From positions 14,978,340 to 15,042,339 of the forward strand of contig NC_087081.1 of NCBI RefSeq assembly GCF_026151205.1: a DNA stretch of 64,000 nt, read 5' to 3'. Numbering within the stretch: position 1 is the stretch's first letter; each line of letters begins with the position of its first letter. Shown here piece after piece: positions 1-64,000 of the stretch. The translations under genes were made by a program, and so were the position numbers. Source of the DNA: Bolinopsis microptera (taxonomy: Eukaryota > Ctenophora > Tentaculata > Lobata > Bolinopsidae). The notes below the pieces were generated by a model, which had not been told where the DNA came from, did not search any database, and was given only the letters and a program-made list of their open reading frames with translations.

Positions 1-1788
1 CCTGACCCTGACCCTGACCCTGACCCTGACCCTGACCCTGACCCTGACCCTGACCCTGACCCTGACCCTGACCCTGACCCTGACCCTGACCCTGACCCTG
101 ACCCTGACCCTGACCCTGACCCTGACCCTGACCCTGACCCTGACCCTGACCCTGACCCTGACCCTGACCCTGACCCTGACCCTGACCCTGACCCTGACCC
201 TGACCCTGACCCTGACCCTGACCCTGACCCTGACCCTGACCCTGACCCTGACCCTGACCCTGACCCTGACCCTGACCCTGACCCTGACCCTGACCCTGAC
301 CCTGACCCTGACCCTGACCCTGACCCTGACCCTGACCCTGACCCTGACCCTGACCCTGACCCTGACCCTGACCCTGACCCTGACCCTGACCCTGACCCTG
401 ACCCTGACCCTGACCCTGACCCTGACCCTGACCCTGACCCTGACCCTGACCCTGACCCTGACCCTGACCCTGACCCTGACCCTGACCCTGACCCTGACCC
501 TGACCCTGACCCTGACCCTGACCCTGACCCTGACCCTGACCCTGACCCTGACCCTGACCCTGACCCTGACCCTGACCCTGACCCTGACCCTGACCCTGAC
601 CCTGACCCTGACCCTGACCCTGACCCTGACCCTGACCCTGACCCTGACCCTGACCCTGACCCTGACCCTGACCCTGACCCTGACCCTGACCCTGACCCTG
701 ACCCTGACCCTGACCCTGACCCTGACCCTGACCCTGACCCTGACCCTGACCCTGACCCTGACCCTGACCCTGACCCTGACCCTGACCCTGACCCTGACCC
801 TGACCCTGACCCTGACCCTGACCCTGACCCTGACCCTGACCCTGACCCTGACCCTGACCCTGACCCTGACCCTGACCCTGACCCTGACCCTGACCCTGAC
901 CCTGACCCTGACCCTGACCCTGACCCTGACCCTGACCCTGACCCTGACCCTGACCCTGACCCTGACCCTGACCCTGACCCTGACCCTGACCCTGACCCTG
1001 ACCCTGACCCTGACCCTGACCCTGACCCTGACCCTGACCCTGACCCTGACCCTGACCCTGACCCTGACCCTGACCCTGACCCTGACCCTGACCCTGACCC
1101 TGACCCTGACCCTGACCCTGACCCTGACCCTGACCCTGACCCTGACCCTGACCCTGACCCTGACCCTGACCCTGACCCTGACCCTGACCCTGACCCTGAC
1201 CCTGACCCTGACCCTGACCCTGACCCTGACCCTGACCCTGACCCTGACCCTGACCCTGACCCTGACCCTGACCCTGACCCTGACCCTGACCCTGACCCTG
1301 ACCCTGACCCTGACCCTGACCCTGACCCTGACCCTGACCCTGACCCTGACCCTGACCCTGACCCTGACCCTGACCCTGACCCTGACCCTGACCCTGACCC
1401 TGACCCTGACCCTGACCCTGACCCTGACCCTGACCCTGACCCTGACCCTGACCCTGACCCTGACCCTGACCCTGACCCTGACCCTGACCCTGACCCTGAC
1501 CCTGACCCTGACCCTGACCCTGACCCTGACCCTGACCCTGACCCTGACCCTGACCCTGACCCTGACCCTGACCCTGACCCTGACCCTGACCCTGACCCTG
1601 ACCCTGACCCTGACCCTGACCCTGACCCTGACCCTGACCCTGACCCTGACCCTGACCCTGACCCTGACCCTGACCCTGACCCTGACCCTGACCCTGACCC
1701 TGACCCTGACCCTGACCCTGACCCTGACCCTGACCCTGACCCTGACCCTGACCCTGACCCTGACCCTGACCCTGACCCTGACCCTGAC
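1..1788. repeat. Telomere, (CCCTGA)n / (TCAGGG)n
   Basis: 298 uninterrupted copies of the hexamer CCTGAC (rotated CCCTGA) begin at the first base and end at 1788. The C-rich strand runs 5' to 3' inward, as expected for the left end of a chromosome. The complement, TCAGGG, differs from the common animal TTAGGG by one base. I see no variant unit, which is unusual because inner telomere repeats generally degenerate. No TTAGGG tract occurs next to it. Unique sequence starts abruptly at 1789. Confidence 0.93.
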
Positions 1789-2206
1789 GTATTATTTAAC
1801 GCTCCGATCGTACCATTTTAATCTAGTAGAAAATAAAAGCGAGAAGCTGCTAGCGAAAGAAGGTCAGGATCCTTTTCCTAGTGGTCCACGTAAAATAGCA
1901 GGGTTGGTGGATCGATCATGCAAATGGCTTTATTGTGTACTAGAGTTTGATCCTTTTCAGCTCATTGCAATAAAGGTTGAAATCGCTCCACCTTACTGCG
2001 ACTCGATCCCATTCAGTGGTTTTCTTATTTGACCTAAATGGAACCATTATCAGTGCCAAATTGTCTCCTGTTCCGCCTTTATATATTTTAAGTGCTCGAA
2101 TAGTCATCGATTCCACAACAAATAAGAGTCGTAGAAAAGCAAGTACCGTTAACCGTACGTTAGTTTCATTTCATTTCTTGTGATTTGTACCCAGGATACG
2201 AACCAA
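1789..2206. other. Subtelomeric spacer
   Basis: About 420 bp between the telomere and the first promoter. It holds no tandem repeat, no recognisable transposon and no convincing coding exon, so the chromosome has almost no subtelomeric buffer here. Confidence 0.6.
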
Positions 2207-2214
2207 TATATAAA
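2207..2214 (+). promoter_or_regulatory. TATA box of the LDLa receptor gene
   Basis: TATATAAA lies 78 bp upstream of the first in-frame ATG at 2292, leaving room for a short 5' leader of about 45-55 bases. It is the only strong TATA-like site between the telomere and the gene. Confidence 0.5.
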
Positions 2215-2291
2215 CCTAATTTTTACCGGCCGGCACGCAGTGAAACTGAAAGACTGTTAGACTTAAATTGATTCTGCCGGCTTGCACGATT

Positions 2292-4925
2292 ATGCGGATA
2301 CAGTTTATTCTTTTTACTTTTCTTGTGGCTACCATCTTCATGATTGAGCAACCGGATAACTCGGCCACTATTGGATATGAAGATTTGGTGTGCCTGGTTG
2401 CGGTCAGCCGCCCGGATTATGTGGTTCCTGATGCAGACTGTGCTAACCTAATATCAAAACTACCGTCCATCAGATATTATGAACGAATGCTGCAGTGGAA
2501 TGAAAAGTGCCAAATTTCATCCCTGCACGATAATCTCTTCTCGTGTCAAGTCAACATTGACGTGTTTGGCACTGACGTGACATTTAAAGATAAATCTTGG
2601 CTCTGCGAAATGAAAGATACTCGAGTATGTGACGGTGCATCACAGTGCGCAACTGACGAATGTCATTGCAAGGCAGAAGACGCAGAAAGAATATCCAGAT
2701 ATTACTTTTACTGCTTCGACGGCTCGGGTTGTATTACCTCCGAAAAACTCTGTGATGGAGTGCATCAGTGCAAGGACGGGTCGGATGAGTGCTTCTGTCC
2801 TGAGACAGTTGAAATTTTCTGTCCAATTCCAGACACAACGAGGCAAAACAAAATTTGTACATCTTCTGAACTATATTGGCGACGATTTGAGACGATCAGC
2901 TCTCTTAATTGCTCAGTACTAGCAGACAATGTTCCTGACAAACCTCATCCTCACCAGCATCTCGTCCAGAATTATTTCAACTACACCGATAAATGTCTTA
3001 AACAAATATTGTATGAATCGAGCGAAATGAGACTCGCAAACACTTCATTTTGGGATTCTGACGAAAAATACACATACGTATCCTCGATATGCAAAAACAA
3101 TTGTAGCGATGAAGCAGGCTTCGGAAAAGAAAAAATGTCATATTTTTGTAACCGCATAGTTTTCGCACGACTAACTGATCATCAAGTGATTAACAACTTG
3201 GCCTTCCTTTGTGAGGAAAATATGTTTTACTCGACCGGACAAAATGTTCCCATTAAAGCTATTTGTGATGGCCCACGTGATTGCAAAAATGGAGCGGACG
3301 AGATCGGCTGCCCAGGCCGGTTTTACTGCTCCAACCAAACCTGGGTAGACGAAAAAAAAAAGTGTGATAACGTGAAAGATTGTGCAAACGGACTTGATGA
3401 GTGTGAGACTTGCGATTCGGGGGATTTGTCCTCATCCCAATTCCTCATACGTTCCAAGATAATCCTGTTAGTTACCTCAGTGATGGGGCTGTCAATAGTT
3501 TTCCTGAATCTATATGAGGGTGGACAGTGCTTTCTCGGACAGCCAGCATCAAAGAAGGGAGAGATTGATAAAATCCTGCGACTCCAAATATTCGTGTATG
3601 ATGGGTTGATGGGTTGTTATCTGTGCTGTGTGGTGCTGGCGGCAATAGTCCTAAGAATGAGAGGAGACTATTGTATTATTGAGAGAGAATGGAGGGCAAG
3701 TAAATACTGCTCAGCTCTAGGAGTCCTCTTCTCATTTTCCTCCCATGGCTCCCTTATAGTTGTAGCTTTTGTGAGTATTCTCAGGTGCTATCATTGCACA
3801 GTACTCATTGTGACCAATGTTAGAAAAAAAGTTGTTGTCTTAGTCTCCGTAGTTATATTTTTGATAAACTCAGCCCATTCTATCGTTCCCATGCTTCCGT
3901 TTGCATTCGTCCAAGATATCTTTCGAACGGAAATATTTTTCTCAAACATTGAAGATAATCCTTTCTTCAGCAGGAATCCCGTGAATGTTTCCCATCTAGA
4001 CCGAATGTATCAAAACAAGTTTAAATATGAGAAAGACTCGAACGTGTATGAAGCCTTAGCTGTCTTGAAGAACGTGACCTCAAAGCCACAAATCTTTGAT
4101 ACTATGGAAGTAAGTTACTATGGTAACAATGGACTGTGTGTGCACAACATCTTCAAAGCTCAGAGTTCGTACAAAACATACAAGCTGACGTATTTAGCAG
4201 TGCTGGTTACTCTACTCATCGTTGTCGTAGTTACCTACTCTATGATTGTATTGAATGACAGAAAAAACAAAGCAGCAGTGGGCCAAAATAACGCCAACGG
4301 TGATCAGGACAACAATTCCAATGCTCTGACCATTAAAGTGGCTCTGATGATCGGAACTCAACTTGTGGGATGGATACCCCTTATCTGCACTACCATATAC
4401 TTCTACTATATGGATACTAGTTCAGTCCCTCCTCTAGTATTCGAAATGTTTGCTCTGGTGGTAATACCCATCAACAGTTTTCTGAATCCATTCTTTAATA
4501 GTGGGCTGTACAAGAAGGTTATTTTGCAAATAAAAAGATTGTGCGAGGCGGCAACAACTGTTGTCCTCAATAACAACCAACATCAGGATGTCGAGATAGT
4601 GAATGTAGAAAGATTGTGCGAGGCGGCAACAACTGTTGTCCTCAATAACAACCAACATCAAGGTGTCGAGATGTTGCAAATAAAAAGATTGTGCGAGGCG
4701 GCAACAACTGTTGTCCTCAATAACAACCAACACCAGGGTGTCGAGATAATGAATGTAGAAAGATTGTGCGAAGAGGCAACAACTGCTGGCCTTGATATTG
4801 GTAGCAACCAAAATCAAGGTGTCGAGATGTGCGAGGAGGTAGCAACTAATGATTTTTTTATTATCCATAATCGAGGTGCTGAGATTCTCGAAACCCCAAC
4901 TAACGACACAGAGAATCCAGCATGA
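2292..4925 (+). CDS. LDL-receptor class A domain G-protein coupled receptor (rhodopsin family, LGR/RXFP-like)
   Basis: An intronless 877-residue receptor. The frame is open from 2268, but the first ATG is 2292 and it starts a signal peptide (MRIQ, hydrophobic core to about residue 20). Cys-rich LDLa modules with CDG and DE motifs lie at about 105-124, 141-170, 307-340 and 346-370; the first is degenerate. A 7TM region follows at about 383-740. Its TM2-TM3 part (LMGCYL, RGDY, EWRASKYC, FSFSSHGS) resembles relaxin/glycoprotein-hormone receptors, and TM7 has NSFLNPFFNS in place of NPxxY. The DRY position reads ILR. There are no leucine-rich repeats, unlike type-C LGRs, so GRL101-like or LDLa-GPCR is the best label. 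The cytoplasmic tail has four RLCE(A/E)ATT repeats. It is probably a surface receptor; ligand unknown. A polyadenylation signal follows at 5030. Confidence 0.85.
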   Translation: MRIQFILFTFLVATIFMIEQPDNSATIGYEDLVCLVAVSRPDYVVPDADCANLISKLPSIRYYERMLQWNEKCQISSLHDNLFSCQVNIDVFGTDVTFKDKSWLCEMKDTRVCDGASQCATDECHCKAEDAERISRYYFYCFDGSGCITSEKLCDGVHQCKDGSDECFCPETVEIFCPIPDTTRQNKICTSSELYWRRFETISSLNCSVLADNVPDKPHPHQHLVQNYFNYTDKCLKQILYESSEMRLANTSFWDSDEKYTYVSSICKNNCSDEAGFGKEKMSYFCNRIVFARLTDHQVINNLAFLCEENMFYSTGQNVPIKAICDGPRDCKNGADEIGCPGRFYCSNQTWVDEKKKCDNVKDCANGLDECETCDSGDLSSSQFLIRSKIILLVTSVMGLSIVFLNLYEGGQCFLGQPASKKGEIDKILRLQIFVYDGLMGCYLCCVVLAAIVLRMRGDYCIIEREWRASKYCSALGVLFSFSSHGSLIVVAFVSILRCYHCTVLIVTNVRKKVVVLVSVVIFLINSAHSIVPMLPFAFVQDIFRTEIFFSNIEDNPFFSRNPVNVSHLDRMYQNKFKYEKDSNVYEALAVLKNVTSKPQIFDTMEVSYYGNNGLCVHNIFKAQSSYKTYKLTYLAVLVTLLIVVVVTYSMIVLNDRKNKAAVGQNNANGDQDNNSNALTIKVALMIGTQLVGWIPLICTTIYFYYMDTSSVPPLVFEMFALVVIPINSFLNPFFNSGLYKKVILQIKRLCEAATTVVLNNNQHQDVEIVNVERLCEAATTVVLNNNQHQGVEMLQIKRLCEAATTVVLNNNQHQGVEIMNVERLCEEATTAGLDIGSNQNQGVEMCEEVATNDFFIIHNRGAEILETPTNDTENPA
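4528..4830 (+). repeat. In-frame tandem repeat in the receptor C-tail
   Basis: About four units of roughly 72-75 bp, each encoding RLCEAATTVVLNNNQHQ plus a linker that alternates between VNVE and LQIK. The first three are almost identical at the DNA level and the fourth has diverged. Alternating linkers suggest a two-unit (about 150 bp) duplication on top of an older one. Confidence 0.85.
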
Positions 4926-5029
4926 CGTTTGTTTTTCCTTAATAGAGTCATTGAATTATTTGTTGCTACGTGACTATTTTTGTCGCTGTTGTTTTGTTCG
5001 CATGGTTTTGTCTCATAGTAACGAGTAAC

Positions 5030-5035
5030 AATAAA
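5030..5035 (+). terminator. Polyadenylation signal AATAAA
   Basis: Canonical AATAAA 105 bases after the receptor stop codon, in AT-rich sequence; the likely 3' end signal for that gene. Confidence 0.5.
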
Positions 5036-5164
5036 CTTATGAAATGATAAACATTTGACATAAAGCTTTTTTATTTGCTATTGCTATAAGCTATTCTCTA
5101 AATTGTAAATAATTTTGCTGTGCTATTAATAATAAGTTTTGCTAAATCACTTTACAAAACCTTT

Positions 5165-5226
5165 GTAATAAAATTTATTTTTCGATTTATTTTTCGATTT
5201 ATTTTTCGATTTATTTTTCGATTTAC
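5165..5226. repeat. 13-bp minisatellite
   Basis: About five copies of ATTTATTTTTCGA in tandem, downstream of the receptor gene. Confidence 0.8.
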
Positions 5227-5509
5227 TTTTGACTCGTTTTCTCACCTTTAATTATAATAAAAAGATGGAAGTAAATTAACGAATTGCAAATGAGCACAAT
5301 ACAAATTACGAAGGGAATATCAATTAAATAATTAAATCAAATGCGCAGTTGCTATATCTCCACGGAATAGAAAGCATACTTCCCAAATTGCGCGCATTGC
5401 AGTTATATTACTTTTTTTTTATAAACTTCATCATCATGAATCGAGATTAAATCATTTCGTTTCGAAATGTATTTTTTTATCTCAACACTTATTTTACTTC
5501 GGACATTCC

Positions 5510-5838
5510 AACAGCCACATTGTTACACAAGTGTGTAACCAGCCAATTACAGGAAGCCGAAGGATTCAATTATACATTAGGCCAGTGACGGTTAAGGTAG
5601 TGTGTACCATACTTTCTTCGCCCGAGACTTTGCTGCAATGGGCAGCTCCTCATTTTATAACCCTCACACCCGATTTCTCGAGTATTTGGCTGAGTGGACC
5701 GGGGGCTGCATAGACCACTCAGGATCCTTAGCTGAGCGTCTACGACGCTCACCCCACGGCTAGTGACAGAGTCGGGAATCGAACCTGGTACCTTAAGCAA
5801 TACCAAGCGGATTAACCAACTGAGTCACTAAGCCGTTG
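5510..5838 (-). mobile_element. tRNA-derived SINE
   Basis: Read on the minus strand, the head (about 5836 down to 5760) has an A-box-like TTAGTGACTCAGTTGG followed 35 bases later by a perfect B box, GGTTCGATTCC. These are internal RNA polymerase III promoter elements of a tRNA. A 250-bp non-tRNA body follows to about 5510. The head does not fold into a clean tRNA, so a SINE is more likely than a tRNA gene. The exact 3' end is not certain. Confidence 0.65.
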
Positions 5839-6117
5839 AATGATTAATGATTTAAAATGAATACAATTTTGGGTGCAATTTTAGATTCGATTTTGACCGT
5901 TCTGTGTACATGCTTATGCTTTATAATTATACGTTTTTGTTTCATGTAACAATGTAACATGGCTATGAGAAGAAAATTCATTGCATCGACTCAAGTTGTT
6001 TTCAAATTTAGGCACGCAAAATAACAAAAATACAAAATTGCAAAAACAAAAACAAAAAAAACCTCTTAGATGTTGTATCACGATTCACGTCGTGACCCTC
6101 ACGGTCATTTCACTATA

Positions 6118-7647
6118 GGCGCAGTTTATATCTCCGCCAAAAGCAAATTTGTAAGCACTCACGCGCATTATATCCAAATGTGATTTTAAATTTTCGCATT
6201 GGATCGTTGCTCATTGGATCGTTGCTATGCCGCGCCCTGCAGCAATTTATTCCTTCAATTGAGACCTTCGCCCCGCATTTAACTACTCGTCTGATATGAT
6301 ACCTTTATCTTTAAACAGCTTATTTTTTAAACATTTTATCAATTATTCTGTCTTATTTTGTTCCATTTTAAACTGTACGATCAGTTGTGAATTTGTTTAA
6401 TACATTTGAGTTTACAGTTGCAGTGCACTTTATCAGATTAGAATTTCAGTTGACTAATATTTTCTTCTCTTAAATCAGCTTATTGTTTAACATTTTCACT
6501 GCTATGACAGTATTAAAACTGTCATAACAAGGACTAGGAATAGCTCAACTCTAATAACTAGATCAAACATCTCGTGACAATTATTACAGTTTTAATACTG
6601 TCATATCAAGGATTAGGAATAGCTCAACTCTAATAACTAGATCAAACATCTCGTGACAACTATTGTAGTTTTAATACTGTCATAGCAGTGACTAGGAATA
6701 GCTCAACTCTAATAATTAGATCAAACATCTCGTGACAATTATTACAGTTTTAATACTGTCATAACAAGGACTAGGAATAGCTCAACTCTAACAACTAGAT
6801 CAAACATCTCGTGACAACTATTGTAGTTTTAATACTGTCATAACAAGGACTAGGAATAGCTCAACTCTAATAACTAGATCAAACAGCTCGTGACAATTAT
6901 TACAGTTTTAATACTGTCATAACAAGGACTAGGAATAGCTCAACTCTAACAACTAGATCAAACATCTCGTGACAATTATTACAGTTTTAATACTGTCATA
7001 GCAAGGACTAGGAATAGGGAAACAGGAGAAAAAGCTACAGACCATCAAGGCAGAATTAAAAGAATCATTTACCTAATACTTTTTAACAGTCACAGAGTTT
7101 TATAATAAAACTTTGTAAGAATTTTGATCGTTCTTTAAAGTTGTGTTTTGTTAACATCATATTTTGTATTTCTCGACTCAAAAAAAGCATGATTATAATT
7201 ACATATATGTAACAAACGAATCTTTTATCATTAAAAGCATTTCATGCTTTACTGCCGGTTTACTATACGACTGAAGTGCACAATTGTATGGAAAAGTAAA
7301 TTTATTCTCAATAATACGGGAGGAGGTGTTCTTACAAAATTGTACTAATATCACCCCCGTAGGTATACCGGTACCGGTACACCGTTATTATATAGGTACT
7401 GGTTTATTCTCTACTAAATATCGCCCATGTATAATATCGTCTCCCATGCTATTAATGTGCCAAGTTCGAATTCGGTTTCTTGCACTTTACTTATATATAA
7501 TATTTTGCTTCCTGTAAACTGGTATGTTAGGAAGCAAAAGAGGCTGTTTAATGTAACTTCAGGAAGGCGCGACTGTGAAAATAGTTGAGAAAACTACGCG
7601 CATTAATGCTAAAATGTGATGCTTTTGGCGGAGATATAAACTGCGCC
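6118..7647. mobile_element. Non-autonomous TIR transposon with 10-bp target duplication (Mutator-like)
   Basis: Perfect 28-bp terminal inverted repeats begin GGCGCAGTTTATATCTCC at 6118 and end at 7647. The element is flanked on both sides by the same 10 bp, TTTCACTATA (6108-6117 and 7648-7657). A 9-11 bp duplication is typical of Mutator-like elements. No transposase ORF is present in the 1,530 bp; about a third of the interior is a 78-bp minisatellite. Boundaries are exact; the superfamily is inferred from duplication length only. Confidence 0.8.
6500..7016. repeat. 78-bp minisatellite inside the TIR element
   Basis: About six units of 78 bp containing GACTAGGAATAGCTCAAC and the palindromic junction around CAGTATTAAAACTG. 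Copies differ by scattered substitutions. Confidence 0.85.
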
Positions 7648-7689
7648 TTTCACTATATACATGATATATAGTAGAGTTTCTACGATACA

Positions 7690-8164
7690 TTGCTCTATCC
7701 AGAGCCCTTGCACTTGCAGTAGCGCGCGCCCGCCTCACGGCTTGTGAAACAAGCGCGCCCGCAGTGGCGCGAAAGGACATGGTTAGGTAAATACGATACA
7801 GGTTGACCATCGTTAATGATCTGGCCCGGCGCGCGCTACTTCGTAGCACGTGCTTACTGGGCCGCGCTCAGCCTGTCATTCCGCCGAATCTCTATTCGGC
7901 GTTTATGTTAATGAACATAATAGCCTGAGGTCCCCAAGTAAAGCACGTGCCATCGAGAAGAAAACGGCGCGCGTTTTTTACGAAGAAATTTAGATGAGTA
8001 ACATCCTTCACATAGCCATGTGTATACGCGTACGGCGGTCGCTTACCTGGGGACCCCAGGCTATTATGTTCATTACCATAGAGATTAGGCGGAATGACAG
8101 GCTGAGCGCGGCCCAGTAAGGCGGTCGCGCGCTACTGCAAGCGAGAGGGCTCTGGTTAGAGCAA
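7690..8164. mobile_element. Inverted-repeat (foldback-type) element
   Basis: Outer arms (TTGCTCTA...CAGAGCCCT...GCAGTAGCGCGCG) and inner arms (CTCAGCCTGTCATTCCGCC...AACATAATAGCCTG) on the left are matched in reverse complement on the right, down to 8035. The arms are imperfect. No coding sequence and no clear target duplication. The GC-rich arms stand out from AT-rich surroundings. Confidence 0.6.
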
Positions 8165-9995
8165 GTAACATCCGTCAACTATACTATACAGGGGGAGCTG
8201 CACACTCGTGCGCGGCGGGTCATACAGCGCATGCCAACTTGATACATGTTATAAAAGTGGCATGCAACGTATGTCAAATGCAGACAACTAAAATGATGGT
8301 TATTTTATTAATCGTAGGTTTATCATTTATATAACCTACAGCTACCTACCAGGACGCGCGCTGAGTAAGTTGGACTCGTCGAAGGTCCTGGAACAATTTT
8401 TTAAACGAGTATCATGAGTATATATGTTCGATAAGAAGTTGTTGAGGCAGCTGATACGAATAGAAATCTTGTCAACCTTTTTCGAATATCAGGGATCGGA
8501 TTTTGATCATTCGTAAATATGCTTCTGCATGGTATACATAACAGTATAAAATCATGTTATTCATTTTATTATGATTATAGAATTCTGGTTTTGGTGAGGA
8601 AGCCTTGCAGCAGATATCCAGGTATCCACGAATTCTTTCCTCATGTAGTGACTGATACGGGTGGAGAACCTATATTTGAAGGAAGATGAGCGGGGAAGTT
8701 GTATTTGGTGAGAAGCTTGTGGATGTTGTTGTACCAAGAAAGGCCAAGCATAATCTGCTCGTAAAATGCAGTATAGTAGTAGAGAATAAATTCTTTTGGT
8801 GCTTTCAAGGCGACTATTATATAGAGGTGGCACCTACTTTCAACCTAGCAACCTATGTTTGATGCTTTAGAATGGACGGACAAGGACCATTTGATATACT
8901 TATGGGTATGTAGGGGCAGGCTTTGTAAATTTAAATTTAAAATCTTGGGGGATCAATTCTCACCCAATTTACTGGAGAGTTTCTAAGGTACCTGATACAA
9001 ATCAAGGTTTGTTTTGATTTCTTAGTATATATATATATTTCATTGCTGAACTTCTACACAATAAAAAAGCGGTTTTTACCGGTATTGACAGCGGTTTTGA
9101 CACTGCAGACTGATGAAAAATATCATTAATAAGGTAGAAGCTACATGTCTGATGAGTTACTTCAGTTAATTAGTGAAAAGTTTAAACGTGAACTTGTCAT
9201 AGTTATCATAATCTGCTGTTCCATTGAATTAGAGCGAAGAAGTTGTGTTTTTTAATGCTATAAATCATATAATCTTAAATTAACCGTTTTGAATTATTTT
9301 TTAACTTGGTGCAAATATTATTGTTAAAATTTGCTTCGCATTAAATTAAATTATTATTTCATTTCAATAATTTATATTTTGTATATCTTACATAACGCGA
9401 AATTTTTGTGTCACACTCCCGGCTTTGCCGATTTGGACCCCAATGTTAACCTTGCAGCAGTTGTGTCAGCCCAATATAATCTTAAAGTATGATCGTACTT
9501 ATTGTAATGAACAAGAGACCCATAATTAATACAATAAGCGAGATACTCGTCAACTCAGCAGCAGTTTCTGTCCGTGTGATGTGCTGTTCTTCTCCTTTCT
9601 GTGTCCCTGTGGTTTTGTTTTGTAAATATTTTGTTTTTTACAACATTTAGTAGTGTTTTAAGCAAATATTTCAATCGAACTTAATAGTTAATAATAACAA
9701 ACACAAATACTAGACACTTAACTTTTTAACTTGTATTATATTATATATTACTTGAAAGCCCGTGGTCACAGGGAGGAAGCTAATAGTATTTTTTGGTAGA
9801 CAGTTTTTATAACATCAACAAATATCCATCACAACCGAAGTTACAGCCAATTGAAATATAGCTCGCACTGAAAACCACCTAATAACAACAAAAAAACGAT
9901 CAAAATGCCCCTCTCAAATCCTTGCATGTGCAAGTGCACTTTTAACACCTTTATCATGGTAACTTTGCAACTACCTATTTCTCAATATTCAATAG
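8165..9995. other. Non-coding stretch, nothing recognised
   Basis: 1.8 kb of AT-rich sequence. Open frames are short and compositionally random. I see no repeat, RNA gene or element boundary here. Confidence 0.5.
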
Positions 9996-9997
9996 TA

Positions 9998-10764
9998 CAG
10001 GGTGGGCCAAAAGTCAGTGTGCAAACGTTGGCCTTAATAGCTCAGTCACTGAGTGCCCAATTGAAATACTTCCTTCTGGTATGACTTAGTACCACCACTG
10101 GTTCTTGGAATTTGTCAACTCGAAAAATATTCGCGTTCATTTTTTTCAAATGGAGGTTCATTTTCACATTTATTTGATAGTTTGGATAGTCGGATCAAGC
10201 TAAATGTTATTGAATTGTGTTTGGCCATTCGAATTACGTTTGTCCTGAAAGAATTAGAACTGTAGCTTCTCAGATGACCAAGATATGAAGCATAACGAGT
10301 TTATTCATTACGTGTGATCAGGTGATTGGTTTACCTAATCACGTGATAAGGTGACCCCGTTAACTACCCCGTTAAACAATATGGGAATTGTTAAGGGTGC
10401 CCAATTAAGGTGTCGTGTCACGGTGTCACATAATCACCCAGTCAATTTTGTTAACGAGATACACAAAATGCTTGATAACTTCGTCATTTCTAATCTGTTT
10501 TGCCTCATGTTTTTAGATCATATGCAACATTTGATAATCTACCGTCTCTAAAAAAATTAGGCGTTCAGCATGTTCAAAGGAAACAATATAGGTGTTTTAA
10601 TATTGAATGGGCGTGGTCTAAAATATTCGAATTTTCAAATTTTGACGACGGAATCCTCGAACCAGTAAGTACAGTATGCCATCTGCAAAGCAACAACTCT
10701 CAAATATAAAACACGGCGGAGGTATAAGACACAACGTTTGCACACTGACTTTTGGCCCACCCTG
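9998..10764. mobile_element. Mariner-type MITE
   Basis: Perfect 33-bp inverted termini (CAGGGTGGGCCAAAAGTCAG...) bound 767 bp and are flanked by TA on both sides, the insertion signature of Tc1/mariner elements. No transposase frame remains. A rearranged relative lies at 46973-47677. Confidence 0.8.
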
Positions 10765-11465
10765 TATGTACAAGCTGATTTGTTGTGAAAATCCTTAAAC
10801 AATTTATACGTTTGTGCTTGCAGCTGATATCAGGCTTGGGGTGGTGCCTTAGAAGCGGTATTTCGGGTACCAGTAAAGCTCTTACAGGCAACTGGTTCCT
10901 TTTGCCAGCCGTTTTTAGTCTAGTACTGTCTCATTTCTGGTCTGAGAACATGCGCAACAAAATTTTGATATGCCATGACGTGGAATTATTTGTAAGATGG
11001 CTTGTAAACCATAAACTTATTTAAACTGCGCTGCCTGTCAATCGTGAATATTGAACTGCTACAATAGATTTGCTAGGTATAATATTAATTTGTATTTTAA
11101 AGATTATTGTAGGGATTTAACTATTTGTTTTCAGGAGAAAGTTTTTTTAATTTTGGTGTAGCTTGTTCGACCTATTGTGATTATTTATTTATTTTAGTAT
11201 TCTGCTGTTTTAACATACTTTTGATATCTTCCGTGATTATGATATTTCTTTGTGTAGTGGTTGCATTAAGTGTTAAAGTCTGCACTGCAAATTACATAAA
11301 CCAATGCAAAATTGAAATTGAAGAAAAGATTAAACTAAACTCGAAATTTTATACTGCATAATCCAGTGAAACGAATGTATTTTTCATTGATTTCAATCAT
11401 CTTATCAATTAATCGATTGAACCAATTAAATCAATTAAGTCATCAACTAAAATTTAAAGCAAGAA

Positions 11466-14400
11466 ATGGCTGACGGTAGACAGAGTATGAACAGTAGACA
11501 GCGATCAGATCACCTATCAATATCATCAGGGAGCTCTACTTGCTGTTCACATCTTTGTTCACAAGTCATCAGAACAGTCCTCTTCATCTTCAACTTCATA
11601 TTCTGGGTTAATTGATGGGGTTCATTTAGCATTTTTAATTAATACACTTAAATCTCATTTTAGAAATTTGTTGAAATTATGTTGATCAAAAGAAAGCAGA
11701 TCTAATATACATTACTTGATAAAACTGCGTTCTTTCACACTACACGACCGTGCACAAACATTCTTTGAACCTCTGCAAATTCTACCCCTTAAAACCTAAC
11801 CCCATACACCAAAACCCCAGGCACTAGGCGGCACATTACTAGTACTAGGAGTTTACCTGAAGATAGAATACAAGTCTCTAGACAACATCTCTGACGATAA
11901 CTTTGGAACATGGATGTACGGACTCATCATCGTCGGCTCCGTGATATTCGTGATATCATTCTTAGGGTGCTGTGGAACTCTGCTTCAATCTAATAACTTT
12001 TTAATGCTGGTTTGTTGTTGGGTTTCTCTCCTTTCTGGCATTCTCTGGTATTACTGTACACGGTACAGATGTTAGTCTGTCAATTAACTGCGTTGAAGAG
12101 TTTGTGATTTTGTTGTCGTATGGCTCTCCAACGGTAAATGTTGTAGGTTGTAGGGCTTGCCGCTTCAATTAGTGACATAGCTTTCTTGAAGCTTACATTA
12201 CATGTATGGAATTATTTGAGTACTAAAACATAACCTCCCCTCAGTATTTCATGCTCCTCATTTTGTTGGTCTTTGGCCAAATTGGATGTGGTATATGGGC
12301 CTATACCATCAGAGATAAGGTAATTTTCCGCGCTAATCTGTCAATGTACATTTTTAGTTAGCCTGACAAATTAGAATTATTCAGTAAATGACCTCATATA
12401 TTATGTCAGGGACTAATTTATGAAATATGAGACGACAATGTTAAAATTGATAAGCTAATGATTAATTTAATGGATGCTAATGTGGTAATTACAAATGTAC
12501 ATCCTCCTCAACCCTTCCATTATGTTAACGATAATTAGTGATTTGAGGACCTGCCAAGATGTAGGTAAACCTCTAATTTGACATTTATTACATTCAGATA
12601 TTTATCGACCTAGAAGAGGGGCTCGAGAGTGCAGTTGCTGAATACAATAACACTAAATCTAATGGAAATGAGTCTGTTATCAAAGATTCCATTGATTCCA
12701 TTCAGACGGTGGGTTTTTATTAAGTTATTTGTGAAACCAAATATTACAAATTAATCCCTATTCCTTATTCAATATTCATGATACAATGCAGCTGAATGAA
12801 ATATTTACATCTTTTCTCCTTTCATGAATTTCGTACCGTAATCTCCTCAGACATCCCCAAATAATCTCCTCAGATATCCAAATAACCCCAAATAATCTCC
12901 TCAGATATCCAAATAACCCCAAGTAATCTCCTCAGACATCCCCAAATAATCTCCCCAGATATCCAAATAACCCCAAATAATCTCCCCAGATATCCAAATA
13001 ACCCCAAATAATCTCCTCAGATATCCAAATAACCCCAAATAATCTCCCCAGATATCCAAATAACCCCAAATAATCTCCTCAAATATCCAAATAACCCCAA
13101 ATAATCTCCTCAGATATTCAAGTGTTGCGGACACAACGGCCGGGCTGACTATAACGGAGACCCTCCTCGGAGCTGCTGTCCTCGGACGGAACACGATCTA
13201 CCTCACTGTTCCGAGGAAACATATCATAATGTGGTAGGTTAAATAACACTATTATATTTAGCATTTAATAATCTTTAAATTTAATTGTGTTCCCAAGGTT
13301 TCAAGGCTCTAACTCATTCAGTAGCTGCGTAACAATAGCATAAAAAATGATCGAGATATTATCCTGATATCAGACAATTTGTAAAAAAGACTCATGAAGC
13401 TGCCACAGTGCCACGCTCCACTCCAATCAATTTGAGGTCTCACATTTTGTTGACAGATTCCGGAGGTCATACCTTTTAGCCCCTGTAAATATCAAATACC
13501 GTTCCCAACTGTCCTTGAGTTATAAAACTGATCACGTGATCACATGGGGACCTTGTTTTGGTACACCCTGTATTATGGGAATGTTTTACATCTGTCAGTA
13601 AATCTGTAACAAAATAATCGTGTTACTGTTAAATAATTACTATAAACTATTAACAAATTACTATTACGAATCATATTACTATTAACAAGCTAAATCTTAT
13701 AACTGTCGGCATCCAAAAATAACCTTGCATATTATTTACTTGTGGAATGTTATGTTATGTACTTATATATTGGGTATATTAACCCTCGATTGTTTTAGTA
13801 GTAACCCTTGATATTTTGTGAAACCACGGCGTTAAATTGGAAAAAGGGGCCGACTTACAGCCTCACTTCCTGCACAAGGTAGCTTCGTTTAGCAAGTGCG
13901 CTGCTGGGAAAGGCTTCCATTTGTTTCACATTTGCTGACACCTGTCCACGAGTTGTTAAAATGCTATAACACCAGAATTAATATGTAGCGCTAAACACAG
14001 TTGTGGTGTGCCAACAAGAGCTGCTGTGAAAAAGTGTGCCATATCCTGATTTGGTGTTAATTGAACCGTGTAGTTACTAATAAGGTTAGTAATAAGGTTA
14101 CCAATAAGGTTACTAATAAGGCTGATTGTTAAGGCGTGGTCCATGAATCTACTGCACACTTAGGCAGAAAACACGTGTCATATAATTATATTCCATCTTC
14201 TAAGTGCGTCATCTCAATAGAATTGGTCCGTATCCAAGTACAAAGTAATTAACTCAAGGGCTGTTAATTTACAACACGATAAATTTATCAAACTAATTAA
14301 TCCCAACTAAAATAGTTAGCGCCATTAATCCATACTCCAAAACGAAGAGTAGAAAACCCTCAAGAGCGCTCCAGAAACGAGTCCGATGTTATTAATTATT

Positions 14401-17400
14401 ACAGATCTTCAACAATTAGTCAGTTTCGAATCACCACACACTGGCTATAATTTGTCAGTTCAAGCGAGCATTCTCTTCCATCTTCTCCACAAAGCAATTA
14501 TACCAGCTGATTCTCTTTATTATTACTCTATTATCTGTAAATAGGAAGAGTACTGCCTCTCTGATCAGACACGTGGGCAGGTTGTAATGTCACGTGGGCA
14601 GGTTGTAATGTCACGTGGGTAGGTTGTAATGTTCGGAATGTCAGCAGTGACAGTTACACTCCTGGTCTTGTTGCACGTGTTCACTATTATACGGTGTGAT
14701 CTTGCCAGGATTTTTAACCTGGGCAGAAATAATACGTTTGTAAAAAGTAGGAAATATCAGAGAGTATGTTGGTCTAAATCAGATCTACACCAGTATAGTA
14801 GTGAATTCATCTCATTCTAATCAGACATTTAGCAATAACTTTGGTCTATACACTAAAATGTACATAAATGTACAGAAGAGTACAGAAGAGTACAGACTGT
14901 CTACAGGTAGTCACGTGACAATGTATGAACGTCACGTGACAGATAGAGAGAGTACCTTGTCACTCTGCTGTTGTCACCTTATTGTGACATGTCCTGTTGG
15001 CTGCTGAACAGAAGGACTGATGTAGTGCACTGACCTAGTGTTGGCAGTGCGCCACACATATTAGTAAGAGTACTCATCACGTGACGAGAAGGTATTATGT
15101 TGGACTATTGTTCAGATTTGGGCGGGAACTGTGTATCTTACTGTACTAAGGACTGGGCTTCTCTCTCTGAGAGACAGTTGTTGTGAAGAGTGAATATACT
15201 GACTACTGGGGGTACAGGAATAATACTTATAAGTAGGAGGTACTCAACTATACTACTGTTCTGGGTGTGCAGTGTACTTGTTATTTTAGGATTGTACTTG
15301 TTATTTTACTCTATCGTATCAAAGTAGTAAGTACTAAGGAACAACTCTCCGTTTAGAAGTTTAAATGTGAATATCATGTACATACTTGTCTAGGTACGGA
15401 CTACGGACAGTATCTATTGTTTTGCACCCGTGAGACTAAAGTGTGATACATCATACAGTATGTAATGCAAAATAGGACCCCTGTCACAATGCGACATGTC
15501 ACGTGATAATCACAACATATATCACGTGATAATGAGACCTGAGAACCTGCTAATCTACACTACTTCTCCAGTTCTCCTACTCTACAGTATTTCAATGAGA
15601 ACGTGACTACTGCCGTTTTCTGACAAAAGTGCTTAAGTAACATTTTGGAAATTTCGGGTTTTTTGGTCCAACTTTTGTTTTTGGGTCGAGAACTGTCCCT
15701 GAGGACCATTGGATAGATTCGCCGACCCCCCGAAACCCCCTTTTTGGAACCCCCTAAAATGCAAAATATGGTCATTTTTCTGAGAAAAGTGCTTAAGTAA
15801 CATTTTGGAAAACGGGTGCCGTTTATCTCAAAAACGGTGCCATTTCGGGAACTGAAAACGGTGACATTGTTTTTTACGCCCAAAACTGGCCTAGTGACGG
15901 TAATTTGGTGATCGTGGGTCTTTTGGCCTGGGAGAAAACAATTTATTTACGTCTTCAGTTTACAAATCAGTGAAACACAAACATACTATGCGGGGGGACT
16001 ACAGACCCCCTCAAAGTCCTTTACAACGTTACTGCCAGGTTACATAGCACTGAAAGTGAAAATCAATATCATCAGAAATTCAAATTCAAAGCAATGCCGT
16101 CATAGTATTACAAAGCCCCAAAACGCAACAATGCTTCAAACTCTATTATAACATGAGCATGCAAATAACATAAATCATCTAAAAACTGAAAAGGGTAAAA
16201 TAAAATAAGAATATAAACTAGGTCAACTAAATATTACTAATACAACAACTCATCTCAACAAAGAGATCCCTAGACACGCACGAAATAACTCAAATAATGT
16301 AAATAAGGTGAAAATAGGAACTCAATCTAGGTTCCAGGTACAACCACACGCGGGAAGCGTGAGCCGAAGAGAAAAGGCACATTACACTCAAGATTCAAGG
16401 TCCAAATTAATAAAAGCGATATATGAAGGACAAACAAATATGAACTACTCCAACATATCAACAGTCTACACATTCCTAATCAAATATTTTGATAACACGA
16501 TCGTAAATATCTACCCCAAATTTACACCAGATATTAAGTTTAGAATTGTAAAACTTCAAAAACTTTTTGCGCAAGGCAGCAGGAATAAAGCCTTGATTTA
16601 CAAGCTTCTTAACTAAGTCACGAATGTTACTATAAAATCCCTCTACTGTGGTATTAATGTTAGCGAATCTAACAAGCTGAGAAATAAATACCCCGTAAGA
16701 AAGATTCTTTGGGATATTCCCATCTAAAAAAGGATAAGAAATGACATTAAAACTATAGTCTTTCCGTTTATCATAAAGTGTTACTCTAAACTTGCCCCTG
16801 TAAATGCTAATACATAAATCTAGATAATTGCACTTACGCGGTGAAACATTAGTACAGTTTACAATCATCTCCGTAGGATAGATATCTCCTAAAATATTCC
16901 CTAATAGACCACTATCATTAAACGAAATAAGATCATCTTGATATCGAAATATATTTTCCAAACTCTTAAGTGCAACCTCATCACCATTTTCTATGAGTTT
17001 CTTGATATATTCATATTCAAACACATGTAAATAAGTATTAGCAATCTGAGGTCCTGCATTAGTCCCCATCGGGATCCCAATAACTTGCTTGTATATCTTG
17101 CCTTGATAAATAACAAAAGAATTATCGATCAAATAGTTAACACATTCTATAAGCTCATCTTTGCTGAAACTAGTCTTATTAGAACAACGTCCTTGGCTAA
17201 AATAAGCTCTTTTCGTATAAATATTAGGAATGATAAACGGCTTCTCTTTAAATCCAAAAACACGGTTGATAAACTTTAAAAGATTAGCTTTTAATTGTGT
17301 ATGAGGAATGGAAGTATAAAGAGTAGAGAAATCGTAAGTATTAATAGATTTAGAACCCATTCTCAAGTTATTAGCGTGAATAAAATCTATAACAGGCTCG

Positions 17401-20400
17401 TTATTGTCTATAACATAGAAATCATTTCTCGAGTGAAATTTATTATCATAAAGTGACCTATTTTTAGCTGAATGCAATAAAGATTTAAGACAAATTCCCA
17501 CATATTTAGAAAGTTGCTGTAAGCTACATGCAGCACCTGAAGTAATAAATCTAAAACCAACTGGCGATTTATGCTGTTTAGGGGTAATATATAAATACGG
17601 TAATTTACGATTTTCAGGTAATAATTTAATTCCATATTTTAACATAAACTTTTCATGTTCTTGGACAATGTCATCAACTGACCTGTCAATCATCTCGAAA
17701 TTATCTGAAGCCAGTTCTTCATGAATCTTCGAAATGTAAAACTTCTTACATACAATAGTAATATTATTAGCAGCTTTATCAGTAGGTACTAACACATATT
17801 TATCATGCAAAATATCAAGTTCATGTTTCACGTTCTCATCAGAAAGAGTAGTATTATAAGGAAAAGGTTTACAGTTCTCTAACTGTCTCTTTACTTGTTC
17901 TAATATAAGTGCTAAATTAATGTGCTTAATTTATGTCACTTAAGCACTTTTGTGAAAACGTGCTCGTTTTCTAACAAAAGTGCTTAAGTGCCATTATACC
18001 TTTAATTTAATGTTGATACTGCCAACTGAAACTATATAATCGGTACTAACAAATCTAAATTTTCACGGCGGATCGATTGGTGATGGTCATAAACTTCAGA
18101 AACGCTAGCTTCGCCGTCAAAATTGCCGATTTGTCAATGCAGAACGTTTCAAAATATACGTCATAATTTGCTTTAAAATTTTGTATTCTCTTATAAGTTG
18201 AGACTGGCGGGATTATCGACAGGCAAGGGAACATTACCAAAGAGATAGAAGCGATTTGCTTCACTGCTCCTTCTCTGTTGATATGGAGAAAGTTCTTTTA
18301 CTACCACACATGTAGTACAAGGAGTACAAGGAGGCGATTTTTACAAGACGCACATTTAACGAGACCTTCGCGAGGCTGGGGTCAGACGGAGCTCCTTTAG
18401 CGATTCTTTGGAATGAGTCAATCGCAGGAAAGATGAGAATGTGTCCTCGACTTGGATAAGGGCAATAAAAATTTTTGCCAGTTAGTTGGCAAGATTGGTA
18501 GCAGGGAGATCATTTTTTGGGCAGACAATTGTTCTGCTCAAAACAAGTGTTGGACTTTATTTACTGCCCTATGTTCATCAACAGCCCAGATGTTGACCTG
18601 GACAAGATAACGGTCAAGTATCCCCAGTATCTAAAGCCAGTGCACACCTTTATGAGTGCAGACTCATTCCACCATAAAGTGGAGTTGTCCATTAAACAAT
18701 CAGGTCAACTTCATGATTATAAGGACTTTGTTCAGGCAGTTGAACAGGTGGGTTTTGCGATAAGCATGAACTGCACATACTTTGAATCGTGGCCAAGGTC
18801 CTACGGAACAAGCAACTAAAAAACTAAAGATGTTAAAGTTGTAAGTTTCCAGCGTGGGTCTGTAGAAATGGAATGGAAAACAAATCATGACGAGGTTTCC
18901 TTTCATTTCATTTCATTTCTCAGACAAAAAGACGAGAGACTCATTTCCATAGGATGCAAAATAGCTTTCGCCCAGGAAGAGCCCCGGGGGATAGCTACTC
19001 CCAAAAAACAAGACATTATACGTAAACTGTGCAGGCTTATGGCCCCGAGTAGTAGGGTATTCTGGATGAACTTGCCTGATAGTACAGCTATATAACAGAT
19101 ATCTTAATCGAGTGTTTGACTAAAAATCATCTATTTCTTGTATTATTTACCATTTATTTATGTACAGCATTACTTACAATTATGTTACATTTTTCTTTGC
19201 CTCGCGTTACGATATCAATAATTCGCAAATCATTGGTCTTTATGAAGAAAGCCTCATCTGAGTTCTTAATTTAATTTCTAAAGAAAGCAACTTATTTATT
19301 ATTATCCCGTACTTTCACCAATCAACTCTTCGTTGAAATGCTGGTAGAATTTCGACTATTTTTTAATCCGCTGGGGAGAAGGGAGTGTTTTCGTGTTTTT
19401 AAACCACCACCAATCAATTTGTCGTAAAATTTTAGGTCAGAATGATCGCAGATAAAGTTCCCACTAATGTGGCTGTACTTAAGCACTTTTCTCAGAAAAC
19501 GAAATTTTCTATTTCAGCGTGTCCCCTATTTACAACCAATGTTTCATCACAACAGTTTTAGGCTAATTTTTCGTTTTACTTTCGATGACCAATGGTTTGA
19601 ACGGGTCATTTTTATCAGAACATGTAGTATTTGCCGATGTGACTGTACTTAAGCACTTTTCTCAGAAAACGAAATTTCAACTTTTCTATTCCAGCGTGTC
19701 CCCTATTTACAACCAATGTTTCATCACAACAGTTTTAGGCTAATTTTTCGTTTTACTTTCGATGACCAATGGTTTGAACGGGTCATTTTCATCAGAACAT
19801 GTAGTATTTGCCGATGTGACTGTACTTAAGCACTTTTCTAAGAAATTCAAACTATAATTTGTGATTTTGAGGCACTTTCCGAGAAGTTAGGATGATGAAA
19901 CTTTGTCAGAAGTCTCAAAAGTCGACAAAGTACCTTAGAAACATAGTGGGTGCAGTTTAAATTGGACAATAGCTAGCCCAGAGCAATTACAGAATTGAAA
20001 TCTTTAAGCTCAATTTACACAAAATGAACCTTGTGTTACTTAAGCACTTTTGTCAGAAAACGGCAGACTAGTAGGTGAGAGTAGTGAGAGTAGTACTGCA
20101 TTTGGAGATTACAGGAGAGTTACAGGAGTAGGATAGATTTTAGCGGGAAATATTCCTTTGTTATACTGAACGTGACAGTGTGACAGTGTAATAGTTACTG
20201 TATACCAGTTAACAGGTACTGACAGATCCCTGGCTGCAGTTCCCACATGAAAAAGCTATAATTATCGTTTAATTAGGTGATTATGTAATAATCATCTTGC
20301 TCGATTTGGAAAACTTCGTGAAGTTTATGGCTTGCCAAAAATCACTAATCTAATGCTAGTGAAATTTACAGAATAAATTTAAATCTAATAGGTCGGAAGT

Positions 20401-23400
20401 ACATGATCGTTGAGTTTTTGAAAAGAAATTATGGAAAGTCTTTTATACCGTAGCACAGATCAAATTGTTCAAGAAACACTTTTAGCACCTCAGTAGCCAA
20501 GTTTACCTTATCAAGTTGTAAAGTAACTCATAACTCCATCACATTAGTACTTAACCACTAACCACACTACCATCGTAAACGAGGATCATGTAATTCAGCT
20601 GCAGAACTTCGTGACCCAGAAATTTGACCTTCCATCACAGCTCAAACAGAAATATCAGATTTAAATCTAACGTTCAAACCTTTTTCTTAACCCCAATTTG
20701 AGCCGTAACGCTACCCAAAGTTTAAATACCTGAGTCTAGACTATAAATTAAAGCACTTAGTAAAACTCCCACTTCACCCTTCCAATGTTTCACGAAGTGA
20801 GAATTAATCTTGTCATATCCGAGTAAGTAAACCATCACTTGAACATGCCCATATATGGAATAACCAGCCTCTGATTGTATTATACGTACTCAATAATTCG
20901 TGTAAGGTGCCATGACAACTGTTGTCAGGGCGTATATTCCGACAGTTCGATTCCTAACTGTGACAGAAAATATGATATATATTACATAGTGTTTTCATAC
21001 GGTTACTGGGAATAGGGGTAATTTGATTTAGAAAGTCGTGATATTTTATGAATGTGATTTTGTTAGACTGAACAACTGAACATACGTTTTTTTGAAAATG
21101 AGTAAGTTATGCGCTGGATTTATGGTGGCTGTATTTATGGTGTAGCCGCACATAAAATAAATAAGGATCTTTTTAAAAATGTTTTCTTCCATACCTTCAC
21201 ACATTTCTGTCTATTGTCTTACAGACGGTAAAAATCGTCAGAAAATTTGTCAGAAAATGATAAAATAGCCTCGAATATCCAATATTCACATTACAGAGGA
21301 AAAACCAAATTGTAGTAGTGCCTGTGAGTCCTGCGACTCCCTTAATATTCAAATTATGAAACTGTATTCCTGTAACGTATCTCTAATATACCAGGTCATT
21401 GACAATTTGACACACATTTACTACGTATAGTCAATTCCGAGTATTTGTTGTGTCTTGTGGTTCTCAAGAGACAGATGCTAAAAGTCAGAAAGTACTCAAA
21501 GTGAACTTTGGAACGTTGAAAGATTCATCTGCGATTTCACTTTCACTAAGGCCCAGTTCTTCTTTTCACATAACAGTGAAAAGTACATATAGAGAGAAAT
21601 AATGATAAATTGGGTGGTTGCGATTTTTAGAGTAGATGGTGTCGGGTATCTTTATTCTTGGGATTTTATAATTCACATCCTTAATCTCTTAATGATAGTA
21701 CCTTGGTTTTGCCTCTCGATTATAGTAAAATGGGACCAGAAAAATAAGAAAACTATCTTTATTAACACAATTTACTTGCACTAATGGCGACGGTGCTACG
21801 GTTAAATGTATTAAATCATGTGTTAAATATGTTAAATTTGTTAGATGTGTTGAATTGTTGAGGTTGTCTAAATATGTTGCAGAGAACTTTAAAAGTATTA
21901 TACAATAACAGTGCAGTATTGGATGTCTCAAAAGTGGTGTTTCGTTACACACATTTCTGGGTTATTTCATGTTTTATCAGGTGCGGTCAGCTGTAACACA
22001 AGCTAATCTGTGATGAGTCATCTTGTGGAGTTTAAAATATTTAAACCAAGCAGATCAGACAATTACCAAACAGTTACCATACAGTTACTAAACAGTTACT
22101 AAACAGTAACTATATTAAACATCATGTTACATGATAAACAGAAGTGTTATAATATAATATATATATATATATATTATATACGCTAAACAAAAGTGTATTA
22201 TTTTAACAGTTAGACAGCCTAAAGCTATAAGTAGACGAGTATGTTTCTCACAGACTGTTCTGTGTTTCTCACAGACTGTTCTGTGTTTCTCACAGACTGT
22301 TCTGTGTTTCTCACAGACTGTTCTGACATACAGTAAGTCAGAACAAAACTTTTCATAAATTCAAAATGTTCATGACTTTATTCTAACTGATTCTTACAAA
22401 CCAATAATAATCTACAACTTTAGAACATTTTTCTAAACCTTCCTAAACAGCTTGCTACCCTACAGTCTACAGCTCTGCACAGATTTGTCGTAAAATACTA
22501 AATTTGTAATATTTCAGGGCTGCAAAGAAAAGATACCTCAGGATGTTACAAAGAACCTGTGGTTAATAGGCATAATATTAGGAGTCCTTCTATTCTTAGA
22601 GGTGAGACACATTATTTTATAATCTGAATTCAAACAAATACAAGAAGGTTACAACTAGCAACGTTTTAGGATCTAGCAGCTTGTACTTAACATGGATTGA
22701 GTACAACAATTTAAAAGTATTTAATAAAGTTGATATTGATTCATGGGTAACCCTGTAATGAGCACATAATTTGAATCCATTAATTTACTAATTTGGTACT
22801 GAAAGTTACAACATTTCTAAAGAAAAGTGGACTGTAATGTCTGGGAATAAGCTATATTCATCTTGTCGCGTCGTACAGAGGACAATAAAAGTAAAGCTCA
22901 ATAGCCATTATGGGACCCTTTATTGTGTATGTAACTTATATTAACCGTGTAGAATTCTATGGTCAATGCTCTGCTATTCACATAATCGTTATTTCATTCA
23001 ATAAAGTATGGTTATTCTTTGCTGTGTATAACTTAATATTAAGGTTATATCCATTATCCATATGGAGATTTGGAGAATGTAATTTGATCTACATTCTACT
23101 GGCTCTACCGCAATAGTTCTATAATTCAAAACTTTATATTAATGAGATTTGATCGTTCTGCAGAGACTATTCTAACAAGAAAAACAAGAAAGGGAGAGGG
23201 AAGAAATCCGTGATTCAATATTCACTATCCAGAAATCTTATAGTTTCGACATCTTGAAATATAAATTAACCACGTACAAAATATCAAAAATTTCGAGAAT
23301 TTTAAGCCGCCGCCCACCACCCGTGTTGTACATAGTTCCAACCACACAGTACATTTTGTTTTGGCAAGTTCAATTCTCGTCTTTTGTAAACTGTTTTCTT

Positions 23401-26400
23401 CCTATCTCTGAGCATTGTTTAAACTTTGGTGTTAAATTTAAATAAACAGCAGGAGCAGATATTTCATCTACACACAAAAGTTTGTCGCAGACATAATGAA
23501 TTTCTTTAGGCTGTAAATCACTTATATTGTAGGTCAATAAGTCGATTTAATTAGGACATATTTTTCTAAGATGGCCGATGGATCAGGGCCACATATAATG
23601 TAATGTGCATGCAATCTGCTGCAAATCAGCAAATATTTAGAATGTTGATTTAGTCCTGTAGCACTTAGTGTTTAGGTAATTTAGGTAGACCGAGTATAAG
23701 TTAGGTGCAGTCTGTGGGCCTGCAGGCTGTGCAGCCCCTGTGCAGCCCCTGTACAGCCCCTGTACAGCCCCTGCAGGCTGTGGGCCGGGGTATGCTGCAC
23801 ACTGGCCGGGGTATGCTGCACACTGGCCGGGGCACACTGGCCGGGGCATGCTGCACTTTCTTAGATCAGAAATGCTTGCCCTACCCGGCGCGCCCCACCT
23901 GTTGCATAATATTAGAGTGGTTTAAGTTTAACAATATTGTTATATGTATATAAATGGGTGTGCGTCATGCAGTAACAGCTCTTACAGTTACAGCCAATAC
24001 TCTTATACACTAACAGATTGGGTGTTCAGAGAATATTGAATAAATAAAAGTAACATAAGATGGTTAGTGTTTATATATTACATTATTTAATGAGACTTTA
24101 TAACTACTTTAATTTCAATATTTCCAATACTTTACTAATTACTATATTGAATAATTTTTTTTGGAAAACAAATAGAATAATATATAACAATATAATTTAC
24201 AACAATGTATATCGACCAGATTTGAATCAACAATTAATTGAGTCCATAGGACTCATAATTAGCTAAGCTTTAATACAAAGCATGCGAACTCAAAGTCGCT
24301 TTCACAACTTTTGTCAACTGAATTGACAGAAGATCTGGTTCCTCTTATACACAGGAGAACCAGCTTCCTGATAATAAATGATAATTTACATCTTAAAAAA
24401 TTGACAACATCTGAATAGTTTTGTTGAGTTTTATAACTTATTTTCTCACACAGTAATCTAAAAAATGTTCTCGCTTCTGGCCCGCTGCCACCCGTGACAG
24501 AGTACACCAGTGGACAGAAACTCCCATGTTCGACATTCAATATTCTCTCGTTGTATAACCTCCGCTTCTGAGTCTCAGCTCTCTCGTATATTTTTTCTGT
24601 TGATGATGAGAGATAAGACTCAGAATTGGGATTGAGAAACTTTATGTCGAAATAGGAGTTCTGTCCTGGACGATAGAATCCCCTTGCACGGACGTCAGGG
24701 TGGGCATTGTCTCCTGTTAGTGTGGTACTTGTTGAGAAAGTCTCCCCGTCTAAAGTCTGTAGGTGGGGCTCACATTCTACGTCTTTGCAAACAGTTGATA
24801 GTTGTTTGGCTATGAAATCCCTAACTGAGTTGTGGCGGATGATGATGTAGCCTCCTCTTGGACAGTTTAGAGCATGGTTGATGTCCATTTTGGCCCCACA
24901 AACACAGGATTGAGGTAATCGTGGAAGGTCTTTGTTATATCGAAGAAGTAGACTATCCCTGAATTCCCCTTTGTTCAATGTGAACCCATAAGACTTAAGA
25001 GGTAGGACAGTCAACCAACTTGAGCTTCCTTTTTCTCTTGCCTGATTAATTGCACGTGTAGATCTATCACTGCTTTCATTGCAGATTAACGTGTATTCTA
25101 ATTCATGCTTTTCTGTCCTCACTTTTAGAATTTCTTTCAGCGACTCGGAATCATGATCTATATCCGTTTCAATTCCGGCCATGGCCTTTACTAAGGACTT
25201 AGTCACTTCCATTGAATAATGAATATCTTCGATCCACTCACGTACTCCTTCATAATATGCTTCGCACCTATTCATCTATAACTTAAGACTGCACACACCT
25301 GCACTACTAGTGTTAACAATAAACCTACCTGGTACACTAATGACACATCTCATTTCCGTATTTACCTACTGTAGTTGAAGTTCAGTACTTACTAAATTTG
25401 TGGGAATGCGGTTACTTTAAAAGTTTAAAGCTTTTAAGTAATCGTTTAAAACTATTCGCAGTTCATCGTATTATAAGCACTTAACCGTACTGCAGTGGCA
25501 GGAAGAAGGTTGAGCTCATAAATGAAAGATTGTAACATTTCTGACAGGATTCTGACAAATTTTACATTTGAACATTTCGAATTTTTAAAGGCAGACGATT
25601 ATATGATCGCTAAATTAAAACGACCTTGGAGTTCAATCTGATTTACACCAGAAATATTGATAACACATTGCTACAGTGTCTTATCTGTCTAAGTAACTTC
25701 CTTTATTAAGATAATAGCAAAGATTAATTCCCAGACATTCTGTCCAACTACAGCCTACTATTATACAGGCGCCATTATTCAACAAGCGACCATTGTGTGT
25801 ATTACATTTAAGGATGTTAATTTAATGTACCAGGCCTATTTTAAGAGATTCCGAGTAGTTGGTCACAGTATAGTTGGATTATTACTTGGATATTTACCTA
25901 GGAACTACCTGCGGGACAGCCAATTTATTTATCAATAAGTTACAAATCATCACTGTCTGAGAAATTTAGATATTTCCATTATTTAATGTTACTTAATTGT
26001 GCACGTTTCAGGATGATATACGTCATCTAAATTGTTGTACATACTAATTACTATGGAAATTTTATTTTACCTGAATTGGCTGAAGTCCAATACTCACTGT
26101 AATCTGTATGAATTTAGCACTCGTCTAGAAATCAAAACATGTTATGTTTCCTTAAGAAACTATACAAATACACACGATACACATGACGTATAACAGTGTA
26201 CACGTGAATAAAGTCAGAATATTATTATTACTGTGCTTTCTAAAAGTATGTCACGTGATTATACACGTGATAAAGCTAGTTATGAATAACTACGTCGTGG
26301 TTATTGTAAAGGTGGATATATAAAAGAAGTTATTATAGAGGAGATGGTTGATGGGGATTGGGACCCATTTATATCATGCTAATTCAAATAATCTATATAT

Positions 26401-28749
26401 TTTAGTGTTGAAAGTATTGAAATGTCACGTGATTGAACGTAATATCACGTGATTTAACGTAATGCTGAATAAGTCTCAGATTGTGTTTTAACAGTACTAC
26501 TCACGACGGTGAGATTTGCAATCAAATTTTTGTAATCCCGTGAGTGAGAGTAAGGGCGTCAGAAAGCTAATCCACTATACAAAGTTAACAGTGGGACTAT
26601 TTAAAACATCAGCCGTAGTTTTCAAAGTACATATTATTATATACAATGTGGATTGTGGATACCAGTGGAGGGAAGCGTAAGCATATTTTTTAGACACGTG
26701 ACTGTGATTTTGGAGTTTGATTCGTCAATACTGGAGGCTGATTGGGTAATCAATGTGCCAGATAAAATGTGTTTAATCCCTCACCAGTATCCAGATATAA
26801 TACTATTATTATTATACTCATATTATTACAATGAAGCATGACAACTGCTGCCAATATAGAGTCCTTAATTTTTGTCTGCATTTTTTGCAATTCACACGAC
26901 GTACTTACCTAACGATAATAATAGTAGTAATTTTATAAATATCTTATGGGGGGGTGCCAACCTCATGAATACCTATTATCCTCTCCGATTTCAAAATAGG
27001 TATTCGTATTTATGGTTATTTAAATATTTATGAGGTTGCCCCCCCCCCCCCATCACCCTATATTATTAACTGTGTTAGCTAAACTCCATCAATCTGATAA
27101 CCCTTATAACACTGATAGTGCAGTTATAATCTAACATTGAGTATTGCTTTGAATTACTGCAATTCGGCGATAATTTGACCTAATTACATGTTTTTCGCGG
27201 TTATTTGACATCTTCTCGCCCTATAAATCAATCTAGTTGTGTTACTGGCACTGCTGCAGTATATTCCCTTAAAAGGCAATGACATGATTTGTTAAACGCA
27301 GCCGAACTCTACTTTTACGTCAGTGTAATTTAAAAACTTAAACACCGTATGAAGTATCAACATGATATAATAATCAATATTTATATTTGATTACCTTTTA
27401 AAGTTTTAATAAGCTTTTAGAATTTAGAGCGACAAAATTCCAGCTTCAAATTTTGACAGCTGAGAGGCGAGAGCCGCCCAAAAATCACCGCAAAAAATTA
27501 TAAAAATTGCACTAATCAGGTTAATTGGCCTCTAAATTGAGAAACAGATTAGCACATACTATAGCGGCGAGTAGTAATAACAGCTAGGAATTTTTACCGT
27601 ATTGGTTTTCAGCGTGTGTGCCTGAAAATTGCACAGTTTTCTGATAGTAATTATTTATAATTCTACCGAATTTTTACGAGTCAGCTAGAAAAGATAGCGC
27701 CTCTCTTTTGAAGTACAGCAAAGTGCTAAAAGTGCTAAAAGACTTGTTCAGAACACATGCAACAAGGGTTAACCTGTGACAAACAGCCTCTATGTTACAC
27801 CACCAGTCACCTCCTCAACTACATATTAACAAGTTTTTCCGACAAAACAACAAACATGTCTAAAACTTATGTCCAGCAGTTCGACCTTATGATACTGTGT
27901 CCAGATAAATCTAACCTTGCAGTTCCTTACAGTCACCTTACAGTCACCTTACAGTCACCTTACAGTCACCTTACAGTCACCTTACAGTCACCTTGCAGTT
28001 CCTTACTATCATGTGTTGGAACTATTAATTGGAAAGTCACTGTTGTTATTATGATATAATACACCAAATGTGACGCACGCTAATTTACCGGTAAAGCACT
28101 AGAAGGTCAGATGAAGTGGGCGTGGTCTGTGAAGCTGAGAAGTTTGTACATCTGGCTTTAGTAACTGCCTGAATAACAAGAGTTGTGGTAAAACTGTGAC
28201 TGTGACGTATCCTGTGACGTGTCATGTGACGTATCATGTGACGTGTCATCCATCAGCAATCCTGACTAAAGTCCTGGCAGAATGTTCTAATTTTGTATTC
28301 TCCTACTGAAATTAAAAACACTGCATAAAAGTAAAACTCAATTAGGCAAAGCTTATTCAATTTTCTTTTATTTAACGAGCACTAATCAGTACTAAGTATT
28401 GCTAATCAGTGTACTAATTAGTACTAAGTATTGCTAATCAGTATACTAATTAGTACTAAGTATTGCTAATCAGTGTACTAATTAGTACTAAGTATTGCTA
28501 ATCAGTGTACTAATTAGTACTTAGTATTGCTAATCAGTGTACTAATTAGTACTAAGTATTGCTGATCAGTGTACTAATTAGTACCTTTATCTCGCTCAGA
28601 TAGTGTGTGGGGTGGCGTACCTTATCATGAAGTATAACAGCGAGGACTCCTATACCCTCATAAACCGGAGGTCCTCCGCGGAAAAGTACCCTGCTAAGTA
28701 CTACTGCACACAACCCTGTAAGAAACAGACCAACTTGGTCTACTGTTGA
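11466..28749 (+). CDS. Tetraspanin (7 exons)
   Basis: Exons 11466-11606, 11821-12009, 12245-12319, 12598-12708, 13114-13233, 22518-22601 and 28600-28749 join in frame through GT/AG junctions to 289 residues. Every intron is phase 0. TM1 is at about 34-58 (FIFNFIFW), TM2 ends in LGCCGTLLQ, and TM3 is exon 3. The large extracellular loop carries the diagnostic CCG at 176-178, then RSCCP, HC and GC; TM4 spans the exon 6/7 junction (LFLE/IVCGVAYL). It should organise membrane microdomains with partner proteins; which member it is cannot be told. The tail is Cys-containing. Introns 5 (9.3 kb) and 6 (6.0 kb) are full of mobile DNA. Exons 5 and 7 are immediately preceded by tandem repeats. The start has good context (AAGAAATGG). 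Confidence 0.88.
12841..13113. repeat. 31/23-bp minisatellite containing the tetraspanin exon 5 splice acceptor
   Basis: Nine units upstream of the true junction, most 31 bp and two 23 bp. Each contains TCTCC(T/C)CAG followed by ATATCCAAA or ACATCCCC. The true junction, TCTCCTCAG at 13105-13113 then ATATTCAAG, is the last, slightly different copy. Eight of nine upstream copies keep the AG; one has AA. Confidence 0.9.
14572..14633. repeat. 21-bp tandem repeat (x3) with CACGTG
   Basis: Three copies of CACGTGGGCAGGTTGTAATG within tetraspanin intron 5. Each unit has a CACGTG E-box-like palindrome; function unknown. Confidence 0.8.
16476..17930 (-). CDS. Reverse transcriptase-like ORF (Penelope-like), N-terminally incomplete
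   Basis: A 484-codon open frame bounded upstream by a stop at 17931-17933. No ATG lies near its upstream end, so the N terminus is missing or elsewhere. Order of motifs: YVLVPTDKAANN near the start, PKQHKSPVGFRFI, motif A YDFSTLYTSIPH with its Asp, GIPMGTNAGPQIANTYL, and motif C FRYQDDLISF with the catalytic Asp pair. Then DKRKDYSFN...SYGVFISQLVRFA...KKFLKFYN. This arrangement occurs in Penelope-like and related RT proteins of cnidarians and molluscs. No GIY-YIG endonuclease domain is visible. Catalytic residues are intact and there is no internal stop, so it has been open recently. Terminal-repeat-like motifs of the host TIR element flank it on both sides. Confidence 0.75.
   Translation of the reverse strand: MKHINLALILEQVKRQLENCKPFPYNTTLSDENVKHELDILHDKYVLVPTDKAANNITIVCKKFYISKIHEELASDNFEMIDRSVDDIVQEHEKFMLKYGIKLLPENRKLPYLYITPKQHKSPVGFRFITSGAACSLQQLSKYVGICLKSLLHSAKNRSLYDNKFHSRNDFYVIDNNEPVIDFIHANNLRMGSKSINTYDFSTLYTSIPHTQLKANLLKFINRVFGFKEKPFIIPNIYTKRAYFSQGRCSNKTSFSKDELIECVNYLIDNSFVIYQGKIYKQVIGIPMGTNAGPQIANTYLHVFEYEYIKKLIENGDEVALKSLENIFRYQDDLISFNDSGLLGNILGDIYPTEMIVNCTNVSPRKCNYLDLCISIYRGKFRVTLYDKRKDYSFNVISYPFLDGNIPKNLSYGVFISQLVRFANINTTVEGFYSNIRDLVKKLVNQGFIPAALRKKFLKFYNSKLNIWCKFGVDIYDRVIKIFD
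17936..17992. repeat. Palindrome of the TIR motif
   Basis: ACTTAAGCACTTTTGT and its inverted copy ACAAAAGTGCTTAAGT lie head to head with a 20-base centre, immediately upstream of the RT frame. It looks like two element ends abutting. Confidence 0.8.
18260..19095 (+). pseudogene. Decayed transposase (W-x-D-N-C-S-x-Q-N-K type)
   Basis: Pieces of one protein lie in order in shifting frames: SVDMEKVLLLPHM, then a TAG stop, then KEAIFTRRTFNETF, DGAPLAILWNESIAG, REIIFWADNCSAQNK, NSPDVDLDKITVKY, HTFMSADSFHHKVE, and after more shifts RGIATPKKQDIIRKLC and FWMNLPDS. The WADNCSAQNK and HTFMSADSFHH motifs occur in transposon-encoded proteins of aquatic invertebrates (DUF7869-like); I do not know the catalytic assignment. 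At least three frame changes and one stop show that it is dead. Confidence 0.6.
19475..19855. repeat. About 172-bp tandem repeat (2.2 copies) in the TIR element
   Basis: Units begin TGTACTTAAGCACTTTTCTC at about 19475, 19645 and 19822 and end ...GTAGTATTTGCCGATGTGAC. Each starts with a copy of the element's terminal motif. Confidence 0.8.
22150..22184. repeat. AT microsatellite
   Basis: TATATATA tract in tetraspanin intron 5, about 340 bp upstream of exon 6. Confidence 0.8.
22243..22326. repeat. 21-bp minisatellite (x4) with acceptor-like TTTCTCACAG
   Basis: Four exact units TGTTTCTCACAGACTGTTC plus two bases, about 190 bp upstream of tetraspanin exon 6. Each unit has a pyrimidine run ending in CAG that resembles a 3' splice site. 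Confidence 0.85.
23705..23860. repeat. GC-rich minisatellites
   Basis: Two adjoining short arrays in tetraspanin intron 6: copies of CAGCCCCTGTA and then copies of GGCCGGGGTATGCTGCACAC. They contrast sharply with the AT-rich intron. Confidence 0.8.
24259..25275 (-). CDS. Retroelement C-terminal ORF: zinc knuckle plus PD-(D/E)XK nuclease-like domain
   Basis: An intact 338-residue frame in tetraspanin intron 6, antisense to the host gene. It reads SSWLTVLPLKSYGF and KGEFRDSLLLRYN, then a Cys/His cluster (CVCGAKMDINHALNC), then RHNSVRD. Next come HPDVRARGFYRPG and YFDIKF, which fit the PD...DxK signature of restriction-like endonucleases, and near the end RLYNERILNVEHGSF and LVYSVTGGSGPE. Zinc knuckle followed by PD-(D/E)XK is the order at the C terminus of R2-type LINE proteins; similar stand-alone ORFs are abundant in cnidarian and bivalve genomes. 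The reverse transcriptase half is missing here, so this is probably a 5'-truncated copy. The frame has no internal stop. Exact family uncertain. Confidence 0.65.
   Translation of the reverse strand: MNRCEAYYEGVREWIEDIHYSMEVTKSLVKAMAGIETDIDHDSESLKEILKVRTEKHELEYTLICNESSDRSTRAINQAREKGSSSWLTVLPLKSYGFTLNKGEFRDSLLLRYNKDLPRLPQSCVCGAKMDINHALNCPRGGYIIIRHNSVRDFIAKQLSTVCKDVECEPHLQTLDGETFSTSTTLTGDNAHPDVRARGFYRPGQNSYFDIKFLNPNSESYLSSSTEKIYERAETQKRRLYNERILNVEHGSFCPLVYSVTGGSGPEARTFFRLLCEKISYKTQQNYSDVVNFLRCKLSFIIRKLVLLCIRGTRSSVNSVDKSCESDFEFACFVLKLS
26948..27051. mobile_element. 104-bp palindromic MITE
   Basis: Ends GGGGGGGTGCCAACCTCATG and the inverted CATAAATA...GAGGTTGCCCC, flanked by AT on both sides. The unequal G and C runs at the ends may vary in length. 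Lies in tetraspanin intron 6. Confidence 0.65.
27924..27992. repeat. 11-bp tandem repeat (x6)
   Basis: Six copies of CTTACAGTCAC in tetraspanin intron 6. Confidence 0.85.
28201..28248. repeat. 12-bp repeat with four TGACGT sites
   Basis: TGACGT, the core of a CREB/ATF site, occurs at 28203, 28215, 28227 and 28239, a 12-base period, 350 bp upstream of tetraspanin exon 7. Could be an intronic regulatory cluster or a plain microsatellite. Confidence 0.6.
28384..28585. repeat. 32-bp minisatellite next to the tetraspanin exon 7 acceptor
   Basis: About six copies of a 32-bp unit containing TACTAAG, TGCTAATCAG and TACTAATTAG. The array ends 14 bases before the acceptor AG at 28598-28599. TACTAAT and TGCTAAT resemble branch-point sequences. 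Confidence 0.88.
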
Positions 28750-30555
28750 TCTACTTGATCTACTGTGGACCAGCTAGTTGCTATGTGGTTGCTATGTGTC
28801 CTGCTCTCCTGCGCCAGCTCCGCAGATATTGTAGATATAGTCTTGAATGCAGCATTGAATCATATTGTGAACAGCAGTTGTCTGTTTGTTGAAGCAGAAA
28901 TATCTTGTTGAAGTTTTCATGCAACATTTTCGTTATCTTTCTGACCGGGTTTTGACCCTTGTGCCGCCTGTCTATAATTAATGTTGCACGTGCTACTCGA
29001 ACTTTGCTACATCCTCATTTGTACGTAATAGATTGCTAGTTTCTGTCTTGCTAAATTCCAGCTTGCTAGTCTCTGGCTTGCGTTTGATAACCTTCAGTTT
29101 TACACAGATCAAGTCTAAAATGCTTTGTAAACTTTGAATTGTATGATGGCTAAAAGCATACCCTGTAAATCACACATTAATAAACCAGTTATTTTGTGAG
29201 TAAGATGTTGGGATTTTGAATGAAATGTTTTCTTGCCCGGTATGTGAAGCAAGTATTAGTATATCTGTCTCGTCACTATGTCAGACCAATCATATAGCTC
29301 TTTGTTGATCATGTGACTATCTACTGTGTCAATCTTAGGTTTATATAACCTCTGTCATATCAGTTATATGTATGATTGGGTTCGTGTCCAATGTCACTAT
29401 CTTGCTGCGCTACAAGACGCTACCGAACAATCTCTGTTCTTTATTTTGATTTCATCGATAATTGATTTAGTTTCACCAGATAGTTAAATCAATGTAACAT
29501 AAGTTCTGACTTAGTTACAAGCAATTATAAACTTCCTTGGTATTTTGGTGAAATATATGGTGACGCCGAACATGAAATTTGTCGAGTTTCGCAAATTCGA
29601 CTTCACTTTTACTTTTACTTTTGGTTTTTTAAGAACTTCCCTTGTGTTAATTTGATTGGTTCACTAGGCTTAAAGCAAGCCACCTTTCACTTCTCCTTAT
29701 GGCTGATGTTTCATACATAACAAGGAAATAATTATTTGTAACGCTTTACAATATGTGATGAATGATAATTTGCTGTACCAGTTCATGTATAAATAATATA
29801 CCACAACAATTGAAATGTACTGGTGTACAGAATTATTTCCTATATTAGCATACTGTACTGCTACTTGTTTAATAGAAATTAACAGTACACAGTTTTGTTA
29901 AAAACTGTCTAGCCGAAAGACTAATAGTCAAACTAAACACTTGAAAAACACACTCACTTCCCTTGGATTAGTGTATACCTACCATGTGAATTATACTCCT
30001 CTTGCAGCGCTTAATTACTTGTACATGAATATTCAGAATCCTCTGATCGTTATCCACAGACGACCACACTAATTATATGCAGTGGTCGGTGTGAAAACTG
30101 TGGTGTATTGCTTACCTGTCAGATCCACAGATATTTGTAAGATATTATCCACCACAGCGCACTTCCAATAGTCCCCAATTAATGACAAAATGTTTGCAAG
30201 GAAACATCCTCTACACCAATAGGGAGCAGCCCTGATAGCACGTGACACAGAATATAATGCACCAGGATATTCTCATACAAAGCAACAATTGGCACTTGTG
30301 CTACTTTATGGATGAGCGCATGTTTCTAAGCACCTTCTGCTTTATTATGGTGATGGTGCCTGACGCCTGTAGCCACACATTCCATCGTTTAACCTATTGT
30401 AATTTATATGGAGGGGAGTATTTTGGTATTTTTGGCTCATATTATTGGAACTATTTTTTAAAACGTTCGCAGATAGATACCGAAAATGTTTATCTTCAAG
30501 GGCGCGTTGAGAGCACGTTTCCTTGATTTTTGTAGTGGATTTGTAGTGCTTTTCA
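28750..30555. other. Downstream of tetraspanin, non-coding
   Basis: The probable tetraspanin 3' UTR is here, with an AATAAA at 29179-29184 about 430 bp after the stop. The remaining 1.4 kb is AT-rich with no gene or element that I can support. Confidence 0.5.
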
Positions 30556-33500
30556 CCCCTGTAGTGCTTTTATGTTCCGGGGTAGGTGGGACATGTTTTA
30601 GTTTAAAAATGGGTTCTGCCTGTCCCAAACCATCATAAAAATCAAGTTTCGACCTCTCAACCCACTCGGGCCACTCCCAGGGGCCACGCCCATCCCAAAA
30701 TGACCGAAATCCAGCTAAAATCCAGACTTTAAAATCTTTACCCCTGTAGTGCTTTTATGTTCCGGGGTAGGTGGGACATGTTTTAGTTTAAAAATGGGTT
30801 CTGCCTGTCCCAAACCATCATAAAAATCAAGTTTCGACCTCTCAACCCACTCGGGCCACTCCCAGGGGCCACGCCCATCCCAAAATGACCGAAATCCAGC
30901 TAAATCCAGACTTTAAAATCTTTACCCCTGTAGTGCTTTTATGTTCCGGGGTAGGTGGGACATGTTTTAGTTTAAAAATGGGTTCTGCCTGTCCCAAACC
31001 ATCATAAAAATCAAGTTTCGACCTCTCAACCCACTCGGGCCACTCCCAGGGGCCACGCCCATCCCAAAATGACCGAAATCCAGCTAAATCCAGACTTTAA
31101 AATCTTTACCCCTGTAGTGCTTTTATGTTCCGGGGTAGGTGGGACATGTTTTAGTTTAAAAATGGGTTCTGCCTGTCCCAAACCATCATAAAAATCAAGT
31201 TTCGACCTCTCAACCCACTCGGGCCACTCCCAGGGGCCACGCCCATCCCAAAATGACCGAAATCCAGCTAAATCCAGACTTTAAAATCTTTACCCCTGTA
31301 GTGCTTTTATGTTCCGGGGTAGGTGGGACATGTTTTAGTTTAAAAATGGGTTCTGCCTGTCCCAAACCATCATAAAAATCAAGTTTCGACCTCTCAACCC
31401 ACTCGGGCCACTCCCAGGGGCCACGCCCATCCCAAAATGACCGAAATCCAGCTAAAATCCAGACTTTAAAATCTTTACCCCTGTAGTGCTTTTATGTTCC
31501 GGGGTAGGTGGGACATGTTTTAGTTTAAAAATGGGTTCTGCCTGTCCCAAACCATCATAAAAATCAAGTTTCGACCTCTCAACCCACTCGGGCCACTCCC
31601 AGGGGCCACGCCCATCCCAAAATGACCGAAATCCAGCTAAATCCAGACTTTAAAATCTTTACCCCTGTAGTGCTTTTATGTTCCGGGGTAGGTGGGACAT
31701 GTTTTAGTTTAAAAATGGGTTCTGCCTGTCCCAAACCATCATAAAAATCAAGTTTCGACCTCTCAACCCACTCGGGCCACTCCCAGGGGCCACGCCCATC
31801 CCAAAATGACCGAAATCCAGCTAAAATCCAGACTTTAAAATCTTTACCCCTGTAGTGCTTTTATGTTCCGGGGTAGGTGGGACATGTTTTAGTTTAAAAA
31901 TGGGTTCTGCCTGTCCCAAACCATCATAAAAATCAAGTTTCGACCTCTCAACCCACTCGGGCCACTCCCAGGGGCCACGCCCATCCCAAAATGACCGAAA
32001 TCCAGCTAAATCCAGACTTTAAAATCTTTACCCCTGTAGTGCTTTTATGTTCCGGGGTAGGTGGGACATGTTTTAGTTTAAAAATGGGTTCTGCCTGTCC
32101 CAAACCATCATAAAAATCAAGTTTCGACCTCTCAACCCACTCGGGCCACTCCCAGGGGCCACGCCCATCCCAAAATGACCGAAATCCAGCTAAATCCAGA
32201 CTTTAAAATCTTTACCCCTGTAGTGCTTTTATGTTCCGGGGTAGGTGGGACATGTTTTAGTTTAAAAATGGGTTCTGCCTGTCCCAAACCATCATAAAAA
32301 TCAAGTTTCGACCTCTCAACCCACTCGGGCCACTCCCAGGGGCCACGCCCATCCCAAAATGACCGAAATCCAGCTAAATCCAGACTTTAAAATCTTTACC
32401 CCTGTAGTGCTTTTATGTTCCGGGGTAGGTGGGACATGTTTTAGTTTAAAAATGGGTTCTGCCTGTCCCAAACCATCATAAAAATCAAGTTTCGACCTCT
32501 CAACCCACTCGGGCCACTCCCAGGGGCCACGCCCATCCCAAAATGACCGAAATCCAGCTAAAATCCAGACTTTAAAATCTTTACCCCTGTAGTGCTTTTA
32601 TGTTCCGGGGTAGGTGGGACATGTTTTAGTTTAAAAATGGGTTCTGCCTGTCCCAAACCATCATAAAAATCAAGTTTCGACCTCTCAACCCACTCGGGCC
32701 ACTCCCAGGGGCCACGCCCATCCCAAAATGACCGAAATCCAGCTAAAATCCAGACTTTAAAATCTTTACCCCTGTAGTGCTTTTATGTTCCGGGGTAGGT
32801 GGGACATGTTTTAGTTTAAAAATGGGTTCTGCCTGTCCCAAACCATCATAAAAATCAAGTTTCGACCTCTCAACCCACTCGGGCCACTCCCAGGGGCCAC
32901 GCCCATCCCAAAATGACCGAAATCCAGCTAAAATCCAGACTTTAAAATCTTTACCCCTGTAGTGCTTTTATGTTCCGGGGTAGGTGGGACATGTTTTAGT
33001 TTAAAAATGGGTTCTGCCTGTCCCAAACCATCATAAAAATCAAGTTTCGACCTCTCAACCCACTCGGGCCACTCCCAGGGGCCACGCCCATCCCAAAATG
33101 ACCGAAATCCAGCTAAAATCCAGACTTTAAAATCTTTACCCCTGTAGTGCTTTTATGTTCCGGGGTAGGTGGGACATGTTTTAGTTTAAAAATGGGTTCT
33201 GCCTGTCCCAAACCATCATAAAAATCAAGTTTCGACCTCTCAACCCACTCGGGCCACTCCCAGGGGCCACGCCCATCCCAAAATGACCGAAATCCAGCTA
33301 AAATCCAGACTTTAAAATCTTTACCCCTGTAGTGCTTTTATGTTCCGGGGTAGGTGGGACATGTTTTAGTTTAAAAATGGGTTCTGCCTGTCCCAAACCA
33401 TCATAAAAATCAAGTTTCGACCTCTCAACCCACTCGGGCCACTCCCAGGGGCCACGCCCATCCCAAAATGACCGAAATCCAGCTAAATCCAGACTTTAAA

Positions 33501-33621
33501 ATCTTTACCCCTGTAGTGCTTTTATGTTCCGGGGTAGGTGGGACATGTTTTAGTTTAAAAATGGGTTCTGCCTGTCCCAAACCATCATAAAAATCAAGTT
33601 TCGACCTCTCAACCCACTCGG
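30556..33621 (+). repeat. 184/185-bp satellite, array 1
   Basis: About 16.6 head-to-tail units beginning CCCCTGTAGTGCTTTTATG, each with TTCCGGGGTAGGTGGGACAT and CCCAGGGGCCACGCCC. Units are nearly identical; the commonest difference is AAAATCC versus AAATCC, giving 185 or 184 bp. The same sequence occurs in reverse orientation from 34846. Confidence 0.95.
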
Positions 33622-33639
33622 ATCCACAAATTTCCGAAT

Positions 33640-34290
33640 GTAGGTACGGACTTCAAAAAACCGAAAAATATATTCTCGGCTCAGAATGATCAGGGTAGCA
33701 TGAAACATGAACAAAAGTAGTTTCCAGAAAAACTTTGAAAAATTTTGACTTAGAAAATTTTCGGTCCGAGTCTTTCTCGATACGTACCTCTGAAAGCAGA
33801 GCTCCCGCTTCTGAGCTCGTATTGCGAAGGGGAGGCCTGCCTTCCGAGATCGCATTACAAAGGGGACCCTCGAGTCCAAAATCGTATATTGAAGGGTAGG
33901 TGCGGACTTCGAAAACCGAAAAAATTATTTTTGGCTCAGAATGATCAGGGTAGCATGAAACATGAACAAAAGTAGTTTCCAGAAAAACTTTTAAAAATTT
34001 GGACTTAGAATATTTTCAGTCTTAGTCATTCTCGATACGTACCTCTGAAAGCAGAGCTCCCGCTTCCGAGCTCGTATTGCGAAGGGGAGGCCTGCCTTCC
34101 GAGATCGCATTACAAAGGGGACCCTCGAGTCCAAAATCGTATATCGAACTTCGAAAACAAACAAAAATTATTTTTGGCTCAGAATGATCAGGGTAGCATG
34201 AAACATGAACAAAAGTAGTTTCCAGAAAAACTTTTAAAAATTTGGACTTAGAAATTTTCAGTCTTAGTCATTCTCGATACGTACCTCTAA
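33640..34290. repeat. About 252-bp repeat (2.6 copies) in the satellite centre
   Basis: Three starts at about 33641, 33895 and 34144 of a unit with GGCTCAGAATGATCAGGGTA and GGGGAGGCCTGCCTTCCGAG. The family recurs, partly inverted, inside the hAT-like element at 44.3-44.95 kb. The long minus-strand frame across it is repeat-derived. Confidence 0.85.
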
Positions 34291-34415
34291 CGTGTCCCAT
34301 CTTTACCCCTGTAGTTCTTTTATGTTCCGGGGTAGGTGGCACATGTTTTAGTTTTAAAATGGGTCCCGAACCATCGTAAAAATCAAGTTTCGACCTCTCA
34401 ACCCACTCAGGCCAC

Positions 34416-34453
34416 CTGGATTTTACCTGGATTTAAATCCAGGTAAAATCCAG
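34416..34453. repeat. Perfect 38-bp palindrome at the satellite inversion centre
   Basis: Two 19-base arms (CTGGATTTTACCTGGATTT and its complement) meet with no spacer. It is built from the satellite's own CTGGATTTTAGCTGGA segment, so it may mark where two opposed copies were joined. Confidence 0.85.
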
Positions 34454-34649
34454 ACTGAGAATCTGTACAGTACAGCTGTACTTACATTCACAAGCATGCA
34501 AGCTCACCTGGTCCAATGAGCGGGAAACGGAGAAAAGCTCTGGTGACGTCATGGTCACGTGACTTCAGGCTTATAATCACGTGGTCACGTGACTTTAGAC
34601 CCAATCAATTGGGTTCTGGCCTGGCAGCCCCCTGTCGGTCGATCTTGAG

Positions 34650-34847
34650 GTGACGTACGACACCTCGTTAACCCAATCAATGTCTGGACGGCTGCAAAGT
34701 GAACATGATCTATCTGCTCGATTCATAGATCACATAAGGGACGAGAACCTTGCTAAAGAGGCGGTTCTCGTATCAAGGGATGTGAGACGTAAGTGCCAAA
34801 GGCATGCAAGGGGAGTGAGCCGCCGATCAAGTGTTCTTACGTATTGA
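34650..34847 (+). pseudogene. Possible transposon-derived coding fragment (RFIDHIRDENLAKEAV)
   Basis: A 65-codon frame between the two satellite arrays reads SARFIDHIRDENLAKEAV and SRDVRRKCQRHA, with normal-looking amino acid composition. The same DNA, decayed and in reverse complement, occurs near 47.10-47.23 kb, so it belongs to a dispersed repeat. I do not recognise the family. Confidence 0.3.
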
Positions 34848-37800
34848 TGGTTTGGGACAGGCAGAACCCATTTTTAAACTAAAACATGTCCCACCTACCC
34901 CGGAACATAAAAGCACTACAGGGGTAAAGATTTTAAAGTCTGGATTTTAGCTGGATTTCGGTCATTTTGGGATGGGCGTGGCCCCTGGGAGTGGCCCGAG
35001 TGGGTTGAGAGGTCGAAACTTGATTTTTATGATGGTTTGGGACAGGCAGAACCCATTTTTAAACTAAAACATGTCCCACCTACCCCGGAACATAAAAGCA
35101 CTACAGGGGTAAAGATTTTAAAGTCTGGATTTTAGCTGGATTTCGGTCATTTTGGGATGGGCGTGGCCCCTGGGAGTGGCCCGAGTGGGTTGAGAGGTCG
35201 AAACTTGATTTTTATGATGGTTTGGGACAGGCAGAACCCATTTTTAAACTAAAACATGTCCCACCTACCCCGGAACATAAAAGCACTACAGGGGTAAAGA
35301 TTTTAAAGTCTGGATTTTAGCTGGATTTCGGTCATTTTGGGATGGGCGTGGCCCCTGGGAGTGGCCCGAGTGGGTTGAGAGGTCGAAACTTGATTTTTAT
35401 GATGGTTTGGGACAGGCAGAACCCATTTTTAAACTAAAACATGTCCCACCTACCCCGGAACATAAAAGCACTACAGGGGTAAAGATTTTAAAGTCTGGAT
35501 TTTAGCTGGATTTCGGTCATTTTGGGATGGGCGTGGCCCCTGGGAGTGGCCCGAGTGGGTTGAGAGGTCGAAACTTGATTTTTATGATGGTTTGGGACAG
35601 GCAGAACCCATTTTTAAACTAAAACATGTCCCACCTACCCCGGAACATAAAAGCACTACAGGGGTAAAGATTTTAAAGTCTGGATTTTAGCTGGATTTCG
35701 GTCATTTTGGGATGGGCGTGGCCCCTGGGAGTGGCCCGAGTGGGTTGAGAGGTCGAAACTTGATTTTTATGATGGTTTGGGACAGGCAGAACCCATTTTT
35801 AAACTAAAACATGTCCCACCTACCCCGGAACATAAAAGCACTACAGGGGTAAAGATTTTAAAGTCTGGATTTTAGCTGGATTTCGGTCATTTTGGGATGG
35901 GCGTGGCCCCTGGGAGTGGCCCGAGTGGGTTGAGAGGTCGAAACTTGATTTTTATGATGGTTTGGGACAGGCAGAACCCATTTTTAAACTAAAACATGTC
36001 CCACCTACCCCGGAACATAAAAGCACTACAGGGGTAAAGATTTTAAAGTCTGGATTTTAGCTGGATTTCGGTCATTTTGGGATGGGCGTGGCCCCTGGGA
36101 GTGGCCCGAGTGGGTTGAGAGGTCGAAACTTGATTTTTATGATGGTTTGGGACAGGCAGAACCCATTTTTAAACTAAAACATGTCCCACCTACCCCGGAA
36201 CATAAAAGCACTACAGGGGTAAAGATTTTAAAGTCTGGATTTTAGCTGGATTTCGGTCATTTTGGGATGGGCGTGGCCCCTGGGAGTGGCCCGAGTGGGT
36301 TGAGAGGTCGAAACTTGATTTTTATGATGGTTTGGGACAGGCAGAACCCATTTTTAAACTAAAACATGTCCCACCTACCCCGGAACATAAAAGCACTACA
36401 GGGGTAAAGATTTTAAAGTCTGGATTTTAGCTGGATTTCGGTCATTTTGGGATGGGCGTGGCCCCTGGGAGTGGCCCGAGTGGGTTGAGAGGTCGAAACT
36501 TGATTTTTATGATGGTTTGGGACAGGCAGAACCCATTTTTAAACTAAAACATGTCCCACCTACCCCGGAACATAAAAGCACTACAGGGGTAAAGATTTTA
36601 AAGTCTGGATTTTAGCTGGATTTCGGTCATTTTGGGATGGGCGTGGCCCCTGGGAGTGGCCCGAGTGGGTTGAGAGGTCGAAACTTGATTTTTATGATGG
36701 TTTGGGACAGGCAGAACCCATTTTTAAACTAAAACATGTCCCACCTACCCCGGAACATAAAAGCACTACAGGGGTAAAGATTTTAAAGTCTGGATTTTAG
36801 CTGGATTTCGGTCATTTTGGGATGGGCGTGGCCCCTGGGAGTGGCCCGAGTGGGTTGAGAGGTCGAAACTTGATTTTTATGATGGTTTGGGACAGGCAGA
36901 ACCCATTTTTAAACTAAAACATGTCCCACCTACCCCGGAACATAAAAGCACTACAGGGGTAAAGATTTTAAAGTCTGGATTTTAGCTGGATTTCGGTCAT
37001 TTTGGGATGGGCGTGGCCCCTGGGAGTGGCCCGAGTGGGTTGAGAGGTCGAAACTTGATTTTTATGATGGTTTGGGACAGGCAGAACCCATTTTTAAACT
37101 AAAACATGTCCCACCTACCCCGGAACATAAAAGCACTACAGGGGTAAAGATTTTAAAGTCTGGATTTTAGCTGGATTTCGGTCATTTTGGGATGGGCGTG
37201 GCCCCTGGGAGTGGCCCGAGTGGGTTGAGAGGTCGAAACTTGATTTTTATGATGGTTTGGGACAGGCAGAACCCATTTTTAAACTAAAACATGTCCCACC
37301 TACCCCGGAACATAAAAGCACTACAGGGGTAAAGATTTTAAAGTCTGGATTTTAGCTGGATTTCGGTCATTTTGGGATGGGCGTGGCCCCTGGGAGTGGC
37401 CCGAGTGGGTTGAGAGGTCGAAACTTGATTTTTATGATGGTTTGGGACAGGCAGAACCCATTTTTAAACTAAAACATGTCCCACCTACCCCGGAACATAA
37501 AAGCACTACAGGGGTAAAGATTTTAAAGTCTGGATTTAGCTGGATTTCGGTCATTTTGGGATGGGCGTGGCCCCTGGGAGTGGCCCGAGTGGGTTGAGAG
37601 GTCGAAACTTGATTTTTATGATGGTTTGGGACAGGCAGAACCCATTTTTAAACTAAAACATGTCCCACCTACCCCGGAACATAAAAGCACTACAGGGGTA
37701 AAGATTTTAAAGTCTGGATTTTAGCTGGATTTCGGTCATTTTGGGATGGGCGTGGCCCCTGGGAGTGGCCCGAGTGGGTTGAGAGGTCGAAACTTGATTT

Positions 37801-39479
37801 TTATGATGGTTTGGGACAGGCAGAACCCATTTTTAAACTAAAACATGTCCCACCTACCCCGGAACATAAAAGCACTACAGGGGTAAAGATTTTAAAGTCT
37901 GGATTTTAGCTGGATTTCGGTCATTTTGGGATGGGCGTGGCCCCTGGGAGTGGCCCGAGTGGGTTGAGAGGTCGAAACTTGATTTTTATGATGGTTTGGG
38001 ACAGGCAGAACCCATTTTTAAACTAAAACATGTCCCACCTACCCCGGAACATAAAAGCACTACAGGGGTAAAGATTTTAAAGTCTGGATTTAGCTGGATT
38101 TCGGTCATTTTGGGATGGGCGTGGCCCCTGGGAGTGGCCCGAGTGGGTTGAGAGGTCGAAACTTGATTTTTATGATGGTTTGGGACAGGCAGAACCCATT
38201 TTTAAACTAAAACATGTCCCACCTACCCCGGAACATAAAAGCACTACAGGGGTAAAGATTTTAAAGTCTGGATTTAGCTGGATTTCGGTCATTTTGGGAT
38301 GGGCGTGGCCCCTGGGAGTGGCCCGAGTGGGTTGAGAGGTCGAAACTTGATTTTTATGATGGTTTGGGACAGGCAGAACCCATTTTTAAACTAAAACATG
38401 TCCCACCTACCCCGGAACATAAAAGCACTACAGGGGTAAAGATTTTAAAGTCTGGATTTTAGCTGGATTTCGGTCATTTTGGGATGGGCGTGGCCCCTGG
38501 GAGTGGCCCGAGTGGGTTGAGAGGTCGAAACTTGATTTTTATGATGGTTTGGGACAGGCAGAACCCATTTTTAAACTAAAACATGTCCCACCTACCCCGG
38601 AACATAAAAGCACTACAGGGGTAAAGATTTTAAAGTCTGGATTTTAGCTGGATTTCGGTCATTTTGGGATGGGCGTGGCCCCTGGGAGTGGCCCGAGTGG
38701 GTTGAGAGGTCGAAACTTGATTTTTATGATGGTTTGGGACAGGCAGAACCCATTTTTAAACTAAAACATGTCCCACCTACCCCGGAACATAAAAGCACTA
38801 CAGGGGTAAAGATTTTAAAGTCTGGATTTTAGCTGGATTTCGGTCATTTTGGGATGGGCGTGGCCCCTGGGAGTGGCCCGAGTGGGTTGAGAGGTCGAAA
38901 CTTGATTTTTATGATGGTTTGGGACAGGCAGAACCCATTTTTAAACTAAAACATGTCCCACCTACCCCGGAACATAAAAGCACTACAGGGGTAAAGATTT
39001 TAAAGTCTGGATTTAGCTGGATTTCGGTCATTTTGGGATGGGCGTGGCCCCTGGGAGTGGCCCGAGTGGGTTGAGAGGTCGAAACTTGATTTTTATGATG
39101 GTTTGGGACAGGCAGAACCCATTTTTAAACTAAAACATGTCCCACCTACCCCGGAACATAAAAGCACTACAGGGGTAAAGATTTTAAAGTCTGGATTTTA
39201 GCTGGATTTCGGTCATTTTGGGATGGGCGTGGCCCCTGGGAGTGGCCCGAGTGGGTTGAGAGGTCGAAACTTGATTTTTATGATGGTTTGGGACAGGCAG
39301 AACCCATTTTTAAACTAAAACATGTCCCACCTACCCCGGAACATAAAAGCACTACAGGGGTAAAGATTTTAAAGTCTGGATCTTAGCTGGATTTCGGTCA
39401 TTTTGGGATGGGCGTGGCCCCTGGGAGTGGCCCGAGTGGGTTGAGAGGTCGAAACTTGATTTTTATGATGGTTTGGGAT
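34846..39479 (-). repeat. 184/185-bp satellite, array 2 (inverted)
   Basis: About 25 units of the same satellite as 30556-33621 but in reverse complement, nearly identical to each other. Array 1, the 1.2-kb centre and array 2 form an 8.9-kb inverted structure. A diverged unit follows at 39480-39640. Confidence 0.95.
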
Positions 39480-39821
39480 ATGTACTACATATTTAACCAC
39501 CAAAACATGTTTCAAATACTCAGCAACACAAATCCCCTTCAGGGCCCAGGGGTAAAGATTCTCATTCTGGATTTTTAGGGATTTGTCACAGATTTCAAGC
39601 TATTTGGGATGGGCGGCCTGAGTGGGGTTGGATGTGTTACTTAGATTTTCATATCTTATAAGTGTCTATAAAAGTATAAGTACGAGCAGTTTATTGAGAC
39701 TTCTGACTTCTACCGTCGTAGATTCTACAATGATAAATATTGTAACGTACGTGCGGCGCGCGAAATCCACTACAAAATCCACTACAAAATTCAGGGAAAC
39801 GTCTTCTGGTTCGAGTTGATG

Positions 39822-41260
39822 AATCCAGATTTTTGGAACATTTTTGGAACATTTTTGGAACATGTCCCAAAATTGTCCCAAAAGTGTCCCATGCATTTAT
39901 TTGCCCTAATAAGCTCTAAATAGTGCCAAAAATAATTGTAAATGATGGATATAGGTAAAAACTAGGCCTAAGAGCCATCAAAACTCAAATAACATTACCC
40001 AGGTTCATGGAATGAACGAAAATGAACAAAAATAAATATTGTCCTAAAAATGCTCAGAACGGTTTAAAATTGGTCGGAAAGTGTTTATATTGGTCCTATG
40101 ACCACTCAAACCAAGTTTGGGAATCACTGCATGTCTAGAACCGATGTTACCTATGTTCCAAAATGTTCCAATTTTGGGACAATAATCCTCCTGAGAATCC
40201 AGATTTTTGGAACGTGGGCACATCGAAGTATTGGCTGTATTTAAGTGCTGGGAAGCCTCAATTCGAATTTTCTAAGATGGATATAGGTAAAAACTAGGCC
40301 TAAGAGCCATCAAAACTCAAATAACATTACCCAGGTTCATGTAATGAACGAAAATGAACAAAAATGAATATTGTCCTAAAAATGCTCAGAACGGTTTAAA
40401 ATTGGTCGGAAAGTGTTTATATTGGTCCTATGACCACTCAAACCAAGTTTGGGAATCACTGCATGTCTAGAACCGATGTTACCTATGTTCCAATTTTGGG
40501 ACAATAATCCTCCTGAGAATCCAGATTTTTGGAACATGGGCACATCGAAGTATTGGCTGTATTTAAGTGCTGGGAAGCCTCAATTCGGTTTTCTAAGATG
40601 GATATAGGTAAAAACTAGGCCTAAGAGCCATCAAAACTCAAATAACATTACCCAGGTTCATGTAATGAACGAAAATGAACAAAAATGAATATTGTCCTAA
40701 AAATGCTCAGAACGGTTTAAAATTGGTCGGAAAGTGTTTATATTGGTCATATGACCACTCAAACCAAGTTTGGGAATCACTGCATGTCTAGAACCGATGT
40801 TACATATGTTCCAAAATGTTCCAATTTTGGGACAATAATCCTCCTGAGAATCCAGATTTTTGGAACATGGGCACATCGAAGTATTGGCTGTATTTAAGTG
40901 CTGGGAAGCCTCAATTCGGTTTTCTAAGATGGATATAGGTAAAAACTAGGCCTAAGAGCCATCAAAACTCAAATAACATTACCCAGGTTCATGGAATGAA
41001 CGAAAATGAACAAAAAATGAATATTGTCCTAAAAATGCTCAGAACGGTTTAAAATTGGTCGGAAAGTTTGGGAATCACTTCATGTCTAGACCCGATGTTA
41101 CCAATGTTGTCACAATAATCCTCCTGAGCATCCAGATTTTTGGAACATGGGGACATCGAAGTGCTGGGAAGCCTCAATTCGGTTTTCTAAGATGGATATA
41201 AAAAAACTAGGCCTTATAGAGGAGCCATCAAAAGTCGAATAATATTACCCAAGTTTATGG
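39822..41260 (+). repeat. About 328-bp repeat, forward array
   Basis: Four and a half units with GATGGATATAGGTAAAAACT and TTTGGGAATCACTGCATGTC. Starts of the GATGGATATAGG segment lie at about 39944, 40275, 40598 and 40929, with a shorter, more diverged copy at 41190. The inverted array follows. Confidence 0.88.
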
Positions 41261-41439
41261 AATGAACAACGAACATGAAAATTTTCCTCAAAGCACTCAG
41301 AATGGTTAAAAAATGGTGGCAAAGAGTCAATATTTTCGTCCAACAGGGTCTTAAAGTTGCATTCAGAATTATGTACAATTAAACAGAAATTATTTAATTG
41401 GGCAAATATTTTTGTTTTAATAATCCTCCAATATTTTGA

Positions 41440-42470
41440 TATAAATGCTTCCCAGCACTTAAATACAGCCAATACTTCGATGTGCCCATGTTCCAAAAAT
41501 CTGGATTCTCAGGAGGATTATTGTCCCAAAATTGGAACATTTTGGAACATAGGTAACATCGGTTCTAGACATGCAGTGATTCCCAAACTTGGTTTGAGTG
41601 GTCATAGGACCAATATAAACACTTTCCGACCAATTTTAAACCGTTCTGAGCATTTTTAGGACAATATTCATTTTTGTTCATTTTCGTTCATTTCATGAAC
41701 CTGGATAACGTTATTTGAGTTTTGATGGCTCTTAGGCCTAGTTTTTACCTATATCCATCTTAGAAAACCGAATTGAGGCTTCCCAGCACTTAAATACAGC
41801 CAATACTTCGATGTGCCCATGTTCCAAAAATCTGGATTCTCAGGAGGATTATTGTCCCAAAATTGGAACATTTTGGAACATAGGTAACATCGGTTCTAGA
41901 CATGCAGTGATTCCCAAACTTGGTTTGAGTGGTCGCAGGACCAATATAAACACTTTCCGACTAATTTTAAACCGTTCTGAGCATTTTTAGCACAATGTTC
42001 AATTTTGTTCATTTTCGTTCATTACATGAACCTTGGTAATGTTATTTGAGTTTTGATGGCTGTTAGGCCTAGTTTTTACCTTTATCCATCTTATAAAACC
42101 GAATTGAGGCTTCCCAGCACTTAAATACAGCCAATACTTCGATGTGCCCATGTTCCAAAAATCTGGATTCTCAGGAGGATTATTGTCCCAAAATTGGAAC
42201 ATTTTGGAACATAGGTAACATCGGTTCTAGACATGCAGTGATTCCCAAACTTGGTTTGAGTGGTCCTAGGACCAATGTTAACACTTTCCGACCCATTTTA
42301 AACCATTCGGAGCACTTTGAGAAGAATGTTCATTTTCGTTCATTTCTGGTCATTCCATGGGTAATTTTATGCGACTTTTGATGGCTCCTAGGCATAGCTT
42401 ACTATATATATACGGCTATATCCATCTTAGAAAACCGAACTGAGCCTTCCGAGCACTCAAATACGGCCAA
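41440..42470 (-). repeat. About 328-bp repeat, inverted array
   Basis: Three units of the preceding repeat in reverse complement (TTCCCAGCACTTAAATACAG at 41449, 41780 and 42110). A unique spacer of about 180 bp separates the arrays. The last unit, after about 42300, is strongly diverged. Confidence 0.85.
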
Positions 42471-43319
42471 TACTGCGATGTACCCATGTTCCAAATTTAT
42501 GGATTCATCTACTGTCTTCTGGGCGCGTTGATGGAAAACGTGATACATTTTGGTTTAACATTTTGCGCGCAACACGTACTCATTTTCACGCTGCGCGCGA
42601 CCGTAATGCACGTGCTATTTTGTGATCTTATGATTTTACTCACTTGCCGCTACTGTAACAGTTTTCATTGCATGGTGTTGTCAGTGTACGGTGGTAATAA
42701 TTCTGACGTTTTATCACACGTGTGTAAAAACTATCTAACTTTCCACGAACTGTGAATTGTTAAAAGCTTAGATTCGTTTCTTCCTTTTATTTTTAAAGGT
42801 AAGATCATAATTAGTGACGCTAACTGCTAAAAAGCCCTGACTTCGCCAAAACAACCCCATTGTTAACACTAACAGCTATAACAGTTGCCATTTATTGACA
42901 TCAATATATTCCGGCCTGTCAGCTGAATGCTACCAGACGGTCTGAGAGACAATATTTAATCTTTCACTTTTACTTTCACTTTCACTTTCCCGTTTACTTT
43001 CACTTTCATTTTAACTGTACTATTCCCAGGTTGCGGGCCTGTCAGCAGGATGTTATCTGAGGGTTCAAATCGTGAAGGCGGACATCAACAGATGGCAAAA
43101 CTCCTATAGTTAGTTTTACCACGTGACAAAATCGTGAAAATGTGATTCGTGAGTCGTGTGTGTGTTAGCAAAGATATCCGTATGATGTGAAGCACGTTCG
43201 TTACTCGTGAGAAGCACGGTCGATCAGACGTCCCTTCCTCCCCGTCCGCGTCCTCCTCTCCTTCTCCCCTCCTTCTCCCTCTTCTTCTCACTCTCCTCTT
43301 CTCCTCCCCCTCCCCAATA
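42471..43319. other. Non-coding stretch
   Basis: No gene recognised. It contains short CACTTT runs at about 42960-43010 and a CT-rich tract at 43225-43315. Confidence 0.5.
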
Positions 43320-43422
43320 GGGGTCGTTCACATATTACGTAATCATTTTTTGGAATATTTTTACCCTCCTCCCCCCCCCCCCTCCGTAATCAGTTTTACA
43401 CATAGCTATTGTGAACGACCCC
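43320..43422. mobile_element. 103-bp MITE with 3-bp target duplication
   Basis: Ends GGGGTCGTTCACATATTACG and the inverted ATTGTGAACGACCCC, flanked by ATA on both sides (43317-43319, 43423-43425). A longer relative is at 46259-46720. A 3-bp duplication suggests PIF/Harbinger-like mobilisation. Confidence 0.75.
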
Positions 43423-43882
43423 ATAACAAGCTGTAGATTAGCGATCCGATCGAATTGCCTGACTTTTTTGTTAAAAATCAAGATTTTTAATGTGGTCAGC
43501 ATGGCTGGCTTTACCATCTCCCTCCATCCCTAATAGTAAATGTTGATTTATTTGTATTTTGGCACTGTCTACGTAGAATAGATTCAATTATATCATTCAA
43601 ATATGTCCGCTTTCATAGCAAGAATAATAATCTATCTATCGCTTCCAAAGAGATACCTAACAAATTGTTTTGTTCAGATAAGCTTTGAAGAGCGATATGA
43701 GAAGTAAGATTAACGACGCTGGAAGTCCTCTCACATAGAATAAATAAGCAACCCCTTAACGGTTAACCTGGAGGGCCACTACTTCCTGAAAAATGTAGAG
43801 GAAATTACGACTTCGTGAAACTGATAAAGTTAGGCAAATAGTGACAGAGCATGGTTATTTGAATTGGTTGAAATATACACTT

Positions 43883-45119
43883 GGGGGGGGGGCCAATGGC
43901 ATAAAATGGCATAAAATGGCATAAAATGGAGACTTTTTCTATGGAGAAAATGGAAAAACCCATGAGTAATTCTCCATTTTCTCCATTTTATGCCATGAAT
44001 TTTGTCTTCGAAATTTCATCTTTAACACCATTTAACACCTAAATTGGACATCCTAACATGTTTATTTACGCTTACTAGGGGCGTAACAAGCTTATGAAAG
44101 CTCATAGTAGGCTACTAAATGCTTATACTAGGTTAGTAGAGGCACACTTCAGGCAAACTCATAATTACTCAAGCCTAGTGTAAAGTTATTTCTACAGGCT
44201 ACAGCAGGAGTGAGTAATAGGGGAGGGTAATAGGCACCGAGAAGTGAGACCTACATCCTCGAAAGTCGAAACAAGCTCACACTGCAAAGGGGAGGCCTGC
44301 CTTCCGAGATCGCATTACCAGGGGGAAGCCTCGAGTCCAAATTTGTGTATCGAGGGGTAGGTGCAGACTTCGATAAACCGAAAAACCAAAAAATATTTTC
44401 TGCTAATAATGAAGAGGGTAGCATGAAACGTGGAGAAAAGTGGTTTTTAGAAAAACTTTGAAAAATTTTGACTTATAAAATTTTCGGCCCGAGTCATTCT
44501 CGATACGTACCTCTCGTATCGAGAGCTCCCGATTCCGAGCTCGTGTTGCAAAGGGGAGGCCTGCCTTCCGAGATCGCATTACCAGGGGGAAGCCTCGAGT
44601 CCAAATTGTGTACCGAGGGGTAATTTTCTAAGTCAAAATTTTTCAAAGTTTTTCTGAAAAACACTTTCTCCACGTTTCATGCTACCCTGTTCATTATTTG
44701 CCGAAAATATTTTTTCGGTTTTTCGAAGTTCACACCTTCCCCTCGATACACAATTTTGGACTCGAGGTAATGCGATCTCGGAAGGCAGGCCTCCCCTTTG
44801 CAACACGAGCTCGGAATCGGGAGCTCTCGATACGGGAGGTACGTATCGAAAATGACTCGGACCGAACATTTTCTAAGTCAACATTTTTCAAAGTTTTTCT
44901 GAAAACCACTTTTCTCCATGTTTCATGATACCCTGTTCATTATTGGCCGAAAATATCTTTTTTTAAAATAATTTTTCTCGAAATTCTAAATTTTTCAGGT
45001 TTTCAATGGCATAAAATGGCATAAAATGGCATAAAATGGAGACTTTTTCTATGGAGAAAATGGAAAAACCCATGAGTAATTCTCCATTTTCTCCATTTAT
45101 GCCATTGGCCCCCCCCCCC
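43883..45119. mobile_element. 1.24-kb hAT-like foldback element
   Basis: Ten G's then CCAATGGCATAAAATGGCAT on the left and ATGCCATTGG then C's on the right form the ends. The 8 bp ATACACTT flank both sides (43875-43882, 45120-45127), the duplication length of hAT elements. Near each end is the block ATGGCATAAAATGG...TTTTCTCCATTT. The interior is two units of the 252-bp repeat followed by inverted copies (44271-44630 against 44630-44960). No transposase. Confidence 0.78.
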
Positions 45120-46258
45120 ATACACTTAGACCAACACATTGTTGACAATTTGATAAACTCCGAACTAAACTGCCATATGTTCCGCTGCGTGTACTTTGTG
45201 AAGATTTGTAATGTCTGGAGAAAGAAAGTTGTTCTGTAATGCTTTTTTTCTATCATATTTTGTAAGTGTGCGCGGGAAGTTGACAGGACATTTATTGTCG
45301 TATATCTATTGTCGCCGTTAGGAATTTGCAATACTAAAGGTTGATTGATCAACTCAATGGATATGAGCATTGTGATAGTTTAGCCTCCGATCACATGCTG
45401 TTAGTGTTACTATTGAACTTCTGTAAGTTATATTTAATTTCGTAACATAACCTCCTAATTATAGCATATTAATTATTATGCCGTGGCCGTATCTGTGACG
45501 AGCATGTTGAGGCTTGAAGAAAGTCATCAGTTGTCATTGAAATGGCAGGTACTTTGTGCTTTATTTGCTTTGAAACATTATATTCAATCTGGGTTTGTTT
45601 TCATATGTTGGTCACAGATACAGTTAATCATCAAATTCCGATTTATTTCGATACCAAAAATGTTCAAATTATATGTGAAATTTAGATTGTGCCCTGTCGA
45701 TATAAAGTGGACAGTTATTTTTGGGTATAATATAGTACGGCCGCGGGCTAACCATTTTGTGGATCATGGTTTCCATCATCAGAATTTGATGTGGTACAAT
45801 GTACATGAAATCGGTTCCATATGAAATGTTGCTGTCTGTTTTTAGGAGACTAAATCTCGGGATATTTGTTATTCAAGTACTGCTGGCAATTGATTTAATA
45901 TGGTGACTAATTATCAAAATTAATTCGGATATAACTTGAATGTTCTTGAAATGTTTTTTATTTGTTTTCTATGATGTTGTTGTCTTGAGGTTTTAAGAGA
46001 CCGTTCGCACGTGATGTATAATATTTCAAATTCACAAGCGAACGATTCTTAAAAGATAGGTTCTGCATGATGCACTATATTTGTGCGGATACTAATGGTT
46101 CGATCCAATTGTTTATAATTTACCTATGTTTGTCAAGTTTCAGTCAAACCCTGGTTTTGAATCTATAATGTCTGTCAATGACGCAATTTATTATATGAAA
46201 GTAATCCTGAGTTTAAATGTTTTAAAATGAAATCTGACGGATAAAATCATATTTGTGA
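45120..46258. other. Non-coding stretch
   Basis: 1.1 kb of AT-rich sequence. One 113-codon frame at 45483-45824 has random composition and no homology that I recognise; not called as a gene. Confidence 0.5.
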
Positions 46259-46720
46259 GGGGTCGTTCACATATTACGTAATCAATATTTTGGCAATTTT
46301 TACCCCCCCACCCCTTAGCAGCCCCCTCCGTAATCAAGACCGAACCCCCCCCCTATATTACGTAATCAAGGTTTTGATCCCCCCCCCCCCGTAATCAAGA
46401 CCCAACCCCCCTCCTATATTACGTAATCAAGATTAGACACCCCCCCCCCCCCCCCCCCCATTTTTGAGTTAAATTTTGATGTAGAGATACAAGAAATACA
46501 CATTATTCATTGTATTGTTGTCTGAGACTTGAGAAGATTTTTTTAATATAATGATTAAATAATTACCGAAAATTGTCCAATTGGTATTTCGAAAATCGGT
46601 AAAAAATTAAAAATTTGATTACGTAATCAACGACCAAACCCCCCCCCCCCCCCGTAATCAACCGTAAGCATTTGAAAACCCCCCCCCCCTCGGCTGATTA
46701 CGTAATATGTGAACGACCCC
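46259..46720. mobile_element. 462-bp MITE related to 43320-43422
   Basis: Same termini (GGGGTCGTTCACATATTACG) inverted at the right end, flanked by TGA on both sides (46256-46258, 46721-46723). The interior has several long C tracts and repeated TTACGTAATCAA segments. Confidence 0.8.
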
Positions 46721-46972
46721 TGATTTGGGGAGCTTTTCTAGACAACTTTTCTTGAATTGCACATTATTCAATGATGGTCATTTTTGGCTCCTCAAAATAA
46801 CGGCGGCACTTTTTCTCTTAGGCCCTTCAGAGTCTCGTCAGGATCCAGTCTTAACCTAAAATTTGACATACCCCACAATTGCTAGATTGTGATATACAAA
46901 CTGTTCCACTGGCCTTAACTTGCCCATTTTTCAAGGATATGCATATTGACGATACTCAGAGGCTGTAGTTAG

Positions 46973-47677
46973 CTGATCACACGTAATGTATAAACTCGTT
47001 ATGCTTCGTATCTCGGTTATCTGCTGTAGATATATCCGTCAGATTCAAGCACCTGTTGACATCCTCTGAAACCGTTGAGCGAGGAACTTGGAGAAGGTAG
47101 GCATGACTGTTGATAGAATGCGATACTACTACTACCTTCTATCACCCAATAATACCTTAGCAAGGTTCCCGACCCTTATGTGATCTATAAATCGATCAGA
47201 GAGATAATGTTCACCTCTTAATTTATAGCTTGTATATACAGAGTTGTCATATGAACTCTACCCCAGATCTAGCCCATTTCTAGGTCAATTATATTCAATC
47301 CATGGATCACATCACTAATTGTACGTCACTGATTGGTGACATGATCTGACCCCTCTTTGGGGGCCGGATCAGTTTCCGGTCCCAAAGTCTCCCAGTGATC
47401 TGAGAAACTACAACTCTCTGCATTTTTTCAGGACAAACGTAATTCGAATGGCCAAACAAAATTGAATAAAATTTGGCTCGATCCGACTATTCAAAATATC
47501 AAATAAATGCGAAAATGAAAAAAATTAGCACGAATATTTTTCGATTTGACAAATTCCTCGAACCAGTGGTGGTAGTATATCAGAAAGAATTATTTCAATT
47601 GGACACTCAGTGGACAGTGACTGAGCTATTAAGGCCAACATTTGCACACTGACATTTGCCCACCCCCCCCCCCCCTG
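46973..47677. mobile_element. Truncated mariner-type MITE with internal insertion
   Basis: Reverse complement of the left part of the element at 9998-10764: it shares the TTATGCTTC segment near 46998, AGGACAAACGTAATTCGAAT at about 47431 and the terminus near 47677. About 390 bp (47035-47428) are inserted, including the region that matches 34.69-34.81 kb in reverse. The outer left end is missing. Confidence 0.65.
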
Positions 47678-49819
47678 TTATACTTGTCATGACTATCGTT
47701 GGTCAAAGGGCTCTTGATATGTTTAGCGATGTAAAGATTTTTACTTTTGTGATACATTTTTTTTTATTATTTCAAAATTCAAATAAACTTTACATCAATG
47801 TATTACAGTTATATTCAATAGAAAAGACCACAATATCTCCTGTGAGGCAAAAACATGGAAAAAGAGAGCTAGAAAAATATTCATGAGACTCAACACTACC
47901 AGACTGCAGCTGGAGTGAGAAACATTATGTAAACATCAAAGTAAAATTTATTTCGGCTTTTTTGAATCGGGATATTGCATAACATTTTTGTTGACAAAGT
48001 ATCTCTGTATAAATACCCTTTATCTTCCTTAATCCCGTATTATAGAAGTTTGTTTCGCTCAACGATATCTTTAAGATTTATCCAGCTATAAATCCAACCG
48101 ATAAATTAAATTTTTGCGATTTTTATACAATAAAACAAATTTGTTGACATGATAATTGATTTATATGCACTAACGATCTATTAATAATGTATAATAAAAT
48201 CAAACCGGTCTCCTCTCCAATCTCCATACACCAACTACCAAAGCTAAACTAACAAGCCCGCGACACGATAACATTGAAAATTGCATCAGCAAAACTGCAA
48301 ATTGAATAGATTTAGTAAAACTAAATACATTATTTTTCAATCAAAAATTCATTAACGTTAAAGAATTATTTATCACTTTTGCAAAATAAAATTAACGAAA
48401 AACTTTTTAAAATCAAAAATCAAGCTCGGCTCTTAAACACAGATTAAATTAACGAAAATCTTGTAACCCGTAATAACAGCAATAAAAACTTCATAAACTG
48501 TTTCATATTTTTTAAATATTTTAGTCATCCAGATTCCATATTAATCAAGACACGTCACTATATAATTATAACACGCAATTGCCACACATAACGAGAAAAA
48601 AGGCTTGCGTAAAGTTTAAACCGGACCGAAAAGCTACCACTGAACCTATTCAAATTCGCGTTGGTATTAAATTTTACCCGTACATCAGATACAAAGGGAA
48701 TAAGGTATTAACACCTAACAAGAAGATTACAAAGATAACAACAAATTCCAGCAAGTATAACATTCCGGCAGTATCCAAGTAGCCCGATCCTGCCCGCGGA
48801 CAGGGTCGGGCTACTTGGATACTACCAACATTCCAGCTCGCACAAAACGTACATTTAACTAAGCTGGTGATTAACTAACTTAACCCTGCACTGCAAGTGA
48901 CACTCAAAACGCACATTTCAGGATAATTTTGACTATCTACTCTCTCAAACACAACGAAAAAGATGGTGTTATTTAACTGAGAATCGTGGAAACAATCCAC
49001 TATCCAGTTAGATAAATGTAGAAAAGTTTGCTATTATGACAAGAATACAAATATATGCAATAGATATAAAGGTTGGCAGTTCTGAGGTTCAGTTTTTACT
49101 CAATCAAATCTAATCGGTTAATTAATGCCTAATTTATTACTGGGATTAATAAACATACATATCTGGTAGGTCTATTGACAGATTGGTCAAGTTATCTAGG
49201 TCTATAAGCGAGTGTAAGGATTCCGTCGGAGAAACGTCGCCACTCCTGAAATACAAATTGTGAGACCGGAAGACTACGAGACACAGGCTATTGTGATTCT
49301 GAGGGCAGGGGCAACGCAAGCAGGCTCATAAATATCAAAAAATGTATATAAATTTGCAAAAATAGCCTTCAAAAAGTGCATGACACAGTTTACACAGATA
49401 CATCGAAGTGTAATGTACCAGGGACAACTGTTGCAGTTACGAATTGTTTATAAACACGATTGCGCGCGCGTCCAAGAGCGAGCGAAAATTAACACGCGTA
49501 CGCGCGTGCCTCTTCTGAATATGCATTTATGTCTGCTAACTTAAATGTCGCCGCCGCGTACGTTTACAGTATCATAATATTACACCGTCCGAACTCAGAA
49601 CGGAAACAACTATAATTAACATGGCAAACAGCTCTAAAATCGCAATTCGAGAAAAATTTTGGGAGGGGATTGTTACATACATGTTGAATAAACATTTTAC
49701 CGTTGGTCAATCGGAAATCCGATGTTTTGAACGGATTCACTCCGTACAATTTACAATTAGGCATATTTTAGTTGAAACCACGTTTGATTTATACCAAGGA
49801 AACATTAACGCGTAAAAAC
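47678..49819. other. Intergenic stretch 3' of EFR3
   Basis: 2.1 kb, AT-rich to 49.4 kb, then a short CpG-rich patch (GCGCGCGCG at about 49463, CGCGTACGCGCG at about 49495). Apart from the hairpin at 48771-48822 I see no gene or element. Confidence 0.5.
48771..48822. repeat. 52-nt inverted repeat (22-bp stem, 8-nt loop)
   Basis: GTATCCAAGTAGCCCGATCC... pairs with its downstream complement with one mismatch that would be a G-U pair in RNA. The GC-rich arms contrast with the flanks. It could be a small palindromic element or a structured RNA. Confidence 0.6.
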
Positions 49820-52800
49820 TTACTTGAAAGAGCTGAAAATCTGCTGTTTCAAAGCCGTTATGTGGGACATCTTCTCAGCCGTCCGGGCCACAGAATCTTC
49901 GTAAGATTCCTGAGAGAGTAACCTTTCTTTGGAAGAGTTGTTGGTGGCTAGCGCCATTTGCTGTCTGTGCTGAAGGGCTTGTTTCAGAGTGTCAAACGTT
50001 ATCTCCTCTTGCAAGCTTATCTGAAAATGAGCTTCAAATAGTACAAGTGCTTCAACCACAATTTGTTGAGTGTGATTCGACAGAGAAAAAAAGAGAACTG
50101 TAAGTTTAAGAATACACTTGATCGAGTGAAGGAGGCGCAAGTGTTTTGGCGTGTGGCCGCAAGAAATTTACTTGATTGGTTAAACTCTACTTGCCTGGAT
50201 GATAACATTAGAGAGTAAATATTTTTGGAACGGGTGGAAATTACCTGTACATCCGACACCCTGGCATCCAGCAAGCTGACTCGAAGTGATTTCACCGATT
50301 CTGGTGTCCTTGGTATTGCTGCTCCTGAAGTTAAACATCGGGTTATCTTTAAAATATATTACCAAGAGTGATTATTACAGCCATAACAATGGATTCAGTA
50401 CAGGAAAATTCATCATCCAAGGTCATCATACAGCAAGAATGTGAATTCCTAACATATAATACGCGTTACAAAGAAACAGACCCAAGATCAACCCAAAGAA
50501 AATGTAGCAAGAATGATGCAAAGCTTTTTCGCAGTTTAGCATCTAAACTCTAAGGCAAATATTTCACCCAGAAATGGGACATTTTTTCCAGACATTTAGG
50601 ATAAATTAATACGGTTATAAACATTTTCCCACATAATTCATTCTACGTTGATAAAGTTTGAATAGCTTTTTAGTTGATATGTAAGTTTAACCAGCAAGCA
50701 ATTTGGCCGCCCAGCTATTACAATATTTCTTACCGTCCATAGAATTCTCACTGCTCTCTAGAGGGTTCGTTACTTAATTAAATAGTTTAATAATTTAATA
50801 GTTTAACGTTGAAAACTGATCATCGATGATTAGTTAAGCTATGTCATATATTAATAAAAAACAAATAATTCTCCAATTTTAATTTTTTCCATTTTCCAAA
50901 AATAATGAGGAGTTATTAAGTATTTTGTGCTACTTTTTTACATTGATTTTGTATCCATAATAAAATATATTTGAAGTAAACATTGGCCAGTAAGCAAAGC
51001 TGGTCCCCAATAAAAAAGAAAATAAACTTACTTTTGTAGTGATAAGGATCAGATAGCCTGTCCACGTTCATGCCCTGTTGGTTTAGACATTCAGCCACGA
51101 CGGTAGCATCAAACATAAAAGAGGAAACATTTTCTTCCGCAGTTTCATTATCCAGCTCACTGATTGAGAGGTTACAGTTATATTTTATTTAAAAAATTTA
51201 AGGTTTTGAAGATAAAGTCTGCACTCTGTCTACAAAATTGCAAAAATATGGGCTCGGTTTTTTTGTCTATAAAAAATTTGATAGAAAAAATGAATCGAAT
51301 AATCAGATTATTCGATAGAGCGTATGTAATTATTTACAAAACTGAAGTATACCTGTCTTTGTCGATTGTAGAGAAAGCAACCTGAGGAAGTAAATACGGC
51401 TTATCACTCTGCCTCTTTCGTATTATATTCGTTATGTGCTGATCTAAAGCTTCGTTTCTTGAATACCTACAGGATTATAACGTCGTAAAAGTAAGGTGTA
51501 AGCGATGAAAGTGAAAGTGAAAGTGAGAGTTAAACGTATTATGTTGACAACTGACGGAAGGTCACGTGACACGTTACCCTCCGATCCCCATCAAAACCCA
51601 ACTCCACTGTGAGGTCAACTTTATCAAAAAACACGTTACCGTGAGGCGAAGACGAGGAAAGCAGCGACCAGCCCATGCAAGATGTTGACGTTATTTCTGG
51701 AGCTAGAGCAGGCTTCATCCTGTAGACCAAATGCCATGTGTATCAGCTCTATCAGCACCTGAGAAACATGGCTATAATTATCTGAGAAACATGGGTATTA
51801 ACTCTATCAGCACCTGAGAAACATGGCTATAATTATCTGAGAAACATGTGTATTAACTCTGTCAGCACCTGAGAAACATGGCTATAATTATCTGAGAAAC
51901 ATGGGTATCAGCTCTATCAGCACCTGAGAAACATGGCTATAATTATCTGAGAAACATGTGTATCAGCTCTATCAGCACCTGCTATCAGCAACCTGAGAAA
52001 CATGGCTATAATTATCTGAGAAACATGGGTATCAGCTCTATCAGCACCTGAGAAACATGGCTATAATTATCTGAGAAACATGTGTATCAGCTCTATCAGC
52101 ACCTGAGAAACATGGCTATAATTATCTGAGAAACATGGGTATCAGCTCTATCAGCACCTGAGAAACATGGCTATAATTATCTGAGAAACATGTGTATCAG
52201 CTCTATCAGCACCTGAGAAACATGGCTATAATTATCTGAGAAACATGGGTATTAACTCTATCAGCACCTGAGAAACATGGCTATAATTATCTGAGAAACA
52301 TGGGTATCAGCTCTATCAGCACCTGAGAAACATGGCTATAATTATCTGAGAAACATGGGTATCAGCTCTATCAGCACCTGAGAAACATGGCTATAATTAT
52401 CTGAGAAACATGGGTATCAGCTCTATCAGCACCTGAGAAACACGGCTATAATTATCTGAGAAACATGGGTATTAACTCTGTCAGCATCTGAGAAACATGG
52501 CTATAATTATCTGAGAAACATGTGTATCAGCTCTATCAGCACCTGAGAAACATGGCTATAATTATCTGAGAAACATGGCTATAATTATCTGAGAAACATG
52601 GCTATAATTATCTGAGAAACATGTGTATCAGCTCTATCAGCTCCATGAGATAAAGGCATGACGTTTTGAGTTCGTAAATTACACATGTTTTGAATCGAAG
52701 TAAAACGACATTCAAATACACAGTGAAAGTGAAAGTTAAAAAGTGAAACTTTCACAAGACCCAACCTCATCAACAGGAACCTCAAGACACCAAAGAACTG

Positions 52801-54606
52801 CGGTCCTAAACGTGCACGTGTAGTTATCTAAATCATTATCTTCCTTCAGAATACTCTCGTACAGGTGGAAGTAGACTTCTGGACCGTTCCTTTTGAAAAA
52901 CAGAACATCTTGTTTCTTCTGAGGTCCTGGCAAGGCATTAACTTGATATCATGTTAATTTATAGTCGTGATAAATAGGCTCGTTACACCGTCATTTTTTG
53001 TTAGAGTACAAGTTACATTTAATAAGGTTTATTAAAGTTCAAAGTAAATTATGTCACAAGAAAAATAACTGGTTATAACCAAAACTTAAAAAAAAAACTA
53101 ACCAACAAATATGTTCTCCTCAGGCAGTTCACCAAGAGTAACAGTCGGCACAACCTTCTCGTGATTATTGTGCCGATCCAAAATAGAGTGAAATATCTGC
53201 TGTGTCATTGTCCGGGTCTTGGGCGAATCAGACAAAGACAGTCTCTGAAGAGGCACGAGCAGGGACAGTGGGAACAGGGTAGGTAGTCCGATACTCTTAT
53301 CGTTGTTCACGTTGATGGAGGTAGTTATCTTCATAATGCATTTCAACAGCATGCTCTCAAACTGCGTTTCCTCTTCTGTATCCGTTGTTGAGGGCATGTT
53401 TTGCAGGATAAAAGTGCAGATTTCTATTTTCTGGTACGTTTGTAGACCATGTGAAAAATGTCCTACGCTCTCCACGATTGTGTCCTGAAACTCATCCTCC
53501 TCTTTAATAGTTTCCACATCCACGTTCTTGATGTTGCACGTGTCCACACTCATTTTCAGGTATTTCAAAAGTGATCCAAACATCTCAAGAATTGTAGGTC
53601 CTATACTCTCAGTTGAAGCTATGGAGACAGCAGCTGAAACCACCTCGACTATACTGCATCTTAATTTAGCGCTGGCGTCCTTGTGCTCCTCCAGATGCGC
53701 CAGCAGCTGCGCAATAGCAATGTACGCACTGGACATCTGTATGGAATGCATGATTAAACTCATGCAGTGTATAGGGAATTTGTTGGGAACCCATAACTTT
53801 TGATTGTCAATAAAGTACAGCAGTGGCATCATCAGCGACTTGATCTGCCCGTATGATGCCCGGCTAACTAAATCCTGGAGAACATGCCGTGCCAGCTGAT
53901 CAGGATCAATATCGGAAGTAACGTCCGAATTTTCCCCTTCCCATGGTGACATGGACCTGGATTGGGAGGGCGATGTTACAGAAGAGGTGAAACCCTCGTG
54001 GATGTTGAACAGCAAGGCTCTCATTATCTTCTGTATGTGAACTTCCTCCCAGATATTCACCTGCAGATCGTCTGACACAGTCTTTAGAATAACACCCTGG
54101 AGACCACGCAGTCCTGCTTGGCGCACTGGCCGGATCGTGTCGTTCCTGCCGTTGCTCCAGCACATTGAGCTGAATTTTGAGACGAAGAAATCGTATCTCC
54201 GATGGTAGGAGGGCGTGTCCTCTTGAATGTTCGCAAAGTGGACAAAGCTAGTAGAACCCAAAACTTGCAGACTCGCCTCGGGGGACTCTAGAAGCTTCTG
54301 GACCATTCTCAAGAACGATTCCACGAACAAGTTTATAGAGGCTGAGCGGCAGGCCTGCAGTAGCTGCTCCATCGCCTTCATTGCTATCTTAGCAAAATCA
54401 TACCTCCTGTGATCCACATAGTACTTCAAATACTCAGCCAAATAGTTCCCTATTCTGTCTAATTTCCTAGGATTAGTGAGTGCGTAGTAAGTAAGCTTCT
54501 GCATCTCACCCTTAACAAGACCATCTTGGGGATCCACTGGGAAGATGTTGTCCACATGTCGTTTGTAACGTGGTCTACACTTGACACAACACCAAGCACA
54601 GACCAT
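49820..54606 (-). CDS. EFR3: EFR3 homologue, plasma-membrane anchor of PI4-kinase III alpha (7 exons)
   Basis: Exons, in transcript order: 54606-53103, 52926-52766, 51758-51640, 51466-51382, 51155-51032, 50324-50245 and 50020-49820. They join in frame to 757 residues (vertebrate EFR3 is about 820). Residues 3-10 (CAWCCVKC) form the palmitoylated Cys cluster, then the conserved RPRYKRHVDNIFP, DGLVKGEMQKLTYYAL and EEDTPSYHRRYDFFVSKFS-like block (here QEDTPSYHRRYDFFVSKFS). Armadillo/HEAT-like helices fill the long first exon. Exon 3 gives LIELIHMAFGLQDEA and LVAAFLVFAS; the end is EEITFDTLKQAL. EFR3 recruits PI4KA with TTC7/FAM126 to make plasma-membrane PI4P. Exon 3 begins inside a tandem array. 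Acceptors of exons 2 and 5 have weak pyrimidine tracts, so those two are least sure. Confidence 0.9.
51741..52635. repeat. 55-bp minisatellite overlapping the EFR3 exon 3 acceptor
   Basis: About 16 units. On the transcript strand each has ATGTTTCTCAG, then GTGCTGATAGAGCTGATA, CACATG or CCCATG, a second TTTCTCAG and ATAATTATAGCC. The real exon starts at 51758 with the same GTGCTGATAGAGCTGATA and CACATG, then leaves the repeat. The array fills nearly all of the 1-kb intron 2. Confidence 0.93.
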
Positions 54607-55061
54607 CCTTGTGGGGGTGGAGCTTACATTTTAGGATGTGCTTACTGTGGAGAGAGGGGCTTTAGTGGGTTGGAAGTTAATATTTGGGTTGAAAGTTAAA
54701 ACTTGTGAATTTGGGATCGAGATGATTCATTACTATACTGTTGTAAGTTTACACACAATATTCAGAAGCTCATTAGTTAAGTAACAAAGTAGTAATTGTT
54801 TAATGTTATTTTTATTTTAACGACACCAAGTTTACATGTGAATAATCAAGTAAATTATGTACAACACAATGTAATATATAATATAAAATAATTAGAATAA
54901 ACTTTCTACAATCAGGATTAAGGCACGGTCGATAATTTTTGATAACAAAACTTAAGAGAACTTATAAAAATAATTCAACATAACAAGATAACTTAAATTT
55001 ACAAATGTATTGAAACAATAAATAATCTAAAATCAGCAAAACACCCGCATACAAAAATGTT
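54607..55061. other. EFR3 / kelch-like intergenic spacer
   Basis: 455 bp between the EFR3 start codon and the stop of the upstream kelch-like gene, both minus strand. It must hold the EFR3 promoter and the kelch gene's 3' end. No TATA box or repeat is obvious. Confidence 0.5.
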
Positions 55062-57505
55062 TCAAGTGAGGACAGCAGTACCGGTAGGGATAGGAATGTT
55101 GGGAGTCTCCACCCCGGATAGGCCACTTAGAATCTCATCTAGCTCGCTCAACTCTGGTGGTGCACGCAATGGTAGAGGTGCGCCCGCCCTCCACTTCATA
55201 GCGCGTAAATCTAACACATTCACATCTCGGGACCACACTTCGTCTCCATAAGGGTCAAAACTAGTTGAGCCCCCGATCATGTATACTTCATTGTCAAGGT
55301 ATGCCGTCCTAAAATCGAAATATTTCCCAGGGAGAACTAAAGGATTGCTCCACTTCCCCTCCCGCGGATCGTAACACTCCCACGTGTAATCATAACATAG
55401 TTCCTCCGGACTGAGATTAAAACCCCCGAGTATGAAGAAGCGATCAGGAGAGGTACACACGGACAATTTAGACCTGTTGTTCCAGGGGTTGGGTATTTTA
55501 ACCCACTCGTTAGTCTCAGGGTCCCAACACTCTGAAAACGAACAAGGGTTCAAATCTTCTCCTTTTGTCTTTCCTCCAGCAACATAAACCCGATCCTGGA
55601 GTGCAGCCGCGCCGTGGTGGCGCCGCGCGCACAACATATCGTTCATATACTCCCACTGCCCTCCATCCTCAGTGGAAAGCAACAGAGTGGGAATGCAATA
55701 TGCACCTACAGACCGAGCTAAATTCAGTCCTCCACACGAAAATAATCTACCACGGACAGACCCACAAGAATTGAACATAACCGGGAAAGGCAGATTCCCG
55801 CACTCTTCCCACGTCTGAGATAGCCTATCAAAAGACACAGTCCCATCATACACCTCGTCTTTGTGGGATATATTACCAAACTCCCACTGCCGGTTCCCTA
55901 AAAGATACACAGAATAGCCCTGCGTGGCCATGGCGGTGTCCTGTGCCCACGACCTCGTTACAGTCTCCATGGGCTGCTCCCAGTGCTCATGATCTTTGAA
56001 TACACAAGAACGTTGCAGTTATTGCTCTGTTTGTTACAGTAGGCTGCGTTGTATCTGGAGTCGTACTGTCTTGACAGGGTGTCTCTGGAGTGGGGACAGG
56101 CTACGTTTGAGAAATCAGGACGAGGGTATAAAACTTCTGGAGGGTATGTCTTGTACAAACAAAACACGCAAAATGATTTGTCCATGTAGGTCCGAGGTTT
56201 CAACCTAATCGGGGTAGTGTCACACTTGACGTTGGAAGCGAAGACTCTTCCCTCGTCTATAAGCCGGCAACACTCCGGGAGAGATCTAACAAGAGGATGT
56301 CCCTCTAGTTTATCTAGAACTTTCTCTGATACAGCGTGGAGTCTAACATCCTGTAACAGGCTCTGAAGCAGGATTACTCTGGTTGGTTTAGCGGAGACCC
56401 AGCCCAGAACTGCAGATAAAACCTGTTCCTCGTTCTTCACGTTAAACTCGTCTGATATGACCAGTTTGCGGATTATCTCGTACTTAAGGTCAGTCCAGGT
56501 ATTGGTTTCGATTATGTAGTTCCAGCGGCAGAGTAGGAATTCGAGGATTGCAGTTTTGTGGTGCTGACTGACGATAGTGCTGTAGACTGTGGAGAAGTTA
56601 GCCAGTTCAACGCAGTTCTCAATGTTCAGAGTTGAGAAGATTACGTCTTCGCATTGGTCACGCAGGTTGGAAATTTGGAGGAAATCTGCCAGACAAAATA
56701 CCTGAAAAGGGAATGGTGTAATTGTAAGAAAATACTTTAAATAATCCGCTATTAATGACATTCGATCAACAAAATTTGTTTCGTCGATCTCTTTTATTGA
56801 GCCATAATATCATAATATGTACGTGACAATCTCGTTTACTTAATAATCAACTTATTGAATAACTAATTTAATCAGTTAACATCAAACCTTGTTAAGGAGA
56901 GGGAGAGAGTTTACTTCAACGGATCCTGTGTACACAAACTTAATGACAGACTCAACTGTAACTCTGTCGTAGTTCTTTAGGTCTGTTTCAGTTGGGTGAG
57001 TCCTGTAGGGCTATGTTACACTTTATTTTCTACTTTTACAATACCAGTTACTGGAGTAACTAGTAAGTTATAACTAGTAACTGGTTATTGGTAACCTGTA
57101 ACTAGCTTACCAATAAGTTGACCTGTACCGATCGAACGGAATGGATTTTCAGACGAAGCCGAAATTCATGCCATATATACATTAAAAAGTATTACAGTAT
57201 GTAGTATTATGGCAGTACCAGTGTTTACTTGCAATACCACTGATAAAGTTAGAGAAGATAGAAAAAGCTAACCTGTCAGCTGAAGATGAGAACTGAAGGA
57301 GCGCCCTAAAATACGGCACTCTGGTGAACACGACCAAGCTGTGTGCGGGTATCTGCCCATCCCGGGTCTGTACGGTCAGATCACATAAAGTACCAGCTTG
57401 TTGCAGTTGGTAGAACTGGGTGAAGGTGCCCCGCCAGTCGTACATGATGGGCTCGTGGAGTTTGTAGGCCATGTAGGGTGGTGGGGTGGGGTGTGTTTTA
57501 TTCAT
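55062..57505 (-). CDS. BTB-BACK-kelch (KLHL-type) protein, 3 exons, one apparent frameshift
   Basis: Exons 57505-57273, 57002-56888 and 56701-55062. Exons 1-2 encode a BTB domain (GTLCDLTVQTRDGQIPAHSL, VPYFRALL, VESVIKFVYTGSVEV). Exon 3 gives the BACK domain (CLADFLQISNL, LRDQCEDVIF) and kelch repeats with GG doublets (FSCGG, VYVAGG, FILGG, VYMIGG). Such proteins usually act as Cullin-3 ubiquitin ligase substrate adaptors. In exon 3 the frame breaks at 55995-55997: the upstream frame would end within 13 codons, while the next frame continues the protein as DHEHWEQPMETV. One extra A in the AAA run (transcript strand) would restore about 662 residues. A homopolymer error in the assembly is more likely than pseudogenisation, because both sides are otherwise intact. 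The particular KLHL member is not recognised. Confidence 0.82.
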
Positions 57506-58740
57506 TTCATACCTAGTGCTAATTAGGTAATTAGTTAATTAGTTGATTGACAGTAAGGCTTATTTTTCATTTAGTTCAAGCTCAAATAATAAGACGAGCT
57601 ACGTTAGAATTGAACGATCGCGTCGGTTTTCCCTTTTTTAGTTATAAGAGAACTTATTGATGTAACGATTGCGCGATCAGTAACAACCAATCAAATTCGT
57701 TAATTACTGTCACGTGTAATTTGTAGAACATATAATATGCTCGTTCAATAAACTAGTATGTACTGTAACTCATAATGGATAACTTGACTATTTATTAATT
57801 AATTTTTATTAATTTATTGGTCAATATCAGGAGACTGAAAAGAGAGGCGACTATACTACAGCCGTGAATGACTGGCCATTCTTTATTTCGACCTTTAAAT
57901 ATTTACCGCGATTTTATTCTTTATTCAAAATTTTAGCGCCTAGCAGCCAGCCTATCACGCCTTAGCTATAGTGTGTAAGATATTTATATTACTTTCGATT
58001 TCTTGTATTGTTATGTTAGGATATATAAATGTGCCAGTTTAATTTCATTGACCACCAATGTTTAATGCGACAGGCAATTTGCAGTAATTAGTCAAATTTA
58101 GTTAAATTTAGTTATAAGATTAATATATATTATATGGCTATGCAATAAAACAACTTTTCATGGAAATCTTTATGTCAACAAATCAATCAATTGATGATAA
58201 TGGCAGATAATCTGCTCATAATGAGCAAAAAAGTACACGTCATATTGTATAAAAGATGGTTTTGAGGTTCTGGACACAACATCATAGTATTACAGTAGCA
58301 CTATAACTCTATAATAGTAGTTTACTGTTTAGTACATGCTGTATTATATAGTACTAAACGAGTATAAGAACCTATACGAACCGTTTAAGCTCTTAGTCAA
58401 GTACACTGAAACATTAAGCATTCTCGAGTTACAAATGTTGTCAAAATAGGGAAACTGAGCTAGCTTTAAATGGATCCAATATTAAGTTTTATTCAAAGAA
58501 CTTCCAATTCTAGGAAAACGACGAATGAACGAGTCTAACTACATTATATTAAGGCGTAACAGTACTTGACTGACATGGAGAGGAGATAAAATCCCTAAAT
58601 CCCTCAAATCTACAAATCAAGCCATAAAAAGTAAATACAAACTCTTAATCTACCGCTAAGAGCCATTAATTATGATACAGATAAGATACAAAATACACAC
58701 TCTCTCACTCCACATACCAAATACTGTCCTGTACAACATG
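57506..58740. other. Intergenic spacer, kelch-like / DCTN1
   Basis: About 1.2 kb of AT-rich DNA holding the kelch-like gene's 5' flank and the DCTN1 3' flank. No gene recognised. Confidence 0.5.
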
Positions 58741-58816
58741 CTATACCATGTACATTATGTACCATGTACATTATGTACCATGTACATTATGTACAATGTA
58801 CATTGTACAGTGTACA
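58741..58816. repeat. 16-bp tandem repeat near the DCTN1 stop
   Basis: Three to four copies of ACCATGTACATTATGT followed by the palindrome ACAATGTACATTGT, just 3' of the DCTN1 stop codon, so probably within its 3' UTR. Confidence 0.8.
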
Positions 58817-58827
58817 CTTGCCAAACG

Positions 58828-61800
58828 TTATGTTCCGAGCAACGTGGAATTTAGCCTGGCTAACTCGTTTTTATCCAGAAGTATCTTCCTAATCCCACTT
58901 TCCTTGGCATATGGAATGGTAATCTTTCCAAACATTCTAGAACTTTCCTTTTCCTTGAGCACTCTAGCGAACTCCGGTGTGACGAATTCTCCGTTGGGAG
59001 TCTGTATGAATCCACCGGCGCCATAATATCTGCATTTGATTTGATTAGCTAATTGGCTCATAAAGAATGCTCGTATCATGGCTAAAAAGAACAACAGCGG
59101 AAAAAAACTGAGATCATAATGGATATGGCAAGACTAATGATGATAAATAATATCTTTAGATCATACTGTATATAGTATAGACTAACCTTCCCATCTCTTT
59201 CTGAGCTTGAAGTTTCAGCCTGAGGTATTGATTGTGTAGGCAAACTTGACTGCTTTTCTGTTCGGCTAGAACATCTGCTGGCAGCTGTGAATAACAGTCA
59301 GATTAGATATGGAATAAACAGGGCTGACAAAAGGTTAGACGTGGGAATGATCCAAGAAGGTGCAATGAATTTCATTGACACATGTTGTCTAGTCTATTGA
59401 TTAATACTGGTCATTTCGTTCAAAGATATAATTTCATGGAATTATAATTTCTGGGAGCATTAATTATTTGAATTTGAAATCTGAACAATGAATAATATTA
59501 TGAATAATATTACCTTTCCGTTAGTTTTCTTGGTGATATCAATAACCTTAGTATTGGCAATAATACTCAGCAACTGCTGGTGAAGCTCACTGACATTCCT
59601 CTCACAAGCAATATCAGGTGACTTTCTAGTTGGTACTGTGAGTGGTGGTAGGGCTGCTAGTTTAGTTTTCAGTGAATCTGCCATCAGCTTCACGTTCTCA
59701 TCCTGGACTAGCTGGGCGTAGTTCTGAGGGGGTTTCAGATCTGTTAATTACCTGTTCATTTCCTGTTAATTACAGTAAGTAGGATATGAGAGTGAATTTT
59801 CACATTTTTTCCTTTTCACCCTTTTGAAAAAAGGCAATAGTGAAAGGTTACGAATGGACGTTTTTTGCAGAAAAACGTGGATTTTGGAGATAGCTAGTCT
59901 GTGGTCAATGAATGCGCGGCACGAGCGTATTTTAATGTACACTAGTAATGTATAGTATTTTGTAATAAGCCCAACTTGAATGTGGCACGCGTGGTCTACT
60001 GATGTTTCAATATTATTATTATAAGGTGAGCTGATTAGAGCTTATATTAATAGTTATAGTGAAATGGAAATCTAGCGTCCGCCAAAACGAAACAACGGGC
60101 GCAATTCTTGTTTGTCACTTGACTTTGTATTTAAAATGAAAAACATGATTCTCAAATTAAATAGTGATCATAAGATTCTTTTAAGTCTCGACTAGATTAC
60201 AAGATACTACGATCTGTATCTTAGATATAAGATACAGCCCTTGTGATTGTCATTTGTTATAAATGACAATCACAAGGGCAGTCATCATTGATTAACCATT
60301 TCAGCTAAAAATAGCACTGAATACAAGTCTGTGAATTGACAACATTACGATATAATATCTAGTGACCACCTTAACAAAAGTTTGGCGATTTAACCTAATT
60401 ATGCCATATAAGGCATGACACTTTCTAGCCGTGAAGAAAGAACATGTTTAGAGAGCATAATTATGATTGAACATGTTGGAGTCTTGCCAAGAAAAGGGGG
60501 ATAATAAAGCGGCAGAAAAACATTGACATCATATCTTTATGTACATTGATACACTGATTGTAATTTGACTAGACTGCATTATTTTATATAGAACACTGTA
60601 TTCCAAGTTCTAGTGATTGGATAACGATCGTATGATAAAATTCCAAGGATTTAAAAATGAAACATATCAATCTTATACTACTATTCTAGTATGTAATTCA
60701 AGAAAACACATACCTGTAATTACGAACAACATTCCAAGAAATTCAATTAAACCAAAAACACGTACCTGAAGCGACTCTAATTTACTGAGAGTAGCTGGGG
60801 AATCCTCTACAATAACCTTCACAGACCCAGGTTGACCGGACGCCTGTTCTGCAAGTATTGACTCTGTGAGGTGCGCACGTGGTGCACGCTTGCTCGCTTG
60901 TTCCAACTTTGTTTTCAGGGTTGTTTTTTCTGATTCTAGCGCTTCAATGTCTTCTTGGAGATGGTCCATTGTCTCTTCGAACTGGAGGTAATATGTCTTT
61001 TTATTTTGTCTGTTTATCGAGCTTGAGTAGCATTTTCAAACTAACATTAATTTTGAGCATTTTAAACATTATACGGTTGCATCTCATTTTTCTAAAATCG
61101 AACCTCGATTTACCTCAAACACAAGACTATTCTCTGATGTGATTTTAAGTGTGGACTAAATCTATTAATAATAAGAAAAGTCGAACCTGTCTATCCTTAT
61201 CAGAAATAGTTTTCTTAGCCTCCGACAGTTCTGACTTAAGAGTATCAAGTTTACCGTCACCGTCCCTTCTGGCGTTCTCTAGTCGTTTCTCCAGCATATC
61301 AGCTCGAACTGCTTGTTGGGATACTTCCTCTCCTTTTATCTTTACCTGGAGATAATGGGGCGTGAGTTATTGCTTCTATAGATCCACCATACGTCACTTT
61401 ACTTGAAAGCAGGGGTGATTAAAATAAAAGGAGAGCTAGAGAGTGGTTATTATTATTAATACAAACCCATGACATAAATTATCTAATAAACAAATTTATA
61501 TAGTATAATGTAACATAATAATATGTACGTATATTTTAATTAATTAATCTTGTCATGTGTATCCAGGAGGCATGATCACAAGACTCAAGCAACGTACCAT
61601 TTTCTTCAGTTCAAAGTTCTCATTCGTCTTGTACTCTAGCTGAATCTTAAGCTGATCTCCAAGAGAGAACTGCTCCTTGAATTGCTTTGCTCGAGCATCG
61701 TAAGGTGGCTCGGACTTCGTATCGGCATCTCCCAACTGGTCGTAATCTCCATCTTGGATATTTTTAGCCATCTGTTGGAGAGAGGGCAGGAGGGAGCCAG

Positions 61801-64000
61801 TGTGAGCTTTGATCCGGTCAAGTCCGGTTCCGGAGGTTCCAACCGGATTACAACCCTTTTTGATGATGTCTTCTATGTCGGGGACAGTTATTATGTCGTC
61901 TTCAGCTACTCCTGCAATGAAAAATATCATGAACTTTATAATGTTCGTCAACATAGTGCCTCAATAAATTCTAAACCGATAACTAAAATCTTCAATTGAT
62001 CGCACACATTTAATAATAGTAAGAGATAATTGTACTAAGAGATAACTTACCAGCGATATACGAGGACAAATTAACAGCAGTTGTGTTGAGCGCGGCGAAA
62101 GTGTCCGAGAGTTCGGACATGGTAGTGGTCAGAACCTCGTCTATCTCAGCAGGGAAGGAGAAGGGTTTTCCTGTGGAAAGTCGAAATTAGTTAATTTTAG
62201 TGGGAAGTCGGAATCGAACTGCAAAATCACTACGTACCGATAAATCTTATTCAGATTTAAAGTATTCGATTAATCCGCCCTATATCATAGATTTATTCAC
62301 ACCGCGCACCATCAACAGGGACAAAGTTCTTGATACGTCGCATAGTTTTAAGGAAATCATTGCAGTGTTGTTTTGTCCCGTTCATCTTCTCGATCTGAAC
62401 GGAACCCTCCTGAACCCGAGATAGCGAGGTTGTTATCTTGTTAGCACAGGCGATAAGGCCCTCACAGGTGTGCTTCATTATCATGAGGTAGTCCGACAGG
62501 GCCTCTCTGCAGGACGGCTGAAAAACAGAAATTATTACTAAAATATTATATAAACTTGTTATCAAACCAAACACACATCTCTCAAAACAAAGCATTAGTA
62601 TTATTAAAATTATAAATCTGTAATTTAAAGAAGATCACGTGATCTGACACTACCTTGATATCGGGGAAGTGAGTGTTGCTGAGAGCCAGGAACTGAGCGG
62701 CCGACTGTTTAACAGGATCCACAGTTACACTCTCGTCCAGGGAGCTCTTCTCTAGGTGGGTCCGGAACACTGACAACATGGACATGTGCGGTCCCAGATC
62801 ACTTGCCAGTCTTCCTAGCCTGGAGAATGTGGAACAGTGGTAAAGAGTGGTAAAGAGTGGTAAAGATTGGCAAAAAGTCAAAAAGTGGTAGAAAGTGGTA
62901 AAGAGTGGTAAAGAGTAGTAAAGAGTGGTAAAGAGTGGTAAAGAGTGCTATGAAGTAGTAAAGTGTGGTAAAGAGTGGTAAAGAGTGGTAAAGAGTGGTA
63001 AAGAGTGGTAAAGAGTGGTAAAGAGTGGTAAAGAGTGGTAAAGAGTGGTAAAGAGTGGTAAAGAGTGGTAAAGAGTGGTAAAGAGTGGTAAAGAGTGCTA
63101 TGAAGTAGTAAAGTGTGGTAAAGAGTGGTAAAGAGTGGTAAAGAGTGGTAAAGAGTGGTAAAGAGTGGTAAAGAGTGGTAAAGAGTGGAAAAGTGAACAG
63201 GTTTCAAATTTTGGTCATCTCCTGGCTCTCCTCAATTAGAAATTAGAATATGTACTTATAAAAGCTTTTAATTGCACCACTATGATAAGATAGGGAACTA
63301 ATAAGACCAGACAATAAATTGAGATCCTGGAGAGTCTCATGAGACTGATAAACAGCGAACCTCTCCAGGACCTCATATTTCTTCAGACAATAAATTGTTA
63401 GACCTGTATCTTTAGGAAAAGTAGACTGGCCTGCCTTCCTACTTTCCTAACAGTTTAATCAAGTAGGAAACAACAGTTTAAAACCAAATATGTCTGATGT
63501 TGTTAAATTTATACAATATGTTTGACAGCCAGGAAGGATCTTATCCCACTTATAAGTTTAGCCTTATTTAGAGGACCAGTGTCCAGTAAGGATTTATGTT
63601 TCAGATTAGATAAATTGCTCTTTTGAATAAAACAATGAGTTTTTATCCGGTACAGTTAAACTATGCACGTCGAACTTGAATTTATATTATGCAATAATAT
63701 GATATTATGCAATAATATGATATTATGCAATATATGCATGAAACGCACTCTGAACGTAAAGTTACCTCAAAAATGTGTCAGGATCACATTGTTTGATACA
63801 TCTCTCGAAGGTAGTAACTGCGACTCTAAAGTACGCCATCTCAATAACAATCCCGGCAGCATACACAGCCTTGTCACACTGGAGCGAGGTTAAGGAGGCA
63901 CCAGAGAGGAGGTCTGTTAGTTTGAGGTGTTTTGAGGTTACTCGGCCGATAACCTCACTTGTTACGCCGAGTTTGTTTAGTAGTAGGATCTGGATGGAGA
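58828..64000 (-). CDS. DCTN1: Dynactin subunit 1 (p150-Glued), C-terminal part, 5' end beyond the window
   Basis: Ten exons join in frame to 641 C-terminal residues: 64000(partial)-63766, 62819-62654, 62517-62310, 62170-62051, 61911-61598, 61345-61187, 60981-60766, 59723-59514, 59284-59187 and 59029-58828. Diagnostic stretches are the coiled coil ending KTISDKDRQ followed by FEETMDHLQEDIEALESEK and LKTKLEQASKR, then KTKLAALPPL and TKVIDITKK. The C terminus (MFGKITIPYAKES...LLDKNELARLNSTLL) matches the end of animal p150. p150 joins dynein to cargo and microtubules; the CAP-Gly and first coiled coil would lie to the right. The intron between the partial exon and 62819 ends in a long 10-bp array directly before its acceptor. 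Confidence 0.92.
60237..60279. repeat. Perfect 19-bp hairpin in a DCTN1 intron
   Basis: GCCCTTGTGATTGTCATTT and its exact complement are separated by five bases (GTTAT). A second, smaller hairpin (CTGTATCTT...AAGATACAG, 60213-60236) abuts it. Both lie in the intron between exons 60981-60766 and 59723-59514. Confidence 0.75.
62828..63189. repeat. 10-bp minisatellite (about 36 copies) at a DCTN1 splice acceptor
   Basis: GGTAAAGAGT repeated with a few variant units (GTGCTATGAA, GTAGTAAAGT, GTGGTAAAGT). On the transcript strand it reads ACTCTTTACC, pyrimidine-rich and free of AG. It stops about 8 bases before the acceptor at 62820-62821. A higher-order duplication is visible: the variant block GTGCTATGAAGTAGTAAAGT appears twice, about 150 bp apart. 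Confidence 0.92.
63683..63735. repeat. About 20-bp AT-rich tandem repeat
   Basis: Two and a half copies of TATTATGCAATAATATGA, 30 bp from the donor site of the last partial DCTN1 exon. Confidence 0.7.

Follow-up and report, generated by a model that had tools for sequence, protein, structure and literature searches.

Minisatellites that copy exon–intron junctions are apparently common in Bolinopsis microptera

Arrays near splice sites in the window

The window, a stretch of 64,000 nucleotides from the ctenophore Bolinopsis microptera, contains a tetraspanin gene on the forward strand and EFR3 and DCTN1 on the reverse strand. The tetraspanin was identified by a Pfam match on an exon upstream of exon 5, and EFR3 by a Pfam EFR3_ARM match on its first exon. 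The arrays, with two of the adjoining exons and the basis of each call, are:

12839-13121, + strand: 31-bp minisatellite at the tetraspanin exon 5 acceptor (TRF, sequence, copies in register)
13114-13233, + strand: tetraspanin exon 5, IFKCCGHNG... (gene model)
22242-22325, + strand: four perfect 21-bp copies of TGTTTCTCACAGACTGTTCTG (TRF, sequence, gene model)
28381-28584, + strand: 32-bp array, tetraspanin exon 7 (TRF, sequence, gene model)
51640-51758, - strand: EFR3 exon downstream of the array (gene model, acceptor score)
51735-52650, - strand: 55-bp array, EFR3 (TRF, sequence, gene model, copies in register)
62836-63193, - strand: (CTTTACCACT)n array of 36 copies, DCTN1 (TRF, sequence, gene model)
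63684-63738, - strand: short array in a DCTN1 intron (TRF, sequence, gene model)

A preliminary description of this DNA had placed arrays at or near the acceptors of tetraspanin exons 5 and 7, EFR3 and DCTN1, on both strands, with a fifth array before tetraspanin exon 6 and one short array near a donor; all were present, by both TRF and sequence. At exon 5, the TRF row covers 12855-13121 with related copies from 12839, and the array continues 8 nt past the junction; most of its units contain CTCCTCAG or CTCCCCAG, then ATATCC, and for 6 of its 8 inner copies the acceptor score differs from that of the functional acceptor by no more than 1 bit. A higher-scoring 85-bp TRF row at the same exon passes the junction by 1 nt only, and because this row was used, the exon 5 array did not count as spanning in the placement analysis. 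The exon 7 array stops 15 bp before its acceptor (exon start 28600), and the (CTTTACCACT)n array ends 16 bp before that of the DCTN1 exon at 62819-62654, both flanking exons having Pfam Dynactin matches that each fall below the curated cut-off. The array before exon 6 (start 22518) lies ~190 bp upstream, in the intron interior and away from the junction, and the short array (63738-63684) starts ~27 bp into the intron that follows the DCTN1 donor at 63766.

In EFR3, the array runs through the preferred acceptor (exon start 51758) and 24 nt beyond; given that start, the unit contains TTTCTCAG, then GTGCTGATAGAGCTGATACACATG in the last copy, which is the acceptor and the first 24 nt of the exon (VLIELIHM). 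An alternative in-frame AG 39 nt downstream would start the exon at 51719, leaving the array to end ~15 bp upstream of it, but this site is the weaker of the two (acceptor scores 5.0 for 51758 and -0.2 for 51719). We prefer 51758 on the splice score, the gene model and the human EFR3 sequence; a Pfam search did not tell the two acceptors apart, and a search of EFR3 against the PDB, meant to fix the exon 3 acceptor, returned no match. Of the 14 inner acceptor copies, 12 have scores no more than 1 bit from that of the functional acceptor.

At a TRF score of at least 80, a minisatellite lies within 25 bp of the acceptor in 4 of the 22 modelled window introns (ambiguous introns excluded) and within 25 bp of the donor in none of the 22, and this acceptor rate exceeds that of the wider sample described below (13 of 247; Fisher p = 0.04). 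Both observations favor the idea, put forward in the preliminary description, that a process at the boundary between pyrimidine tract and AG makes repeats specifically at 3′ splice sites. The window was, however, picked because arrays had been noticed there. By itself it holds no more acceptor-adjoining arrays than chance at this score and over these 22 introns: two array ends fall within 10 bp of acceptors as compared to 0.9 under random placement (p = 0.20), and no array starts within 10 bp of donors as compared to 0.8. Lowering the score to at least 50 yields one donor within 10 bp of an array and leaves the acceptors within 25 bp at 4.

Array placement in a wider sample of genes

Genes were modelled at 54 kinesin, myosin, dynein and CCT loci, which are part of the listed matching loci, small or scattered ones being omitted. 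Seven were excluded as duplicates (K05, K42, M10), intronless seeds (K44, K45) or poor alignments (M11, D58), and 67 of the 314 remaining called introns were excluded for weak splice scores or a length below 60, leaving 247 introns in 47 genes with 59 intronic arrays (TRF score at least 80). Among the 67 excluded introns there are 16 arrays, of which one spans a donor and another an acceptor; with them, the tally becomes 10 donors and 5 acceptors among 75 arrays. A first pass comprised 179 introns under a stricter acceptor filter, without dynein and CCT, and one of its counts used unmerged TRF rows.

Whether the units contain the junction, a question raised in the preliminary description, is answered in the affirmative for 13 of the 59 arrays, which span one with copies in register. 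Nine span donors and four span acceptors (2.4 expected for each), a ~2.7-fold excess over the 4.8 expected if repeat seeds are evenly placed and exon overlap carries no cost (P = 0.0015), and the gene-bootstrap ratio of observed to expected is 1.4–4.2. Spanning arrays occur in 10 of the 47 genes, and removal of the richest gene leaves 10 as compared to 4.2 expected. At a score of at least 200, 7 donors and 4 acceptors are spanned (1.3 expected for each, P = 6e-5); at a score of at least 50 the excess is weaker (13 as compared to 8.0, P = 0.06). Introns with a spanning array make up 13 of 247, or ~5% (95% interval 2.8–8.8%).

Donors equalled or exceeded acceptors on every measure. An array edge lies within 10 bp of 15 donors and 9 acceptors; at a limit of 25 bp, the counts are 18 and 13. 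Among spanning arrays, the side bias (9 versus 4, 247 introns) is not significant (p = 0.27). Acceptors taken alone are marginally above random, with 9 array ends within 10 bp as compared to 5.1 (p = 0.05) and 4 spanned as compared to 2.4. The earlier expectation that arrays depart from random placement thus stands insofar as they cluster at junctions of both kinds, and its restriction to acceptors falls. Because donors are at least as affected as acceptors, no acceptor-peculiar mechanism is needed; one acting at the pyrimidine/AG boundary would leave the donor arrays unexplained, and we consider it extremely improbable.

Array starts crowd within 10 bp of donors (15 as compared to 5.3 under random placement, p < 0.001), which, along with the excess over even seeding, would fit a mutational process in which tandem duplication strikes junctions, and donors most of all, at an elevated rate, for example through breaks or nicks linked to transcription or R-loops. 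We entertain this as a tentative possibility, as selection or a wrong null could produce an equal excess, and 28 of the 59 arrays lie deeper than 25 bp within introns. No array scoring at least 80 lies wholly within modelled coding sequence (0 in 47,481 bp), which suggests that duplications within exons are eliminated.

Repeat units and inner splice sites

Junction-spanning arrays were found in kinesin, myosin and dynein genes, with none among the 4 CCT genes. At both intron ends, their units include coding exon (7–53 nt) and the splice site, TRF copy numbers reach 52, and the outermost copy is the junction placed by protein homology. Most or all inner copies come within 1 bit of the score of the site in use at 8 of the 9 spanned donors and at all 6 acceptors considered (4 from the sample, 2 from the window); in K12 the figure is 49 of 51. 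The splicing machinery, judging from these sequences, apparently picks the outermost of up to ~50 near-identical sites. Units are mostly of a length not divisible by 3 (8 of the 9 donor arrays, 4 of the 6 acceptor arrays), so that splicing at an inner copy would usually cause a frameshift, and a function of the arrays through protein diversity was rejected on these grounds.

We think it likely that the arrays are junction-copying minisatellites of the amphioxus "mirage" kind, in which the outermost site is kept in use and expansion is therefore tolerated. Slippage or misaligned repair would seed tandem duplications of ~20–75 bp in the DNA, some of which would chance to take in an exon end with its adjoining splice site. 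If the spliceosome stays on the outermost copy, that is, the first donor or last acceptor, the mRNA would be unchanged, and the remaining copies, all intronic and presumably ignored in RNA, would leave the array free to expand, with tolerance rather than function maintaining them. As a counterpoint to such skipping, boundary repeats in human segmental duplications yield alternative transcripts (PMC2812944). The difference between the neutral expectation of ~4.8 and the 13 observed indicates that more than tolerance is needed or that the even-seeding null is too simple; junction-targeted mutation may act jointly with tolerance.

Selection maintaining the arrays, with repeated splice sites as a reservoir or as stronger recognition of the exon end, would account for the strong splice motifs retained in inner copies and for the slightly lower variability of motif positions than of other unit positions over 11 arrays (24 of 1398 versus 171 of 5492), counts in which neither positions nor copies are independent because the copies are homogenised. 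However, motif variability in K12 is higher than that of the exon part (7 of 459 versus 2 of 1172), 8 of 61 motif cells vary in the tetraspanin array, and the frameshifts expected from inner-site use weigh against it as well. The case for selection on inner splice motifs thus appears weak and mixed, and we regard selection as an unlikely explanation.

Related systems, intron age and seeding

In amphioxus, mirages are described (PMC3087553) as tandem units across the exon–intron boundary in a few genes, at 5′ or 3′ boundaries, with units of 10–72 bp (Adh3) or ~150–160 bp (globin) and many copies bearing AG/GT signals; haplotypes of BflGb6 have 6 and 3 units, mRNA is normally spliced despite the array, and Adh3 shows somatic length instability. 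Our arrays resemble these in that the unit joins exon sequence to the adjoining splice site (13 of 59 arrays) and either boundary is affected (9 donors, 4 acceptors). They differ in coming from a ctenophore lineage and 13 of 247 introns, with both intron ends counted against a null; normal splicing was described in amphioxus, whereas here the junction is placed by protein homology at the outermost copy. Canestro et al. (2002) are reportedly cited in connection with the amphioxus arrays.

Human segmental duplications contain variable internal tandem repeats at exon–intron boundaries, with ~30-bp units and 27 intron modifications reported (PMC2812944). These too are minisatellites on exon–intron boundaries, but they are described as giving rise to new introns and to alternative transcripts among recent paralogues, whereas we sampled conserved genes, for motor proteins and the like, in which the coding junction is apparently unchanged. 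Introners are dispersed intron-generating elements; they share with our arrays a tight tie to splice sites, but the units here hold the host gene's own exon sequence. A literature search, judged by title among the matches listed and covering few subscription papers, found nothing on junction arrays in ctenophores.

Junction-copying arrays are thus a known phenomenon that is apparently common in B. microptera, adding what is probably a very remote animal lineage to amphioxus and human segmental duplications as settings of exon-boundary duplication. They would provide a route by which introns lengthen, and the earlier suggestion of "intron growth by tandem duplication" agrees with their anatomy. 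If ~5% of introns carry arrays, these constitute many natural experiments on splice-site choice, because each presents a long row of near-identical sites, and the protein stays intact only when the outermost is used. With considerable reserve, we suggest that junctions may be preferred targets of tandem duplication in this lineage, affecting ~1 in 20 introns, and that these introns would form a genome-wide set of natural tests, in which a choice of the outermost among up to ~50 near-identical donors or ~28 near-identical acceptors would indicate that position (exon definition) strongly governs site selection, in place of site strength or scanning for the first AG.

In Rogers-type intron gain, a segment carrying splice signals undergoes internal tandem duplication. 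The mode is also discussed in the amphioxus paper (PMC3087553). The arrays could be traces of such intron birth, from exonic AG|GT, rather than of later growth, as the duplication likewise includes splice signals, some units carry both an acceptor and a GT (K11, EFR3), and for 7 of the 13 affected introns, none of the other family members that were kept and are not duplicates has an intron at a matching position. Introns gained through boundary repeats have been reported for human segmental duplications (PMC2812944). Here, however, the unit covers one junction rather than the whole intron, and 6 of the 13 affected introns match a kept intron of another gene in position and phase, with no partner carrying a spanning array, so those introns are probably older than the arrays. 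The overall rate of such sharing is 91 of 247 with non-duplicate partners only; admitting duplicates and weak intron calls as partners gives 7 of 13 affected and 111 of 247 overall. Myosin M10, moreover, has the intron without the array. Intron birth is not supported as a general source of arrays, and we judge it very unlikely to be their origin.

M10 and M9 are near-identical myosin copies on one contig (coding sequences differing at 8 of 966 sites), either paralogues or unmerged haplotypes, and the acceptor segment occurs three times in M9 and once in M10, which would parallel the copy-number difference between amphioxus haplotypes if they are haplotypes. Such a one-versus-three pair was seen at one locus only. 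The single-copy state would be the older, and in it the unit has a 10-bp direct repeat, CAACTATTTC, on both sides. Long microhomology does not hold as a rule, since among 36 two-copy arrays of high identity, 25 continue for just -1 to 2 bp beyond two units.

Minisatellites at exon-intron junctions in a sample from four gene families

We examined a subset of the loci for kinesin, myosin, dynein heavy chain, and CCT in the B. microptera genome (264.65 Mb, 232 contigs), so that the results apply to four gene families. The loci were picked by exon matches, blind to repeats, and each was aligned to the profile of its own family by a splice-aware dynamic programme; 47 of 54 loci were used, and 247 of the 314 introns called (149.7 kb of intron) were kept for their sound splice scores. 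The gene models are predictions from homology and splice scores. Arrays were counted if they had a TRF score of at least 80 and a period of at least 9.

The 247 introns held 59 such arrays: nine spanned donors, four spanned acceptors, nine more started within 25 bp of a donor, nine more ended within 25 bp of an acceptor, and 28 were interior. Spanning arrays therefore occur at a frequency of 13/247 introns (5.3%; interval 2.8–8.8%). Under a null in which a unit-long seed has an equal chance of landing anywhere in the intron or the adjoining exon, exon overlap being cost-free, 2.4 donor-spanning and 2.4 acceptor-spanning arrays are expected, and a total of at least 13 has P = 0.0015. At a score of at least 200, 11 spanning arrays were observed versus 2.6 expected (P = 6e-5), and at a score of at least 50, 13 versus 8.0 (P = 0.06). 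The ratio of observed to expected was 2.7 (gene-bootstrap interval 1.4–4.2), and removal of the richest gene left 10 observed versus 4.2 expected. Compared with random placement of whole arrays, array starts within 10 bp of donors numbered 15 versus 5.3 (p<0.001) and array ends within 10 bp of acceptors 9 versus 5.1 (p = 0.05). None of the arrays scoring at least 80 was confined to coding sequence, of which 47,481 bp was modelled. The 67 dropped introns contain 16 arrays, one donor-spanning and one acceptor-spanning.

Donors and acceptors in the window and in the sample

The arrays that the preliminary description placed at 3' splice sites in the window are real, as seen by TRF and in the raw sequence. 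Pfam matches back the gene names EFR3 (EFR3_ARM, E 2.6e-35), tetraspanin (E 1.6e-8), and kelch; the dynactin matches are weak, with two exons at E 7e-5 and 0.036, both under the curated cut-off. Exon ends in the window were predicted by a small gene finder for which the kinesin and myosin genes of the sample served as the training set, and with ambiguous introns excluded, 22 modelled introns were available. At a score of at least 80, four of the 22 acceptors had an array ending within 25 bp and none of the donors had one starting within 25 bp; at a score of at least 50, one donor had an array within 10 bp. The tetraspanin exon 5 array consists of 31-bp units, the majority of which contain the acceptor and initial exon bases. 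The array preceding tetraspanin exon 7 ends 15 bp before its acceptor, and that in DCTN1 ends 16 bp before its own. The EFR3 unit carries TTTCTCAG and, immediately after it, 24 nt whose last copy would encode VLIELIHM, so this array spans the acceptor, provided that the exon starts at 51758. An in-frame alternative acceptor 39 nt downstream scores lower (−0.2 versus 5.0), and Pfam and PDB searches do not discriminate between the two starts.

The concentration at acceptors that had been proposed from these genes was not borne out by the 247-intron sample, in which donors and acceptors did not differ significantly in spanning arrays (9 versus 4, p = 0.27) or in array edges within 10 bp (15 versus 9, p = 0.31) or 25 bp (18 versus 13, p = 0.47). 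The acceptor rate in the window is nominally higher than in the sample (4/22 versus 13/247, p = 0.04), and the window pattern is best read as a product of small numbers and of how the window was selected.

Repeat units, their origin, and the age of the introns

Whether the units include the junction had been put forward as a check, and they do: in donor and acceptor arrays alike, exon and splice site are repeated in register. Donor units comprise 7–53 nt of exon, GT, and from zero to some tens of additional intron bases, as in kinesins K09 (30 exon nt, 25 copies) and K12 (26 exon nt, 52 copies) and dynein D49 (53 exon nt, 12 copies). Acceptor units comprise the intron end and 7–33 nt of exon, as in K09 (29 exon nt, 26 copies by TRF) and myosin M9 (33 exon nt, 3 copies). 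Protein homology joins the exons at the first donor copy or the last acceptor copy, and inner copies mostly score within 1 bit of the used site (K12 donors, 49/51; K09 donors, 24/24; K09 acceptors, 27/28), the exception being dynein D57, in which no inner copy passes a strict context filter. In eight of the nine donor cases, the unit length is not divisible by 3. Across 11 arrays, variable positions numbered 24/1398 in the splice motif versus 171/5492 in the rest of the unit, with contrary cases.

M9 and a second myosin, M10, are near-identical copies on the same contig, differing at 8 of 966 coding bases; the acceptor segment occurs once in M10 and three times in M9. On either side of the M10 segment stands the 10-mer CAACTATTTC, one occurrence intronic and one exonic, 69 bp apart start to start, a pair well suited to slippage or misaligned repair. 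We infer that the single-copy state is ancestral. Long microhomology is not general, as 25 of 36 high-identity two-copy arrays reach −1 to 2 bp beyond two units. In two other near-identical pairs, no junction contact was found among the best arrays listed (at most three per intron). Six of the 13 affected introns match the position and phase of a kept intron in another, non-duplicate family member (91/247 across all kept introns), and none of the partners has a spanning array; in those six, the intron thus predates the array.

The arrays have the anatomy that defines the mirages of amphioxus (PMC3087553). Passages on human segmental-duplication genes describe minisatellites at exon-intron boundaries together with novel introns (PMC2812944), and those reporting 13% tandem repeats by TRF in the Hormiphora genome do not mention junction arrays. 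What is new is the probable lineage (ctenophore), the 5.3% frequency, the evaluation of the arrays against a null model, and the pair of gene copies with one versus three units.

Other repeats and genes

Further features of the window were as follows.
1–1788: CCTGAC x298, 100% matches, a very long unbroken hexamer array, internal on contig C10.
4534–4792: in-frame tandem repeat of 75 bp (25 aa), close to where an open frame ends; the frame has LDL-receptor A domains and a weak, below-cut-off resemblance to rhodopsin-type GPCRs.
16479–17930, − strand: 484-aa open frame within a long tetraspanin intron, with weak polymerase similarity (Pfam RVT_1 E 0.0014, RdRP_1 E 0.0007, both below cut-offs).
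30555–33621 and 34845–39478: two oppositely oriented arrays with a 185-bp unit, sharing 99.8% identity across 3 kb and separated by ∼1.2 kb.
39944–41067 and 41447–42506: second inverted array pair, ∼331-bp unit, with 94% identity across 958 bp.

The 185-bp pair resembles a foldback-type element whose inverted arms consist of tandem repeats. Kinesin K05 (L005), whose CDS differs from that of its sister at 1/873 sites, has an intron (993–2055 in gene coordinates) of 1062 bp versus 122, with TAAGACAACAT-type repeat arrays in opposite orientations, and this enlarged intron seems foldback-like. On contig C12, at ∼11.78–11.81 Mb, genes for ionotropic glutamate receptors are clustered, and their long open frames measure 765–949 aa. 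For three of four glutamate-receptor pieces the best PDB match was ML032222a (E 8e-32 to 7e-31), whose ML prefix we take to denote the ctenophore Mnemiopsis; for the one of these with a complete listing, NMDA receptors came next at ∼2e-13, and the fourth piece was nearest to delta-1 receptors (5e-19).
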